In this document: in pieces, positions 1-64,000 of the stretch | Layout of the letters: each line of letters opens with the position of its first letter | Numbering within the stretch: the stretch's first letter is position 1 | NCBI RefSeq assembly: GCF_037126465.1 | Contig: NC_088204.1 | Span: forward strand, 77,871,807-77,935,806 | DNA length: 64,000 nt | DNA from: Ornithodoros turicata | Lineage: Eukaryota; Arthropoda; Arachnida; Ixodida; Argasidae | Direction of reading: 5' to 3' | Notes under the pieces: generated by a model | Databases searched by the model: none | Seen by the model: only the letters and a program-made list of their open reading frames with translations | What the model was told of the DNA's origin: nothing | Program-made: the position numbers and the translations under genes

Positions 1-1223
1 TGCGCGCATTTCGATCTCCTTGTGGTCTGCCACAGGCCTCCCTCCCAAGTGAGTTCCACGAAACGGATGTGGGAATGAACCGGTAGGTGGATGGGGCCAT
101 GGTATTGCCGGATGAGCAGGGAGATCCACAGGTACTCAGCTATGGGATCAGCGAGGGCTGCGAGTCTGTCCAGGGTTAAGTCTTTGGGGCAGGCCAAGAC
201 CACGAGCATGACCTGCGAGGAAACTCCTGCAAGAGCAGCTATAGGAGGAGGGGTTGTTGTGTATCAGAAGCGGAACCTTTGAGTAATGTCGCAACTGAGA
301 ATGCTGTCTGTTCAATGAGATAGTCTTGTTTTAACAGCTGCTGAAGGCCTGGTGCGTTCAGAAATTGTCATGCTCTTCAATATGGCGCTCTTGAGAACGT
401 CGTAGGCCCAGTCAAGGGGTGCCTTCGGAAAGACGTCGTCGGGCTCAGCTGCGACCCCAGGAGGGAGATTCGGTATGACAAGGAAGTACTTTGACGACTA
501 GGCTTGGGTGTTTCGCAGTTGAAACTGAAGAAACGGGGATTCTGCCGCTAAAAAGACATGGCATTCATAGGGAAGCGGTTACCAAAATCCCAAGGACGTC
601 AGCACCACCACCATTACTGTCAGCCGGGAACACCCATCCAGTACGGTGATGCGTAGGTTCAAAACCGTGTCACCAGGTGTAGTGTGCAGGACCGAGAAGA
701 AGGCACGCGGAAGGCCTGACAACGCGAGAACTGAACTGAACTGAACTGAACTGTCGTCTGTTGCCCCACGCCACGGTTGCTCGCTCTTTTCTGTCTCCTC
801 GTCTTCGTCTGCCACAAGCATAATGGGTACAAAAACAATGTTCGGGAGTATTTACTGCATCGAAAGTTCACGCATCTTGTTGGATTTACGACCCACAAAC
901 GTGTGTAGCGCTTACATTGATATCCGCGCGGATTAGATTATACCGAGGCCACTCTAGTGGCTGTCAGAGGACAACAACGCTGCTCTTTGTCAAGTAGGAC
1001 AATATATATAGTGGCCAGTAGTGGACAATATATGTATTAATGGCAGTGTTGTTGTCCTCTGGCACCACTAGAGTGGTCTCGGTAAGGGTTAAAAGGTAAA
1101 AGGGTACGATGAATCACAGGCAGTATGTTTTTCGCCAGAGGACAATGATTTCCTGGGGTGACCAACCGGGGAGTCTTACTCCCCGTCGTCAATCACTTTT
1201 GAACAATAATTTGCTTTCCACAG
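1..1223. other. intron of unit 0 (between exons B4 and B5), duplicated sequence
   Basis: No coding exon is visible. The stretch is a diverged copy of 29.2-30.84 kb, where it is the intron in front of exon B5 of unit 1, so it should be the same intron of the truncated unit 0. It holds a short AACTG microsatellite near 729-753. Positions 429-438 are the unoccupied counterpart of a LINE insertion site in unit 1 (29657-30038). Confidence 0.65.
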
Positions 1224-1461
1224 TGTGTCTTGAACAACTTGGGACAGCAGACGCTGGACAAGGTCGTCAAGAATCTTCTGTGTGATATACTTCGGGCTGT
1301 ACTCCGCCTTGTGGGCAAACCTACCGGTCCTGGGCTTAAGAATGCTGGAAAGGGCACTCCACTTGAACCACTAGGAAATAGTCTCGGAGATAATGCTGGC
1401 CAACTGTTGGACAGGCTTAGACAGGGGACGAACCAACTGAGAAACGCACTGCGCAACCAAT
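1224..1461 (+). CDS. unit 0 exon B5: Cys-led helix exon of secreted module protein (partial gene)
   Basis: The exon is 238 nt, 79 codons plus one base. It follows a pyrimidine-rich acceptor (TTTCCACAG) and ends CAA T|GTAAGC, so it runs phase 0 to phase 1. It opens Cys-Val-Leu-Asn-Asn-Leu-Gly-Gln-Gln, then an amphipathic stretch with a second Cys (LLCDIL), a Gly/Pro-rich linker with GKGTP, and ends LRNALRNQ. The same exon recurs at 30843-31143 and 59200-59437 with the same boundaries. Unit 0's earlier exons lie left of the window. The family is not recognised; the protein is inferred to be secreted because complete copies start with a signal peptide. Confidence 0.82.
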
Positions 1462-2111
1462 GTAAGCAAAAGCCGAAGCTCTAGCGAAGCCGAAGCGAAG
1501 TAGAAGCTCTAGTGAAATTTTTTGTGTATCTCGCATTCCTCTTCACCTGAGAGTAGAAAGACCTTTTGTGAGTCTTGTGCATTCAATTCTCGCAGGAATG
1601 GCAGGAGCGTCAAAAATCGTCAGTTTCTTCTTACCGCGTAGTCGTCCGTGAGGCCGAGTACCCACATGCGGACAATAGACGAGTACAGTAAATCCCAGTA
1701 CTCTTTGCGCACGCATTGCATTCTGGGCGCTTGCTGAGCGGGGGAACGAAGAATAATCCTTCCCATTTCTCTTTCGCTGACCTTGACACGTCGTGGACAA
1801 TGGACCGGTAGGGGAGAAGTCGGAACAGTTTGGAGGCCACCCGTGTCTTTCGTATTAGTAAACTCCCACAGTTCAAAGCGGCGCTAAGCACTCTGGGATT
1901 TTCTGAACTCGTCTATTGGCGCGAGAACGCGAAACCCTTGCCGCTGGACGGGAAATGTCACCTCCGCGTCCCGATTTTTTGCGATCGCGCAGCGCACGAT
2001 TTTTAGCTGCATGCGCACATGCTCGTCCAATCAGGAAGTAAACGGAAGTTGCCTGACGTTCTTGTTTTCTTCCGGCCCCCCGCGCGGAGAGCATTCACGG
2101 CGTGGTTGTCA

Positions 2112-2758
2112 GGAAGGTATGTTGCAGCGGTGCTCACGTTTTTCAACAGGCGAATTAACGAAGGAAATAAAATGTCATTGCTGCCTACATTATAGAGCCT
2201 CGCATTAAAATGACTTTTTGGGCCGACACTGGTATAAAATTTGGGTGTGCAGGCAGGTGGGCTGTGGAGAGGCTGTCGGGAAGCGGGCTGGGGTGGCAGG
2301 CATCCCGCTTGCCGCGCGTATGCATGCCGCCCCAGCTATACTGCCTTCGCCCGCGACTCTCCACCACAAGATATCGTCAAACGCGAGCGCTTCTGAGACC
2401 GTGTTTGACAAGATGGCGAACAACAGCGAAGTCGAGTTACTGACTGTAGTGAACGTTTCCGTTCTGACATCTGAGCTTTTGCGAAATCAACATCACAGAC
2501 GAGAAACGCAGGCTTTGGGTTCACTCGCTGTGGCGACAGCGCCTTCTTTTCTTGCAAACAATGTTTAGCTTTCAACTTCCTGACACTGTGACAGTAAATA
2601 TCTTACACCTTACTTGCCTGCACTCTAATATTTTATTCCAGTGTCGGCCCAAGCAATCATTTTAGTGCAACGCTCGATAATGTACGCAGCAATGACATTT
2701 TATTTCCTTCATAAATTCTACGGCTGAAAAACGTGAGCACCGCTGCGACATACCTTCC
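2112..2758. mobile_element. non-autonomous DNA element with about 120-bp terminal inverted repeats
   Basis: The first roughly 120 bases, starting GGAAGGTATGTTGCAGCGG, return in inverted form at 2640-2758, ending CATACCTTCC. The repeats include the phrase GGCCGACACTGG on the inner side. No transposase frame is visible inside. The element is absent from the matching intron of unit 1, so it probably inserted after the duplication. I could not fix a target-site duplication, so no superfamily is assigned. Confidence 0.6.
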
Positions 2759-2837
2759 AGTCAGTGGGCCCTGGTGTATGTCGCCCAGGTTCAATTTACT
2801 GTAAATACGAGGCATACATCGAAGTTTCCTTATTTTA

Positions 2838-2931
2838 TTCCCCCCATTCCACCAAGCACTGGGGTAGAGTATCGCCTGTTGCGATGAAACCCCCCACTCT
2901 CCTAGGCCGAAAATAAAGTTGTTGTTGTTGT
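2838..2931 (+). mobile_element. short LINE-like 3' tail fragment
   Basis: A C-rich stretch runs into AATAAAGTTGTTGTTGTTG. The GTT-repeat ending resembles the ATGTTGTTGTTG tail of the I-like LINE at 17.4 kb. It probably represents a severely 5'-truncated insertion, but it is too short for a firm family call. Confidence 0.35.
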
Positions 2932-3368
2932 TCCTTATTTTCCTTCTTCTACCCGGTGCGTCCGCTTCAACGCCAGTGACGTCGCAGTCAGCTAGGAAGC
3001 GCGATATCTTTAGTTAAGCTGAGCGGATACAGCGTCTGTTCATTGATAATCAAGCTCCAATGGCAAAGTAAAAACTGTGACGCGACTGAATCGAACTCTA
3101 CCATTGGCTGTGCCATATGAGGATTCACTGGATTTTTCTGGCAAACGCTCCGGACAGGTCCCATACTTCTCACAAAGCTGTCCTTAGCTCCCCTGTCCCC
3201 AACTCCTTCCCTTCGTCCCCTCCACCTCTACATGTGTTTACGCATCCGCACACCGTTTATAGCAACAGTTGTTTCGCGGTGGGAAGTAAAAGGGGCAAAA
3301 CAACGTCGGAACATTACCCGTAAAAAAGGCATAGCAGTGCTGAGAGCAAACATCTTATTCCTTTACAG

Positions 3369-3385
3369 GTCCCAACCTTGCATGA
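3369..3385 (+). CDS. unit 0 terminal exon (coding part): Cys-Pro-Asn-Leu-Ala-stop
   Basis: After the acceptor TTCCTTTACAG the exon supplies GT, which completes the T left by exon B5 to give Cys, then Pro-Asn-Leu-Ala and TGA at 3383-3385. The same tiny coding tail occurs at 33646-33662 (Cys-Pro-Asn-Ile-Ser) and 60822-60841 (Cys-Pro-Gly-Ile-Lys-Pro), each after an equivalent acceptor. The phase match and the recurrence in all three units make this the natural gene end. The 3' UTR follows to about 3660. Confidence 0.8.
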
Positions 3386-3635
3386 GTGCCATGGAAGCAA
3401 GCAAAGGATATTGCCAATATTTTCGCTCAGGGTCGTAAAATACACGTCTTGCCTCTGAGAGATAAGAACGGGCTTTTGTTTGTGGTTTTTCTTGCTGGCG
3501 CTCTCTTTGTATATCTGCACGAAGAGCCCTCATCGTTTGATCTGTACGCACTGCACGTCACTTTGGGCACTGGGGGTTGTCAGGAAGGAATAAAGTGCCC
3601 GTTCTTTGTGCTCTCGTGAGTGTGGTACGTTGAAC

Positions 3636-3641
3636 AATAAA
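3636..3641 (+). terminator. polyadenylation signal of unit 0
   Basis: AATAAA lies about 250 bases after the stop codon and is followed by T-rich sequence. The same signal is conserved in the duplicate 3' UTR of unit 1 at 33923-33928. Confidence 0.7.
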
Positions 3642-4221
3642 AGATGCAAATGTCACCAGTTCTTGATTATCTTTTTGCCCTTGATGGTTGGACATACTGT
3701 ACCAGTGAAGCACGTTATCCTGTGAGCATTGCTATGTCTTCTAGTTCCAGTGGACAGTGGGCATACCCAGTGGATAGTGGGCTATATCATTTTGTACTGG
3801 GTACAAGGAGGCGCCGAACGCCGCTGTCGATAATGATGCCAACAACATACGCCTTTATGCCTACCTCCACGGATGACCCTCCTGCTTGATGACAATGTAT
3901 ACGCTTTTATGCTTGATATATGGAGACGGGACGAAGTGAACCTAGGAAAATCCTCTGCTCACCATAGCAAGCTCCTGGTGAAGCACCTGGAAAAGCTCTT
4001 GAAAAGAGCAGTGTAAATGACCCATAAAAATCGCAATGGTTTTCCTGGCATAGAGCCGTGACGCCTTAAAGCGAAACATTGGTGTACAGCCACCTCGCAG
4101 TGTCTGCGAGAATCGTTTAAATTTGGCTACCACGCTACTCACTCCCCTCGTTCTGCACGATCATCAAAGGGTGAGAGGGAACGCGTATACGCGCCTTACG
4201 TAGATATCGTGCGAAACAAAA

Positions 4222-4398
4222 CCCAAGCAGCACAATGTACTGAAAGTCGAGTGCAATAGGGGTGGACGGGTATATATATAGGGGTGGACGGGTAGAGGTG
4301 GAAGGCCTTGAAGAGACTCGTGAGACTAAAGAACATTGATAAGACACATACCGTCCACCCCTATTGCACTCAACTTTCAGTACATTGTGCTGCTTGGG
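4222..4398. mobile_element. foldback MITE, CCCAAGCAGC family, copy a
   Basis: The two halves are near-perfect inverted repeats starting CCCAAGCAGCACAATGTACT and ending in its complement. The centre has a TA-rich expansion and a repeated GGGGTGGACGGGTA. Three sister copies lie at 4454-4606, 30356-30508 and 50643-50795. It has no coding capacity. Confidence 0.8.
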
Positions 4399-4453
4399 AA
4401 AGAAAAAAACGAACACAGGTTTTCTCTCTCTGCTCCTACAGCTACGCATCGAT

Positions 4454-4606
4454 CCCAAGCAGCACAATGTACTGAAAGTCGAGTGCCATAGGGGTGGACG
4501 GGTAGGTGGAAAGCCTTGAACAGACTCGTGAAACTAAAGAACGTTGATAAGACACATACCGTCCACCCCTATTGCGCTCGACTTTCGGTACATTGTGCTG
4601 CTTGGG
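4454..4606. mobile_element. foldback MITE, CCCAAGCAGC family, copy b
   Basis: A 153-bp hairpin element of the same length as copies c and d. Both flanks read AT next to the ends, as in copy d, which hints at a short AT target duplication. That is weak evidence. Confidence 0.8.
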
Positions 4607-4614
4607 GATGCCAG

Positions 4615-6029
4615 CTTCGCACACGTGGTCGCTTGCAGAGATGGCGTCTCTCGGACCTCCACAAGCTTCCGACCCACAGCAAAATACACACCAGCTTCAC
4701 ATATCCGCAACAATCACCAGACAATATGAAAATGATTTGTCCTTGTGTGTAGAGATAACGCACGTTGATTGTGTGTCGTGTGGCAACAACCTAGCTCCAT
4801 CAGCATCAGATACAGGTTAACTATATATACCTTCTGCGCCCAAACTGGGAGGCAGTGGATTACTGAGAATATCTCACAAATTACACTAATCACTTCACAC
4901 GATCCCACATAATGTTAGGGGGTCTTCTCCAGATTTTGAGGAGGATGTTAGGGCGCTGTATGAGGGGGGTCTGGACAAATCACTGCTGGGATGTGACCCT
5001 TCTACGAACCTGTGCACCGGGGGGTGGGGGTCGGTAATATTTTTAATGCGAAGTTAAAAAAAAAGGGAAGGGAAAGGTTAGCCACAATATGGGCTTGCTA
5101 TTCCCTAAAGCGTCCAAGCAACAAAAGAAGATACAAGCAGCTGAGATACAGAAAATTATGAAAAAATACAGAAGAAACAGCTCCTTCCGCTCCGCTCCTT
5201 CTGTGCACCGGTTGTCCAGGAAACATGGCATTTTCTCCCTCAGCAGCTAGCCGCCAAATCGGTGGGCAAGCAGCTCGGTTACATGGTTACACGGTTACTC
5301 GGGTACTCACGAGTCACGGGCACTCAGTTACATGGTTACAAGCAGCTCGGTTACAGCATGACAACCTTACCTGGGCCATCGCCCGGATGAACTCGCTGGC
5401 GGATACCGTGCGCACGAGGATCTGAGGATGAGTGCACTACAGGAACCGTACAGATTGGATTGCTGGAGGATATACTTTCTAGCCAGCACTTGTCTTGTCT
5501 GTCTGTTCGGCTGTTTATCTTTCTTTCATGCGCTATCCTGATGGAAACTACATTGTAGAGGCAAAACCTTCGGCAGATAGCAGCAGCTCAGCAGCAGCCA
5601 CTTCACAGAACAAAACGGTATCAGCGCAGGGTTGAGGAGGCCGTTTCTGCTATCACCAACACAAAATGCGAGGCGTCACAAAATGCCGTATGCCTCCCTT
5701 TTTCGACAAATCGGGAGAGGTCCACCCCATACGGAATTGCGCTTGGCTAGGATCATGTTATGACCCGTAACACGAATTCTGATGTCGTTCTCGTACTTTT
5801 TTCGTTCCGTCTCTTTCCTGCGTTCAGAGCTTCACCATAAAAGGACATTATCTGCCTTCCTCGCACCCTCCACTCCGGCAAGTCATTGCACCCATTACTT
5901 AACAAAAGAGGATACAATTAAGCACGTTCGGAGAACACTTGCTAAAATGAGTCACAGCTGTGACCTCTTTAGAATTGTCGCGAATACTTTCAATTGAATA
6001 ACATAGCCATTAACACTGTAACAGGCGTT
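4615..6029 (+). repeat. segmental duplicate of 61.1-62.66 kb
   Basis: The sequence aligns by eye with the region between unit 2 and unit 3, including a block with ATGGCATT...CAGCAGCTAG, a block with TTTCTAGCCAGCAC, and the promoter of unit 3. The match stops at CAGGCGTTG (6021-6029), exactly where unit 3 begins its start codon region. Confidence 0.75.
5837..6029 (+). pseudogene. orphan promoter and 5' UTR copy without its first exon
   Basis: The ATAAAAGG TATA-like box at 5837-5844, the downstream leader, and the palindrome GTCACAGCTGTGAC at 5951-5964 all match the unit 3 promoter at 62471-62663. Similarity ends at CAGGCGTTG. In unit 3 this is followed by CCATGAAAATGCC; here it is followed by unrelated sequence. 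A complete leader therefore remains but the signal-peptide exon is gone. It lies between unit 0 and unit 1, where an ancestral gene start would be expected. Confidence 0.65.
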
Positions 6030-9000
6030 GCAGTGCATTACACAAAATATCACTCGAGTGAACATCTGAAGCAAAGAGAGAAAGTCGAGTTTAACCAGTG
6101 ATAGAAACAATACATATTCGAAAACGAGAAACAAATTTAATTTCATCATTTCTTATGATAACTTGCAACAATAATTTCTACACACAGAAGCAACAAACAA
6201 ACAACACATCTGAAATGCAAATTAATGTAAAAGTTTTCAACAGAGGAAATCAACAGACACATCTCAAGAACTAGGAAAATTTTTTTGTTATTAAGATCAA
6301 TCGAGCGGTCATCTGAAACAAAGTCAAAACAGTAATTAATTCAGGTAAACATTTTCTAAACAAGCTGCGCGAATACACAAAAGAAACCTGTCTTTTTCAT
6401 TCAGGACCCACTAGTGGATTCGAAAGAGAGGGAAGCTGCTAACCATAAAGTGCCCATACACTTTCGTCAAGGTTTCTCCCTCAGGGAGTAGGGGAATTCT
6501 CCCGTCGTCTTGGTACACAACGTAGTTGAAGGCCATAAACTCGCCCACACCCAAGTCAAGATAGGGAGATGCGGACTCTAGCGTGGTCTTGTACATAGAA
6601 TTTATTTATTTATTTGAAATACTACTGGCTTCCTCCTGGAAGCCTAAGTAGGAATGGGAAAAGACAACAAAACCGAACAAATGACAGAATTATACATTTG
6701 TGAAGACATTTTTGACAGAATTATACATCTATGCCAACTGCCCTGACAGCAACGACAGAAACTGAACTACAGTCTTCGCCGTGACAACCTCCTCCGGTAG
6801 GCTATTCCATTCCTCTACCGTCCTGGGAAAAAAAGATAATTTAAACGCGTCTATTCTATACATTGGTATGGCTTTAAATGCAGAGCGTGGACACTACGAA
6901 TAGATCTCTTTTCCTGAAACATGATGAACTGATCCCTATTAATATTAAGCTTATTTTTGAGGATAAGAAATAAAGTCTTGAGTCTTGCAATTTTATCATT
7001 GAAAGCACACGTTTTTCCTTACACATCGCTTCTTTTTGTAAATCCTTTTTCATAATTCTTACAGCGGGATATTAATAACATTCTAAACACGAATAAAGTG
7101 AGCACAGATATGATTTAATTAAGTGTAGAAGCACACTCGAAAGCAGAACAATCAAGGAAGTTTCAGCGAAGAGATGGACGGATTTTGTACTCGATACCAT
7201 AGGTCATGGGAGGACGTGATAAAAAGCTTCTTTGTAAAGAAGAGCTGCGAAATGATTCTATTATCACAGCATTTCAATACGTCTTAGACATGGTCGTATA
7301 CGGAGATATGGTACAAATTACGGAATTGAAGATGTAAGAACTTGTATGTAAACCCAGTGGCCGCAAAGGGGCGATGCATGCTTATTTTAGCGGCATGTTT
7401 TGCGCATTAAATAGTGCACCCTGGGCGATTTTTGCAAACACTCGAGGTGACGTTGTGCTTCGCCTTCGACAAAGAAGTGTCGATAGCCAGGATAAGGTTA
7501 CCCCAATATTCCCATCACCAGGGCAATATCCAATCGATGCTTTTTTTTTTCTCTTCTTCGTGTCTGCGGGCCGCACTGAGCTTTAGTGGAACTACGCGGG
7601 CCGCATACGACTGCTTTGGGGTAGCCTGCTTCTGGTATACAGGGTGTCCCAGAAAACGTGTCACTGAATTCTAATAAAGAAACTACGTCACCTGGAATCA
7701 TGCGATCAACGGCATTTGTCTTTACCTGGTTTTTGCCACCTCCTGCTGTGAATGTCATGTAACTCATGTTTAATTTTGCAAATTTTTGCGAAGTGAACTT
7801 GGAAATTTGATAAGTGAAGGTCACTTTTTTACGCCAACAACGTGAAGAGCGTGCCGAATTTACTCAAATTCATGATAATTCACAGTGATATTCAGGAAAA
7901 ATAGCCGAAAATCATGCTTCTCCGGGAACTTGAGTATATAACGCGCGAGGACTTTTTGAGCGCAATCGCTGTCAGTCCGACGAAAGGAGGTGGGAAACCC
8001 ATAGCACACGGAGTGATAGTAGAAAAAGTGACGGTTTCTGAAACTGGGAGAGCGAAGGTATGGTCCCAGCTGAGCCCGGACGCTAACATGAACCGGTGCA
8101 CCGTTCCAAATCAGCACTGTTTCCAGAAACGTCCCGATTAAACGGCTCACCTAAGGTGAAGTAATTGTGTGCTTCCAGTCACCTGTACGCTTGCACAATA
8201 CCAGCTGTGAACAGGCTCGGCGAAAATATTAAACTACAATGCGATTGTGATCGGCGGCATGTTCTGTGTTGTGGGTTGTCCAGTCGTCGATGTGTAGCGC
8301 AAAGAGATCCTCATGTTGTGTGTCGTTCGTATACACAACGTTCACGTTATACACACGTTCGTGTTGTCTGATTCCTTCATAGCTCTAAATTTTTCGGGCA
8401 TTGTGGAAGGAGGCAGTCGAGAGCCGTGTAGCAGTGCAACACGGCCGATATCGCACTTGCGGAAAGCATTCGCACGGCTGCGTTCAGTGTGTTTTGCCCA
8501 CGCCAACTCCACGCATGCACAGATGGCGCTTCTTGTTTGTCAACAGCTGGTCAACAGTAAACTGGTTTCTACATTTTGAACGAACGAAGAGATCACTTCT
8601 TTCCGTGCGCGTTTGCGCTGCTGTCAGGTGGTATTTCGGGACTTTTTCTTTTCTTGAAACCGGGAAAAAGAAAAGGAACTGAGAGGAGGTACATAATCAC
8701 GAATAAGAGCTGTCTACCCTCCCCCCCCACCCCCCGAATTTATGATTCTAATTGCGAAAAACAGCAAAACAATATAACGATATGCATAGATTATAGTGGT
8801 AACACGTCATCTGGAAGTGGAACGTATTTTTTATGTAGCATCTTCATATGGCAAATGCACTAGTCACAATTGCGCAAATGAAGTTCCAAGGGCATATCGA
8901 AGTCTCAAGACAGCCTTCTTGGGCGTCACTAGGTTGATGCACTAACATAGTTGGAGGGACTTCACTCACCGAAACTTGCATTCACACTCCGTGTGCTTCC

Positions 9001-9290
9001 TTTCGCCTTCTTTCCGTCTGCGTTCTGACAGAATGCGGTGCAGTGCAGCCTTATTGAACATAGTGGTTCTTTGGCTACGTTTTCAGTGTTCCGCATGATG
9101 TTGTTACAATGCACTGCTGCTGCAAACTTTCGAAGGTAGGAATGACTGACGTTCTGAGGCTGGAACAACATAGAAGGGACAAATACATACAAAGTGTAAG
9201 TGTACGAAAATTTATGAGTGAAAGGCGGATGAGTGAGAGAGAGGGGCTGGCTTTGTCCCTTCAGATGATGCACCCTGGAAGTCGCTGAGA
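6030..9290. other. intergenic DNA between unit 0 and unit 1
   Basis: A-T rich stretches without a supportable gene. Contents seen are a CR1/jockey-like LINE end on the minus strand (about 6600-6960) and an ACAGGGTGTCCCA motif at 7640, typical of the ends of arthropod DNA transposons, for which I found no partner end. The remaining ORFs look accidental. Confidence 0.55.
6600..6960 (-). mobile_element. 3' end of a CR1/jockey-like LINE
   Basis: Read on the minus strand, 6885 to about 6745 encodes a C-terminal reverse transcriptase tail with FFPRTVEEWNSLPEEVV, the usual phe-arg-x-x-x-x-trp-asn-x-leu-pro signature of non-LTR elements. It is followed by a stop and an untranslated tail ending in AAATAAATAAATAAA. 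Only about 0.35 kb is recognisable, so this is a 5'-truncated dead copy. Confidence 0.65.
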
Positions 9291-9296
9291 AGGCGT

Positions 9297-9420
9297 GTTA
9301 GCTTAGCTCAATTGGTAGAGCCCTGGACCGGCAATCCAGAAGATGTGGGTTCGAGTCCTACAGCTGGCTAACCTTTTCAGTGACTTTCATCTTTCATGAC
9401 AAAACATGTTTCTTCTATAA
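9297..9420 (+). mobile_element. tRNA-derived SINE (Ruka-like)
   Basis: Positions 9297-9368 fold as a tRNA. The acceptor stem is GTTAGCT with AGCTGGC. The D arm is GCTC/GAGC, the anticodon stem CTGGA/TCCAG with loop CCGGCAA, and the T arm GTGGG/CCTAC. Box A (TAGCTCAATTGG) and box B (GGTTCGAGTCC, 9348-9358) are intact. C instead of T before the anticodon, and an unrelated tail (TTTTCAGTGACTTTCATC), argue for a SINE rather than a working tRNA gene. From memory the head and tail resemble the tick SINE Ruka. Confidence 0.7.
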
Positions 9421-10780
9421 GTGGCAGCGAGAGGACAATTCCTTCACCCTTGGCCTTGTATGTCCCGCGCTTCCGAATGGACCGCCATATCTTGAGTATT
9501 ATCTCCCACAAAACGGATGTCGCCACCAGACGATGGGATAGATAACACACACCAACCCGAACCGAACCGGTAACCGAAGTTTTTAGATCGGTTCCGTTCC
9601 GGTTCAGCTCCAAGATGGCGCTAGTAATTACGTTTCAGTTCCGGTTCAGTTCCACCTGAAAATAACGGTAAATTTCGCTTTTCGGTTTCGGTTCCAGTTC
9701 GGTGCGACGCTTTAGTTACCAGGCAGAATACTTGCAATAAGGTTCGCAGCAAATTATATCAAATTTCAGAAGTCAAGCGTCATGGAAGAGCTGGCCGCAC
9801 CAGTGCGGCCTACGTTTCCATTTTTTATTTCTGCTTCTAAACTAATCTATCTCCGGTTTTTTTTTTGGTTTTTTTTACCAGCCCTGCTTCATGTCAATAT
9901 CATCAGTTTCCGGTTCCTTTCACTGCTTTTCATTGTTTTTTGCTCTTCCATTCCTCCAGCAACACTGCTGCATGTTCACCAACAATATGAAACAAACTCC
10001 GACACTTCATACAGTTGTGTCACCAGCGGCGCAATATGTAGTGCCACCCCATAAAGCGGTGCGTGCCCTCGCCAACGGGATTTCGACATTGTGTTTTATT
10101 TTTTTCTTTAACGCTGACATGTGCTGCGGGAACGGCTTAACTATTCTGTCCTCATTTCGTCATGTTCCCGTTTGATAACAGGCCACCACAGAACGTGATG
10201 CCCTATAGCACCGTGTGCACTACAGGCCTTGTTCCACAAAGTTTACGCTGACCTTTCACCAGCTCAGGTGATCTCCTTGGGTTACATGTTCCTCACGCAT
10301 CACAGCTTGTTGATATACATACACGTTTCTCTTATGACTGATTAGCAGCGGTTTCCTCAACCGTCGTTTCAATACCTCCCGCAGCTGGACTCATAGCTAC
10401 GTCTAGGAAGCAAGCCTCTAACTTACATTACGACGGCGTACTGAACAAGTAAAGCAGGCGGCGCTGAGCAACCTCTGAAGGATCACGAGCTCCTCTGCAC
10501 CTCCTTCTGAGCACCTCTGAAGGATACGTGACATTCTTATTCGTGACTGCTTTGCGTAGCCGCTGATGTAATATTGTTCCATCAACTACGCGTGCCTTTA
10601 TCGCCAAGATACAGCGAAGCAAATCTTCCTTCTTTTCTGTATGACAGAAGACACTGAAGCGCAGACATAGCTATACGTTCAGCAAGTGGAACTAGTTGGT
10701 GGCGTCAGCTGGGACACGTTTCCTCCTTGGAGCACGTAGAAACTTGCAGGAAATTCGTTGCTCCAGGAATGGCGTACTAC
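9421..10780. other. upstream flank of unit 1, part of a segmental duplication
   Basis: From about 9955 the sequence matches 35.26-37.75 kb, upstream of unit 2. No gene is supported in either copy. Confidence 0.55.
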
Positions 10781-11889
10781 GGGCGTTTATGTTTATTCGC
10801 TCGGAGCAGAACCCGAGCTGAGCAGAAGTGCGTCACCGAACCGGAAATCGATCGGTCGGGTGTAAAGCGAGGAGAAAATTAAATTCCATACGCGACCAAG
10901 CGACAACGACTTTGCGCTTGCGGAGTATCTATTGCTGTGCTTCCGTTGGTGTTCCGTTTTTGCGTAGCGCACCGTTTATGCGTCGGACTGCATGCGTTCC
11001 ACAGAAGTACACACGGATTCCAGCCATTATAATCGTATTCCCCCTGATTAATTAATGCCCTGAATTAATTGTGTAGTCATTTCCCCTCATTCGTCCGTTC
11101 GCTGCATCTTCCCATACATGTCAGTGGCTTGAAGGTTTCGCTTCTGTAAGTTTTTCTGATTTTATGTTCCTTCTTCTTTTTTTCTTTTTGTACACCATTT
11201 CATGTTTCACTGCATGTTGCACGTAGTGTGTGGAAGACGACGGTGACCGATTTGCTTGCCGTTCACGCGGGGCCACTGGCGCGTTCGTCCATCACGACGC
11301 TGGCTGCGAACTTTGTATCAAGGCCTGCATCACAAAATTTCTGGACATCTGTCAGTGACTTTTACATTTTTAAGCGCTAATTCCACAACCTGGATCGTGT
11401 GGTACGTCGGTCTAGATTGTCTGGATGAAAGCCATCTCAAAATTTCAAAATAGCCGCCATCTTCAAGCTCAGGAATTGTGGGAAGGGTCTGCGAGCTCGC
11501 CCTCCAAGCTCCGAGCGAAGCGAGCTGCCTCGGAGGTGTCTCTGAGCGAATTTCGAAACACAAAGCGGGCGGGCCTGAGCCAATTCTCATACGCCCTCGA
11601 GCCTGGGGGCTTATTCGCTTCATCGTCGTTACGGTCGTTACAAGCTAACGAGTGGCGGGAAATTCAAAAAGGTGGGCACGTGACACATTGCGCGTGACGT
11701 GTACCACGGCTTTCACGTATCGCGCGAAGAGCACCGTGCACGTGCCCACCTTTTTAAATTTCCCGCCCGCCTTTTTGAATTTCCCGCCACTCGTTAGCTT
11801 GTAACGACCGTAACGACGATGAAGCGATTAAGCCCCCTGTGACGACATATCCGCTCCGAGCGCCTCCGGAAGATTGAACATAAACGCCC
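10781..11889. mobile_element. Harbinger-like element with GGGCGTTTATGTT ends
   Basis: The left end reads GGGCGTTTATGTTTA and the right end is its complement (AACATAAACGCCC). TAC flanks both sides, consistent with a 3-bp target duplication. The matching place upstream of unit 2 (about 37765) lacks the insert. Inside, 11.6-11.85 kb is a large inverted repeat containing GGCGGGAAATTCAAAAAGG. No transposase was found. The PIF/Harbinger label rests on the 3-bp duplication and GGG ends only. Confidence 0.55.
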
Positions 11890-14095
11890 TACAGAAATCT
11901 GCTTTTGCGTGACAGGTGCTTCCAGGAGACTGGAGACATTGGCACTGCTCGCCTTCTCCTGAGAGGAGGGGGTTTCGGTGTCGGATGATTTCCATAGCAA
12001 TATCCGGTCATGGATATCACAGAGCACATCCTTCTTTCAGAATTGAAAGATACGGCTTCAAATAATGAATGTCCCAATTCAATCGCACAATTGCTTAACC
12101 TCCCCTAATACCCAAAGTTGTTGTTTTTTCGAAGTTTTCTAATTAATTTAAGATAATTAGTCATTCAGTAGCTACATATATCGATCACACAATCCAGATC
12201 TCGAGAGCTACAAAAACGAAAACTTCAATGCTGATCTGATTTCTGTCAAAAAAAAAAGAAAAAAAAAGATCCGTGCTCGTTAACTTTAAAGTCCACGTTT
12301 ATTCGCTTCTACTAATATAATCAAATTATTAATGAAATTTAGATTGACTACAGAGCGCACCAAAGAAAGTTCGCCTAGTACATCCGCTAGTTCTGTCGTG
12401 GCGAGACGACCTAGTAGAGAACTATGCTAACAACGGTGAGCTCTTCAAACCATAGGCATCACCGAGTCCTCCTTGGTGTCGCTAACATTACGTTCAATGC
12501 AATAGACCTGTTTGCAAACAAATGACGTCATAGTGTTCGACAGCGTCACCAATTTCGTAGGGTTGAACTACGTTCAAAGCTAGTGGCGAACAAGGAATCG
12601 CCCGAATGCCACGGTGTAGGGGGGATTACGATGCTCTCTGAAAGGGACGCGACCTTCGGTCCTACATTTCTTTCAATAGGAGGCAGAGAACAATCGCCCA
12701 TTCGTGGAACCCAGCTCTACCCTTCCGATCTGTTTCGGTCTGTCTACCAACGTCATGATGACGTTAGCCGGGCAGATTTTTATCATGCTGGCACCCACGT
12801 CAACGATCCCAAATAGGCGCCGGCACATCTGTAGGTAGCCGTGGTGAACACAGCTGCGAGGCATTACCTAACAATTCGCAGTGTTTTGGCACGGTCGACC
12901 AGTGAAAGTAAGAGGGGTGACCAAATGTTACTGACCTGTTATGCTGCGCAGTGATAACCCTGGCAAATGTCTTTTACGTTTGGAACGTGAATGGGGCCTC
13001 TAGTTTACTACGCTCTCGGTCTCAATCATAATTACTAAAGTATGGTTGTTGTTGTAGTCTTTATATAACTCAGACAGTAGTCCGGGTCATAGTAACTGTA
13101 TGTCTACGCAACAGTCACTTTTATGTCTCACTGTTGCCGAAAGCACCACACACATTGAGTCGATCCAGTGACCGAATGATTTCTGACATAATGGCGGCTG
13201 AAACGGTGCAAAAATCCTGATCCGGCATAATGGCAACGATAAACCTCGCAAATCTCAAGCGACTTCTAGTCGTTCCCTATGTTGTTCCAATAAACCAGGT
13301 GCCAGTGTAACACTGACCGTCTGTTTCCGCTGGAGTTCAAGTGAAGCCATTCACACTCTACTTGCACGCTATGAATGTTCCATCAAGGATCCTTACTTCG
13401 CTGGCCCACGTTCTTGCACCACATAGAGCTGTCCTTTTGGTCACGCAGAGCACGAGATTCAGCAAACGATGCTGGAGACCTGTGGAGTACCACTTCGAAA
13501 AACTTCCTCAAAAGCACGCATAGGTCGGGCTCAAACTGAGGTGCTATTGGTTTGTCTATGGCCAAGTCCAGTCCACAAACGCTCTGCCCTAAAAGCACTT
13601 GTAATGCGTTTGGACGGTGTAGAACTTCGGTCCTGACTTTGAGGCGTCTCAGTATTACATTTCACTTCATTACCAGCGGGTAGCAGCCATGGGGTTGGGT
13701 TTCGCCCCGCTCTTTGGCGATTAACATCCCCCCCCACACACACACACATTATCACTTCAATAAAGTTGTGGTTCTTTATTGTACTATTCTTCTGCCATCA
13801 AAGAAGACCATACAGAGCTACAAGTAGATAATTATAGCGTGCTAATTCAGATCTACATTCCCAATTTATTCATCCAACATCGTCCTTTCCTTTTACTCAT
13901 TTTCTTTCTCCTCGTTGTTGCGAATTTAAACCCTCACAAAGTATTTTCGCTTTCCTTCCCTATCTAAAGAGAGAGGGATGTGCCATGGTCGGCCGCGCGT
14001 TCCACTGTGCTCGTTACATAAATGCGGGTGTTGGACAATGTTGTCGCTGGTTTCATGAAAGAGGGTCACAGCTGTCTTCGCTTTCCGCGACCCCC
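11890..14095. other. upstream region of unit 1
   Basis: Duplicate of 37.8-40.48 kb. It contains no supportable gene. Position 13507-13514 (CTCAAAAG) is the empty site of a hAT-type MITE present in the unit 2 copy. Confidence 0.6.
14065..14075 (+). promoter_or_regulatory. GTCACAGCTGT motif upstream of unit 1
   Basis: An E-box-containing motif sits about 30 bases before the TATA-like box. The unit 2 promoter has GTCACAGGTGT at the equivalent place (40454-40464). The unit 3 leader and the orphan leader carry a full palindrome GTCACAGCTGTGAC. The function is an inference from recurrence. Confidence 0.4.
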
Positions 14096-14104
14096 TTTTA
14101 AATT
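14096..14104 (+). promoter_or_regulatory. TATA-like box of unit 1
   Basis: TTTTAAATT lies after a C-run, about 55-60 bases before the ATG. The unit 2 promoter has TTTTAAGG at the same spacing (40487-40494). Confidence 0.5.
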
Positions 14105-14157
14105 ACCGCGTATCCCTTAAATTGGCGAGTTGAACCACGACACAGACAGACATCGTT

Positions 14158-14440
14158 ATGGCGCTGCCCCTTCGCTACGTCGTACTGCTAGTAGCAGTAC
14201 TATGCGTACTACTTCCCTTGGAAGTTGACGGAGCAAAGAAACCCAATAAACCGCAGAAGAAGAAGCCACCGGGAAAGTCCATGATGAAGCCACCGGGAAA
14301 GTCCATGAAGATGCCACCAGGAAAGTCCATGAATAAGCCACCGGGAAAGTCCATGAATAAGCCACCAGGAAAGTCCATGATGAAGCCACCAGGAAAGTCC
14401 ATGATGAAGCCACCAGGTATGTCCATGATGAAGAGCAAAG
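14158..14440 (+). CDS. unit 1 exon 1: signal peptide and KPPGKSMM repeats
   Basis: 94 codons plus one base, ending AAAG|GTATCT (phase 1). Residues 1-25 form a signal peptide: MALPLR, a hydrophobic core, and a likely cleavage near VDG-A. The mature start is basic (KKPNKPQKKK) and is followed by seven 8-residue repeats of the type PPGKSMMK. The 24-nt repeats explain open frames on the opposite strand. The ATG was chosen because the same ATG opens the unit 2 exon and a signal peptide follows at once. The donor and the next 30 intron bases are almost identical to unit 2. Confidence 0.85.
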
Positions 14441-17400
14441 GTATCTACACGTTTATTTTCTTCTGTGGTCCCGTCATACAATAATTACTTCCCAACAGGC
14501 TTTTAGCTACGCGTGTCCCACAACTCAGATAAGACTTGTCTGTACCAGGACAACGGACTTGGGGGTTCGTTGAGAAAGAGAGAAGAAGAATAAAGAAGAG
14601 AGAGGAGACAACAGAGCTAGTTGCGCCTCAGATGCGTCACAGACATACTACTTTCAGTATCATGTCATGTGTATCAAAGTAGCACAGAAGTTATTTTTAA
14701 CACTTTTTTTGTATAAAAATGCTAAGCAGGCCAGTAAGATGCACCATAAGAATTAATTCACCCCATAGAGTCATAATTATTGCAGAAATTGAATTTAACG
14801 TAAGCAGCAAAACGCGACCGTGCGCAAGGGCGATGGAGAGCAGTACCAGTCTGTGATCTGCGCGGGACCTTGCGCTTACGTTACCGGAGCCACGCTTGCT
14901 GATTGGTCCAGATAAATGTCTGCCACTCGGCTGTCCGGGGTTCTGAAAAAGCATTGCTCCTGGCTCTGGCCGCTCCTTCTATCCCCATTTCTCCAGGGAA
15001 CTGGGAAATCTGGTTTACGGCGGCAAAGGGACAGGGCGCTGACGCCTACTGACTAGCGAACCAGAAGGAGTTGCCCCTGTAACGTCATCGGTGACGTGAG
15101 ATCATACTTCTCCTCCTCGTTATACCCAGAGTGGTGAGTTAAGGGTGAACGCACGGAACCACGACTATGAGTTTGTGTGTGTGTGTGTTCTTTGTTTTTT
15201 TTCTGGGAAACAAATTGCACACCTTGTGGGAAATGTGGCACGTCTGGCGGGATATAATCCCAGATTTGTCAAGCAACAGTTATCTAGGCTACCGACCACC
15301 TTGCTGCTCATGATCACGAGCTACTACTATACTAGAGACATCCGCAAACCTCCCTGCGGATAGCTCATTTCCTCAGTCAACGAGGTATTTTCGTCCGGAC
15401 AAGACAAGGCGACACAGAGCAATTCCCCATCTCTCAGGGGGTACCACAAGGAAGCGTCCGAAGTCCGCTCCTCTTTAATGCCGTTGTGGCGGGCATTGGA
15501 ACCTGCATTCAGCGGAAAGTCAACTTGTCCCTGTATGCCGATGACATCTGTATTTGGACTACAGGCACTTTCCGTCCAGCACTCCGTCAGCGTCTTCAGC
15601 GCATGTTAGATGACATTCGCCTCTATTTACTCCAGGGAGGGATGGAGATATCCGTAGAGAAAAGCGCTGTTCTAGCCTTCACGCCCAAAGACATGCATAG
15701 ATATCGCCTGTATATTGGTGGAAGCCGTCTGGAGCAGGTGACACATCACAAGTTCCTCGGCGTGACTCTATCATGGAATTTGTCATGGAAGCGCCACATA
15801 GACGTCATTGAAAAAAAAGTCCAACGCTGGGTCAACGTGATTCGTCACCTTGCAGGTATGAGATGGGGGCGAGACGAGAAGGATCTCCTCATGCTGCACA
15901 ATGCCCTGGTTCGTGGCTCAGTGATGTACAGCCTTCCCGTCCTGCACGGACTTCCTCAGACACTGATTCAAAGGATTCGAGCTCTGCTTGCGCGCAGTCT
16001 TCGCGTATGTCTAGGGGTCCCGCGATGCGCTGAAACCCGTATAGTAGTGGCTGAGGCCAGGGACATCCCCATTGAGGTTCTCCGCACACGGGAAACTGCA
16101 CGCCACTATCTGCGCCTCCGTGCCCATCATAACCATCACCCTCTGATTCGCAGGCTTCACGCTAGACGGAACGGGACGATTCATGCTGCTGTGACATCAT
16201 TCAGACCTCATATCCCCAAATTCATAGTCGACCCGACGGCACCCAAAGTGCCTCCATGGACGTTGCCATCGCCGCCTGTCATTGTCTCCATCCCTGGCCT
16301 CAAGAACAACAAATAGAGCTATCCTGATTTTATTCTTATGCAACTTACCCTTGACTTCATCGAGGCTCAATACCGCAACAGTATCGCTTTATACACGAAT
16401 GGATCGTCGACCAGGGACACTTCATCTTCAGCCTTTGCCATTCCATCGGAGTCTGTTACACGTGGGTGTCGTCTATCTCACCGTACCTCATCGACATCCG
16501 CTGAACTTTATGCTATCTTGTTATTTTTGACATATGCAGAAGACTGCGAACCGCGGCACTGGGTAATCTACACCGACTCCAAAGCAGCTCTCCTGTGCAT
16601 TAAAAACATGGGCATCCGCGGTTCCCTTTCCTCAGTGGTGATAGACATCCTGTGCGCCCTGACGTCCCTACAAGATCGCTTCCACTACGTTGCCTTTCAG
16701 TGGGTTCCAGGGCATTGCGGAATAACTGGGAACCACGAGGCCGACGCTGCCGCTGCCGCTGCACACCAACAACGGCCTTCTATGCCCATTATACTCTCGA
16801 GAGGAGACAGAAGATCCCTCCTCAGGCATTTGTCCGCTTCCTGGTATACCCTGCAGTGGCAACACGACATTCCAACTATGTCCTCTTTGGGAAGTATAGA
16901 CCCAACGCTGTCATACCGGTTGCCTGCAAAGTTTCCTCGTCCTCTGAAGTCGCTCATCCACAGGCTACGTCTGAATGTGGCCTTCACTCCGTCCTATCGA
17001 TACCAGCTAGGCTGTGAGGCTAGCCCTATGTGCAACGAGTGTGGTGTACTTGCCAACGTTGAGCACATACTCCTCCGCTGCCGGACTCATATCAACGAGA
17101 GGCGTACACTGCAGTCACAGCTTGCCACCCTTGGCTGCCGCCCCTTCAACTTGTCGACCATCCTTGGTCCTTGGGACACCGCGGCCACTCCAGGGCGGCC
17201 TTACGTCATGTGGTTGACTTCTTTGAGGCGACAGGCCTAGAGCACTCATTATGACCCCAGCAGCGCCCTCGGACATTCCCACCATCACGATCACTTTCAG
17301 CATCGTCATCGCCACTTCGATCATTCCCGTCATCTCTCATCGTCATTACTCATCGTTGTCATCACTCATATTAGACCCCCTAGCTATGGGGTAGCGTTCC

Positions 17401-19165
17401 ACTCCTAGAGTGGAAAACCTCCCCACTTCATCATCAGAATATATATGTTGTTGTTGTTGTTTATATTTTATATGCCGTTTATATATATTTTCAAATGTTT
17501 TATTTATCAACATGTTCGTGTAGGTCCTTGCATCAACATCACCATCTCCAACCTTTTCAACATGGGGAAGGTAAGTGCTTTTCGTTGCACTTTGAGCAAC
17601 GTAACAAACAATCCGGTCATAAAACCGTAGAAAACGATCGGCTGCGTCTCCTGACGAACGTGCATCTGCACTCTTCATCCTCTATCCTCCATCCGTCCCT
17701 CCTTTCTTTTTCTTCTTTTCTTGTGGCTATATTCGAGACAACGCACACTTCTGTGTGGCCAAAACCGGCGAGTCGATCCTGCCATTATCCCCCTTCCCCC
17801 GTCGAGACTGGGAGGTACCCGGGTTCGAATCCCGGTGCCGGCTGTGCTGTCTGGGGTTTTTCCTGGGTTTTCCTCAGACGCTTTCAGACATATGTCGGCA
17901 CAGTTCCCTTAGAAGTCGGCCCAGGACGCACATTCCCCCAGGGCGTGAGTCGTGACGTTGCCCACATACGTGAGGCCGACAACGGCAAGCCCTATCGCCA
18001 TCACCACCACCACCACCCCCTTCCCCGGCGCTCTTTGCATGTGGAGAGGGCTTTTTAAAGGTGTGAGGGTCAGAGCCTTGCGCGTGCTCTGTAGGTCACC
18101 TGCGCTCATCGTTCTTTCGCAGGAGCACATTTTATTCGTTGCAGAAGGCGTCGCAGCGAAAAGCAAAAAAGAAAAAAATATGGGGGGCGACTTCCATGCT
18201 TCTTTAACGTGCACTGGAAAATCACAGCATGCGGCTGTCCATCCCTTGTGGAGGATGCCGTGCCTGAATAACTTGTACAATGTGACCAAAGTTGGCGCAA
18301 ACCTCGGCTTCAGTAGGGGTATATGCCTTATGAAACTGACCTGGCCGTGGCCGATCATGTTTCAGTCAGCTGTGCAAGAGCCTACATGCCGTATAACCTT
18401 TGCCACGAAGCGACTGTGTGTTGTCATTTCAAATGCCGTTCTAAAAATTTCTTCCAGTGTATGAAAAACAGCTTGGAGTTCTGCCCGAAGAATAACGTAA
18501 GTTATCTACCATACTACGAGACGACATAAGAGTTACAGTCAGAGAGTTATATTATATCTCCGACAGCGATGGGTGTCGTCGGCGCATTGAGAGTGGGGCA
18601 TTGAGAGTGGGGCATACGAGAAGGGTGGTGGATTCCAGGTTGACGGGGAAGTCGATGTACATGTTTTGTTAACACGGATATTTCGCGTGTTTGCTTTAAA
18701 AGCATGCAAATGTGTTCCAAGGTTTAAAAACAATTGTTAAAGCGCCATTGATAGCAAGGATGAATATACTAACGATGTCCTTTTAGACTGCCGCTATTAT
18801 CTGGCGCACTTGTGATGGCGTGTGGCGGCGGTTGTGTGGCGGCTTCTTCCGAATAATTTTTGCGCCTCGAAGCGATTCTTTCAGAAGCCATCCCTATGCT
18901 TCTCAGGAACAGGATTGGGCAGTAAAAGTAGTACTTTTGTATTATGGGTACTATAACTGTAATCCTCTTGATAATTTGCATTATGTGTCGTAATACTCGT
19001 GCTTTGAATGTATCTGTATCTGAATTATAATATACAAAAAGAAGCATTAGTTGTATTATAATACTCTTGAAGGCGTAATATTTACCGGGATTGTCATCGT
19101 TGCACTTTAGCAATAAATGTCCTGTGCCCCACGGACCTTTGGGTAGAAGTATCTGTATCTGCTTA

Positions 19166-19208
<43 letters not shown>

Positions 19209-22200
19209 CTTAAGTAAAGTTAGGAACGTTCAAACCGAACCTAAAATCTGACAAGTTCCTGTTTAAATATGGCATGGTCAAAAAGGATGACTAGCGACCG
19301 TGGAACGATGTTCTTTTCCCGGATGGCTAATGGGAAAAAAACGAGTCGGAATACTGAGCTGTTCTGTAAAGAAGTGGCTGAATTTTTACCATAACTTTTT
19401 ACTTGGGCTGAAGTTCCTGGCTGAAGTATACTGTAAGGCTGAAGTACCTTACCTAAAAGCGGTAGCTAGTTGCAGACTTCCAGTTACGACTTATTGTTGT
19501 AGAAAGTAACTAATTATGTCAAAAAGTAACTAATTACAGTTACGAGTAACTTGTGTGTCAGACTAAAAGCATAATTCGCGACGTGCGACGTTGATGCACC
19601 GTCACGTCGCAAGGGGTGGTCCCCAAATTGTGGCATTCGTATCGTCGTTAGTGAGGACGTGGTGCTCCACGTGAGCATTATCCACCATGTCTTTCCAGTC
19701 CATTAACTGGTGTTCGCCCGATCTGTTCACAATGCACGAAGTATGACGACGTTCATCATTATTCAGTACGAAGTTCTTGTAGCATTGTGTTTCTCTTGCA
19801 GCAAGGAGTAGTAGTAGGTGTGGCACGGTTGCTCCGGGTAAGCCTTTGACTCTTGCATTTACGCATTTCTATGCTAATCCCGCCATAGTCGAAAAGTGAT
19901 ACTGTTGTGGTCTAGATTGTAATGTAAAAAAATTCCATACGTAAACGACAAAGAAATAAATCTAAATAATTTAAGGTTGTGTGACATCGTTATATAAAAG
20001 GGGCACAAAGACGTCTGCGCTCGAGTTCTACCAGAGCTTGTAGCAGAGAGAAATTTTCATGCGGCATCATGCAGATCAGATATTGAAGCGGTCAATTTGT
20101 AGCGGTGTACATTACTTCTAAAAATACTGATCCACTAATAGCTAGTAAGCAGGAGCTTGTTATTTGCGCGCTAACGTGCAATCAGTAAAGTACGTTGCTG
20201 ATGCCTCCTCTGCTACTGGTTTGTCTCCTCTTAATGTCCTCAGATAAGGCAATCGCAAAGAGGGGCGATAGAGAAATGACAGACGCAAGAGGCAGACAGC
20301 ATTTCAGCGCTTTCTGTGTTGTGTAGTAGCACAGTAGCGTGGTAATTTACTGGTAGTTCTAGTAAAACGTACGCTGTCACGTTTGCGCATGAAAGGGATA
20401 GCGTTGGTGGTTCTGCGAAATGCGCAAAGCTCTGCTTGTGTCCTGCGCGTGCGCAGAACCACCAATGCTATCCTTTTCGTACGCAAAGGCGACAGCATAC
20501 GATGCACTGAAACTCTGTAATACCCGTTAGTCCGGTCGTAAGGCAATACAGGACGTCATTGCAGCACAGAAGACAACAGTAAGCTTTAGATTACCGTACG
20601 CTATCCCCTGTGAGTACGTTTGTGATAGCGTTGGTGGTTCTGCGCACGCGCAGAGCATAAACAGAGCTTTGCACATTGTGTGGACCCACCAAGCTGTCCC
20701 TTTACTTACGCGAGAGCGGCATCGTACGATACGATAAAACTCGCTAATAATTTTTCACTTCACTAATGATTATCCAACATAGACATAGGGGGCGCGGTGG
20801 TGATGGAATAGCTCTTAACGATATTGTCGTCGGCCCATTGTAAAGCGCTAGCCAATAACAGGAGAACTGTTATTTATTTTTCCTTTTTCTGTAGTGTCTA
20901 TTTAAAGGATTGAGTACTGCCAAGCCTGGAGACTTCTGCGTTGCCCTCACACTGCTGCTGGAAGACCTCCTCGTCATTGTACACCGCTTGTTAAACCTTC
21001 CAAATAGTATGTGGAATTTTGTACTTTCACAGAAAACTATATTTGTGTTCAGCTTAAAAAGAAGCAGAAATCTAGTGTGTCAACTACATACACCGTTAGA
21101 GATAGGGAGACGCACTAGCGCGCCAGGAGAAATACCTCAGCGCCACCGCACAGTATAGTGTCATGTGGCCAATCTATACGGAAGCAGACTGAGTACGATG
21201 GATTATATTATCTGGTGGAGGAGCGACCGTGACCTCTCTTTGTCCAGCCATCCTATCTGCAGCGCAGTAATATTTTGAGAGCTGACGGACTAGATTGCTT
21301 TTCCTCCTTAAGTTGAACAAGACTATAGAGGAAACTATATATGCATTCAACAGAAGAACGGTACAAAATGTTGGTAGCCTCCCGACCATAACAGAGTCAT
21401 TCCACCAAAGAAATTATGCTGCAGTGCCACCAGGTGCTGCATTTTGGTCTCCCCTGTAGTTTCGGTTTTCGTGCACTACTTGTTGCGACGTAGTGTGATG
21501 CGTCTATGGCTATAGGTGCCAATAGGAGCAAGCATAGGGATGGGATGAAACCTTCCGTTCTTAAGTAGAGGAAGACTAAAAAGATTTAGTAGTTGCCTGG
21601 CCGAGAGGAGAGGGCTAATTTGTCTATTGTTGATATCCCCGCTGCCACGCTGAAGACTGGGAACTGAATCCTACCACTGGCGTTCGCTAAACAGCCAATG
21701 GTGCAACACAGTCTAGTTGATCTGAACCGAGCGTGGCAGGGAAGAACGTATAGACGACAAACTGCAGACTCTCAACTAGCGAATTTAATAGAATAAATAC
21801 ATTTGAACGGTCCGGGGCAGGATGCGACACCTCGCTTTCGTTTCCACGTCAGTTAATTTAGATGGCAAGCGCGCCTCTCCATGCTTTGATAGAACCAGCA
21901 AGACCTGATGACTCAGCAAGAAATGGCGCCTGTAAAGGAGTATTGACACAGTTCTGAAGTCTTGAGCAGGATACGTCCAGATGCCTGAATAAAAAGGCGA
22001 AGGAAACATATGGAACGTCTCTTGCAGGCAAGCCATCAGGACACCTGTTGGCACACTGCCAAAGATGCGGATGCTCCCCTTCATTTACTACTACACGCAT
22101 AATGTCAAAAAGAAATTTCAAATCAGTCAGAGTGATAAAGGAAGTAAACCTTTTTACATCTACTTATCGGGACTTCAAAACTGTGTTAACACTCCTTAAC

Positions 22201-25200
22201 TGCTGATATATCATGTCTCGCTGCTTCTAGAGAAAAATAGTCATCGCACGTGCTGTCTAGGTTATTTTATGTGGGAACTACTGCGGGGACGACCATCTGG
22301 GGACTATGCAATTTCCCGAACATGCCAGCAAATATTTGGTGAAATCGGCTCTTCCTATTGGAAAACCCATACACGGGCCCCATAGGGCAGAAGCAATGGG
22401 CTATTACCACAGCGCTAATATGCTTCCTGTATGACTCTGGGCTCCTGGACTGCCTCTGAGCGATCGTGTACTCATGCCCCCCTGCTGCCCATGTGCCGCT
22501 AGCGTCTTTCTCGTTTTCTGGTTCTGTTTTCTTTTTCTTTTTTTTTACAAGGAATAGCAAGTCGGCTTCTGCCTGTCTGACCTTTCCTTTTTACCTGCCT
22601 CTTTTCTTTCGTAATAATCATATCCTCCCATACACGGGAATTTTTTCTCGATTAAAGTGTGCCCCATTTTTAACCGCGCCCGTTGAAATCGCTTCTGGAC
22701 CCCTCTTTTGTGTTTCCAGTACATCCTTGCGTTTGGTTTCCACACGGTCCTCACAAAGGAACATCCACCAATGATGGGCCTACCATTCGGTGCGCGTTCA
22801 TGGCATCGATACCGAAGGTCATGTACAGTGGTGAAGGGCGTCATGTCTCTCCACACAACACTCTTGCCACCGCTCACCGTTGTGCAACGTGTATTATTTT
22901 CGTGCAACTTTAGTACCTCGTTTAAATATTTTATTGAGAAACCCGTTCGCTTGCCAGACGTATAGAACTTGTTTGTGTTCCGGAACACGTCTTCTGTCAA
23001 AGAAACACGAGAAAAAAATTGTTTCATAGTCTCTATGAGAGCAGTTCCTTCAGTCACGCTCAAGTGAGAGCTTGGGCAAATTACACCTCAGCTCAATGAA
23101 ACAACGCAGTGTATGGGACGCAACCATTTTACAAGTATTATATCTTCATTCCTTCATTCCAGAGGCACTACTAGCACACTAACTAGCATCATCCTTTGTG
23201 CAGGATTGCGTGTGGCACTTGTCATAACTGGGGGGGGGGGGCGCACAGTAGATTTTTCGAACATGAATCGAACACGAATAATTGGGGCCGAATACGAATC
23301 GAATATCGAACCACCGGCATACAGTATGTGGGTATGCACACAGGGCAGTAGACAAGAGCATTTGTGAACAGTTCTATTTTCCTGAACTGAAAGACTGGCA
23401 TGACGTAAGAAAAGAATGGAATGAGTAATGCCTGCAATAACCAGTAAGTGACAGAAGCCCTTTTCTGGTGCTCAAACTTCACACAAAGACTGGAAAAGTT
23501 CGAAACCTGATGAGGTACAAGTTGCAGGTTCACAACTCATAAGGCAAGAAGACAAGTTGTTCTGTGTGGTCAGGTAACAGAGGTTCCCTTTGTGCCCCTC
23601 TCACTTGGCACTCAGGTAGCTGGAATTGCCAGGTAAGAGTAGCAAGGTGTGGATGACTGTATTGGCAAGTCGTCTGCGACCTGTGACAAGGACTCAAGTC
23701 CCATTTTAGCAGCATATCATTTGCACATGCTTCAATTTCTTTCTCTGGTTCAGTAATCATTTCCTCAGAGCCGACTTTGCCAGGTTGTCAAGTGTGTTCC
23801 GTACCTGTGATGGGGTGGCTGCCATATTGTTTGCACTTTGCTCAGACTCATTGAACCTTTGCACCATATCTCGAGGCAACGTAGATCTGCACGGCAATCG
23901 GTAATTCGGGATAGCCTCCGTTAGTTCCTTGAATCCACGGTTTTCCTGGATACTATATAGTTGGAGGTCAAGGACCCACCGCTGTAAGCCTGCCATCAAT
24001 AGCGCGTTTCTTCTTTGCTGGCAGAAGCTCCAACCCTTGCAGTATGTCATTGAGCATCTCGGGCGCGTTGGCGTTGTTGGTACCCCCTCAGAAGGGCAAG
24101 GTGACGCTTGAGGTGGTTCCTCTCAACATTTGCAACAGGACTTGCATGCATCACACTCCGCAGATGACCGCGGATATCTCCGAAAGCACCTGCAAATGCT
24201 GCTGCGTTATTTGCCGTATCGTAAGCGCCCTGTTGCGCTACGAAGGGCTGAACCTTGTCCTTAGTGTCACACATGTGACATGTCTTGAAAGGGAAGTGAC
24301 ACCGCGTTTACCACAGCGCGGGCAGGAGGGAAAAGGTTGCCATGCTGAAATGCTAATGGCAATTCACTTGGAACAAAAACGAAACTATGGCGAAACCGAA
24401 ACTGCGGAATATTTGGTCCTGTTTTTTCCCCCGGTATGTCCGAACACAGTTTCGAATGTTCGAAAATTATCGAATACTCATTTCTCGAATCAAATACGAA
24501 TAATTCGAATTTGTTATTCGATTCGTATTCGAAATTTCGAATGTTCGCACAACCCTAGTCATAACACTTGTCTAGTTTGGACGATGACGTGCAAGGTGGA
24601 AGCAAAGAAAGCGACCTCTTGTGTCATTTTAATATTCCTGGCAACTTTACAGCTCAGTATTGACAACTATACTTTTCCAATGTAGGTGAAGAGTTTTGGG
24701 GACAGCTCTCAGCCACATGCAGTAGAAACCCGCCTTCATTCGATGATGATGATGATGCTCCAGAGAATCCCAAATGTGGGCCTCCTATCAAGATCACACT
24801 GCCTGAGATAGCTGACATTGGAACCGTAAGTTCCATATTTCTGCCTCCCTTCACATGCACGGCATCTTTCATCACAGACACAGGAACACTCATATTGGGC
24901 GCTCTGCTGTGTCACACTGCAGATAACTGTTGCTAAAGTTCTACTCCAGAGTCGCTCAAAGGCTCAGCATGCATACCATGCATACTATAAATGCTGTCAG
25001 TGGACGTCGCCTCCACGATTTTTCGAAGGAACACGAAATGCTTCATGGTTTACCAGAAACGCTAGGTTATCTCTAGTTTGCTCTACCCTGAAAGATTCCT
25101 TGGGTCAGGGGGGAAGCACGTGGATGAAGGGAAACAGGTGAAATATGACACGTTTTGTGGATATAAGAATTCTTAAATGATCGCTAGAACGGTTGACAAT

Positions 25201-28200
25201 ATCCTACTGCGCACTCAAGGTGGCAGCATAGGCTGGGACTACAGCGTCCTACTGATCTTAAGGCTGACTGCACCATCCTCAAAATTGTTTTCTTCGCTTT
25301 TTCTCGCGCGCTTTAAGGAAGAAATAATTATCAAAGACAGCGTGCAGAACGTGCCAGGAAACGACAGAGCCATTATTGGAATTTCATTCATTTCAAAGTC
25401 ATTATTTTCAGCGTTCTGTAAAACAGTGCTTGCAATGATGAAAGCTACCTCTCCGTCAGCGGCATTGATCAAAGTCATAGGGAGATATCACACTCATTAG
25501 ATGGGGTTAGATGACAATAATTTTGGCGCAATTACGCACCAATGTTATATTCAGCAACTTTTTACCTTAATCTGGCTATTTCAAAACACTAAAAATGGCA
25601 ACACTGACACACGTTGCACAGAAGTGACCAGTGGATAGCCACCACTTGGTACTCCACAGAGTTGTCGAGTTGTCGAGCAACATTAAGAATTGTAGACAAC
25701 ATCTAAATAGTTACAGGTAATTTCATTTTGGCCACTGTTATATTGCACTTGTTTGTACTACATAACATCAAATGAGAAGAACTACTTAACCTGCAATAAT
25801 TTATTTAAGAATCGTTAGACACATACAACCAACGAACTGTCTCGATTATAACTGATCCACTGATGACAAAACCAAATCAAATGTTCTAAGACCTATGAGT
25901 TGTAATCACCACTTTTGTCTTGCAGGACAAAACTTTAACTTGTAAAACCTTTCATATTTATTGCTGCTCCAACCTCAGTCTTACTTTTAAGTCTTTGGTA
26001 TATTTGTTATTAATTGATTATTAACTGTCCTCAGTTGAGGACATTTTCCACATGTTACTCTAATAACAAACTGCCTTCCACTTCGTAGTGTTCGAACGAG
26101 ACCCTGGTAGCCTGCCCTGAAAATGCACCAGCCCAGGTAACAATCTCACTGTACATGCTACAGCCGTCTGAGTATTATATACAGAATTGTGGTCGCAGTG
26201 CACATACTCCTTTCTTCATGAACTCTGCCATCAAAATATCTCAGCAGCAAGTTCTGAAATTCAGTGAAAACTCCAAGCTAACGGTTAGGTGCACTTATGA
26301 ACAACATAACAACAATAATAACATAATAACCTGCTCGACATCAATCGGCAGATATCAAAAGAAAAAATCAAAACCTCTACGTCCGTGAAGCTAGGTGGCG
26401 CGTCGACGCGCCATCACGTAGTTGCAGGAAGCTGGCTGGTCTGAGATTATGTTTAGGACCAATACTTGGTCATCACTTGCCATCATACAGTACATCATTC
26501 AACGCATGTCATCACTTTCTCATTATTGCGCACTTGTGGAGTTCCACAGGGGGCACAGTGAAGATGAAATTGTATTGTATACTATTGTATTATTCATCTA
26601 TTAGGAACATAAAACCATAGGTCGGCGCAATCATGATCGTAATGCCTTATCCAAGCCTGATGATCGCGATCCTAAGTGTGATCACGAAGCACTGGCGAGG
26701 AGGAGGAGGAGGAGGAGGAGTGTCGTTGGGAGGAACCCGAGAAGTCTGCCTGCCTGATTAGGCGGCATGTTTCTCGGGAAGGGAAAGGTGGTGGAGAGAA
26801 GGAGAGGAAAGGGTGAAGTGGAAGACCGAGCGGAATCCGCTCGGGGGGAGGATAGCTGCGTCCATGGGCCGACTTCAGGGGAACTGTGCCGGCATACGCC
26901 TATTACAGATCTGAGGGAAACCCAGGAAAAACCCCAGACGGCACAGCCGGCCCGCGGATTCGAACCGCGGACCTCCCAGTCTCCAAGCGCACGCGTTACC
27001 GCTGCGCCACCGGAGCTGGTCGAAGCACTGGCAATGCTGCCACGATCATCATCGCGCCGGCCTATGCATAAAACTGAGGCAACCAGTGGTATGAACTGTG
27101 TCTGTTATAAGGGTTGCCTGTAACACGACACTTCCCGTTACTACTAGCACGACGAGCGCGAATGGAACCGACAGTCATTCCAAGCAGCACAATATACGGC
27201 AACTCCAACTATATATTCACGTGGGCGGCTCGTACGCGTGTTATACCAGCGCGATGCCTGATTTCGCTGAGCTGGCCAAGAAGAGAACAGTTTCGATGTA
27301 TCCGTCCACCCCCATATATTCGGAGGTTCCGTACATTGTGCTGTTAGTTGTACTTCGAGGTTGTGGTTAGAGGTGACGGCATGCGTGGTGCGCGCCCGCG
27401 GTTCACGAAATTCGTGCACATTCAGATTTCTGGGGTGGAGAATCACGGACGCTTCCTGCTCGCCACAACGGCTGCCGACTAAGGGGCACAGTTTTTGTAT
27501 TCAGTTGATTACGCGTGACATTTTATTTAGGGAGCTGCTCCTAAGACGGCGCCCTTATGCCAATAAATAAATAAAATAAATTTACTATTGCGCAATTTCT
27601 TGGGTGCTGGATACTACCTCCCTCTGCTCACATAAAAGAAGGTAGTATTCGGCACCCAAGAAATAGCTCAATATTTAATGGCATAAGGGAGCCGTGAATA
27701 CTACCTCCCTCTGCTCACATAAAAGAAGGTAGTATTCGGCACCCAAGAAATAGCTCAATATTTAATGGCATAAGGGAGCCGTGAATACTACCTCCCTCTG
27801 CTCACATAAAAGAAGGTAGTATTCAGACGCTCTGGCATTTTCCCTAGTACAACTTTTCGGTCTTTGCAGAGGCGGCAATACTCCAACCTCTTCACCCTTC
27901 TTGGAGTGAGTAATCGTTTCTTCCTACTTTTATTATTATAAATAGGTTTCTTCTAGAATGTGGGTATACCTTGCTGAATTTGCCATTGCGCGAGGTCAAC
28001 AAGGATGTTACTGCAGAGAAACCGCAAACAGAGCGTCGTACATACGATTGAAGACAGGCATAAAAATTGTCAAGAAGAAATGCTGCGGGAGATACAGAAA
28101 TGGGCGAAAAGCGTAGATTTTGTAAGGAAGCGATTCCGTCTCCAGAGCCGAGCGAGAGCCGCAGTAATAAATACAGTCACTTCCATTCAAGGCCAATCTG

Positions 28201-31200
28201 TTAGCGCATGTATCCAATCCAATCCCAGTCGTTTTAGCCTTCTGTGCTCCGTGCGCGTGCGTGTGTAAAGTGTACTGTCTGTCGTACCTTCTAAACGTTC
28301 TCCTGTGACATGTGGGACTGGCGTACGGTGGTTGTAGGATATACACTAACGTTTGTAACGCGTTGGCCTACCGTATCTATCACGGCGGCTCAGGTGTCCC
28401 TCTTCGCCATCTTGATTTCTATGTATTATGACAGTTCTGTTAAAGGAGGTGAGGCACAAAGGCTCAGCTTGCTGGAGCCCTTATATGTAAAACATGTAAC
28501 GTGCAAGACCGCAAAGGCCACACGTGGTAGTCCTGACAATGCGGGAGGATATGAAAGTTTATTAAATGAAAAAGCTGGACTGAACTGTGGGTGCGTTTTC
28601 TTATTCAACTCTGGCAACTCCGAGTTACTCTTAGTCGGCGAAAAATAGCCAGAGTAGCGGAAATGACGTCATAACTCTGCGGCGAAAATTAGCCAGACTA
28701 GCCAGGAGTAGCAACTAGATATATGTATTGGCATCATCGTGGAAGACCAGCCATATTGGCTGACTCCCTTTAGTAGCAATAGCCCGCCATTGTAGCAACT
28801 AGAAGGGTAGCCGTCGTTCTGACGTCACACGCAAGATTGCAGACGACGATACGTCGTCTGCTACCAACCGTCCTGTTGACAGACAATTTCAGTGGTGTTC
28901 AATTTGGAAGTGTAGGACTGGTTAAAAACTAAACTGTCGAACATTTTCAAAATCTGCTAGAGTGCACGCACGTGCGGTAAGTTGTTAAACAGGCAGTATG
29001 ACACCACTTCCACATCGTCTCGCCCGTCAGGCCAGTCCGCCATTTTCAGCGCGGAGTAACTCCAGCCGTTCGAAAATTACGGTCAAAGGTGGCTACTCTG
29101 GAGTCACGTGATGATAAAGGCTCTGACGTCGTTACCCAACTCCTGGCTACTCGGGTTGAACAAGAAAACGCACCCTGTGGCTGTCGCCTCATGCACGGGC
29201 TGCGCTGGCATTCCGATCTCCTCGTCGTCTGCTACAGGCCTCCCCCCTAGACTCTGGTGTGTAGCCAGAAGTGTGCGAGAAGTGCCATAACCGGTACGTG
29301 GATGGGGCGACGGTATTTTCGGAAGAGCAGGGAGATCCACAGGTACTCAGCTATGCGGTCAGCGAGGGTTGAGAGTCTGTCCAGGTTTTAGGAATTCGGA
29401 GCAGGCCAAGACCACGAGCATTACCTGCGAAAACCGCTACAAGAGCAGCGATCGGAGGAGGGGTTGTTGTGTGTCAGAAGCGGAACCTTTGAGTAATGTC
29501 GCATATGCGGTAGAGCAACTGAGAATGTCGCCTGTCAATGAGATAGTCTTGTTTTAACATTTGCTGGAGCCTCGTTCAAAAACTTTCATGCTGTTCAATA
29601 TGGCGCTCTTGAGAACGTCGTAGGCCCAGTCAAGGAGTGCCGTCGGAGAGACATCGTAGTAGTAGTAATAGTAATTAACTGAAAAAAAAAATCAGGGGAA
29701 AGACTTGGAGCAGGGTGGCTGCCCTAAGGGCGCCTGCAGCTCCATCTCATTTAGGTAGTTTTGAGGGTTATGATATGTGTTCCTGTTAGTAGCGGCAGTG
29801 TATACCGCTTCCTTTTAGGTAGACACACAATGCCTTGAGTGCCTTCATGTCTTGTTCCCTTGTAGGCCATCTTCCCATTACTTTGCAGTAAGAGAATGGT
29901 CTTTTGTCCAGTGTTTGAAGTGCATGGGACAGTCTTTCCCCTGCGTCTGCTTGTTCTGGGCACTGTATAAGTACGTGTAACGTGTCCTGGGGCACTTTGC
30001 AGATGTCGCACAGTCTTGAGGCCACAATACCGTCGTACAGAGACATCGTCGAGCTCAGCTGCGTCAGCCGAAGGGAGATTCGATATGACATGAAAGTACT
30101 TTGCCGACTGGGGCTTGGGTGTTTCGCGGTTGAAACTGGAAAAACGGGGATTCTTGTTGCATTTATGGCCCACGAACCCCGTGCGGTTCTAATTCCGACC
30201 CGCCTAACATCCACAACCCCAGAGAAAACAGGCAGACATGCGACTAACAAACAACAATAAATTTATTCGCGTGCACATAGAGTAGTGCCCAAACGAACAC
30301 CCACGTTGTCCGCCGTCCCGAACTCTGTAGACACGCAGCAGCAGCACGAACCAGTCCCAAGCAGCAAAATGTACCGAAAGTCGAGCGCAACAGGGGTGGA
30401 CGGTATGTGTTTTATCAATGTTCTTTAGTTCCACAACTCTGTTCAAGGCCTTCCACCTACCCGTCCACCCCTATTGCACTCGACTTTCAGTACATTTTGC
30501 TGCTTGGGTTGCAATCGAACCTATCTGTCCGCAATCTCCATCACATGCTTGTATACATCATATCTCAGAGGTATATCACATATTCCGCATGTTCGTCCCT
30601 CTGTAATACTCAAGCTCGGGGAGACTTCATCATCTAAAGTGTGCAATCATACTTTGTAGTAGGTGCAGCTGATGTCAAACCTCGCACCGCTACGAAACAA
30701 TGTGTAGCGCATACGTTGATATCCACGTGGATTACGTTATACTGAGGCCACCCTAGTGGTGCCAGAGGACAACAACAGTGCTCTCTGTCAAGTAGGACAA
30801 TATATTTATAATCCTTTTTGAACAATAATTTGTTTTCCACAGTGTGTCTTGAACAACTTGGGACAACAGACGCTGGACAAGGTCGTCAAGCGTCTTCTGT
30901 GTGATATACTTCAGACTTTAATCTACCTTGTGGGCGAACCTGACGGATTAAGCGAACCTGAACCTTCACCTGGTTCTGACGATGACGATGACGATGACGA
31001 TGACCTTGACGATGACCTTGACGATGATGGAAAGGGCACTTCACGTGAACTACTAGGAAATAGTCCCGGAGACAATGGCGGCCAACCGTCAGACAAGCTT
31101 AGAGAGGGGTTGAACCAACTGAGAAACGCACTACGCGACCAATGTGAGTAAAAGCCGTTTCTAGAAGCTGTAGTGAATTCTTTTGTGTATCTCGCATTCC

Positions 31201-33662
31201 TGGTTACCCAGGCAGAAATCTGGAATGGGACCATTTCAAAATGGTTTAACGAACTGGTCCCACTCTGGTCCCACTTGCCAAGTGGTCCCATGGGGGACCA
31301 GTTCGTTAAACGACTTCAGAATGGGACCACTCAGGAGTGCTCCCGATCTGAAGTGGTCCCCCAGTTGGTGGATGGTGCTGCAAGTGGGACCACTGTCAGC
31401 CTGGACCCTGTGCTCCGAGATCGCCACAGCTTCAACCACTGGGTTGGGCAGAAAAACGTCGCGAACATGGAATTCTGAAGAAAACAACGTTTACTGCAGG
31501 CAAAAATCTGGAGTGGGACCACTTCAAAGTGGTTCATTGGACAGGTCTCACTTTGAGTGTGGGACCACTTAGTGACTGGGACCAGTTGAAAGTGGAACCA
31601 GCTTCACGATGGTCCTACTTGAAGTGGAACCAGTGGAATTGACCCAGTGGTTCCCTCTGCTAAGTGGTCCGGGATCCTGCCACTTAGCAGCTTGGACCAC
31701 TGAATTCATGACCGAAAATAATGCGTAGAAATGCACATATTGCTCAAGTAAATACCGGTTGTTCTGCTAAAAGCATACACAGAGCAGAAAGAAATAATCA
31801 ATACATCTCTACATGTTGATACTAAGTAGTATAAGTCTGACCACTTACTGTGTCTAGACAAAGCATATGCCTGACTGTGCGATGCACTCACGGACCACAG
31901 GGAGCTTTCGTTCGTTGGCCACCTCACAAATTGGAAAAGTGCGGGGTTCGTGGAGTAGGTCCGTCGTTTTTCAGCTCGCATGTATTCGCACGCCAACAAT
32001 ACGTTTCAATTGATGTCAATTGTTCGGGTAGGCTCGAGGTGGTGGCTGGTGTTCCGCAGGGCAGCATTTTAGGTCCCCTGCTGTTCTCAATTTACATCAA
32101 TGACGTTGTAAACGTATCGTTCGGTAACAAATTCTTCATATATGCTGACGATACTACCCTGTTTGTTTCCGGTGCTGATGCTAAGCAAGTCGTAGATAAA
32201 GCAAACAGAGCTCTTGAAGAAATAAGACTCTTGCAAATGGCTTAGTAGTTAATCTTACTAAGACCAAAGCGGTACTCTGTAGATAAAACAAACAATCCCG
32301 CGTCCTTTCCCATTGATATATTTCTGGGACAAAACCCTGTTGAGGTTGTAAAGACAATCAAAGTGGTAGGAGTAAATTTTTTTTATGCCGTAGTGCCCTA
32401 ATCAAGCAGCTTCGTGCTGCTTTTTGGCCGCCCGTGAGATGTATTCCTGTATTTAATCACAGATTAAATTATATCAAATCAAAGTAGTCAAGGCACTGTC
32501 CGTTATTTAGGATCAAGCCGCGTTGAGGATAGCAGTGTGTGCCCGAAGCACTACCGACGCTTACTGAGGACGACACTCAGGAAATTCCTGAAACGGTCGT
32601 GCAAGCGGACCCTGGTGTATGTCGGCCCAATTTCAATTTACTGTAAATACGAGGCATACATGGAAGTTTCCCTGTTTTTCCTTTTTCTCTTGCACCCGGT
32701 GCTCCCGCTTCAACGCCGGTGACGTAGCAACCGGCTAGGAAGCGCGATATCTGTAGTTAGGCTGAGCGGATACACTCTAAGAAAAAAGGAAGTACCTTTA
32801 CTCCTTTTGGGGAGTAATTGCATTGCCACAAAAAATAGTCTCTTTCGGGAGTAAATATACGGGAGTAAATGAATGTCACAGAGTGAAGACCGCATTTCAC
32901 GCGCTGTTGTAAGAGTCCCAGATACATAATTGGTGCGCATGCATGAAAATACTTTGAAGCAAACCGTCAACCGCGATATATCGAGTTATATAAAATCTCG
33001 CGTCATACTAGGGCACAATTTGCGAAGAAAGATGCGCTAACTGTTTCTTACTCTGTGTGGCTGGAAAATTGCTACGTTGTCTGAGTTATAGAGCCTTATG
33101 TCGTTCAAATTGGCCAAGGGCACATATTTACCTCGACTGTCGCATTCAGGAGACCATTCGCGAAGTTTAGTGACAATTTGCAGTCCTGGGGAGTAAATGT
33201 CGGGACTAAATGTTGGGTTAGGGGACTAAAATGGGGAGTAATTGCAGACTAGGGGAGTAGAAGCTGCAATTACTCCCCGTTTTACTCCTTTTTTTCTTAG
33301 AGTGTACAGCGTCTGTTCATTGATAATGAAGCTCCAATTGCACGCTAGTAACTGTGACTAGACGGGATCGAGTTCTACGATTGGCTGTGCCATCTGAGGA
33401 TTCACCGGATTTTTCTAACAAACGTTCCATACACGTCCCATACTTCCCACAAAGCTGTCGTTAGCTCCCCTCTCCCCAACTCCTTCCCTTCGTCCCCTCC
33501 ACCTCTCCATGCGTTAACGCATCAGCACGCCGCTTATAGCAACCGTTGTTTCGCGGTAGGAAGTAAAAGGGGAAAGACAACGTCGTAACATTAAACGTAA
33601 AAAAGGCATAGCAGTGCTAAGAACAAATATCTTATTCCTTTACAGGTCCCAACATTTCCTGA
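14158..33662 (+). CDS. unit 1: secreted two-module cysteine protein, complete gene, 10 coding exons
   Basis: Exons are 14158-14440, 17524-17570, 18458-18496, 19802-19837, 20895-21006, 24686-24825, 26089-26136, 27870-27905, 30843-31143 and 33646-33662. They sum to 1059 nt, 352 residues plus stop, with no internal stop. Order in the protein: signal peptide, Lys/Pro repeats, module A, module B with an acidic insert, and a Cys-Pro-Asn-Ile-Ser end. The model rests on consistent GT-AG splice sites, codon phase, and exon-by-exon agreement with unit 2 and within the gene (A versus B). The modules could instead belong to two genes, but no second signal exon or stop separates them and the phases join. 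The family is not recognised. Products should be exported; tissue and function cannot be read from the DNA. Confidence 0.78.
15340..17459 (+). mobile_element. 5'-truncated I-like LINE with reverse transcriptase and RNase H
   Basis: The frame begins inside reverse transcriptase: QGVPQGS at about 15435-15455, and the YADD catalytic box at 15534-15545. A TAG at 16314-16316 interrupts it. The same frame continues to 17240 through an RNase H domain (E in SAELYAI, D in YTDSKAAL, D in GNHEADAA). The first catalytic Asp is Asn (YTNGS, 16398-16400). A CNECG...H...C zinc motif follows. The tail ends ATGTTGTTGTTG. It lies in intron 1 of unit 1 in the gene's orientation. The stop codon and the Asp-to-Asn change mark it as dead. 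Confidence 0.85.
17524..17570 (+). CDS. unit 1 exon A2: Cys/N-glycosylation exon
   Basis: 47 nt between TTCGTGTAG and GTAAGT. It completes Gly with exon 1 and reads P-C-I-N-I-T-I-S-N-L-F-N-M-G-K. It contains one Cys and an Asn-Ile-Thr glycosylation sequon. Unit 2 has the same exon at 48550-48596. The corresponding part of module B (24686-24825) ends C-G-P-P-I-K-I-T-L-P-E-I, showing the two modules are related. Confidence 0.82.
17790..18010 (+). mobile_element. tRNA-derived SINE, 5'-truncated
   Basis: A box B stretch (GGGTTCGAATCCCGG, about 17820-17834) is followed by GCCGGCTGTGCTGTCTGGGGT, CCTGGGTTTTCC and a CACCAC-rich end. The box A half is missing. The same family appears inverted at 26.69-27.02 kb and 55.44-55.53 kb. 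It lies in the intron between A2 and A3 of unit 1. Confidence 0.7.
18030..18203 (-). mobile_element. fragment of the TTAA-flanked MITE
   Basis: This is an inverted, truncated copy of the element intact at 36019-36500. It shares GCGCTCATCGTTCTTTCGCAGGAG-type sequence and the end CTTCCATGCTTCTTTAA, with TTAA at 18204-18207. Confidence 0.65.
18458..18496 (+). CDS. unit 1 exon A3: two-Cys exon
   Basis: 39 nt, 13 codons, phase 0-0, between CTTCCAG and GTAAGT. It reads C-M-K-N-S-L-E-F-C-P-K-N-N. Counterparts are 49116-49154 in unit 2, and the module B exons 26089-26136 and 54870-54917. All start with Cys and carry a second Cys followed by Pro, or Thr-Pro in unit 2. Confidence 0.82.
19170..19206. 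repeat. (TA)n microsatellite
   Basis: An uninterrupted run of AT dinucleotides in the intron between A3 and A4 of unit 1. Confidence 0.95.
19802..19837 (+). CDS. unit 1 exon A4: 12-codon microexon
   Basis: 36 nt between TTTCTCTTGCAG and GTAAGC. It reads Q-G-V-V-V-G-V-A-R-L-L-R in phase 0-0. All four modules in the two complete genes have a 36-nt exon here (27870-27905, 49617-49652, 56200-56235), each with leucines at residues 10 and 11. It is too short to find by ORF scanning and was found by comparison. Confidence 0.75.
20330..20740. repeat. two neighbouring palindromes in the intron before exon A5
   Basis: At about 20392-20480 the phrase GGATAGCGTTGGTGGTTCTGCG returns inverted (CGCAGAACCACCAATGCTATCC). 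A diverged second copy follows at about 20620-20740. Together they could form large hairpins in the pre-mRNA 150-500 nt before exon A5. Probably a foldback element that duplicated. Confidence 0.6.
20895..21006 (+). CDS. unit 1 exon A5: Cys-led amphipathic helix exon
   Basis: 112 nt, 37 codons plus one base, between CTTTTTCTGTAG and GTATGT. It starts C-L-F-K-G-L and contains A-K-P-G-D-F-C, then LLLEDLLVIVHRLLNL, an amphipathic helix rich in Leu/Val, and ends L-P-N. The homologous exon in unit 2 (51978-52089) has the identical length. It leaves phase 1 and joins exon B2 as Ser. Confidence 0.83.
21007..23228. other. intron A5-B2 of unit 1, 5' part
   Basis: No exon is supported. The minus-strand frame at 22545-23063 is not a gene: it overlaps a copy of the TTAA element family seen at 56.47 kb (shared sequence near 22.9-23.03 kb). 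Confidence 0.55.
23229..24557 (-). mobile_element. degenerate hAT element with BED-finger remnant
   Basis: Exact 8-bp repeats GTCATAAC flank it at 23221-23228 and 24558-24565. The right end is the complement of TAGGGTTGTGCGAACATTCG and the left end carries TGGGGG...GCGCAC, an eroded version. Subterminal TTCGAA/ATTCG repeats are abundant. On the minus strand from about 24290 a frame reads CHMCDTKDK and later NHLKRHL, the layout of a BED zinc finger, with further broken frames. It sits 120 bp before exon B2 of unit 1. Confidence 0.7.
24686..24825 (+). CDS. unit 1 exon B2: acidic and C-G-P-P exon
   Basis: 140 nt between CTTTTCCAATGTAG and GTAAGT. Phase 1 in, phase 0 out. It begins E-E-F-W-G-Q, holds A-T-C-S-R-N-P-P, a run of five Asp, then K-C-G-P-P-I-K-I-T-L-P-E-I-A-D-I-G-T. 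The last 16 residues match exon A2. The unit 2 exon (53696-53892) shares NPP, CGPP and the LPE..(N/D)IGT end, but its first half is different and longer. Confidence 0.8.
24826..26088. other. intron B2-B3 of unit 1
   Basis: The intron opens GTAAGT and ends CTTCGTAG. A-T rich unique sequence. I see no repeat or exon in it. Confidence 0.6.
26089..26136 (+). CDS. unit 1 exon B3: two-Cys, N-glycosylation exon
   Basis: 48 nt, 16 codons, phase 0-0, between CTTCGTAG and GTAACA. It reads C-S-N-E-T-L-V-A-C-P-E-N-A-P-A-Q, with an Asn-Glu-Thr sequon. The unit 2 exon at 54870-54917 differs at only three residues, the best conserved exon of the family. Confidence 0.85.
26690..27015 (-). mobile_element. 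tRNA-derived SINE, minus strand
   Basis: Read on the minus strand, the tRNA head has box A-like GTGGCGCAGCGGT and box B GGTTCGAATCCGCGG, followed by GCCGGCTGTGCCGTCTGGGGT. The 3' end is a TCC repeat (GGA repeat on the + strand, 26696-26719). It lies in the B3-B4 intron of unit 1. Confidence 0.75.
27590..27830. repeat. 88-bp tandem hairpin repeat
   Basis: GAATACTACCTCCCTCTGCTC and its inverted partner GAAGGTAGTATTC recur almost three times with an 88-bp period. Each unit also carries ATTTCTTGGGTGC and its complement, so every unit folds on itself. The array ends 40 bp before exon B4 of unit 1. Confidence 0.75.
27870..27905 (+). CDS. unit 1 exon B4: 12-codon microexon
   Basis: 36 nt between GTCTTTGCAG and GTGAGT. 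It reads R-R-Q-Y-S-N-L-F-T-L-L-G in phase 0-0. The unit 2 copy at 56200-56235 ends in the same N-L-F-T-L-L-G and uses the same GTGAGT donor. Confidence 0.8.
27906..29656. other. intron B4-B5 of unit 1, 5' part
   Basis: No exon is supported. From about 29.2 kb the sequence is the duplicate of the start of the window. The rest shows nothing recognisable. Confidence 0.55.
29657..30038 (-). mobile_element. 5'-truncated LINE end
   Basis: A perfect 10-bp target duplication AGAGACATCG flanks it (29647-29656 and 30039-30048). Unit 0 has the unoccupied site at 429-438. The minus strand encodes a LINE C-terminus with C-D-I-C-x(8)-H-x(4)-C, then a stop and an untranslated tail ending in TAC repeats. 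Confidence 0.8.
30356..30508. mobile_element. foldback MITE, CCCAAGCAGC family, copy c
   Basis: A 153-bp inverted repeat element, close to copies at 4454-4606 and 50643-50795. It is absent from the matching intron of unit 0. Confidence 0.8.
30843..31143 (+). CDS. unit 1 exon B5: helix exon with acidic insert
   Basis: 301 nt, 100 codons plus one base. The acceptor is TTTTCCACAG; the donor is CAAT|GTGAGT. It starts like unit 0 (C-V-L-N-N-L-G-Q-Q-T-L-D-K-V-V-K) and ends LRNALRDQ. Between them is a 22-residue insert around PSPGS followed by about 17 acidic positions, encoded by a GAC/GAT microsatellite at about 30979-31028. Units 0 and 2 lack it and are both 238 nt here. Its length is a multiple of three, so the frame is kept. 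Confidence 0.85.
31215..31700. repeat. dense GTGGGACCACT / AGTGGTCC inverted repeat stretch
   Basis: Variants of TGGGACCACTT and AAGTGGTCCCA occur about every 20-50 bases in both orientations. Longer inverted pairs include GAACTGGTCCCACTCTGG against GGGGACCAGTTCGTTAAACG. It looks like a degenerate foldback element; a related style recurs at 52.23-52.55 kb. Confidence 0.55.
31950..32360 (+). mobile_element. CR1/jockey-like LINE reverse transcriptase fragment
   Basis: The frame up to 32245 includes GVPQGSILGPLLFSIYIND and FIYADDTTLF, the central reverse transcriptase motifs. A stop follows and the next piece continues in another frame. Only this core remains. Confidence 0.75.
32773..33304. mobile_element. 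Tc1/mariner-type MITE
   Basis: Ends CACTCTAAGAAAAAAGGAG and its complement, with TA on both sides (32771-32772, 33305-33306). Unit 0 has the empty site GCGGATACAGCG (TA at 3028-3029). Subterminal GGGGAGTAA and TTACTCCCC motifs are repeated. No transposase is present. Confidence 0.85.
33646..33662 (+). CDS. unit 1 terminal exon (coding part): Cys-Pro-Asn-Ile-Ser-stop
   Basis: The GT after the acceptor completes the Cys begun by exon B5. TGA is at 33660-33662. The 3' UTR runs to about 33945 and is a close copy of that of unit 0. Confidence 0.8.
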
Positions 33663-33922
33663 GTGCCATGGAGGCAAGCAAAGGATATTGCCAATATTGT
33701 CGTTCAGGGTCGTAAAATACAACGCAATGTCACGTCTTGCTTCTGAGAGATGAGAACGGGATTGTTTGTGGGTTTTCTTGCTAACGCTCTCCTTGTATAT
33801 CTGCACGAAGACCTCTTATCATTTAATCTGCACGCACTTGCACGCCACTTTGCGCTTGGTGGTTGTCAGGAAGGAACAAATGTGCCCGTTGTTTGGGCTC
33901 TCGTGAGTGTGGTACGTTGAAC

Positions 33923-33928
33923 AATAAA
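33923..33928 (+). terminator. polyadenylation signal of unit 1
   Basis: AATAAA about 260 bases after the stop, in the same place as in unit 0. Confidence 0.7.
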
Positions 33929-33945
33929 ATATGCAAATGTCACCA

Positions 33946-35091
33946 GTTCTTGATTATACTTTTGCCTTTGAAGGTTGGCCACACTGTATCATTTTATCCT
34001 CTGAGCATTATGTCTTCCAGTGGACTGTGGGCCTATTTGTGGGTGATAGCGGGTACTATATCATTTTGTACTGGATACGAGAATAATGATCGAGGCCGCG
34101 TCGAGGCCGACCCATTCATTCAGAAGTGCGTCCTGAAAGGCGAACGAACCATTAATCGCAGCTCACCGTTTACTAGTTCACTCCGCCCGCCATGTTCTTT
34201 CACGAACTGTAGAAGCCGACTCATTCATTCCGAACTGGTTCTCAGTCACCGTTCACTCTTTCAGTCCACTCGCTAGTCGGCCGGTCCCTTCTCGGGCCAG
34301 CTGACCATCTGGATTCCACTACTACATATGCGCATGCGCGCAAGGCGACACAACATCTTGACGAAGCACACCATGGATGCCGACCATGGTGCCGCCGCGC
34401 GAAGTCAAGTGAAGAAACGTTTTGGTCGTTGGTGAATGAGTTCATTCAGTTCACACGAATGACTTGTTCAGCCTGAACGCATTATTCACGAACGACAGAT
34501 CACTTTTTCAGGCTTTCCCCAAGAACAGTAAAAAGCACGTCACACGACTGAACGTCTCTTAAATGGTTTTATTCACTCGTTTTTGTAAATAATTTTGTTT
34601 CTTTATTTGTTAGAGACTCTTATGGGATACCGGAAAACTCTATGTCACAATACGGCTCCTTCAGTCATGTGACGGTGGTTCGCGCTAAGCTTGGGTGGCC
34701 TGGGTTGAGCATCCCGTAACGTGGAGTGCGGTTAGCCTTTGTCTTGGCAAGACACACTGGAAGGAGTTGTACGAGCCTCACTACCACAGGGCTGCCACAA
34801 TGATCACAATGATCAATCCTTGCAGCCATCCCCAAGTGGTCAGCTGTCGCAAACCCGCCATCGCGGCATGGTAGTTCTTTTACAGCGATGGCTGTAAACT
34901 GGAGGTATAAAGGGGGGGAGGGATTCTGGAGTCGGCGGAAGAGTGTCTGAAGCACGGTGGTAGGCTGAAGCATCCAGTAAAGCGCTTCCGCCCGCGCTTC
35001 ACAGAGGACGCCTCAGGCTCACGTTGGACAGAGCCGTTTATAGAGAGAGCTTGACGATTGGGAGGAGCCTAACTTGAAGCACTGAACTGAA
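33946..35091. other. intergenic DNA between units 1 and 2
   Basis: The duplicate ends near 34.06 kb. Beyond it come ATTCATTCA / GAATGA-rich degenerate repeats (34.1-34.5 kb) and, on the minus strand at 34665-34973, a broken frame with a C-x2-C motif that may belong to a retroelement. No host gene is visible. Confidence 0.5.
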
Positions 35092-35139
35092 GTGATTCCT
35101 CCCGTCAGGGTGAGACCTCACCCTGACGGGAGGAATCAC
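35092..35139. repeat. perfect 23-bp inverted repeat
   Basis: Two 23-base arms with a 2-base centre, starting GTGATTCCTCCC and ending GGGAGGAATCAC. It lies 50 bp before the hammerhead motif and may be part of the same element end. Confidence 0.85.
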
Positions 35140-35187
35140 GTGTTACGTGACCTTCTGACGCCATCCACTCAAACGTTGCCTGCCTGC

Positions 35188-35232
35188 GTACTGCTGATGA
35201 GGCCCAAGAAGGCCGAAACAGCTGTCCAGTAC
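35188..35232 (+). ncRNA. hammerhead ribozyme, Penelope-type
   Basis: All core parts are present in order. Stem I 5' strand GTACTG (35188-35193), core CTGATGA (35194-35200), stem II GGCC-CAAGAA-GGCC (35201-35214), core GAAA (35215-35218), a very short stem III around CAGCTG, cleavage triplet GTC (35224-35226), and stem I 3' strand CAGTAC (35227-35232), which pairs fully with the first strand. Short-stem-III hammerheads are known from Penelope-like retroelements, where dimer formation is thought to stabilise them. The unit 0/1 duplicate (from 9955) lacks it, so the element probably inserted with its right edge near 35262. Confidence 0.8.
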
Positions 35233-36018
35233 TGGCATGGCGATGTTTGAGTTACAGACATACACTGCTGCATGTTCATCAACAATATGAAACAAATTTC
35301 GGCGCCTCATACAGTTGTGCACCAGCAGTGCAATATGTGGTGCTACCCCAGGAAGCAGGAGTCTCGCTTGACACAATTGCCGTACATGTCCTCGCCAACG
35401 GGAGTTCGACATATTGTTGTGTTTTATTTCTCTTCGACGCTGACACGTGCTGCGGGAACGGCCTACAATTCTGTCCTCATTTTTCGAACGCTCGCGTTCG
35501 ACAGCAGGCAATCGCGGCACGTGATGCCCTATAGCACCCACCGTGTCCAGTAAATACCTTGTTCCACAGAGGTTACGCTGGGCTATCAGCAGCTCAGCGA
35601 TTGGCATATGTAGTGCTCTCCTTGGGTCACATGTTCATCACGCATCACAGCTCGTTGACATACGCGTTTCTCTTACAATTGATGAGCAGTGGTTTCCTCC
35701 CCGTTGTTTCAATACCTCCTGCAGCTGGACTCATAACTGCTCGTATATTTGTTGACGTAAACAGCGTGAAGCCCAACCCCAACGGCTCTTCTCGACTCCA
35801 CTCACGGGAATCGAGTCGATAATCCTTTAAATACTGTTGCACGTCATGTCTAAGAATTATTGGAATCCCTCAAATTTCCAGATTTGTCGAGACGGTGATG
35901 TTACGGCCTTTCAACCTTACTTTTTTTTTTTTCCTTCCTCCTACGTCTACTAGAATAAAGCTTCAGTGCTGGTTTGGGTCTTGTGTTGTAGGCCTCTTGG
36001 TTTGCCCTCTTATCTTAA

Positions 36019-36500
36019 AGGAGCATGGAAGTGACCCCCAAAATATTTTTTGTTTTTTCGCTGCGAAGTCTTCTGCAACGAATAAAATGAGCTCCTGCGA
36101 AAAAACGATGAGCGCAGGTAACCTACAGAGCGCGTGCAAGGCTCTGTTCCGCACACCTTACAAAAACCTCTCCACATCCAAAGAGAGCGCATCGGCGAAG
36201 CAGAAGACGTCGTGACGTATCACGGGCTCCGGCACGTGACCAGTGACGTCCAACGGGACAGCTCAGGCATGCGCGTGAGCCGAGAAGAAAACCAAAGAAA
36301 AAAGGCCGTGATCAGTTTCTACGTCACGCCGGGCTCGTGTCTCTCGTACGCGACTGCTTACTCTGACTGTCTTTTGTAAATGTTATTGCGCAGTGACAAT
36401 GCGCCGCAGAGCGAAAATAGTTTGCATGCTCACTCCTTGCAGACAGCTTCACAGATGAAGCAGGGTTTCGAGTCATGTTAAATGTTACTTCTATGCTCCT
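36019..36500. mobile_element. TTAA-flanked MITE (piggyBac-like target)
   Basis: TTAA at 36015-36018 and 36501-36504. Ends AGGAGCATGGAAGT and, inverted, AGGAGCATAGAAGT. No coding capacity. Other copies are at 18030-18203 (truncated) and 41330-42304 (interrupted). Confidence 0.75.
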
Positions 36501-36530
36501 TTAAGACCAGTGTCTGCGTCATGCTCACAC

Positions 36531-37273
36531 CAGACATGTACAAGATACTCAAAAATGTATTTAAGATAAGATAATAAATACTGAGGTTAGAATGTAATTA
36601 AGATAGAGTATAAATACATGAAAATTAAAGTAATTAAGATAGAGTACGAAATACTTCAAAAAGTATTTGAAATACAATTAAGATACTATTTATCCTTGAA
36701 CGCAAAAAGTCACCAGTCACTGGTCAATGCGGCATGTCGCCGCTATGTGACATGGATCACCTAAACCCCGCGTATTACGCAAGCCGTCCCTGTGTGATAG
36801 GAGTCATCTAAACACAAAGTCCCAAAAAGATGACAAAGGGACACCACATAACTCCACTAAGTATATGTGACCCAGAACAAAGCAAACTTCTAGCAGATCC
36901 CTGCTCGGCGAGGTGAGAATTCGGCGTTACCGCGTCAGGGCACACATAATAGAACCCTGACTCGCAAAGGATTAGTACACACGGGCTAAGATCTATGGAG
37001 ACTTCCACGAAAGGGCAATGTCCGGGTCAAGTCCGAAAAATTCAGGAAATTTCCACTGACCAAGCGAGATAAGGGAAAGACGACACACAGAAAGTTTGAG
37101 AGGGAGATCCAAAATATGTAATTAGAGTATTGAGTAGAAAATACCATAAAATGTATTTTAAATAGAGTACAAATACATAAAACAAAAAGTATTGAGTAGA
37201 GTACCAAAATACCGCAAATTGTATTTAAAATACCGTATTTTACTCCGTAATACTCCAAATACGTACAAGTCTG
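36531..37273. mobile_element. hAT-type element with 8-bp target duplication
   Basis: GCTCACAC is duplicated exactly at 36523-36530 and 37274-37281. Ends are CAGACATGTACAAGATACTC and the complement of CAGACTTGTACGTATTTGGA. Both ends carry arrays of GTATTT/AAATAC motifs. No transposase is visible. Confidence 0.8.
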
Positions 37274-38126
37274 GCTCACACTAGCTCTCTTGCATAGTCC
37301 ACATAGTCTTGCATAGTGCTGAACCATATTTCTTCCTCTGCAAATAACTACCCGTTCAATACGATGAGCCAATAACTACCCAACGCCAACAAAAGCAGAT
37401 GACATACACAATGGCAAGTGGGCCTTCCGAAGTTTTGTCGCATCTTCGATCACAGGTATAAGTAACCGTCTAGGAAGCGACCCTCTAGCTTACTTTAAGA
37501 GGTGCTGAACAACCTCTGAGGGATCACAAGGATACGTTCGTATTCGTGACTGCTTTGTGTAGCCGCTTGTTCCATCAGCTACTTGCCTCTTGCCATTATT
37601 GCCAAGATACAACGAAGCGAGTGTTCCTTCTTTTCGGTATGACAGAAAACACTGAAGCACAGACGAAGCGTTCAGGAGCTGGAACTAGTACGGGGGTAAG
37701 CTGGGACAAGTTTCCTCCTTCGAGAGCACGTAGAAACTTGTAGAAAATTCGTTGCTCGGGAATGGTGTACAACAGGAATATCTGGTTTTGCGTGGCAGGT
37801 GCTTCCAGGAGACAGAGCAAGCTTCCTCGAATTGGCCCTGCTCATCTTCTCCTGAGAGGAGGGGGTTTCGGTTTCGGATGATTTGCATAGCAATATCCGG
37901 CCATGGATATCACACAGCACGTCCTCGTTTCAGAATTTAAAGATACGGCTTCAAATAATGGATGCCCCAATTCAATCGCAACATTGCACAAACTCCTCTA
38001 ATACTCAAATCTTGTAAGTTGATTAATGAATTTAAGATAATTAATCATTTAGTAGCGACATATATCGATCTCAGAATCCAGATCTCCAGAGCTTGTAACC
38101 CACCTGCAAAAAGAAAATGCTTGCAT

Positions 38127-38242
38127 CCCAAGGAGCACAATATATTGCCCCAATATCGGTAATAGATGCCCAATATTTTCCCGATTGGACCAATATTGGA
38201 CCTCTATTACCGATATTGGGCCAAGATTTTGCGCTGCTTGGG
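38127..38242. mobile_element. foldback element with CCAATATTGG core
   Basis: Ends CCCAAGGAGC and GCGCTGCTTGGG with an interior of CCAATATCGG / CCGATATTGGGCC inverted repeats. AT flanks both sides. The matching spot upstream of unit 1 (about 12212) lacks it. Confidence 0.65.
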
Positions 38243-39749
38243 ATGCTGCTCTGATCGCTGTTTAAAGAAAAATAATCGCTGCTCGTTAAGTTTAGAGTAC
38301 ATGTTTATTCGCTTCTACTAATGCGAGTCCAATTATTAATGAAATTTAAATTGACTACAGAGCGCACCAAAGAAAGTTCGCCTAGTACATCCGCTAGTTC
38401 CGTCGTGACGAGACCCCCCTAGTAGAGAACTATGCTAACAACGATGAGCTCTTCAAGTCATAGGCATCACCGAGTCCTCCTCGCTGTCGCTAACATTACG
38501 TTCAATGCAATTATGTTGGCACCCACGCCAGGATCCCAAATAAGCGCCGGTGCATCTGCAGATAGCCGTAGCTGAAAACAGCTGCGAATCATTACCTAAC
38601 AATTCGCAATGTTTTGGCCCGGTCGATCAGCGACCAAATGTAACAGGGGCGACCAAATGTAACAGGGGCGACCAAATGTTACTGACATGTTATGCTGAGC
38701 AGTCTACCAGGTCCTCGGACGAGCGTTCTGCGCTAAATACTTGTGGGAAGCAGCAGAACCCTGACAAGTGTCTTTTACTTTTGAGGCGCGAATGGGGCTC
38801 CTACGCTCTACCCAATCGTAATCATTAAAATATGTTTGTTGTTGTTGTTGCTGTTAGTACAGGTTGGGACAAACGTTTACGGAACACGCGAGCGGCGTAC
38901 TTTTTCTTCGGTGCGACACCCTAGCGGCTGCAGGAAGCGGGTGAGTTGACTGTTTCGGAGGGGTGGAAGGGTACGCTGTTAGCGACACACAGCGGTAGCT
39001 TCCACTTCCCAAACAACCAGGCGATACCGGAACTACCGCTGTCTCTCTGGCATCGCACGCTTGCACCCCTCCGAAGCAGTGAACTCACCCGCTTCCGCCA
39101 GCCGCTAGGGTGTCGTACCGACGAAAAAATACGCCGCTCGCGTGTTCCGTAAACTTTTGTCCCAACCTGTACTACGCCTACTTGGGATCCAAAAAGGAAA
39201 CGGAAACGTTGGACAACTTGAGACCTATTTCATAGACAGTAGTCTGCGTTATGGTAACTGTATGTCTACGCAACAGTCGCTTTCATGTCTCGCTGTTGTC
39301 GAAAGCACCACACACATCGAGCCGATTACGACCAGTGATCGAATGATTTCTGACATAATGGTGGCTGCTGAAAGTTCCAACCTTTACCTCCTTTCTTTTG
39401 CCTAATCTATATCTAATCTAATCTAATACGACATAATGGCAACGATAAACCTGGCAAATCTCAAGCGACCTCTAGTCGTTCCCTGTGCTGTTCCAATAAA
39501 CCAGATGCCAGTGTAACACTGACCGTCTGTCTCCTGTTGCTTCGACATGTTTCAAGTGAAGCCACTCGTACTGTTCTTGCACACTGCCAAGCTATGAATG
39601 TTCCATCGGATGTCCCATCAAAGATCCTCACTTCGCTAGCCCACGTTCTTGTGCCACATGGAACTGTCCTTTTGGTCACGCAGAGCACGAGATTGAGCAA
39701 ACGAGGCCGGAGACCTGTGGAGTACCACCTCCAAAAGCTTCCTCAAAAG

Positions 39750-39909
39750 CAGGTGCGGATCTAGGGGTGGTGGTGGTCCAGGGGTCCGCCCCCCTCCTCA
39801 ATTCCAGTCTTGAACAAAGGGTTCAATAGACCAATCCCAGCATGCACCTGGCACTTGTCCATAGCGGACTCTCCCCCCCCCCCTCGGAAAAATCCTAGAT
39901 CCGCCCCTG
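39750..39909. mobile_element. hAT-type MITE with paralogous empty site
   Basis: Ends CAGGTGCGGATCTAGG and CCTAGATCCGCCCCTG. The 8-bp target duplication CTCAAAAG lies at 39742-39749 and 39910-39917. The duplicate upstream of unit 1 has one copy of CTCAAAAG at 13507-13514 and no insert. Confidence 0.9.
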
Positions 39910-40486
39910 CTCAAAAGCACGTATAGTCCGTGCTCAAACTATCGGGCTATTGCTTGGTTCATGGCGAAATCCAACCCACAAACGCTCTGCACTAAAAGCA
40001 CTCAGGACTAATGACTGTGAGGCGACTCAGTCCATTTCACCTCATTAAAAGCAGGCAGCAGCAATGGGGTTGGGTATCACCCCCTCTGTGGCGATAATCC
40101 CCCCCACACACACTCATTATCACTTTAATAAAGTTGTGGTTCTTTATTGTGCTATTAGTCTACCTTCTTTTTTTTTTCACACTTTGTGCCATTGATCTTA
40201 CTAGACCTTCAAAGAAGATCATGCAGGGCTAGAGGTAGGTAACTATGCGTGCTAATTCAGATCTACATTCCCAATTTCTTCGTCCCCGTATTTCTTTCCC
40301 CTAGTTGTTGCGAATTTGAACCCTCAAAAATTATTTTCGCTTTCCTTCCCTGTCTAAAGAGAGAGCGATACGCCATATGCCATTGACGAATCATTGTGCG
40401 CGTTGTATCAATGTGGGTGTTCGACCACGTTGTCGCTGGTTGCACGAAAGAGGGTCACAGGTGTCTTCGCTTTCCGCCCCCCCCCC

Positions 40487-40494
40487 TTTTAAGG
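40487..40494 (+). promoter_or_regulatory. TATA-like box of unit 2
   Basis: TTTTAAGG after a C-run, about 55 bases before the ATG, matching the unit 1 promoter layout. GTCACAGGTGT lies upstream at 40454-40464. Confidence 0.5.
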
Positions 40495-40546
40495 TACCGC
40501 GTAACCTTTCAATTCGTGAGCTGAACGACGAGAGACAGACATCGTT

Positions 40547-40688
40547 ATGGCGCTGCCCCTTCGCTACGTCATACTGCTAGTAGCAGTACTATGCGTACTA
40601 CTTCCCTTGGAAGTTGACGCAGCAAAGAAACCCAAGAAACCGAAGAAGACAAAGGCACCGAAAATGCCCAAGATAAAGAAGAGCAAAG
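40547..40688 (+). CDS. unit 2 exon 1: signal peptide and basic head
   Basis: 47 codons plus one base, ending AAAG|GTATCT (phase 1). The first 24 codons are nearly identical to unit 1 (MALPLRYVILLVAVLCVLLP, cleavage near VDA-A). The mature start is KKPKKPKKTKAPKMPKIKK. The PPGKSMMK repeats of unit 1 are absent. Confidence 0.85.
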
Positions 40689-43600
40689 GTATCTACACGT
40701 TTATTTTCTTCTGTGGTCAAGTCATACGATAATTATTTCCCAACACGCTTTTAGCTACGCGTGTCTCACAACTCAGATAAAACTTGTCGGTACCAGGAGA
40801 ACAGACTTGGGTCTAGTTGAGAAAGCATGAAGCAGCCCCATGAGCCGCGTTTACATATATACGACACAAGCGTATCGTATTCAGTTATCGAATCGAATCC
40901 GCTCATGTAAACGGGTCAATTCGTTAGGAGAGCGTATCGTATTCAATCCGCTAAACAGAGGTGGATCGAGACGGTGGATGCGCATTCAGATTGTGCATGT
41001 AAACATACGATGCGTATCGAGGGAAGAATAAAGGATTATGGTAAGCGGCGTTCGGCTGCGGGCTAGTTGCGTCGTCCGTTACTCCTAGTCGGGATGACTA
41101 CGAAATCTGCTCTGCAGCTGCAAGCCCTGCTGCTTCTGCCAGTGTAGACTAACCTACATATCCAAAACGGAGCGTGGCTAGGAACTCCCTAATATCACCC
41201 TTTGTCGTATCGTCTTCTCTCCGGTTTCGCTTGTGTCGCATTCATGCAAACGCGGCTATAGAGAAGACAATAACTACAGGTTTTCCCATCGTATTTAATC
41301 CTGATACCGTTGAATCTAATCCTCATGCCATGGAAGTGACCCCAAAAATATTTTTAGTTTTTTGCTGCAACGTCTTCTACAACAAATAAAATGAGCTGCT
41401 GCGAAAGAACGATGAGCGCAAGTAACCCAGAGAGCACGCGCAAGCAGGTCCCCCAAGGTCGCCATTTTCCCATGTATTTGTTCCTATCCCGATGCGTGCA
41501 ATGCCGGAGGCCGCCCTTAGATACCCCATTGTTACCAGACGTTGGCTTGCGTGGATTGTAGCGCGCTAAAGATCCAGTTGAAGCACAATCCAAGCCAGGC
41601 CAAGTCACCGAAGGAGAAATGGACGACTGCAGCGCCTGCGGCGCCTGGTACGACAGGTACGCTATGTGATGCACGCAGCCGTGCACTAGATCCTTCCGAT
41701 CGCTCAACACGTTTAAAAACGGGACCAAAAAGTGAAACACGACAAAGAAAGTTGTTATACGCGTTTTATTTGGACATATAAAGACTAGATTCATTCGCAG
41801 AAACAACAAAAACATTTTGCCGCTAAACTTAGCGCGCTGAAGTGATCCGGAACGGCAACAGTGGGGTATCTAGTGGCGGCCTTCTTCGTTGCACGCTTTT
41901 CCGAGGTGAGTTTGGGGGACCTGCGCGCAAGGCTCCGTTCCACACAGCTTTAAAGAACGCTCTCCACATCCGAAGAGCGCCGAAGCGAAGCCGAAGACGG
42001 AGTGACGTATCACGGGCTACGGCACGTGACCAGTGACGTCCAACGGCACAGCTGAAACATGTATAAGCGGCGCGCGAGCCGAGATGAAAAAAACAAAGAA
42101 AAAGGCGCAGAGTAGCTTCTACGTCACGCGGGGCTCGTGTCTCTCTCCCGCGGCTGCCGTTCTCCGACCGTCTTTTGTGAAGTGTATTGCGCAGTGACAT
42201 TACGCCGCAGATCGGAAATATTTTGCATGGCGACTCCTTGTGGACAGCTTCACAAATGAAGCGGGATTCCGAGTCATGTTAAGTGTCACTTCTATGCTCC
42301 TCTAATCCTTATGCCGCCACTTTTAATCCTTATGCCGTGGGATTTATCCTACTTCTGTTAAATTTAATCTTTGTGCTACCAGTTTTAATTTTTATGGCGT
42401 GGAATTTAATCCTAAATTCGCGGGTTACCTTTACATTACTCTGTTCACTACAATGCGATAGTATGGGACTCCCTGCATGATTTATGACCTGTTTTGACTA
42501 TTTCCTCCTTTAAGGCTATAAATTGACTTTTTGTGGATATCACTGCTCAATGCACTACTATGGGATAGTATGGCACTACCTGCATCATTTATGACCAGGT
42601 GTGACTATTTCCTTGTTTATGGCTATAAATTGACTTTTAATGACTATGCCTCCTCCATGCACTATGGGATGGGATGGGACTACCTGCACGATTTATGACC
42701 TGATGTGACTATTTCCTTGTTTATGGCTATAAATTGACTTTTTATGACTATGCCTCCACCATGCACTACTATGGGATGATATGGGACTACCTGCACGATT
42801 TATGACTTCATATGACTATTTCCTTGTTTACATGTATAAATTGACTTTTTGTGACTTTTACTGCTCTATGCACTACAATGGGATAGTATATATGGGACTA
42901 ACTGCATGATTTATGACCTGTTTTGACTATTTCCTTGTTTACGGCTATCAATTAAATTTTTATCACAGTGCCTACTCTATGCACTACTATGGGATGGTAT
43001 GGACTACCTGCATGGTTTGTGACCTGCTTTGACTATTTCCTTCTTTACAGCTATAATTTGACTTTTTATGACTAGGACTACTCTATGCGCCACTATGGTA
43101 GTATGGGACATAAATCGTAGTTCAATTAGTACTCATAGTCATAAAAAGTAGATTTATAGTTGTAAACAAGGAAATACTCATAACAGGTCATAAATCATGC
43201 AGGTAGTCCCATGCCACCCCATAGTAGTGCATAGAGTAGGCAGAGTCACAAAAAAAATCAATTTATAGCCTTAAACGAGGAAATAGTCATATCAGGCCAT
43301 AAATCATGCAATGCTCCCATGCCATCCCATGGTAGTGCAGTAAGCAGTGATAGTCACAAAAAAGCCAATTTATAGCCATAATCAACGAAATAGTCGTATC
43401 AAGTCATAAATCATGAAATAGTCCCATGCCATCCCATAGTAGTGCATTAAGCAGTGATAGTCACAAAAAGGCCAATTTATAGCCATAAACAATGAAATAG
43501 TCAAAACTGGTCATAAATCATGCAGGCAGTCCTACATTGTCACATTGTAGTGAAAAGAGTAATGAAAAGACTACTCGAGAATTTAGGATTAAATTCCACG

Positions 43601-46600
43601 GCATAAGGATTAAAATTGGCAGCACGAGGATTAAATTTAACAGAAGGATTAAATCCCACGGTATAAGGATTAAAAGTGGCGGCATAAGGGTTGAATCCCG
43701 CGAAACAAGGATTAAAAGTGACGGCATGAGGATTAAATTCCACGGTATAAGGACTAAATCAGCGGTTTGTGGATTAAATAGGAGGGAAAACTTGTAGTTG
43801 CGCGTCAGATGCGTCTCAGACCTACTACTTTAACATACTTTAAGTATAGACCAGGACGACATCCGCCATTAATGATACTGGTCCGCAGATGCGCGCCACT
43901 TGTCGTCTGCTGAAGAAGCCACATGGCATTACCATCATCATCGCTACTGACACTCCTCTGCTTCATTCTCTGCTGCCTCCTAAACTCGCTACAGTTAGAG
44001 CTGACAAGTTGCGTGGCCATGCGCAGACGACTGCTAGCATCAGCCTCTTCTGGAAGGTGCGACAGCCGAAAGTACTACACCGATGTTGAACAACGCCGTG
44101 CTGGGCCCCACTTGTCCCGGGCATCTTTCTTTCTCTCTCTCTCTCTTTTTCAGACGGTTTTCATTGTGGAGAAGCTCGTACACAAGAAACGTTTCACGAT
44201 AAAAATGCGCTGACTGTTAAGCGTGCGCAGTTGATATCATTCCCTGGAACCCTCCTCGATGTTCCTCTTCCCTCTCGCTTTTTGACTACTACCAGGCATG
44301 GCCCTAGGTGGCTTTCTCCTTTTGTGTGAATAAACATATACCCCCCCCCCCCCAAGTGGCTTCTGCCGTGAGGCTGTAATGTAACGTTGGGTTAGCACAG
44401 ACGTTAGACAATCGTGAGCGTTCCATTCCGTGAGGGGCGCCATCGTCGGTGACGTTATCGTGCAGAGCGGTGCCAGGGTCAAGTTTCTCCGCAGGGCGCT
44501 TATGCCACCGGTCGCCGTGGGGCGTCGCCAGGTGTATGAGCTTCGTATAACTTCGGTACTTCGTTTAAATTCTCTTGTGAGAAAACCGTTCGCTTGCCGA
44601 ACGTAAAACTTGGTATGTGTATTCAGGAACACTGGTCACTGTGTGGGCAGAGGCTTGCCCTCCATACCGATACCGTACATAATAGCGAGACGAAAATACG
44701 TGGACTACATATGGTTTGTACCTTGCTGGACCGTCCGTTGTCCGAAAAGCGAATTTCCATATTAACGAGACCAAAATACGCTGAAGAAGTTTGGTCCTCA
44801 CAAAGATCGTCCATAATTCGAGTTGTCCATATTAACGGGGTCCATATTAACGAGGCACGACTCTACATCACGACCTTCTGTAGTGTTAAGTCACAAGTTA
44901 TAGACAGTGATATGTGAGTTAAGGACAGCGAAAATTGTCCCCTGCTCATTGTCCCCGCGCATCCGGTAAGACAATAGCCTGTCACACTATTTCACGAATG
45001 CTGCACGACATTCCAATTTCCCATACGGGTCTCAAACTGTGCACGAAGTAGCTGTTCGAAATACATGGCGCATGATTCTGGTGGGCTTCACCCCAGCGCT
45101 TCAGTGCAGCAAATGAAGTTTTCTATCGATATTGCAAATTTGGAACCTAAATGGAACCTCGAAAACCCCAATATTCACACAAAGAAACCGCATTAAAAGC
45201 TTTGCCGCGACGCAGGCTACGTGCCACCACCGTACGAATGCAAAGCGCAGGCAGCGGAATGTGTTTGACGCGCTTTTAGATTCCTAATGCATGGCCTATC
45301 TAAGTTACATCAAAGGTAAAGCTTGCTTTACATTTAGTCGCGAATTCTTGGGCATGAGTGATTTGCAGATGAAAGCATTGATTGTCTTTCTTGCAGGTGA
45401 ATGTGCGCCGACAACTACTCCTACTCCCCCACCTGGATGTCCTCCAGCATCTACTACTCCGGCCACTACGCCCCCTCCGACAACGACAACTTCTGGACCT
45501 GGGTGTCCAACGCAGACAACTGCCGCTTCTACGACTGTTGCTTCCACAACGGCCGCTTCCACCACCACAGGTCCACCTTCAGGCAAGTATGGCGGAAATT
45601 ACCCTGTCTTGGCATAATAGTCGTGCACATGATTAATAATAATGGTACTGTGATGTTACACGTAACATTTGTCTGCGCAGTGTGGCGACATGTTGCCCGT
45701 GCCGCAGGGTAGGACTGCGGATAATTTGGACCACCTGGGGTTCTTTTGACGTGCACCAGAAATCTCCGACACACGGTGCTGGAAGCAATGTTTACCTCCG
45801 CCACATTGCTACCGCCCTATGGGCCGGGATCGAACCCGCGATCTTGAGCTCAGCGAGCCAGCACGTTATGATCGTATATTATATTGTTTATATTCCAAGG
45901 GCGTAGCTCGTGCAGCGTCGCCCAGCGCGATCGGGCGCTTACGGCACGCTGCGCTGGCTTTGATGTGCTGTTTATACTTCGTCGTGAAGAAGCGCGACGT
46001 TTGCTTCCTCGAGCACGTGCGTGGCCATAGCAACTTCTGTGTCTACTTGCACGTGTTACGGCCCGCCATACACGTGTTAGACGTGTTCCCTGGACGCCGC
46101 CATTTTTCTTTGCTTCTTCTTCTCGACATGAAGCACGTACACGTATGATTGTGTGAGCGACAGCATTGTCGCTCAACGACAGCATGAAATGTGCCCATCG
46201 CTGCCGGATTGCCGGATCGCGGTGATTGACGTTGAACGTTCTCTGCCGCTCGAGTATATACGCTCCGACGGCAGTCAACCTCGTTGCGCTCGCTCGCTCG
46301 TCGACGCTGTATATACACAGCCCTTAAGGAAGCAGACACACATCCGTTCTCAACAGTGGACATGTTGAGAAGAACGTAGCTCGTGGTAGCTACGGTGAGC
46401 TATGGTAGGAGCACAACGGTGTCCCAGCTAGAAGCCCCGGAAAAAAAACCGGAAATTTTGGGGGAAAAAACAGTTTTTTCGGGTTTTTTTCTCGTCTCCG
46501 GAAAAATTGCCCAAAATTTCCAGGCGACAAAATTCAAAAATGTAAATTTTCGTGCCTTGGATGCGTTCCAAACCGCCAACAGTGCCTTAGGTGCCTCCAA

Positions 46601-49600
46601 TCCGCCAACAACCACCAACTTAGAGCTCCGTCTGGCCGCTCCAAGCAATCGCCATCGCGTTCACATAATGTCGGAGTTCTGGTCTTGTGGTCGGAGTGGA
46701 CGGGTTGCTCTAATTACCTATCGCTCAGTAGACAGCAGTCTGATGGTATGGTCTGCTCTGCATTTATGCCTAGAGGATGAACACTACTAAGGCTTCTACC
46801 TCATTGTATGCTGTGGTTTGGCTGCTTCGACTCAGCAGTAACCACGTTTGTTTCCATTTGTTCAAATTTTTCGGGAAAAAACTGGAAAATAACCGGGTTT
46901 TCTTTTTTTTTTTTTTCGAGCGATTGAAAATTTCCGGAAATTTTGCAACTCTAGTCACAGCTCACGCACCGCCGTTCCCGCACATGGCTTTACCGTACAG
47001 CACAGAGGAAAAAGAAATAAAAAAAATATGTACGGACTAGTTGCGCTGTACCCGCCGAGGGGTGCCTGCACAGGTGTCTCGCATTACAGTCGCCTTTGGC
47101 TTTGTGGCTGGCCTTATCTGCCTTGCGGGAGGTGCGCATCCTGATTATGAACTGTCTGCCCGTTTTTGTTCGTCTATAGTTCAGACAGATGGTGAGCACT
47201 CGGAATGCGACCATACGCAATAGCTGGGTCTAGGGAATCGTTTTCACTCCAAAGGGTTCGCGAACTGTTTCGCGGAGGGCCAATAGGGAGTTTTAGTGAA
47301 TCGTTCTTACTCAGACGGTTCGCGAACGGTTTCGCGAGGGCCAATAGGGAGTTTTAGTGAATCGTTCTTACTCAGACGGTTCGCGAACGGTTTCGCGGAG
47401 GGCGAATATGGAGTTTTAGTGAATCGTTCTCACTCAGACGATTCGCGAACGGTTTCGCGGAGGGCCAATAGGGAGTTTTAGTGAATCGTTCTCACTCAGA
47501 CGATTCGCGAACGGTTTCGCGGAGGGCCGATAGGGAGTTTTAGTGAATCGTTCTCACTCAGACGGTTCGCGAATGGTTTCGCGGAGGGCCAATAGGGAGT
47601 TTTAGTGAATCGTTCTTACTCAGACGGTTCGCGAACGGTTTCGCGAGGGCCAATAGGGAGTTTTAGTGAATCGTTCTTATTCAGACGGTTCGCGAACGGT
47701 TTCGCGAAGGGCGAATATGGAGTTTTAGTGAATCGTTCTCACTCAGACGATTCGCGAACGGTTTCGCGGAGGGCCAATAGGGAGTTTTAGTGAATCGTTC
47801 TCACTCAGACGATTCGCGAACGGTTTCGCGGAGGGCCGATAGGGAGTTTTAGTGAATCGTTCTCACTCAGACGGTTCGCGAATGGTTTCGCGGAGGGCCA
47901 ATAGGGAGTTTTAGTGAATCGTTCTCACTCAGACGGTTCGCGAATGGTTTCGCGAGGGCCAATAGGGAGTTTTAGTGAATCGTTCTCTCTCAGACGGTTC
48001 GCGAACGGTTTCGCGAGGGCCAATAGGGAGTTTTAGTGAATCGTTCTCACCCAGACGGTTCGCGAACGGTTTCGCGGAGGGCGAATATGGAGTTTTAGTG
48101 AATCGTTCTCACTCAGACGATTCGCGAACGGTTTCGCGGAGGGCCAATAGGGAGTTTTAGTGAATCGTTCTCACTCAGACGATTCGCGAACGGTTTCGCG
48201 GAGGGCCAATAGGGAGTTTTAGTGATCATTTTCACTGAAACGTTCGCGAACGATTTCGCCACGACCCAATCAGATGATTACGTTCTGGGTCACTTCACCT
48301 TCTTATTGGTCATCCGCGAAGGTGTTCGCGAACCGTTTGAGGAACAACGACTCACAAGAACTCGCTAATGAGAAGGGGGAGTCACTCGGAATAGAGTCCA
48401 CTGATTTGGCAGCGGCAGAACCGTTCGTGCACCGTTCGAGTGAAATCGATTCACTAAAACTTCCTAATAATTCTGTTATTCGAACGATGTCTGAGAAGTG
48501 AGCGGGATTACACATATTCCTGCTACCACGTGTAAATGTGTTATTTTAGGTCCCTGCATCAACATCACGCTCTCCAACCTTTTCAACCTGGGTAATGTAA
48601 GTCGACTCGCTTTGCATTTGAGAGGCAACAAACTAGCACTTTACCGTAGACACGTGAGCAAATTATTGCGGACGCTCAAGCCGCTTTCCCGGTGGTGGAG
48701 GAACTGTGACATGCGTTGCAACAACGACAGGAATGATTAAGGCTAAAACTTTTAACGGCGTTAGTCAAGCTCCGTAAATCGCATTAAATGTGTCATGTCG
48801 GACTTTTATTAATCAGCCATTAGTATCAAGGTGTTTCAGCATTTTGTGACACGGGATATCAGCGACGTCTGCATGTTACAAAGTAGAAAAATAGAGTATA
48901 TCTGCTGTGTTTAAACTTACAGAATCTTTCAAGGAGTGTACATCTTACACAGTTTAGCACTTATAGTCCGTGATTGCTGACTTTTTGTAGAGAAAGCTTT
49001 GTCTCCCTTGTGTGCGCAGATGTGGACAGTTCTCTTGTCCTGCGGTACTTGTGCGGGAATAGCAGTTTTCGTTGGCTTGTAGCTCATGTTGACAGTAGTT
49101 TCAAATTCCTTCCAGTGCGTTGGAAACGACTTGCAGTTCTGTACGCCGAACCACGTAAGTCGATTGGTGTTTGTTTTAAGTATTAATATAATCCTGAACC
49201 AATACAAGACAAACCCAGAGTTTAACGTCAGTTTCGGAACATGACTGGCCGATTCGTGGGAATCTGACAGCGTTCGTCCTCTACAATTCTCATAATCTTA
49301 GAAGCTAAGGTGTAGGAAAGGACTTCTCAGCAACAGAGCCAATGCTAGTTAATCCAAGCGATAACAGCAACTGACGAAATGAGTGACAGCAGGCGACGCA
49401 CAGCGGCAGTGAAGCCGAAACACTGTGGTTTCGATATCATTGTTTTGAATGAATTCATTTCTTCGCCACGGTCATGCTGCGCGAATTGTTATCGCGAGAT
49501 ATTTCGTTGCACTTGGATTTCTTCATTTCGGGTTCATTCATCACACGTGACCACACAATGTAGAGTAACTAAGAGTATAGCTTGCTAATGCGTTCTTCAT

Positions 49601-52600
49601 CATGCTCTTGTTCCAGAACGGGATAGTAGCTGGAGTCGTACGCCTGCTGGGGGTAAGTAACCTTGATACTTTTTACTTGTCTCACTCGCGCATTCTTCAA
49701 AACGCGATATTGGTGCTGTAGCGGCACCACATTGTGAGCGCCTGCTATGGCGGGTAGAGACCCGAAGCATTCATCACCTTTTGTGCCACCATGGTGTGGA
49801 CTTCAACAAATATTTAACCGTAACCCTTCTGAGTGGCCGATATTTCACTATTTATCTTACATCGCATTCTTGGAGTAGTGAACTGCTCGTGATGCACGAG
49901 TCTCATCTCAAGAGCTGCTCCGCAAATGCCCCTAGCGGTCGTGTCGCCAACTAAAAGTGTCGACTGCCCGAGGAGACAATGGTTTGATAATTGATAATTC
50001 GTGACATTACCTCGCGAGACAACTATGTTCGTGAGCGACATCGCAGTGGTCGGTGTGCGGAATAATATTTGCCCACCTGAGGAGGGTTCTTTGACGTGCG
50101 GCGAAACCTCGGCGCGCTGCACACCGTACTTAACATCCTTCGCGGAAGTCGGCGTGTCTGAACAGTCTGAAGCGCTTGTATCCATGGCAATGGTTTGCCA
50201 CTACGACTGCATAAAGAACACACAATCATTCCCTCCGAGAGTGCTTTTCTCGTGAGCGACACTGCTGCTATGAGGCGCATAAAGACACGTCTGCTAGACA
50301 TAACCTCGGAGCATAGAGCCGAAGCAAGCGAGCGAGCGATTCATGTCTCATGAACAGCCTGTGAACTCCAGTCATGCAATCTCATTCTTCAGTGCCCCAC
50401 TCTCACCCTCAACGCATTAACCTCATGCTTTCCTTTTAAAGTCATCTTCTGTAATCCATCTCATTATTCCTTCACCGTTTGTTAGTCATCTTTTTTTTTT
50501 GTCATCTTTGTCTTTAATCTATCTCATCCTTCTTTCGCCGTTTGTTAGTTTTTATCCTTTATTTCCTAATTATTTTCTTTTCTTTTCTTTTTTATTTATC
50601 TTATTCTTCTTTCATGTATTTTCTTTCTTTGTGGAATAGCATCCCAAGCAGCAAAATGTACTGAAAGTCGAGTGCAATAGGGGTGAACGGGTAGGTGGAA
50701 GGCCTTCAACAGACTCGTGAAACTAAAGAACATTGATAAGACACATACCGTCCACCCCTATTGCACTCGACTTTCAGTACATTGTGCTGCTTGGGATGCC
50801 AACGTCCCGTTTAGCTGACTTTCTCCCGTTTTTTTTTTTTTTTTTTCTTTCGTCTAGTAAATATACCCCCCCCCCCCCCCCCGCCCGAAGCAAGCTCCGT
50901 TAGGGACTACACAAAGAAATAGAGCTTTTAAGCACCTAACGGAGGATGAAATTGAAGCAATTCACCAAAAAGCCAATGCGTGTAGGTGTACTGAAGTAGC
51001 ATGTCCGGGGACGTTCCGACGGGGAGGGGGCGGAGAGGGGGCAGAGAGGGCGCCCTGGCAGGTTGGTTGGACAGTATAAAGCAGGAATGAATAGAATCTG
51101 AATTTACGATATCTGCACTGCGAACGAGCGTTTCCTTTTCTTTGTTTACAGAGCTTCTAACGGCAGTGAGGAGGGGCGGGGGGGCTTCACGTTGCAAATA
51201 TCCATAGTTTTCGTTTTTCAATCAATCACTCTAGGTTCGCATTGTTGCGCCGGCACTCTTTGGCTTTCTGTGAATTACTTGAATTACTTGAATTTCGTGG
51301 TATGCTTGCGGGGCGGCTCCAGATGTCAGACGCGAGCGTTGCAACCAGCATCTCGCAGTGCCACGATATATGTTATCCAAAAATAGCCTACTATGGACAC
51401 AGTTGCATTGGACGGCTTCTTACGCATCTTTTAATCAGTCTAATTTGGAACACATCATTGGATCACATCGCTTGTGCGCTGCCTGCCTACGCCCTCGTCT
51501 TAGTCACGGTATGGGCTGTGTGTGCTACACTACAGGTCATCCAATGGTATTGCTGGTTTTCTACTGCTGCAAATTGTGACATAGCATTCGAGTTGCTAGT
51601 CTTGCAAGACGGAAAAAAGTTCAAATGTCTTCTTCCTAACATATCTGTCTGCCGCGCGTTACGGCGCAATAATAAACTGAAACAACAGCATTGAGTCGTC
51701 ATCACGCTGGGTGACATCGAAGGATACATTGAAATAATTCGCTACCACGTCTACATCGAACAGAACAAAAAACGGTTCTTTAGGTGCACTTTAAAGCACT
51801 GTGTTGAAAGCAGAATAAAGGAACGTCCTTTCGCAATCACTTGCATCCTTCATAGCCTGCCATCCAGTGGTCCCTAGTGAACGTTTCTTGGTGGGTATCC
51901 CGGGAAGTGCTGAAAAGAAGGTATCCCCGGCTTCCTCGGTGTGTGATTGCAATCCCTTACTGTTCCTTTCTCGAAAGTGTTTGCTTGTTGGATTGAGGAA
52001 CGCCAAACCTGGCGACTACTTCGTGTCCGTCGGATTCCTGTTGGAAGACATCCTCATAATAGCGTACCGCGTGCTGGGCCTGCCTAATCGTAAGTGCTTT
52101 TCAGTATCTCGATAAATGAGGCTAGAGTCTCCGATCAGTCAGAATTTTTGCCTTCTCAAAGTACCGCAGATCTCATTGAAGTGCATGGGTTTGCAGTTGA
52201 TCTTGCATTGAGCTCAGATCTAGAAATCCCAAAGACTCCACCAGAAATTCTAATGGTCCATTACAATATTTTGATGAACCATCAAAACAGCTTGTCGGCC
52301 CATTAACAACTCCATAGTGGTCCAATAGGACTGTTAGCGGTCCGACAAATGCTGTCCCACAGCCCTTCAGTGTACCGAACGGCCCCACAAAAAGGCCTGA
52401 TGGTACAACAGGGCCACTGGGGGCCCAACAAAGGATATCCAACTGCCCATCAGGTGTGCTTAGTGGCCCCACAGGAGAACCCAATGGTCTGTTAACGAGG
52501 CTTTGCGGTCAAACAGGTGATGCCTCATAGCAGATCAGGAGCCCCTAATGGGGCATTAGAGATATGGCATGTATAATCGCTAGTACACTCCATACAAGAC

Positions 52601-55600
52601 CCTGTAAAGGACAGAACTGCAAAAGATAAGGCGGAAACTGCGTCCTGTCCTGTCCTAGTCTTGTCCTTTAGTGTTTCCTTGTACCGAAAGTTCTAGCTGT
52701 TATAAGAAATGAGCAACGCTGTAGCCGACGTTCTCACAGTATTCAATATGGCAGCTCGCATTGTCCTGACAGGCCGATGGACCTCCGACCGTCAATCTAC
52801 TAATGTTTTATGTCGTCTGACTCGTTGCGACTCGGAATATTCTAATATTGCTTCAAAACGTGGGCGTTCCCAGGATTTTTCCAGGGGGGGGGGGCAAAGT
52901 GCTTCTGGGGGGGGGGCAAGAGTGCAGACCACCACCCCCTACCGCATCTTTTTCTGGAGGCGGACGTTGGGCACTGTGTGGGTGTTCAGAGGTTCCTATT
53001 ATAACATATCTGAGTATAATCATTACGACCTATATGACTAGAGAGTGCACTGTTTTCACAAGCGACCTTGGAGTTTTAGGGGGGCCACGGCCCCCCTGGC
53101 CTCCTCTCGGTACGACCATGCTTCAAGATTCTGTTAAATATGGTTCGTGATATGTTACCCCCATAAGACTTCCCTAAAACTGATCAGCGCTCACAGACTC
53201 AAGCTGCGAACGCCCCGCGTGTGAATATTTTTGCACTCCACCGCCTCTCCGTATATACCAACGAGAGCCGAAATAACAGTTATTCACTGTCATTGTATAT
53301 GGCAATCACGATAAGATCCTCATTTATGAATTATCTGGGTCTGTAAGCCAGAAGGGGAAGTCGGCTGCCGTCGCTTTCAGACTCATCACAACACGTGGGC
53401 CACTTGACCGAACGACGACTTTTTCGTCAATATTACGTCATCAGCGGGTCTTACTCCGTGCAACACCAGACCTCGTTGCCATCAGTTACATCACACAATA
53501 CCGTGTGCTGATGAGCCTATGCTGATGAGCCGCGTGTGCTGATGTTAGAGTAGTGCAAAAAATGTTGTCCTCAGACATAGCGATATGCACTACGTAACAA
53601 CAGCTGTTCATTTACTTCACAATTTGACGCGCTGACCAGGGCAGGGCAAACCAAAAAGCAGGATGTACGTTCTGACACTGTGGTATTCTGGGTAGATGCC
53701 CGAGCGATCAATTCGCATTCCAGAAATGACAAACGTGGCACGTATTCCAACGCAGCGGAACAGTTCCGTGGCCGGATAGTGGGCGTCTGCAAAGGGTCAA
53801 ATCCACCAGCGTATTGTAGCGGTGTTCCGAAAAACGTGACCTGTGGACCTCCTCTCGTCATCCAGCTGCCTGAGACACTCAACATCGGGACAGTAAGTTC
53901 CGCCATTTTGGTTCACTCAAACAGTGCTCCTGTGTCGAGTAGGTGTAACGTACATTTTAGCTGACGCGGCACCATAGAGTAAGGGATTACTAATCCCAAT
54001 TTTGAGGTCTTGCTGTAACTTTGCGTATGAAGAAACGCAAGCTGGACCGCTGACAATTGTGGGCAGCACCTTGGAGACAATGTGTTTCGCGTCCGCGAGC
54101 GTACCCCCACGAGGAACAATTCAGGAATTTATTATTACAGCGAGAGCTGTATATATGGGGAGTTATGCATCGGATAGCGTGCGTGCGCCGTGTGTCCCAA
54201 GCATCGGATAGAATGCGGCGTTGGTGATCACGTGAGGTGTGGTGATGCAGGTGGCGGGAGTGAAAAGCGCAAGACGCCACGCTTTTCGCCAGGACGGCTC
54301 CGCCGATTAAGGTTCTCAGCGAAGGTCCTTGTCTTGTGTGCTTTGTGGGGGCGCTCTAAGACAGCTGATGCATTGTTATTCTTGTGGGGGCGCTGTTGAA
54401 CGTGTACGGCGGGCGGGGCAATAAATGGTTTAATGGGGAAGAAAACCTTGTATTGGGGGTCGTTGGCCGGGAGCCTTGGCGTTGTTGGAAAAGTTAGGAT
54501 ATAAACCGTAACGTTCTAACCTTCCGTTTGCCTCCGTGTTCCTACACCGAATTCGTTCAGAAAAGATTGTAAAGATTCCTAAACATCTGAACAGGGCTTG
54601 AGTTGCAATATTAACATATAATATGTTAAAAACTCTCAAACACCGAGAAAGAATCGTGTTAAAGTCTGCCCACAGTGCGTAGCGACACAGCTGTCTTATA
54701 TTTCAGCTGCGAGTAACCAAAGGTTGCACAGCTACTCGGAATTTTTTTCTCTACTTTCGTACATCCGACGTGGGGTATTGGCTGTATTCAGACGTAGCTG
54801 GTTCTCCTCAATAGATGACCTTCTGTGCCCAGTGTCACCGTATTAAGAACATTCCTTCTATTTGTGCAGTGCTCGAACGAGACCTTGGTTGCCTGTCCTA
54901 AAAATCAACCAGCTAAGGTAAATGTCCCTCTTTACACTTCGAACGTTGCTACATCTTCTCCCGCGTGGTGGCAGGCTAGAGGGGTCTCTGCCTTACAAAA
55001 CATGCGCGGACGTCACAAGCTGGTGGTGATTTTCCGGTGGCTTATGGTGTGGTACGTTGGTAGGACTGGATGGGACAGCGGCCTGATACACGAAGTTACC
55101 AGAGGATCGCCGACCTATAGGATTAGCTCGTTCCGGAACTTGTTACGCCGAAACACTTTGTGTAAGACGTGACCTATCCACTTATTTACTTCCCGCATCC
55201 AGGACAAGACAAGACAAAACTGCCTCCATAACAGGGTGTTCCGCATTGACCGGGCTACTCCCACTTACTACGGTGACCAACTATGGTGACTGCTCGCGCG
55301 AGCGACAGAAGCGCCATCTATTTTTTATTCTGTATTAGCGCCGCGAAGCAACTGTGGCTATATGAGCGGCTCCCAGACGTGGACAGATGGAGAGATGACA
55401 GCAGGGAAGAGTAGGGAACAGGGGGTTAGTATGCGCCCTGTGCCGACAGACGTCCGTAAAGCCTGCCAGAAAACTCAGGGTAAACCTTAGACAGCACAGA
55501 CGGCGGTAGGATTCGAACCTGTGGACCTGTCAGAGAAGAGACCACCACACTTGGCTGCATCGAACTCATTTACTCAGCGCAGAACATCGGTCCGCGAAAA

Positions 55601-58600
55601 CAGTTGCTGGTGCCTCGTGGTTGCGGGCTGGCTTTTGCCGTTTTCAGCAAGGGCGCCGCAAACCCACCACCACCTGGTCTACAGCACGACCTTGGAGCCA
55701 CCACCAATGAGCGGATGTTTTTATCCACCCAGCCATGCCACTGGTAGAGAGCCATCTAGCCCCGTAAACATAGAGCAGTGGAAATGACCACTTAGCAGTG
55801 GCTTGTCGCCGTGGCTTTTGTCGTTAGGACCGAATCGCAAAAAAAACCGTTTGTGTTGCAACAAAGATAAATGACAATCGTGGGTGTTTAAAAATTATCT
55901 TGTAGAGCAATTATTGTATATTTCCTGATTGGCATCCGCAATCGCGGCAAGTGTGAACCACGTTACATGACATCTTGTGCAGCAGTGGTGGTGGCGTGCT
56001 ATTTCCGAGCGATCTGCCGGACAAAAATCCAATCACATATCATGGACGTAGTAATAACAAGAAAATAAGCGGTGCAGTTCACTGTTCAGTTGGTAACATT
56101 GAAACAAAAGTTGCAAAGCCGCTAGCGAGATTACGTTTGTGTACTCACCGCCTTGTAACCACATGCTTGTAACTAACCGTCGGCGCCTAACTTTTGCAGA
56201 AACAGGACAACGCCAACCTTTTCACACTTCTTGGAGTGAGTCATCTTATGGTCTCTTTATGTATAAATACACCTGTGCTAGAGTATAGGTAGATAAAACT
56301 AAGGCAAGGTTTCACCGATCAAACTATCACATTAGAGAAATTCCATGTAGCTATACAAGGTTCTTTGGCAAACTCTAATCGCGACACGAAACATTTGAAA
56401 GTGCACGGAACATTATGCGTACGCTATGACACAAGCGACAGACGCGGCGTTGCCATCCTGTTCAGTCTTAAAGGGACTATGAAACAATTTTTCCCGTCTT
56501 TGTTTGTCAGGAGATATATTCCAGAACATGACGCCGAAGTTTTACGTTCGGCAAGCGGGCGTTTTCTCTCGAGAGAATTTAAAGGGGTTGAGAAACCACA
56601 CAGATAGACCTTTGTCTCTGATAGAGTCTGTTCGCCTTACTCCACGCACTCCGTACTCAAAGTCCCACCTCCCACCTCCTACTATTTTTTATGCTACAGG
56701 GTTTAGAAATCTCCCATTTTTGAGGCCCCCACCGACCGTGGCGCCAAACGGTGCCAGGCAGCTCCATGAAGTCGGCGGGAAGTGACGCCTTGACCGGTTG
56801 CTCTATGGCTCTACGTCATAGCCCTTCCGCTCATTTCACTTCGCTGCGTCGCGTCCACGGAGTAAGAACTTCTTACTCCGTGGTCGCGTCCCAGCGCTCG
56901 CCGCGGCCCTGTTTACAGGCGTCGTCATGAGAACGGGAACTCCGCACTTCCGTGGCGCGCTCGGTACTACGTCATACCGAGATCGGGCAAGGAGGAGGCG
57001 AGCCAAGGGTGAAAGGATCTCCTCATATTCAAAGCGTCATAACTCCGTGGCGCGGAAGCGCAGCGTGAAAGGGTTTCGGCGGAGATGTTTGGCACCAATA
57101 GATCTACATTTCAAACATCATTTTGTGTAATATTTGGATTTGAATTCACAACCCCTTTAAGTACCGAAATTATACGAAGCTGATACACCTTTTGTTGGCA
57201 CGCCACGGAGAGCCGTGGCGGGAGTGTCGTGGGGAGGAAGATGACCCGGTTTCCGCTGCGCCCGTTTACGTCACCGACGATGTCACGCGCGCATAGAATG
57301 ATACGCAATGTAAGCCGAGGCTCTTTTGTGCGAGCCGTGTGCAAAACAAATTTAACAGGTCCCCCAAACTCACCTCGGAAAAGCGTGCAACGAAGAAGGC
57401 CGCCACTAGATACCCCACTGTTGCCGTTCCGCATCACTTCAGCCCGCTAAGTTTAGCGGCAAAATGTTTTTGTTGTTTCTGCGAATGAATCTAGTCTTTA
57501 TATGCCCAAATAAAATGCGTATAACAACTTTCTGTGTCGTGTTTCACTTTTTGGTTCCGTTTTTAAACGTGTTGAGCGATCGGAAGGATCTAGTGCACGG
57601 CTGCGTGCATCACATAGCGTACCTGTCGTACCAGGCGCCGCCAGTGGGCGCCGCAGGCGCAGTCGTCCATTTCTTCTTCGGTGACCTGGCCTGGCTGGGA
57701 TTGTGCTTCAACTGGATCTTTAGCGCGCTACAATCAAACGCAAGCCAACGTCTGGTAACAATGGGGTATCTAAGGGCGGCCTCCGGCATTGCACGCATCG
57801 GGATAGGAACAAATACATGGGAAAATGGCGACCTTGGGGGACCTGAAATTTAAGGAGGCACCGGGAGCACGTGTGTAGTTGTCAAGAAGCGAGAGGAGGA
57901 ACACGTGAGGAAGGAGAAACGGGAAAGAGAGGTCAGAGGGCGATTTTGACTTAGAAAGCGGCACACGGCTAAAACTTTACGGCTAAAACGCAGTCTTTTA
58001 ACTTAAAAGACGGCGCACTTCAGTAGCGAGAGATTTCTGGGGTACGAGTTTCTCGGCAGGAAGAACCGTTTTCACCAAACATTTTATTTTTGGTGAATTT
58101 CATGGGCGGTATTTTATGGGATCCTCGGGAAGTTTCCTAGTCTCTTTAACCAATATGCTCTAAGCGAAACGTTCTCGTAAAATGCGCGCTTCATGGAACA
58201 GCTTGTAGTGATTCAGTATGAAAGCGTGCAGGATCTTTCACATAACGTGTTAAAAAAAAAAGTTGTATTAGAAATCTACTTGTCCGAAAATTATGAAGTC
58301 AACGGCGAAATTTATCTTTGGCGAACTTACTTCTTGTATTGAACTGTACGTAACTATATGGAACGTACCGGCTTGTGCGTGTATGCTTTTTTTTTTTTTT
58401 TTGCCACAAACAGAAGGCGCATTACGAAATACGTTCCCCACTACAATGGTAATAGCTGGGAAAAAATTGTGAAAAGTCTCGTCTCCAGACGCCCAAATTG
58501 TCGCCCGCCGTCAGTTCTCCGTCAGGTTAATGCAAGGGATACCCTCGACCCATAATTCTCTAACAAGTAGATTATTTCATAGATTTTTTTTACTCGTTAG

Positions 58601-60841
58601 GTTTAACACCCTGCATATGGCATTGTATCAACACGATACTGTGCAAACGGGCAATAGTGCATTAATAAATGACAGTCCATGTGAAGACACTAGCAGTGGG
58701 ACCACACATGCAACCCTCATGTTGGTACAGCGTGCTGCGACGTTAACTGAAACGCAGCCTCGCCCTGTAGAGCGGGGCGAGACACATTCTAGAGCCGCCG
58801 AGCAGAAATAAAGGGTGAGAAGGTTTGGACTATCCCACTCCTGTTACAAGGGTTCACTAGCCCTGCGCTCCTGAAGGGTAGTTCCCCGCATAAGGTTCAG
58901 AGCGCCTGCCTAACGGCGGACACCCCTGTAACACGAGTGGGATAGTCGAAATCTTCTCTTTCTTTATTTCTCCTAAGCGCTGCTAGGGCGTCGCTCGCTC
59001 CGCTCCGCAGGGCGAAGCTGCGTTTACGAGCCCCGCTAGTGGTGTTTTCTTCATGGACTGCCATGCGTAAATCCCAATACCCAACTAGGTGTTGCGAGAC
59101 ACATGTGTGGTGTTTGTCCTACTGTGTTTTATCAACCCCAGCTACTCGTAGCACAATGGCAGCTCAAACATGACGGACCTCCTTTGTGTTGTCCCGCAGT
59201 GCATCCTGGACAATTTGGGCCAGCAGAGGCTCGACAGAGTCGTCACGGGCGTTCTGTGCGAATTACTCCGGCTAGTCAATTATCTTATGGGCGATCCTTC
59301 CACTGGAGGTGTCAAAGAGCCTGGACAAGGCACTCCCCTTCAGCCAGCAACAGATGCCATAAGCCAGAACAGCGGTGCCCTATTTGGCCCACTTGGCGAT
59401 GTAAAGGAACAACTAGACAACGCACTCAGTGACCAATGTAAGCAAAGACCACCACATGTTTGGACCACGATCTACTAGATTATAGCGACCATATCATAAT
59501 CGGCAACCCCTATGAGGAGCCCGTCCGCACGATCCGTTAGGAGCGCTGCACATCGGCCCGCGAGATCTACGTCATGATTGGACAATGGAAATGTGAATTT
59601 TGAACGCGCAGCAGAAGGCCGTAGCAGACAACAACTTTTGATGAAAACGCGTACAATGATGATGATGATGATCAACATTAGAAAGAAGCGTCTCCCGTGG
59701 GACATCCACCGCTTGTACAAAAATACTAAGGTAAGCTGAAGTACAAAGTATTGTAGAAATTGAGGAAGCAATAACAGGGCCGATGAGTAGCGCCGCCGCT
59801 AGCTTCCAAATGCAGCACAGGGAAGGGCCTATATGACATGGTCGCTATAATCTAGTAGGTCATGGTTTGGACATGCGTTCGAAAGCGGCTTCTACTGTAC
59901 AATTCTGTCGTAGTGGATATCATACACGGGCTATGTAACTGAATAAGAAACACGGAGAAAGTACGCGCTCAGTCTTCTCACCACCTTAACTGTTCCTGTG
60001 ACGTACCGGGCGCAACCAATCGGAAAGCCCAGTAGCTCAGCTCTTCTTGACTTCTGTAATTCTCTCCGACTTTTCTTTGCGATCTTCCAACTTCTGATGG
60101 GGGAAACATAATGAGAATATAAGTTTCCCATGTTCTTTCTAACGAGCAGGGAAAAACATCATACCCTACACGTGTTCACAAATGGATTCTACCGGTTTCT
60201 ACACGTATTGACGACGAGGTTACATTACCCTTCCTTTCTTGCTGTCGTAATAGCTGGTTTCCTATCTAGTCTAGATAAAACCACAACCATAAGCGTAGAC
60301 CACCCCGTGATCGAGACTGCAATTTTTTGGTTCCTTCTTCTGGTCTGCCGGCGAAGTTGAGACTCCATAGTCCACACTATAAAATAAGCCTTTGTCCCAT
60401 AACACACACAATGGTACCATTGCCGCTTCTCATTTTAGGAGAGAGCGGTGCATGCGTCTTCCTGCGCCAATTACCATGACTGTAAAGGTGTCACAAAAAG
60501 GCGCACACCTCCCATTCTCAACAAATCACGATAGGGACGATAGGGATCACGACTGTTGCCAGTGAGCTTCGTTATGCACTCGACAGTGCTTTTGTCATTA
60601 TAGGTCATGTCGGTAAGTCATGTAGGTCAGTAGGTCATGTCATGTCGGTAAGTCATGTAGGTCAGTAGGTCATGTCGGTAAGTCATGTAGGTCAGTAGGT
60701 CATGTCATGTCGGTAAGTCATGTAGGTCAGTAGGTCATGCCATGCCAGTAAGAGCAGAATTCGTGTTCTCGGTAAGGAGCGTTGTATATGCCGCGTCAAG
60801 AGCAGTCTTTTCCTTTTACAGGCCCCGGAATCAAGCCGTGA
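40547..60841 (+). CDS. unit 2: secreted two-module cysteine protein with mucin-like exon, complete gene, 11 coding exons
   Basis: Exons are 40547-40688, 45397-45582, 48550-48596, 49116-49154, 49617-49652, 51978-52089, 53696-53892, 54870-54917, 56200-56235, 59200-59437 and 60822-60841. They sum to 1101 nt, 366 residues plus stop, open throughout. Order: signal peptide, short basic Lys/Pro head, Thr/Pro-rich mucin-like segment, module A, module B, Cys-Pro-Gly-Ile-Lys-Pro end. Exon sizes equal those of unit 1 except the head, the extra mucin exon, B2 and B5. Module A has lost one Cys present in unit 1 (GDYF against GDFC). The family is not recognised; export is expected. Confidence 0.78.
41330..42304. 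mobile_element. TTAA-type MITE, interrupted, inside the foldback
   Basis: It begins ATGGAAGTGACCCC and ends CACTTCTATGCTCCTCTAA, matching 36019-36500 on both sides of an insertion at 41445-41923. The outermost left bases are missing. Confidence 0.7.
41445..41923 (-). mobile_element. hAT-type MITE (CAGGTCCCCCAA ends), copy 1
   Basis: The 8-bp duplication CGCGCAAG lies at 41437-41444 and 41924-41931. The ends are CAGGTCCCCCAA and its complement. A second copy in opposite orientation lies at 57356-57845 with a different exact 8-bp duplication. The frames inside are shared by both copies but resemble no transposase. Confidence 0.9.
43791..45396. other. rest of intron 1 of unit 2
   Basis: It resumes the duplicate of the unit 1 intron (GTAGTTGCGCGTCAGATGCG). 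An inverted fragment of the TTAA element family of 56.47 kb ends near 44633. Nothing else is recognisable before the mucin exon. Confidence 0.55.
45397..45582 (+). CDS. unit 2 mucin-like exon (Thr/Pro rich)
   Basis: 186 nt between TCTTTCTTGCAG and a GC donor (CAG|GCAAGT). It starts G|GT and ends TCA G|GC, so it is phase 1-1 and can be added or skipped without a frame change. It encodes E-C-A-P-T-T-T-P-T-P-P-P-G-C-P-P, then Thr/Ala/Ser tracts with three Cys in all, a strong candidate for O-glycosylation. A GT at 45571 would also keep phase 1, but it matches the donor consensus poorly. I find no counterpart in intron 1 of unit 1. Confidence 0.75.
45665..45870 (-). mobile_element. tRNA-derived SINE, minus strand
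   Basis: Box B on the minus strand reads CGGGTTCGATCCCGG. The body has GCACCGTGTGTCGGAGATTTC and ACGTCAAAAGAACCCC. The same family lies at 61310-61520. It is in the intron between the mucin exon and A2. Confidence 0.7.
46420..46950. mobile_element. probable DNA element with TTTCCGG-rich ends
   Basis: CCGGAAATTTTGGGGG and GGAAAAATTGCCC near 46450-46510 are answered by GAAAATTTCCGGAAATTTTGC near 46925-46945 in inverted orientation. Edges and target duplication could not be fixed. Confidence 0.4.
47240..48260. repeat. 62-bp satellite array, about 16 copies
   Basis: The unit contains GGGAGTTTTAGTGAATCG, TTCTCACTCAGACG, then GTTCGCGAACGGTTTCGCG. A longer-period pattern is visible: a five-unit block (about 309 bp, starting near 47.30 kb) is repeated almost exactly near 47.60 kb. 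An inverted relative (CGATTCACTAAAACTTCC) stands at about 48450-48470. The open frames inside the array are artefacts of the repeat. It lies in the intron before exon A2 of unit 2 and is absent from unit 1. Confidence 0.9.
48550..48596 (+). CDS. unit 2 exon A2: Cys/N-glycosylation exon
   Basis: 47 nt between TTATTTTAG and GTAAGT. It reads P-C-I-N-I-T-L-S-N-L-F-N-L-G-N after completing a Gly. Three residues differ from unit 1. Confidence 0.82.
49116..49154 (+). CDS. unit 2 exon A3: two-Cys exon
   Basis: 39 nt between CCTTCCAG and GTAAGT. It reads C-V-G-N-D-L-Q-F-C-T-P-N-H, phase 0-0. Confidence 0.8.
49617..49652 (+). CDS. unit 2 exon A4: 12-codon microexon
   Basis: 36 nt between CTTGTTCCAG and GTAAGT. 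It reads N-G-I-V-A-G-V-V-R-L-L-G, phase 0-0. It aligns with unit 1 exon A4 in seven of twelve positions. Confidence 0.77.
49653..51977. other. intron A4-A5 of unit 2
   Basis: It holds foldback copy d (50643-50795), T-rich low-complexity DNA at about 50480-50640, and T and C runs near 50.83-50.88 kb. The open frames at 51.2-51.7 kb have no counterpart in unit 1 and are not supported. Confidence 0.6.
50643..50795. mobile_element. foldback MITE, CCCAAGCAGC family, copy d
   Basis: A 153-bp hairpin element. Flanks are GCAT and ATGC. Confidence 0.8.
51978..52089 (+). CDS. unit 2 exon A5: Cys-led amphipathic helix exon
   Basis: 112 nt, acceptor TTTCTCGAAAG, donor C|GTAAGT. It starts C-L-L-V-G-L and holds A-K-P-G-D-Y-F, then FLLEDILIIAYRVLGLPN. 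The second Cys of unit 1 is replaced by Phe. The final base joins exon B2 as His. Confidence 0.82.
52090..53695. other. intron A5-B2 of unit 2
   Basis: From 52.23 to 52.55 kb GGCCC / CCAATGG-type motifs recur in both orientations (degenerate foldback style). From 52.86 to 53.14 kb a G-run-bearing repeat (CCCAGGATTTTTCCAGGGGG) resembles a DNA-element end. Otherwise nothing recognisable. Confidence 0.5.
53696..53892 (+). CDS. unit 2 exon B2: C-G-P-P exon, long form
   Basis: 197 nt between GGTAG (weak pyrimidine tract) and GTAAGT. Phase 1 in, phase 0 out. It reads A-R-A-I-N-S-H-S-R-N-D, later G-V-C-K-G-S-N-P-P-A-Y-C-S, K-N-V-T-C-G-P-P-L-V-I-Q-L-P-E-T and L-N-I-G-T. It has three Cys and an Asn-Val-Thr sequon. 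The second half aligns with unit 1. The first half does not, so the 5' boundary is the least certain of this gene. Confidence 0.68.
53893..54869. other. intron B2-B3 of unit 2
   Basis: GTAAGT to TTTGTGCAG. No exon or known repeat is seen. Confidence 0.6.
54870..54917 (+). CDS. unit 2 exon B3: two-Cys, N-glycosylation exon
   Basis: 48 nt, phase 0-0, between TTTGTGCAG and GTAAAT. It reads C-S-N-E-T-L-V-A-C-P-K-N-Q-P-A-K. Confidence 0.85.
54918..56199. other. intron B3-B4 of unit 2
   Basis: It contains an inverted tRNA-SINE piece at about 55440-55530 (box B on the minus strand, ACAGGTTCGAATCCTACC) and an ACAGGGTGTTCCGCATTGACC motif at 55232. The rest is unassigned. Confidence 0.55.
55440..55530 (-). 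mobile_element. tRNA-derived SINE fragment, minus strand
   Basis: Minus-strand GGTTCGAATCCTACCGCCGTCTG followed by TGTGCTGTCTAAGGTTTACCC. It is a worn copy of the family at 17.8 kb and 26.7 kb. Confidence 0.55.
56200..56235 (+). CDS. unit 2 exon B4: 12-codon microexon
   Basis: 36 nt between ACTTTTGCAG and GTGAGT. It reads K-Q-D-N-A-N-L-F-T-L-L-G, phase 0-0. Confidence 0.8.
56472..57156 (+). mobile_element. TTAA-flanked element, second family
   Basis: TTAA at 56468-56471 and 57157-57160. Ends AGGGACTATGAAACAATTTT and the complement of AGGGGTTGTGAATTC. Inverted fragments of the same family occur near 22.9-23.03 kb and 44.54-44.63 kb. No transposase. Confidence 0.65.
57356..57845 (+). mobile_element. 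hAT-type MITE (CAGGTCCCCCAA ends), copy 2
   Basis: The exact 8-bp duplication AAATTTAA lies at 57348-57355 and 57846-57853. It is nearly identical to the reverse complement of 41445-41923, which argues for recent activity. It lies in the B4-B5 intron of unit 2. Confidence 0.9.
57846..58670. other. intron B4-B5 of unit 2, middle
   Basis: A-T rich with a T-run near 58.39 kb. Nothing recognisable. Confidence 0.5.
58671..59065. repeat. imperfect palindrome of about 395 bp upstream of exon B5
   Basis: GACAGTCCATGTGAAGACAC is answered by GTGTTTTCTTCATGGACTGCC, the CGCAGCCTCGCCCTG part by CAGGGCGAAGCTGCG, and GACTATCCCACTC by GAGTGGGATAGTC. The turn is near 58.87 kb. It ends 135 bp before exon B5 of unit 2. 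Probably a foldback element. Confidence 0.7.
59200..59437 (+). CDS. unit 2 exon B5: Cys-led helix exon
   Basis: 238 nt, acceptor TTGTCCCGCAG, donor CAAT|GTAAGC. It begins C-I-L-D-N-L-G-Q-Q-R-L-D-R-V-V, holds V-L-C-E-L-L-R-L-V-N-Y-L, then GQGTPLQP and a tail ending NALSDQ. Same length as unit 0 exon B5, no acidic insert. Confidence 0.85.
59438..60600. other. last intron of unit 2, 5' part
   Basis: No exon. The phrase GACCATATCATAATCGGCAACC near 59487 and AGCGACCATGTCATATAGG on the opposite strand near 59840 suggest a short inverted element between them. Otherwise unique. Confidence 0.45.
60601..60745 (+). repeat. minisatellite carrying GGTAAGT splice-donor motifs
   Basis: Units of about 30-41 bp built from TAGGTCATGTCGGTAAGTCATG and GTAGGTCAG recur four times. 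GGTAAGT stands at 60612, 60647, 60677 and 60712. The array ends 76 bp before the terminal exon acceptor of unit 2. Confidence 0.85.
60822..60841 (+). CDS. unit 2 terminal exon (coding part): Cys-Pro-Gly-Ile-Lys-Pro-stop
   Basis: The acceptor TCCTTTTACAG is followed by GC, which completes Cys with the T of exon B5. TGA is at 60839-60841. The coding tail is one codon longer than in units 0 and 1. Confidence 0.78.
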
Positions 60842-60891
60842 ATGCGACGGTATCACGAAAATATTGCCGACGCTTCGGTTATGCATTGAAA

Positions 60892-60897
60892 AATAAA
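60892..60897 (+). terminator. polyadenylation signal of unit 2
   Basis: AATAAA 51 bases after the stop. A second AATAAA lies at 60919-60924. Either could be used. Confidence 0.6.
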
Positions 60898-60924
60898 GAA
60901 AAGGACAGCCTTGCCTGTAATAAA

Positions 60925-62470
60925 GCCACACTCGTGCTTGAGTATCTTCTTTCTCCACTGATTCGTGGTACGTTTGCCATGAAGAGCATTTGTCTGCTCT
61001 GCATGTACTGCACATTATTCACGAACCTGTCGCTATGAAGACAGACAGACATTCACATCGGGAACTCAGCAGTCACTGCTCCTGCAGCTACGCCACACCG
61101 ATGCGACACACACGTTGCTGCTTTCAAGATGGAGTCTCTCGGAACTGCACATGCTTGGTACGCACAGCAAAATTTACGCAAGCTTCGCATATGCACAACG
61201 AATCTTTTGAAATGCTTTGTCCTTGTGTGCTGAGATAAGGCACGTAGGCTGTATGCCGTGTAGCAAGTAATAATGGTGTCTTGATGTTACGCGGAAGATT
61301 TGTCTACCTACAGCACGGCGACATACGTTGCACGTGCCGTAGGGTATGGACTGAGGATGATTTCGATCACTTGGGGGTACTTTTGACGTGCGCAAGAAAT
61401 CTCCAACACGCGGTGCTGGAAGCAATGTTTACCTCCCCCCACATTGCTACCGCCCTCGACCGGGTTTGAACCCGCGATCTTGAACTCAGCAAGCCAACAC
61501 GTTACTGACTAGAGCTACGTCCGAGGAGGGCTGTGGTGTAGCAACCATCTCAATCAGCATCAGATTCGAGTACCTTCTGCGCGAAGACTGGGATGTGGCC
61601 TTTGTACGAATCTTAGCACCAGTTGTCCAGGAATCATGGCATTCCTTCCCTCAGCAGCTAGACGCCAAATCGGTAGGCAAGCAGCTCTGTTAAATGACAA
61701 CATTACCTGGGCCATCGCCGACGCCCGGAGGAATTCGCATTCGGAAACCGCGCGCACGAGGATCTGAGGATCAGTGCACTACAGGAACCGTACAGTAAAC
61801 AGTTTGGATTGCTGGATACTTTCTAGCCAGCACTTGTCTTGTCTGTCTCTTCGGTTGTTTAACTCTCTTTGGTGCGCTATCCTGATGGAAACTACAATAT
61901 AGAGGCAAAAACTGCAGCAGATCCCAGAATCTGAGGATCCGTGGACTACAGGAACCCTACAGTAAACAGTTTGGATTGCTGGAGGATATACTTTCTAGCC
62001 AGTACTTGTCTTGTCTGTCTCTTCGGCTGTTTAACTCTCTTCCTGATGGGATGTACAGCAGATAACAGCAGCTCAGCAGCAGCCAATTCATAGAACAAAA
62101 CGGTATCACCGCTGGATTCAGGAGACCGTTTCTGCTATCATTAACATAAATGCTTGGTGTCACCAAATGCCTCCCTTTTTCAACAAATCGGGAGAGATTC
62201 ACCTTTTTTTTTTTCGTTCACCAGATTTTCCTTCGTGATTGTTTAAATTTGTCTGCGCAAATAAATTCCTGTCAGTTGTGAGTTTGCAGATACGTTTGTC
62301 TCCTTGTCTTAACCGCCCTTCGTCCCGTCTCAGTGCTGCTTTGAAGCGACAGAGATTCACCCCCTGCGGAATGGTGCTTAGCTGGGGCCATGTTTTGATT
62401 CGTAACACCAGTTCCGGTATTGTTCTCGTACTCTTTATGTTCCGTCTCGTTCTGTGTTCAGAGCTTCACC
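60925..62470. other. intergenic DNA between unit 2 and unit 3
   Basis: No gene. It contains a minus-strand tRNA-SINE (61310-61520). A direct repeat is present: ACTACAGGAACC...TTTCTAGCCAG occurs near 61.77-61.83 kb and again near 61.95-62.0 kb. The region is the counterpart of 4.6-5.83 kb. Confidence 0.6.
61310..61520 (-). mobile_element. tRNA-derived SINE, minus strand
   Basis: Minus-strand box B GCGGGTTCAAACCCGG, box A region GTAGCTCTAGTC, and a body shared with 45665-45870 (GCACCGCGTGTTGGAGATTTC). Confidence 0.7.
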
Positions 62471-62478
62471 ATAAAAGG
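62471..62478 (+). promoter_or_regulatory. TATA-like box of unit 3
   Basis: ATAAAAGG about 190 bases before the ATG, in sequence duplicated at 5837-5844. The leader contains the palindrome GTCACAGCTGTGAC at 62585-62598. Confidence 0.5.
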
Positions 62479-62666
62479 ATATTTTCTGCCTTCCTCTCAC
62501 CTTCCACTCCGGCAAGTCATTGCACCCGTTACTCAACGAAAGGGGATACACACAAGCACGTTCAGAGCACACTTGCTAAAATAAGTCACAGCTGTGACCT
62601 CTTTAGAAATGTCGCGGATACTTTCGACTGAAGAACATAGTCACTAACACTCTAACAGGCGTTGCC

Positions 62667-62826
62667 ATGAAAATGCCTCTTCGTTACACCGTACTGCTCG
62701 TAGCAGTATTATGCATCCCATTGGAAGGAGGTGCAGTAAAAAAGACCACACCCAGCAAGAAACCCAAGAAGACAAAACCACCGAACCCATTTAAGGCACG
62801 CAAGATGAAGAAGGAGAAAGTGGCTG
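62667..62826 (+). CDS. unit 3 exon 1: signal peptide and basic head (gene continues beyond window)
   Basis: 53 codons plus one base, ending GCTG|GTGCGT (phase 1), the same phase as units 1 and 2. M-K-M-P-L-R-Y-T-V-L-L-V-A-V-L-C is a signal peptide, with cleavage near GGA-V. The head is basic (KKTTPSKKPKKTKPP, then RKMKKEK). A second ATG at 62673 aligns with MALPLR of the other units. The leader and promoter differ from units 1 and 2 but match the orphan leader at 5.8 kb. Confidence 0.8.
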
Positions 62827-64000
62827 GTGCGTACTACTACAGTTTATTCTGAACTCATTGGATTACTCTTACATCATCCAGCAAAGTTATCTTCTTATAG
62901 TTAGAAATACCTGGGGTCATTTGTATGAGTTGAGAACCCGTTTCAGACTCATTGTAAACAGCCTCGGCAACGCTTCGCACCGAACGCCTTGCACGATATC
63001 AGTGATGGCCAGTAGTTAACTACATGTACTTAAACTACCTGATTGTAGTTAAAAAGTAGTTATCAACTGCCTGCAGAAATGTAGTGGCAACTACCAGTTA
63101 AACCACTATTTTGAGTAGTTAACTGCAGTAGTTAGGCTACTGCAGGCGCCAACTATACTTCCGATTTTGCCGCAAGCTTTACGGCACGATTGTGCTTCCG
63201 CCTTTTACCTTGAGCTACTTGTTTGTTGAGAACGGAGGTGCAGACAAATGTGTCGTGCATGTGTGTACTAAACCTTCACTTTTAATGCTTGTTTAGTGAA
63301 GCCTCATTTGCTGTGGGATATTTCTGCAACGTAGTTTATCGCGTAGGCACAGAAAGAATCCAGCCGCAAGCTTTGTATTTGACGATCGTAGCAATGGCTC
63401 GAGCCAAAGCTTATCATTGCTTGTGATTCATATTTAGGTGTCCAAGAACACTACAAAGGATTGATGTTGATGGACAGCGTTAAGTAGTTATAGATGTAGT
63501 TAAAATACACTGCAGTAGTTAAAGAAGTAGTTTTAACTACACCCCTGAAAACTACTTGAACTACTAGTTAAACTACTCCATCGCGAGGTAGTTAGTAGTT
63601 ATAGTTAAACTACCGTAGAAATAGTTAGTGGCCATTATTGCGCAATATACCTGCAGCTGCAAGGGCTAGCCTATTGAAAATAAGTACGAGATTCAACTTT
63701 TGTGCAACCCGGCCCTGGTACGAGCCCGACATAGCTGCCCCGTAATGTCAGACCGTTGCAGCGCGCGCTCGTAGCATAGATGATCCCGCATTGACATCGT
63801 TCATTCGAACAAGAGCGGGAACGAGAGTATAGAAGAGATGGTGTACTGTAAAGGTTGAACTTGCGATCCGACGAAAATGCCCGTTTTATTTCCGTCATGT
63901 TTGTACGCTAAGTTACCGCCATAGTGTCCGTCGTTGCAACTCCGAGCGACTGTGGGATTAGCTTAGAGCTGGCTGCCCAATGTATGGCGTTCTCAGAAGA
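62827..64000. other. intron 1 of unit 3 (partial)
   Basis: It opens GTGCGT. It contains a hAT-like element (about 63003-63640). No mucin-like exon is seen before the window ends. Confidence 0.6.
63003..63640. mobile_element. hAT-like element rich in GTAGTTAAACTAC
   Basis: The left end CAGTGATGGCCAGTAGTTAAC and, inverted, the right end CAATAATGGCCACTAAC. Flanking 8-mers CACGATAT and CGCAATAT agree at six positions. AGTAGTTAAACTAC units fill both ends. Confidence 0.6.

Follow-up and report, generated by a model that had tools for sequence, protein, structure and literature searches.

The closest described systems are the micro-exon genes (MEGs) of schistosomes and the mucins of tick saliva and midgut. 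Schistosome MEGs are described as genes for secreted parasite products whose very short exons lie between long introns and are hard to annotate automatically (PMC10526429; PMC4350168). One paper defines MEGs by a coding region composed mostly of very small symmetrical exons, mostly of 15 bp (PMC4350168), and the other describes a hydrophobic/aromatic motif following the signal peptide (PMC10526429). Tick salivary and midgut mucins, for example those of O. rostratus, are a functional group (PMC6494864), and the TSFam review states that its groups, mucins included, may contain unrelated sequences. The same text asks whether tick salivary recombinants are meiotic mosaics or arise somatically, a question that genome mapping would answer (PMC7396615).

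The 64-kb window compared here cuts through an array of ~209 kb in which six genes follow one another in the same orientation on a single contig (C4) of the soft tick Ornithodoros turicata. Compared by description and not by sequence, the array shares short exons, long introns, and poor automatic annotation with the schistosome MEGs, and secretion of its products is predicted. However, the five short exons of gene U1 account for 206 of its 1059 nt (223 with the terminal 17 nt), the N-termini are Lys/Pro-rich by eye instead of carrying a hydrophobic/aromatic motif, the proteins have cysteine-rich modules, and schistosomes belong to another phylum. Like the tick mucins, the array's products are predicted to be secreted, and 4 of the 6 genes encode a Thr/Pro/Ser-rich stretch, but the mucin group is compositional and not a single lineage, whereas the two-module body of the array was found in O. 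turicata only in the searches made. Furthermore, 2 members (B and U1) have no mucin exon, and the term “mucin-like” does not fit all genes.

Gene content and exon map of the array

All 6 genes (A, B, U0, U1, U2, and U3) are split into 10 or 11 exons, and the joined frame of each is closed and free of internal stops. The window contains, on the forward strand, the last 2 exons of U0, a complete U1 (10 exons, 14158–33662, 1059 nt / 352 aa), a complete U2 (11 exons, 40547–60841, 1041 nt / 346 aa), and one further first exon:

1224..1461, + strand: U0 E9, second-last exon, module 2 helices and tail; same stretch in NCBI P0002 (LOC135392580)
3369..3385, + strand: U0 terminal 17-nt exon, ..C-PNLA stop; matches the end of P0002
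14158..14440, + strand: U1 E1, 283 nt; signal peptide, basic segment, PPGKSM repeats
17524..17570, + strand: U1 E2, 47 nt
18458..18496, + strand: U1 E3, 39 nt
19802..19837, + strand: U1 E4, 36 nt
20895..21006, + strand: U1 E5, 112 nt
24686..24825, + strand: U1 E6, 140 nt; module 1 ends and module 2 begins here
26089..26136, + strand: U1 E7, 48 nt
27870..27905, + strand: U1 E8, 36 nt
30843..31143, + strand: U1 E9, 301 nt; Asp-rich insertion found in 0/5 other genes
33646..33662, + strand: U1 terminal 17-nt exon, ..C-PNIS stop
40547..40688, + strand: U2 E1, A-type head with signal peptide and basic segment
45397..45582, + strand: U2 exon M, 62 codons, mucin-like and Thr/Pro-rich, then GC donor; exon and junction also in NCBI P0001
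45690..46325, + strand: U2 interval of the switch from A-type to U3-type (recombination point)
48550..48596, + strand: U2 E2, 47 nt
49116..49154, + strand: U2 E3, 39 nt
49617..49652, + strand: U2 E4, 36 nt
51978..52089, + strand: U2 E5, 112 nt
53756..53892, + strand: U2 E6, 137 nt
54870..54917, + strand: U2 E7, 48 nt
56200..56235, + strand: U2 E8, 36 nt
59200..59437, + strand: U2 E9, 238 nt
60822..60841, + strand: U2 terminal 20-nt exon, ..C-PGIKP stop; AATAAA no more than 100 nt from the exon start
62667..62826, + strand: U3a head, first exon, with signal peptide and basic segment; joins in frame to a mucin-like exon beyond the window

The preliminary description of this DNA, four units on one strand of which two are complete with 10 or 11 exons, is borne out by this map. 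Its length of 1059 nt for one complete unit is exact, but the other, given as 1101 nt, is in fact 1041 nt long and thus 60 nt shorter. The first exon of the supposed fourth unit is present at 62667 but probably does not start the next full gene, U3, for which a better first exon lies farther on, at +78227 in window coordinates and thus beyond the window. No body exon was found between the U3a head and the next head. Two gene-model elements were rejected: in-frame ends of U1 and U2 inside the intron after E9 were replaced by the 17- and 20-nt terminal exons, and the DNA at 14618/43795 (91.9% identity) was dismissed as an exon since it resembles a dispersed repeat and an E1 of 283 nt in phase 1 leaves no phase need for it. 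Four of the short exons (39, 36, 48, and 36 nt) are symmetric.

Across 244 kb, an exon-peptide search with score thresholds chosen after inspection of an earlier match listing gave 57 matches, more than chance would give: E2 to E9 recur in order six times, nine further matches are first exons, and the reverse strand of the same 244 kb has no match. All 58 introns of the array have an AG acceptor, with a GT donor in 57 and GC in one; splice signals and phases were required when exon boundaries were picked, so that their presence is partly by construction and the sites show a fit at equal exon lengths, not an independent test. The element GTCACAG(C/G)TG lies upstream of all nine array heads. More distant paralogues are found ~210–250 kb upstream and on another contig, and one of them, gene D, retains exon lengths of 47/39/48/36 and all visible phases at 40–45% identity; its E4 was looked for and not found.

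Between the two subfamilies, dN/dS is 0.32–0.38 (8/8 pairs) and pS exceeds pN in 10/10 exon blocks, which on this sequence comparison is strong coding constraint. Within the A type, dN/dS is 0.71–1.11 (6/6 pairs) and pS exceeds pN in fewer blocks (7/10, with 8/10 for U2–U3), a pattern that relaxed constraint also fits. Taken together, we are confident that this is a tandem protein-coding gene family with the layout described here and including the U2 chimera presented below, with expression and the joins of heads to bodies as predictions from sequence. The earlier claims of open frames with intact splice sites and of expansion in place agree with six intact genes of the same orientation within ~209 kb of one contig. 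The array grew by tandem duplication combined with exchange of heads and bodies among neighboring genes.

Predicted protein architecture and database searches

The predicted proteins consist of a hydrophobic start, a basic segment, a Thr/Pro-rich exon product (in 4/6 genes), and two homologous cysteine-rich modules. The best hydrophobic 10-mer within the first 30 residues has a mean Kyte-Doolittle value of 2.73–3.73 in all six, and this start is taken, from its hydrophobicity, as a predicted signal peptide. Heads are Lys-rich in 5/6 genes and weakly so in B (K fraction 0.08), while their T+P+S fraction is 0.54–0.79 in A, U0, U2, and U3 compared to 0.28 and 0.32 in B and U1; the repeat length of the mucin-like exon varies among genes. 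Seven Thr/Pro-rich stretches were found on the forward strand of the 244 kb (six in heads and one upstream of A's first exon) and none on its reverse strand. Homology of the two modules is apparent from a profile comparison (P 1.9e-7 over 77 columns, 29% identity), and their introns match in place and phase; the two-module body arose when a block of small exons was duplicated. All six bodies have 12 cysteines and aligned N-x-T sequons (NIT and NET). The proteins would be secreted and, to judge from composition and sequons, O-glycosylated on the head and N-glycosylated on the body; the head might serve as a variable, charged or mucous carrier, and the modules might be disulfide-held helical domains bearing the binding activity. 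Two structure predictions with three sequences gave no usable model (mean pLDDT 37.7 and 34.6).

Three members already exist as “uncharacterized protein” entries at NCBI, LOC135393512 (U2), LOC135392580 (U0), and LOC135392579 (B), which qualifies their earlier designation as unrecognized even though the searches placed none in a named family. As had been proposed, the micro-exons do hide these genes: The U0 and B models open with a read-through of the acceptor of E4 (36 nt) and miss E1 to E3, while the U2 model uses another first exon at window position 42256 without signal peptide, which may be a real or alternative start. The signal-peptide exon is absent from all three models, apparently through failure to recognize first exons and micro-exons, and the array illustrates how a predicted secreted family can drop from a secretome list. 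No protein was returned for A and U1 from the protein search, whose length range excluded any full-length record of U3. The initial Pfam, PDB, and protein searches were made with the first U2 model, which ended inside the intron after E9 and which NCBI P0001 covers to 80% at 100% identity. Pfam gave no family for this model or any of 6 module-1 sequences, and module 2 drew three weak ones (best E 0.11, below cut-off where shown). Two PDB sequence queries had no match and one had seven that are not credible (best E 0.41). No relative outside O. turicata was found among ~5.8 billion proteins within the word and length limits of the tools, in line with the earlier statement that no family could be named. 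In the literature, the locus name and member peptide strings were unmatched, and the listed work on tick micro-exons, the O. turicata genome, and its salivary secretions yielded no description of the family.

A chimeric gene and surplus first exons

Up to window position 45,690, U2 matches A, B, U0, and U1; from 46,325 on, it matches U3 in introns as well as exons, and the head and body trees conflict over its placement with an ultrafast bootstrap of 100 for each split. Read from these matches, U2 is a head/body chimera in which the upstream region, signal, and mucin head are of the A type and the body is of the U3 type. This chimera, with its switch point mapped to window positions 45,690–46,325, is new in this analysis. 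The array's only GC donor follows the U2 mucin exon, and P0001 uses the identical GC-AG join; as a general trait of mucin exons this donor was rejected given GT in A, U0, and U3. Transcript assemblies are a frequent source for tick secretory families, and in them chimeras are hard to separate from assembly errors. If the array's products are salivary, U2 would be a germline recombinant with its switch point mapped inside one contig.

Several readings of the array other than fixed, constrained genes were weighed. Clustered protocadherins are a known case of alternative first exons, and an analogous cluster, in which heads would be spliced in varied combinations onto shared bodies, would account for an excess of 14 first-exon matches over nine bodies found (all matches on the forward strand of the contig, 12 at E 0.0034 or better) and for the two and three first exons ahead of the single bodies of U0 and U3, respectively. 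Mucin exons are in phase 1-1, bodies begin in phase 1, and the open frame contains a phase-1 donor in 8/9 array heads (only phase-1 donors were listed), so that head/body joins stay in frame. Nevertheless, we consider this reading improbable: Each of the six bodies has a plausible nearest head and its own upstream block, no phase-1 donor was found in the open frame of head U3b, U3a ends as mucin-only, and the surplus heads may have decayed or be genes of their own, while 5 of the 14 matches fall beyond the array and two of these are weak (E 0.046 and 0.63). The incomplete U3a and U3b heads, like the elevated dN/dS of the A type, could also speak for a decaying pseudogene array with frames open by chance, but this seems highly improbable in view of six genes without internal stop and with splice sites that fit at equal exon lengths, strong constraint between subfamilies, and the shared element upstream of every array head.

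A wider reading that goes beyond the tandem family takes the entire ~470-kb cluster as a cassette system in which upstream-signal-mucin heads are many, two-module bodies are fewer, and their phase-1 junctions are interchangeable; germline recombination, possibly with alternative joining at the RNA level, would then create a changing repertoire of secreted glycoproteins. We regard this as unlikely. Under this reading, U2 would be a germline example caught in place.

Possible roles of the predicted secreted proteins

The designation of the family as “parasite-side” is correct for the species, an ectoparasitic tick. A role of the proteins at a feeding or blood-meal surface is a tentative suggestion that we hold as possible, and they might act in saliva, the gut lumen, or another secreted coat. 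It is quite conceivable, though short of probable, that the gene family is real but makes a structural or reproductive secretion for cuticle, egg coat, Gene's organ, or peritrophic lining with no role toward the host. A coat or matrix protein could also have a mucin-like head and a Lys-rich segment, and no chitin-binding or other deciding domain was found with Pfam. Rapid divergence is usual for interface and reproductive proteins alike, and the fast divergence of close copies in the array excludes neither. Only the role is at issue in this alternative, which agrees with the layout of a tandem, constrained gene family.

Gene models of the array

A genome search of the 1.07-Gb assembly of O. 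turicata, an argasid (soft) tick, placed the window at C4:77871807-77935806 (C4 being contig NC_088204.1). Exons were derived by comparing both complete units of the window with each other, and they continue in flanking DNA (covered by 18 stretches of 10 kb) to form an array of six genes, which we call A, B, U0, U1, U2, and U3:

C4 77757239 to about 77965858, all on +: six-gene array (exon peptide matches)
Window 1224-1461 and 3369-3385, +: end of U0 (exon models)

The preliminary description had given the complete units as 1059 and 1101 nt; the former is exactly the length of our U1 model (10 exons, 1059 nt, 352 aa), and the latter exceeds our U2 model (11 exons, 1041 nt, 346 aa) by 60 nt. 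In 244 kb, 57 exon-peptide matches comprise exons E2-E9 in order six times plus nine first exons, with no stray match and none on the minus strand above score thresholds that were chosen only after an initial listing of matches had been inspected. All six frames are closed and free of internal stops, with predicted lengths of 453, 283, 849, 352, 346, and 690 aa (A, B, U0, U1, U2, and U3). Introns are GT-AG in 57 of 58 cases and GC-AG in one, after the mucin exon of U2; since splice signals and phases were imposed when picking boundaries over all 58 introns, their presence is a matter of consistency and no independent proof. NCBI protein P0001 joins the identical exon pair across this GC-AG intron.

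As a protein query, the spliced product of our first U2 model returned three O. turicata proteins, all "uncharacterized", the top match being 100% identical across 80% of the query. P0001 (U2), P0002 (U0), and P0003 (B) all lack the signal-peptide exon: P0002 and P0003 start upstream of E4 via read-through of the E4 acceptor and lack E1-E3, and P0001 starts with the exon at window 42256. Only these three were returned by protein searches (E up to 0.1 for single-protein and up to 10 for alignment queries), so that A and U1 seem to be without a record in the searched database. Searched proteins had 0.55-1.75 times the query length (upper ends about 509, 535, and 331 residues); U3, whose full length of 690 residues lies outside this range, may have a record. 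Because of this range and the need for shared exact words (one alignment query scored the best 7999 candidates by shared words), distant or long relatives may exist in other ticks. Neither Pfam nor PDB yielded a credible match.

Bodies, distant paralogues, and coding constraint

Each protein consists of a head (first exon plus, where present, a mucin exon) and a body of two cysteine-rich modules. The modules match profile-to-profile over 77 columns (29% identity, P 1.9e-7), two introns occupy equivalent alignment positions in equal phase (ahead of cysteines two and four), and a third does so when one counts back through E4 and E8, both 36 nt long; module similarity and coinciding introns together identify a duplicated block of small exons.

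Whole-genome E5 queries found eight bodies, all on C4 (the six array genes, D, and H), and with gene K nine are known at two genomic places, these counts being lower bounds:

C4 77509815, +: gene D, E5 match, about 247 kb from the array
C4 77546353, -: gene H, E5 match, about 211 kb from the array
C9:26663158-26663391, -: gene K, on another contig, E9 query (E 9e-4)

Gene D has E2, E3, and E5-E9 in order (47, 39, 109, 137, 48, 36, and 226 nt) with the array's phases and 40-45% identity; its E4 was looked for and not found. Gene H has clear E5 and E6 and weak E2 and E3, in order (10 kb examined), and gene K also has a correctly ordered 48-nt E7-like exon (2.1 kb examined). The layout predates the array.

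All six array bodies carry 12 cysteines at partly different positions: in alignments, A-type bodies (A, B, U0, and U1) have one in GDFC that is absent from U2, U3, and D, and the latter three have one in the linker (YCSG or ICER). The sequons NIT (module 1) and NET (module 2) are invariant across the array. U1 alone among array genes has Asp-rich insertions in E6 and E9 (window 24686-24825 and 30843-31143), and body pI is 4.3 in U1, 4.7-5.8 in A, B, U2, and U3, and 9.6 in U0.

Between A-type and U3-type bodies (U2 and U3), dN/dS is 0.32-0.38 in 8 of 8 pairs (dS about 1) and pS exceeds pN in 10 of 10 exon blocks, which is purifying selection over the body. Within the A type dN/dS is 0.71-1.11 (6 pairs), with pS above pN in 7 of 10 blocks and one more level; these higher values may reflect relaxed or diversifying change. 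The U2-U3 pair gives 0.50 and 8 of 10 blocks.

Heads and the mosaic gene U2

A hydrophobic N-terminus, taken as a predicted signal peptide, opens all six proteins (best 10-residue mean hydropathy 2.73-3.73). It is followed by a stretch that is basic over 30 residues (pI 10.5-11.1), in which lysine makes up a fraction of 0.33-0.47 in five genes and of 0.08 in B. A separate Thr/Pro-rich exon (phase 1-1) occurs in A, U0, U2, and U3 (513, 1674, 186, and 1176 nt) and contains 18-nt tandem repeats, about 82 copies in U0, plus other periods. For B and U1 none was found; PPGKSM repeats are present in U1 E1.

The nine first exons are one each for A, B, U1, and U2, two before U0 (U0a and U0b), and three before U3 (U3a-c). 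Splicing U3a in frame to a Thr/Pro-rich exon predicts a 1117-aa protein without a body; for U3b, no phase-1 donor was found in the open frame. The two head types are only 53-61% identical, yet all nine heads keep a motif, noted by eye about 70-100 nt before the ATG, that is a candidate regulatory site:

Before heads at window 14158, 40547, and 62667 and six heads outside the window: GTCACAG(C/G)TG

Genome-wide, a first-exon query matched 14 places, all on C4 (+) between 77497371 and 77950188, 12 of them at E 0.0034 or better and two weakly (E 0.046 and 0.63). Five lie outside the array, one of them 7 kb upstream of E2 of gene D. The other four, between D and the array (C4:77588986, 77649193, 77702951, and 77726293; one strong, three at E 0.0025-0.63), may be mucin-only genes, heads of other bodies, or partly chance; with the E5 query, the stretch from H to the array yielded no body.

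As seen in the assembly, U2 is a mosaic. Over the upstream 180 nt and signal-peptide codons it shares 86-88% identity with A, B, U0a, U0b, and U1 and 56-61% with U3a-c; its body is 94% identical to that of U3 and 64-66% to those of the other array genes. The head tree and the body tree each support the split at an ultrafast bootstrap value of 100 (30 for the placement of U2 among A-type heads). By DNA comparison, the switch point falls within window 45,690-46,325, inside the intron that follows the mucin exon; past this interval the U2-U3 match includes introns. Judged from the assembly, a simple misjoin of known copies is unlikely as the origin of U2, since the divergence is at least 12% between its head and any other head in the comparison, and 6% between its body and that of U3.

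Known systems, putative role, and other features of the window

The layout is reminiscent of schistosome micro-exon genes (MEGs), in which, according to PMC4350168 and PMC10526429, most coding sequence lies in tiny symmetrical exons. Unlike there, micro-exons make up 206 of 1059 nt in U1; the array genes are not MEG members. By composition, 4 of the 6 genes fit the loose tick "mucin" group (PMC6494864). The review behind TSFam (PMC7396615) raises the question of whether the recombinants seen in tick salivary genes arose as germline mosaics; U2 is a mosaic of this kind in the assembly, and would count as a salivary one if expressed in that gland.

The proteins would be secreted and glycosylated, with helical disulphide-held modules as the presumed active part, and may act in a mucous or glycoprotein secretion. 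They may have their role where the tick feeds or at the surface of the blood meal, though this is less likely than not; a role in a coat or reproductive secretion is slightly likelier, yet also short of even odds.

Further features lie in the window:

15486-17240, +: two long open frames in U1 intron 1, by eye reverse-transcriptase-like (YADD) and RNase-H-like (VPGHCGITGN), probably a LINE copy
31850-32245, +: second reverse-transcriptase remnant, a fragment recognised by eye from its GVPQGSILGPLLF and YADD-like stretches
27575-27844, +: about 87-nt tandem repeat directly upstream of U1 E8
9297-9369, +: single tRNA-Ala predicted by ARAGORN, possibly a genuine gene, possibly a repeat of tRNA origin
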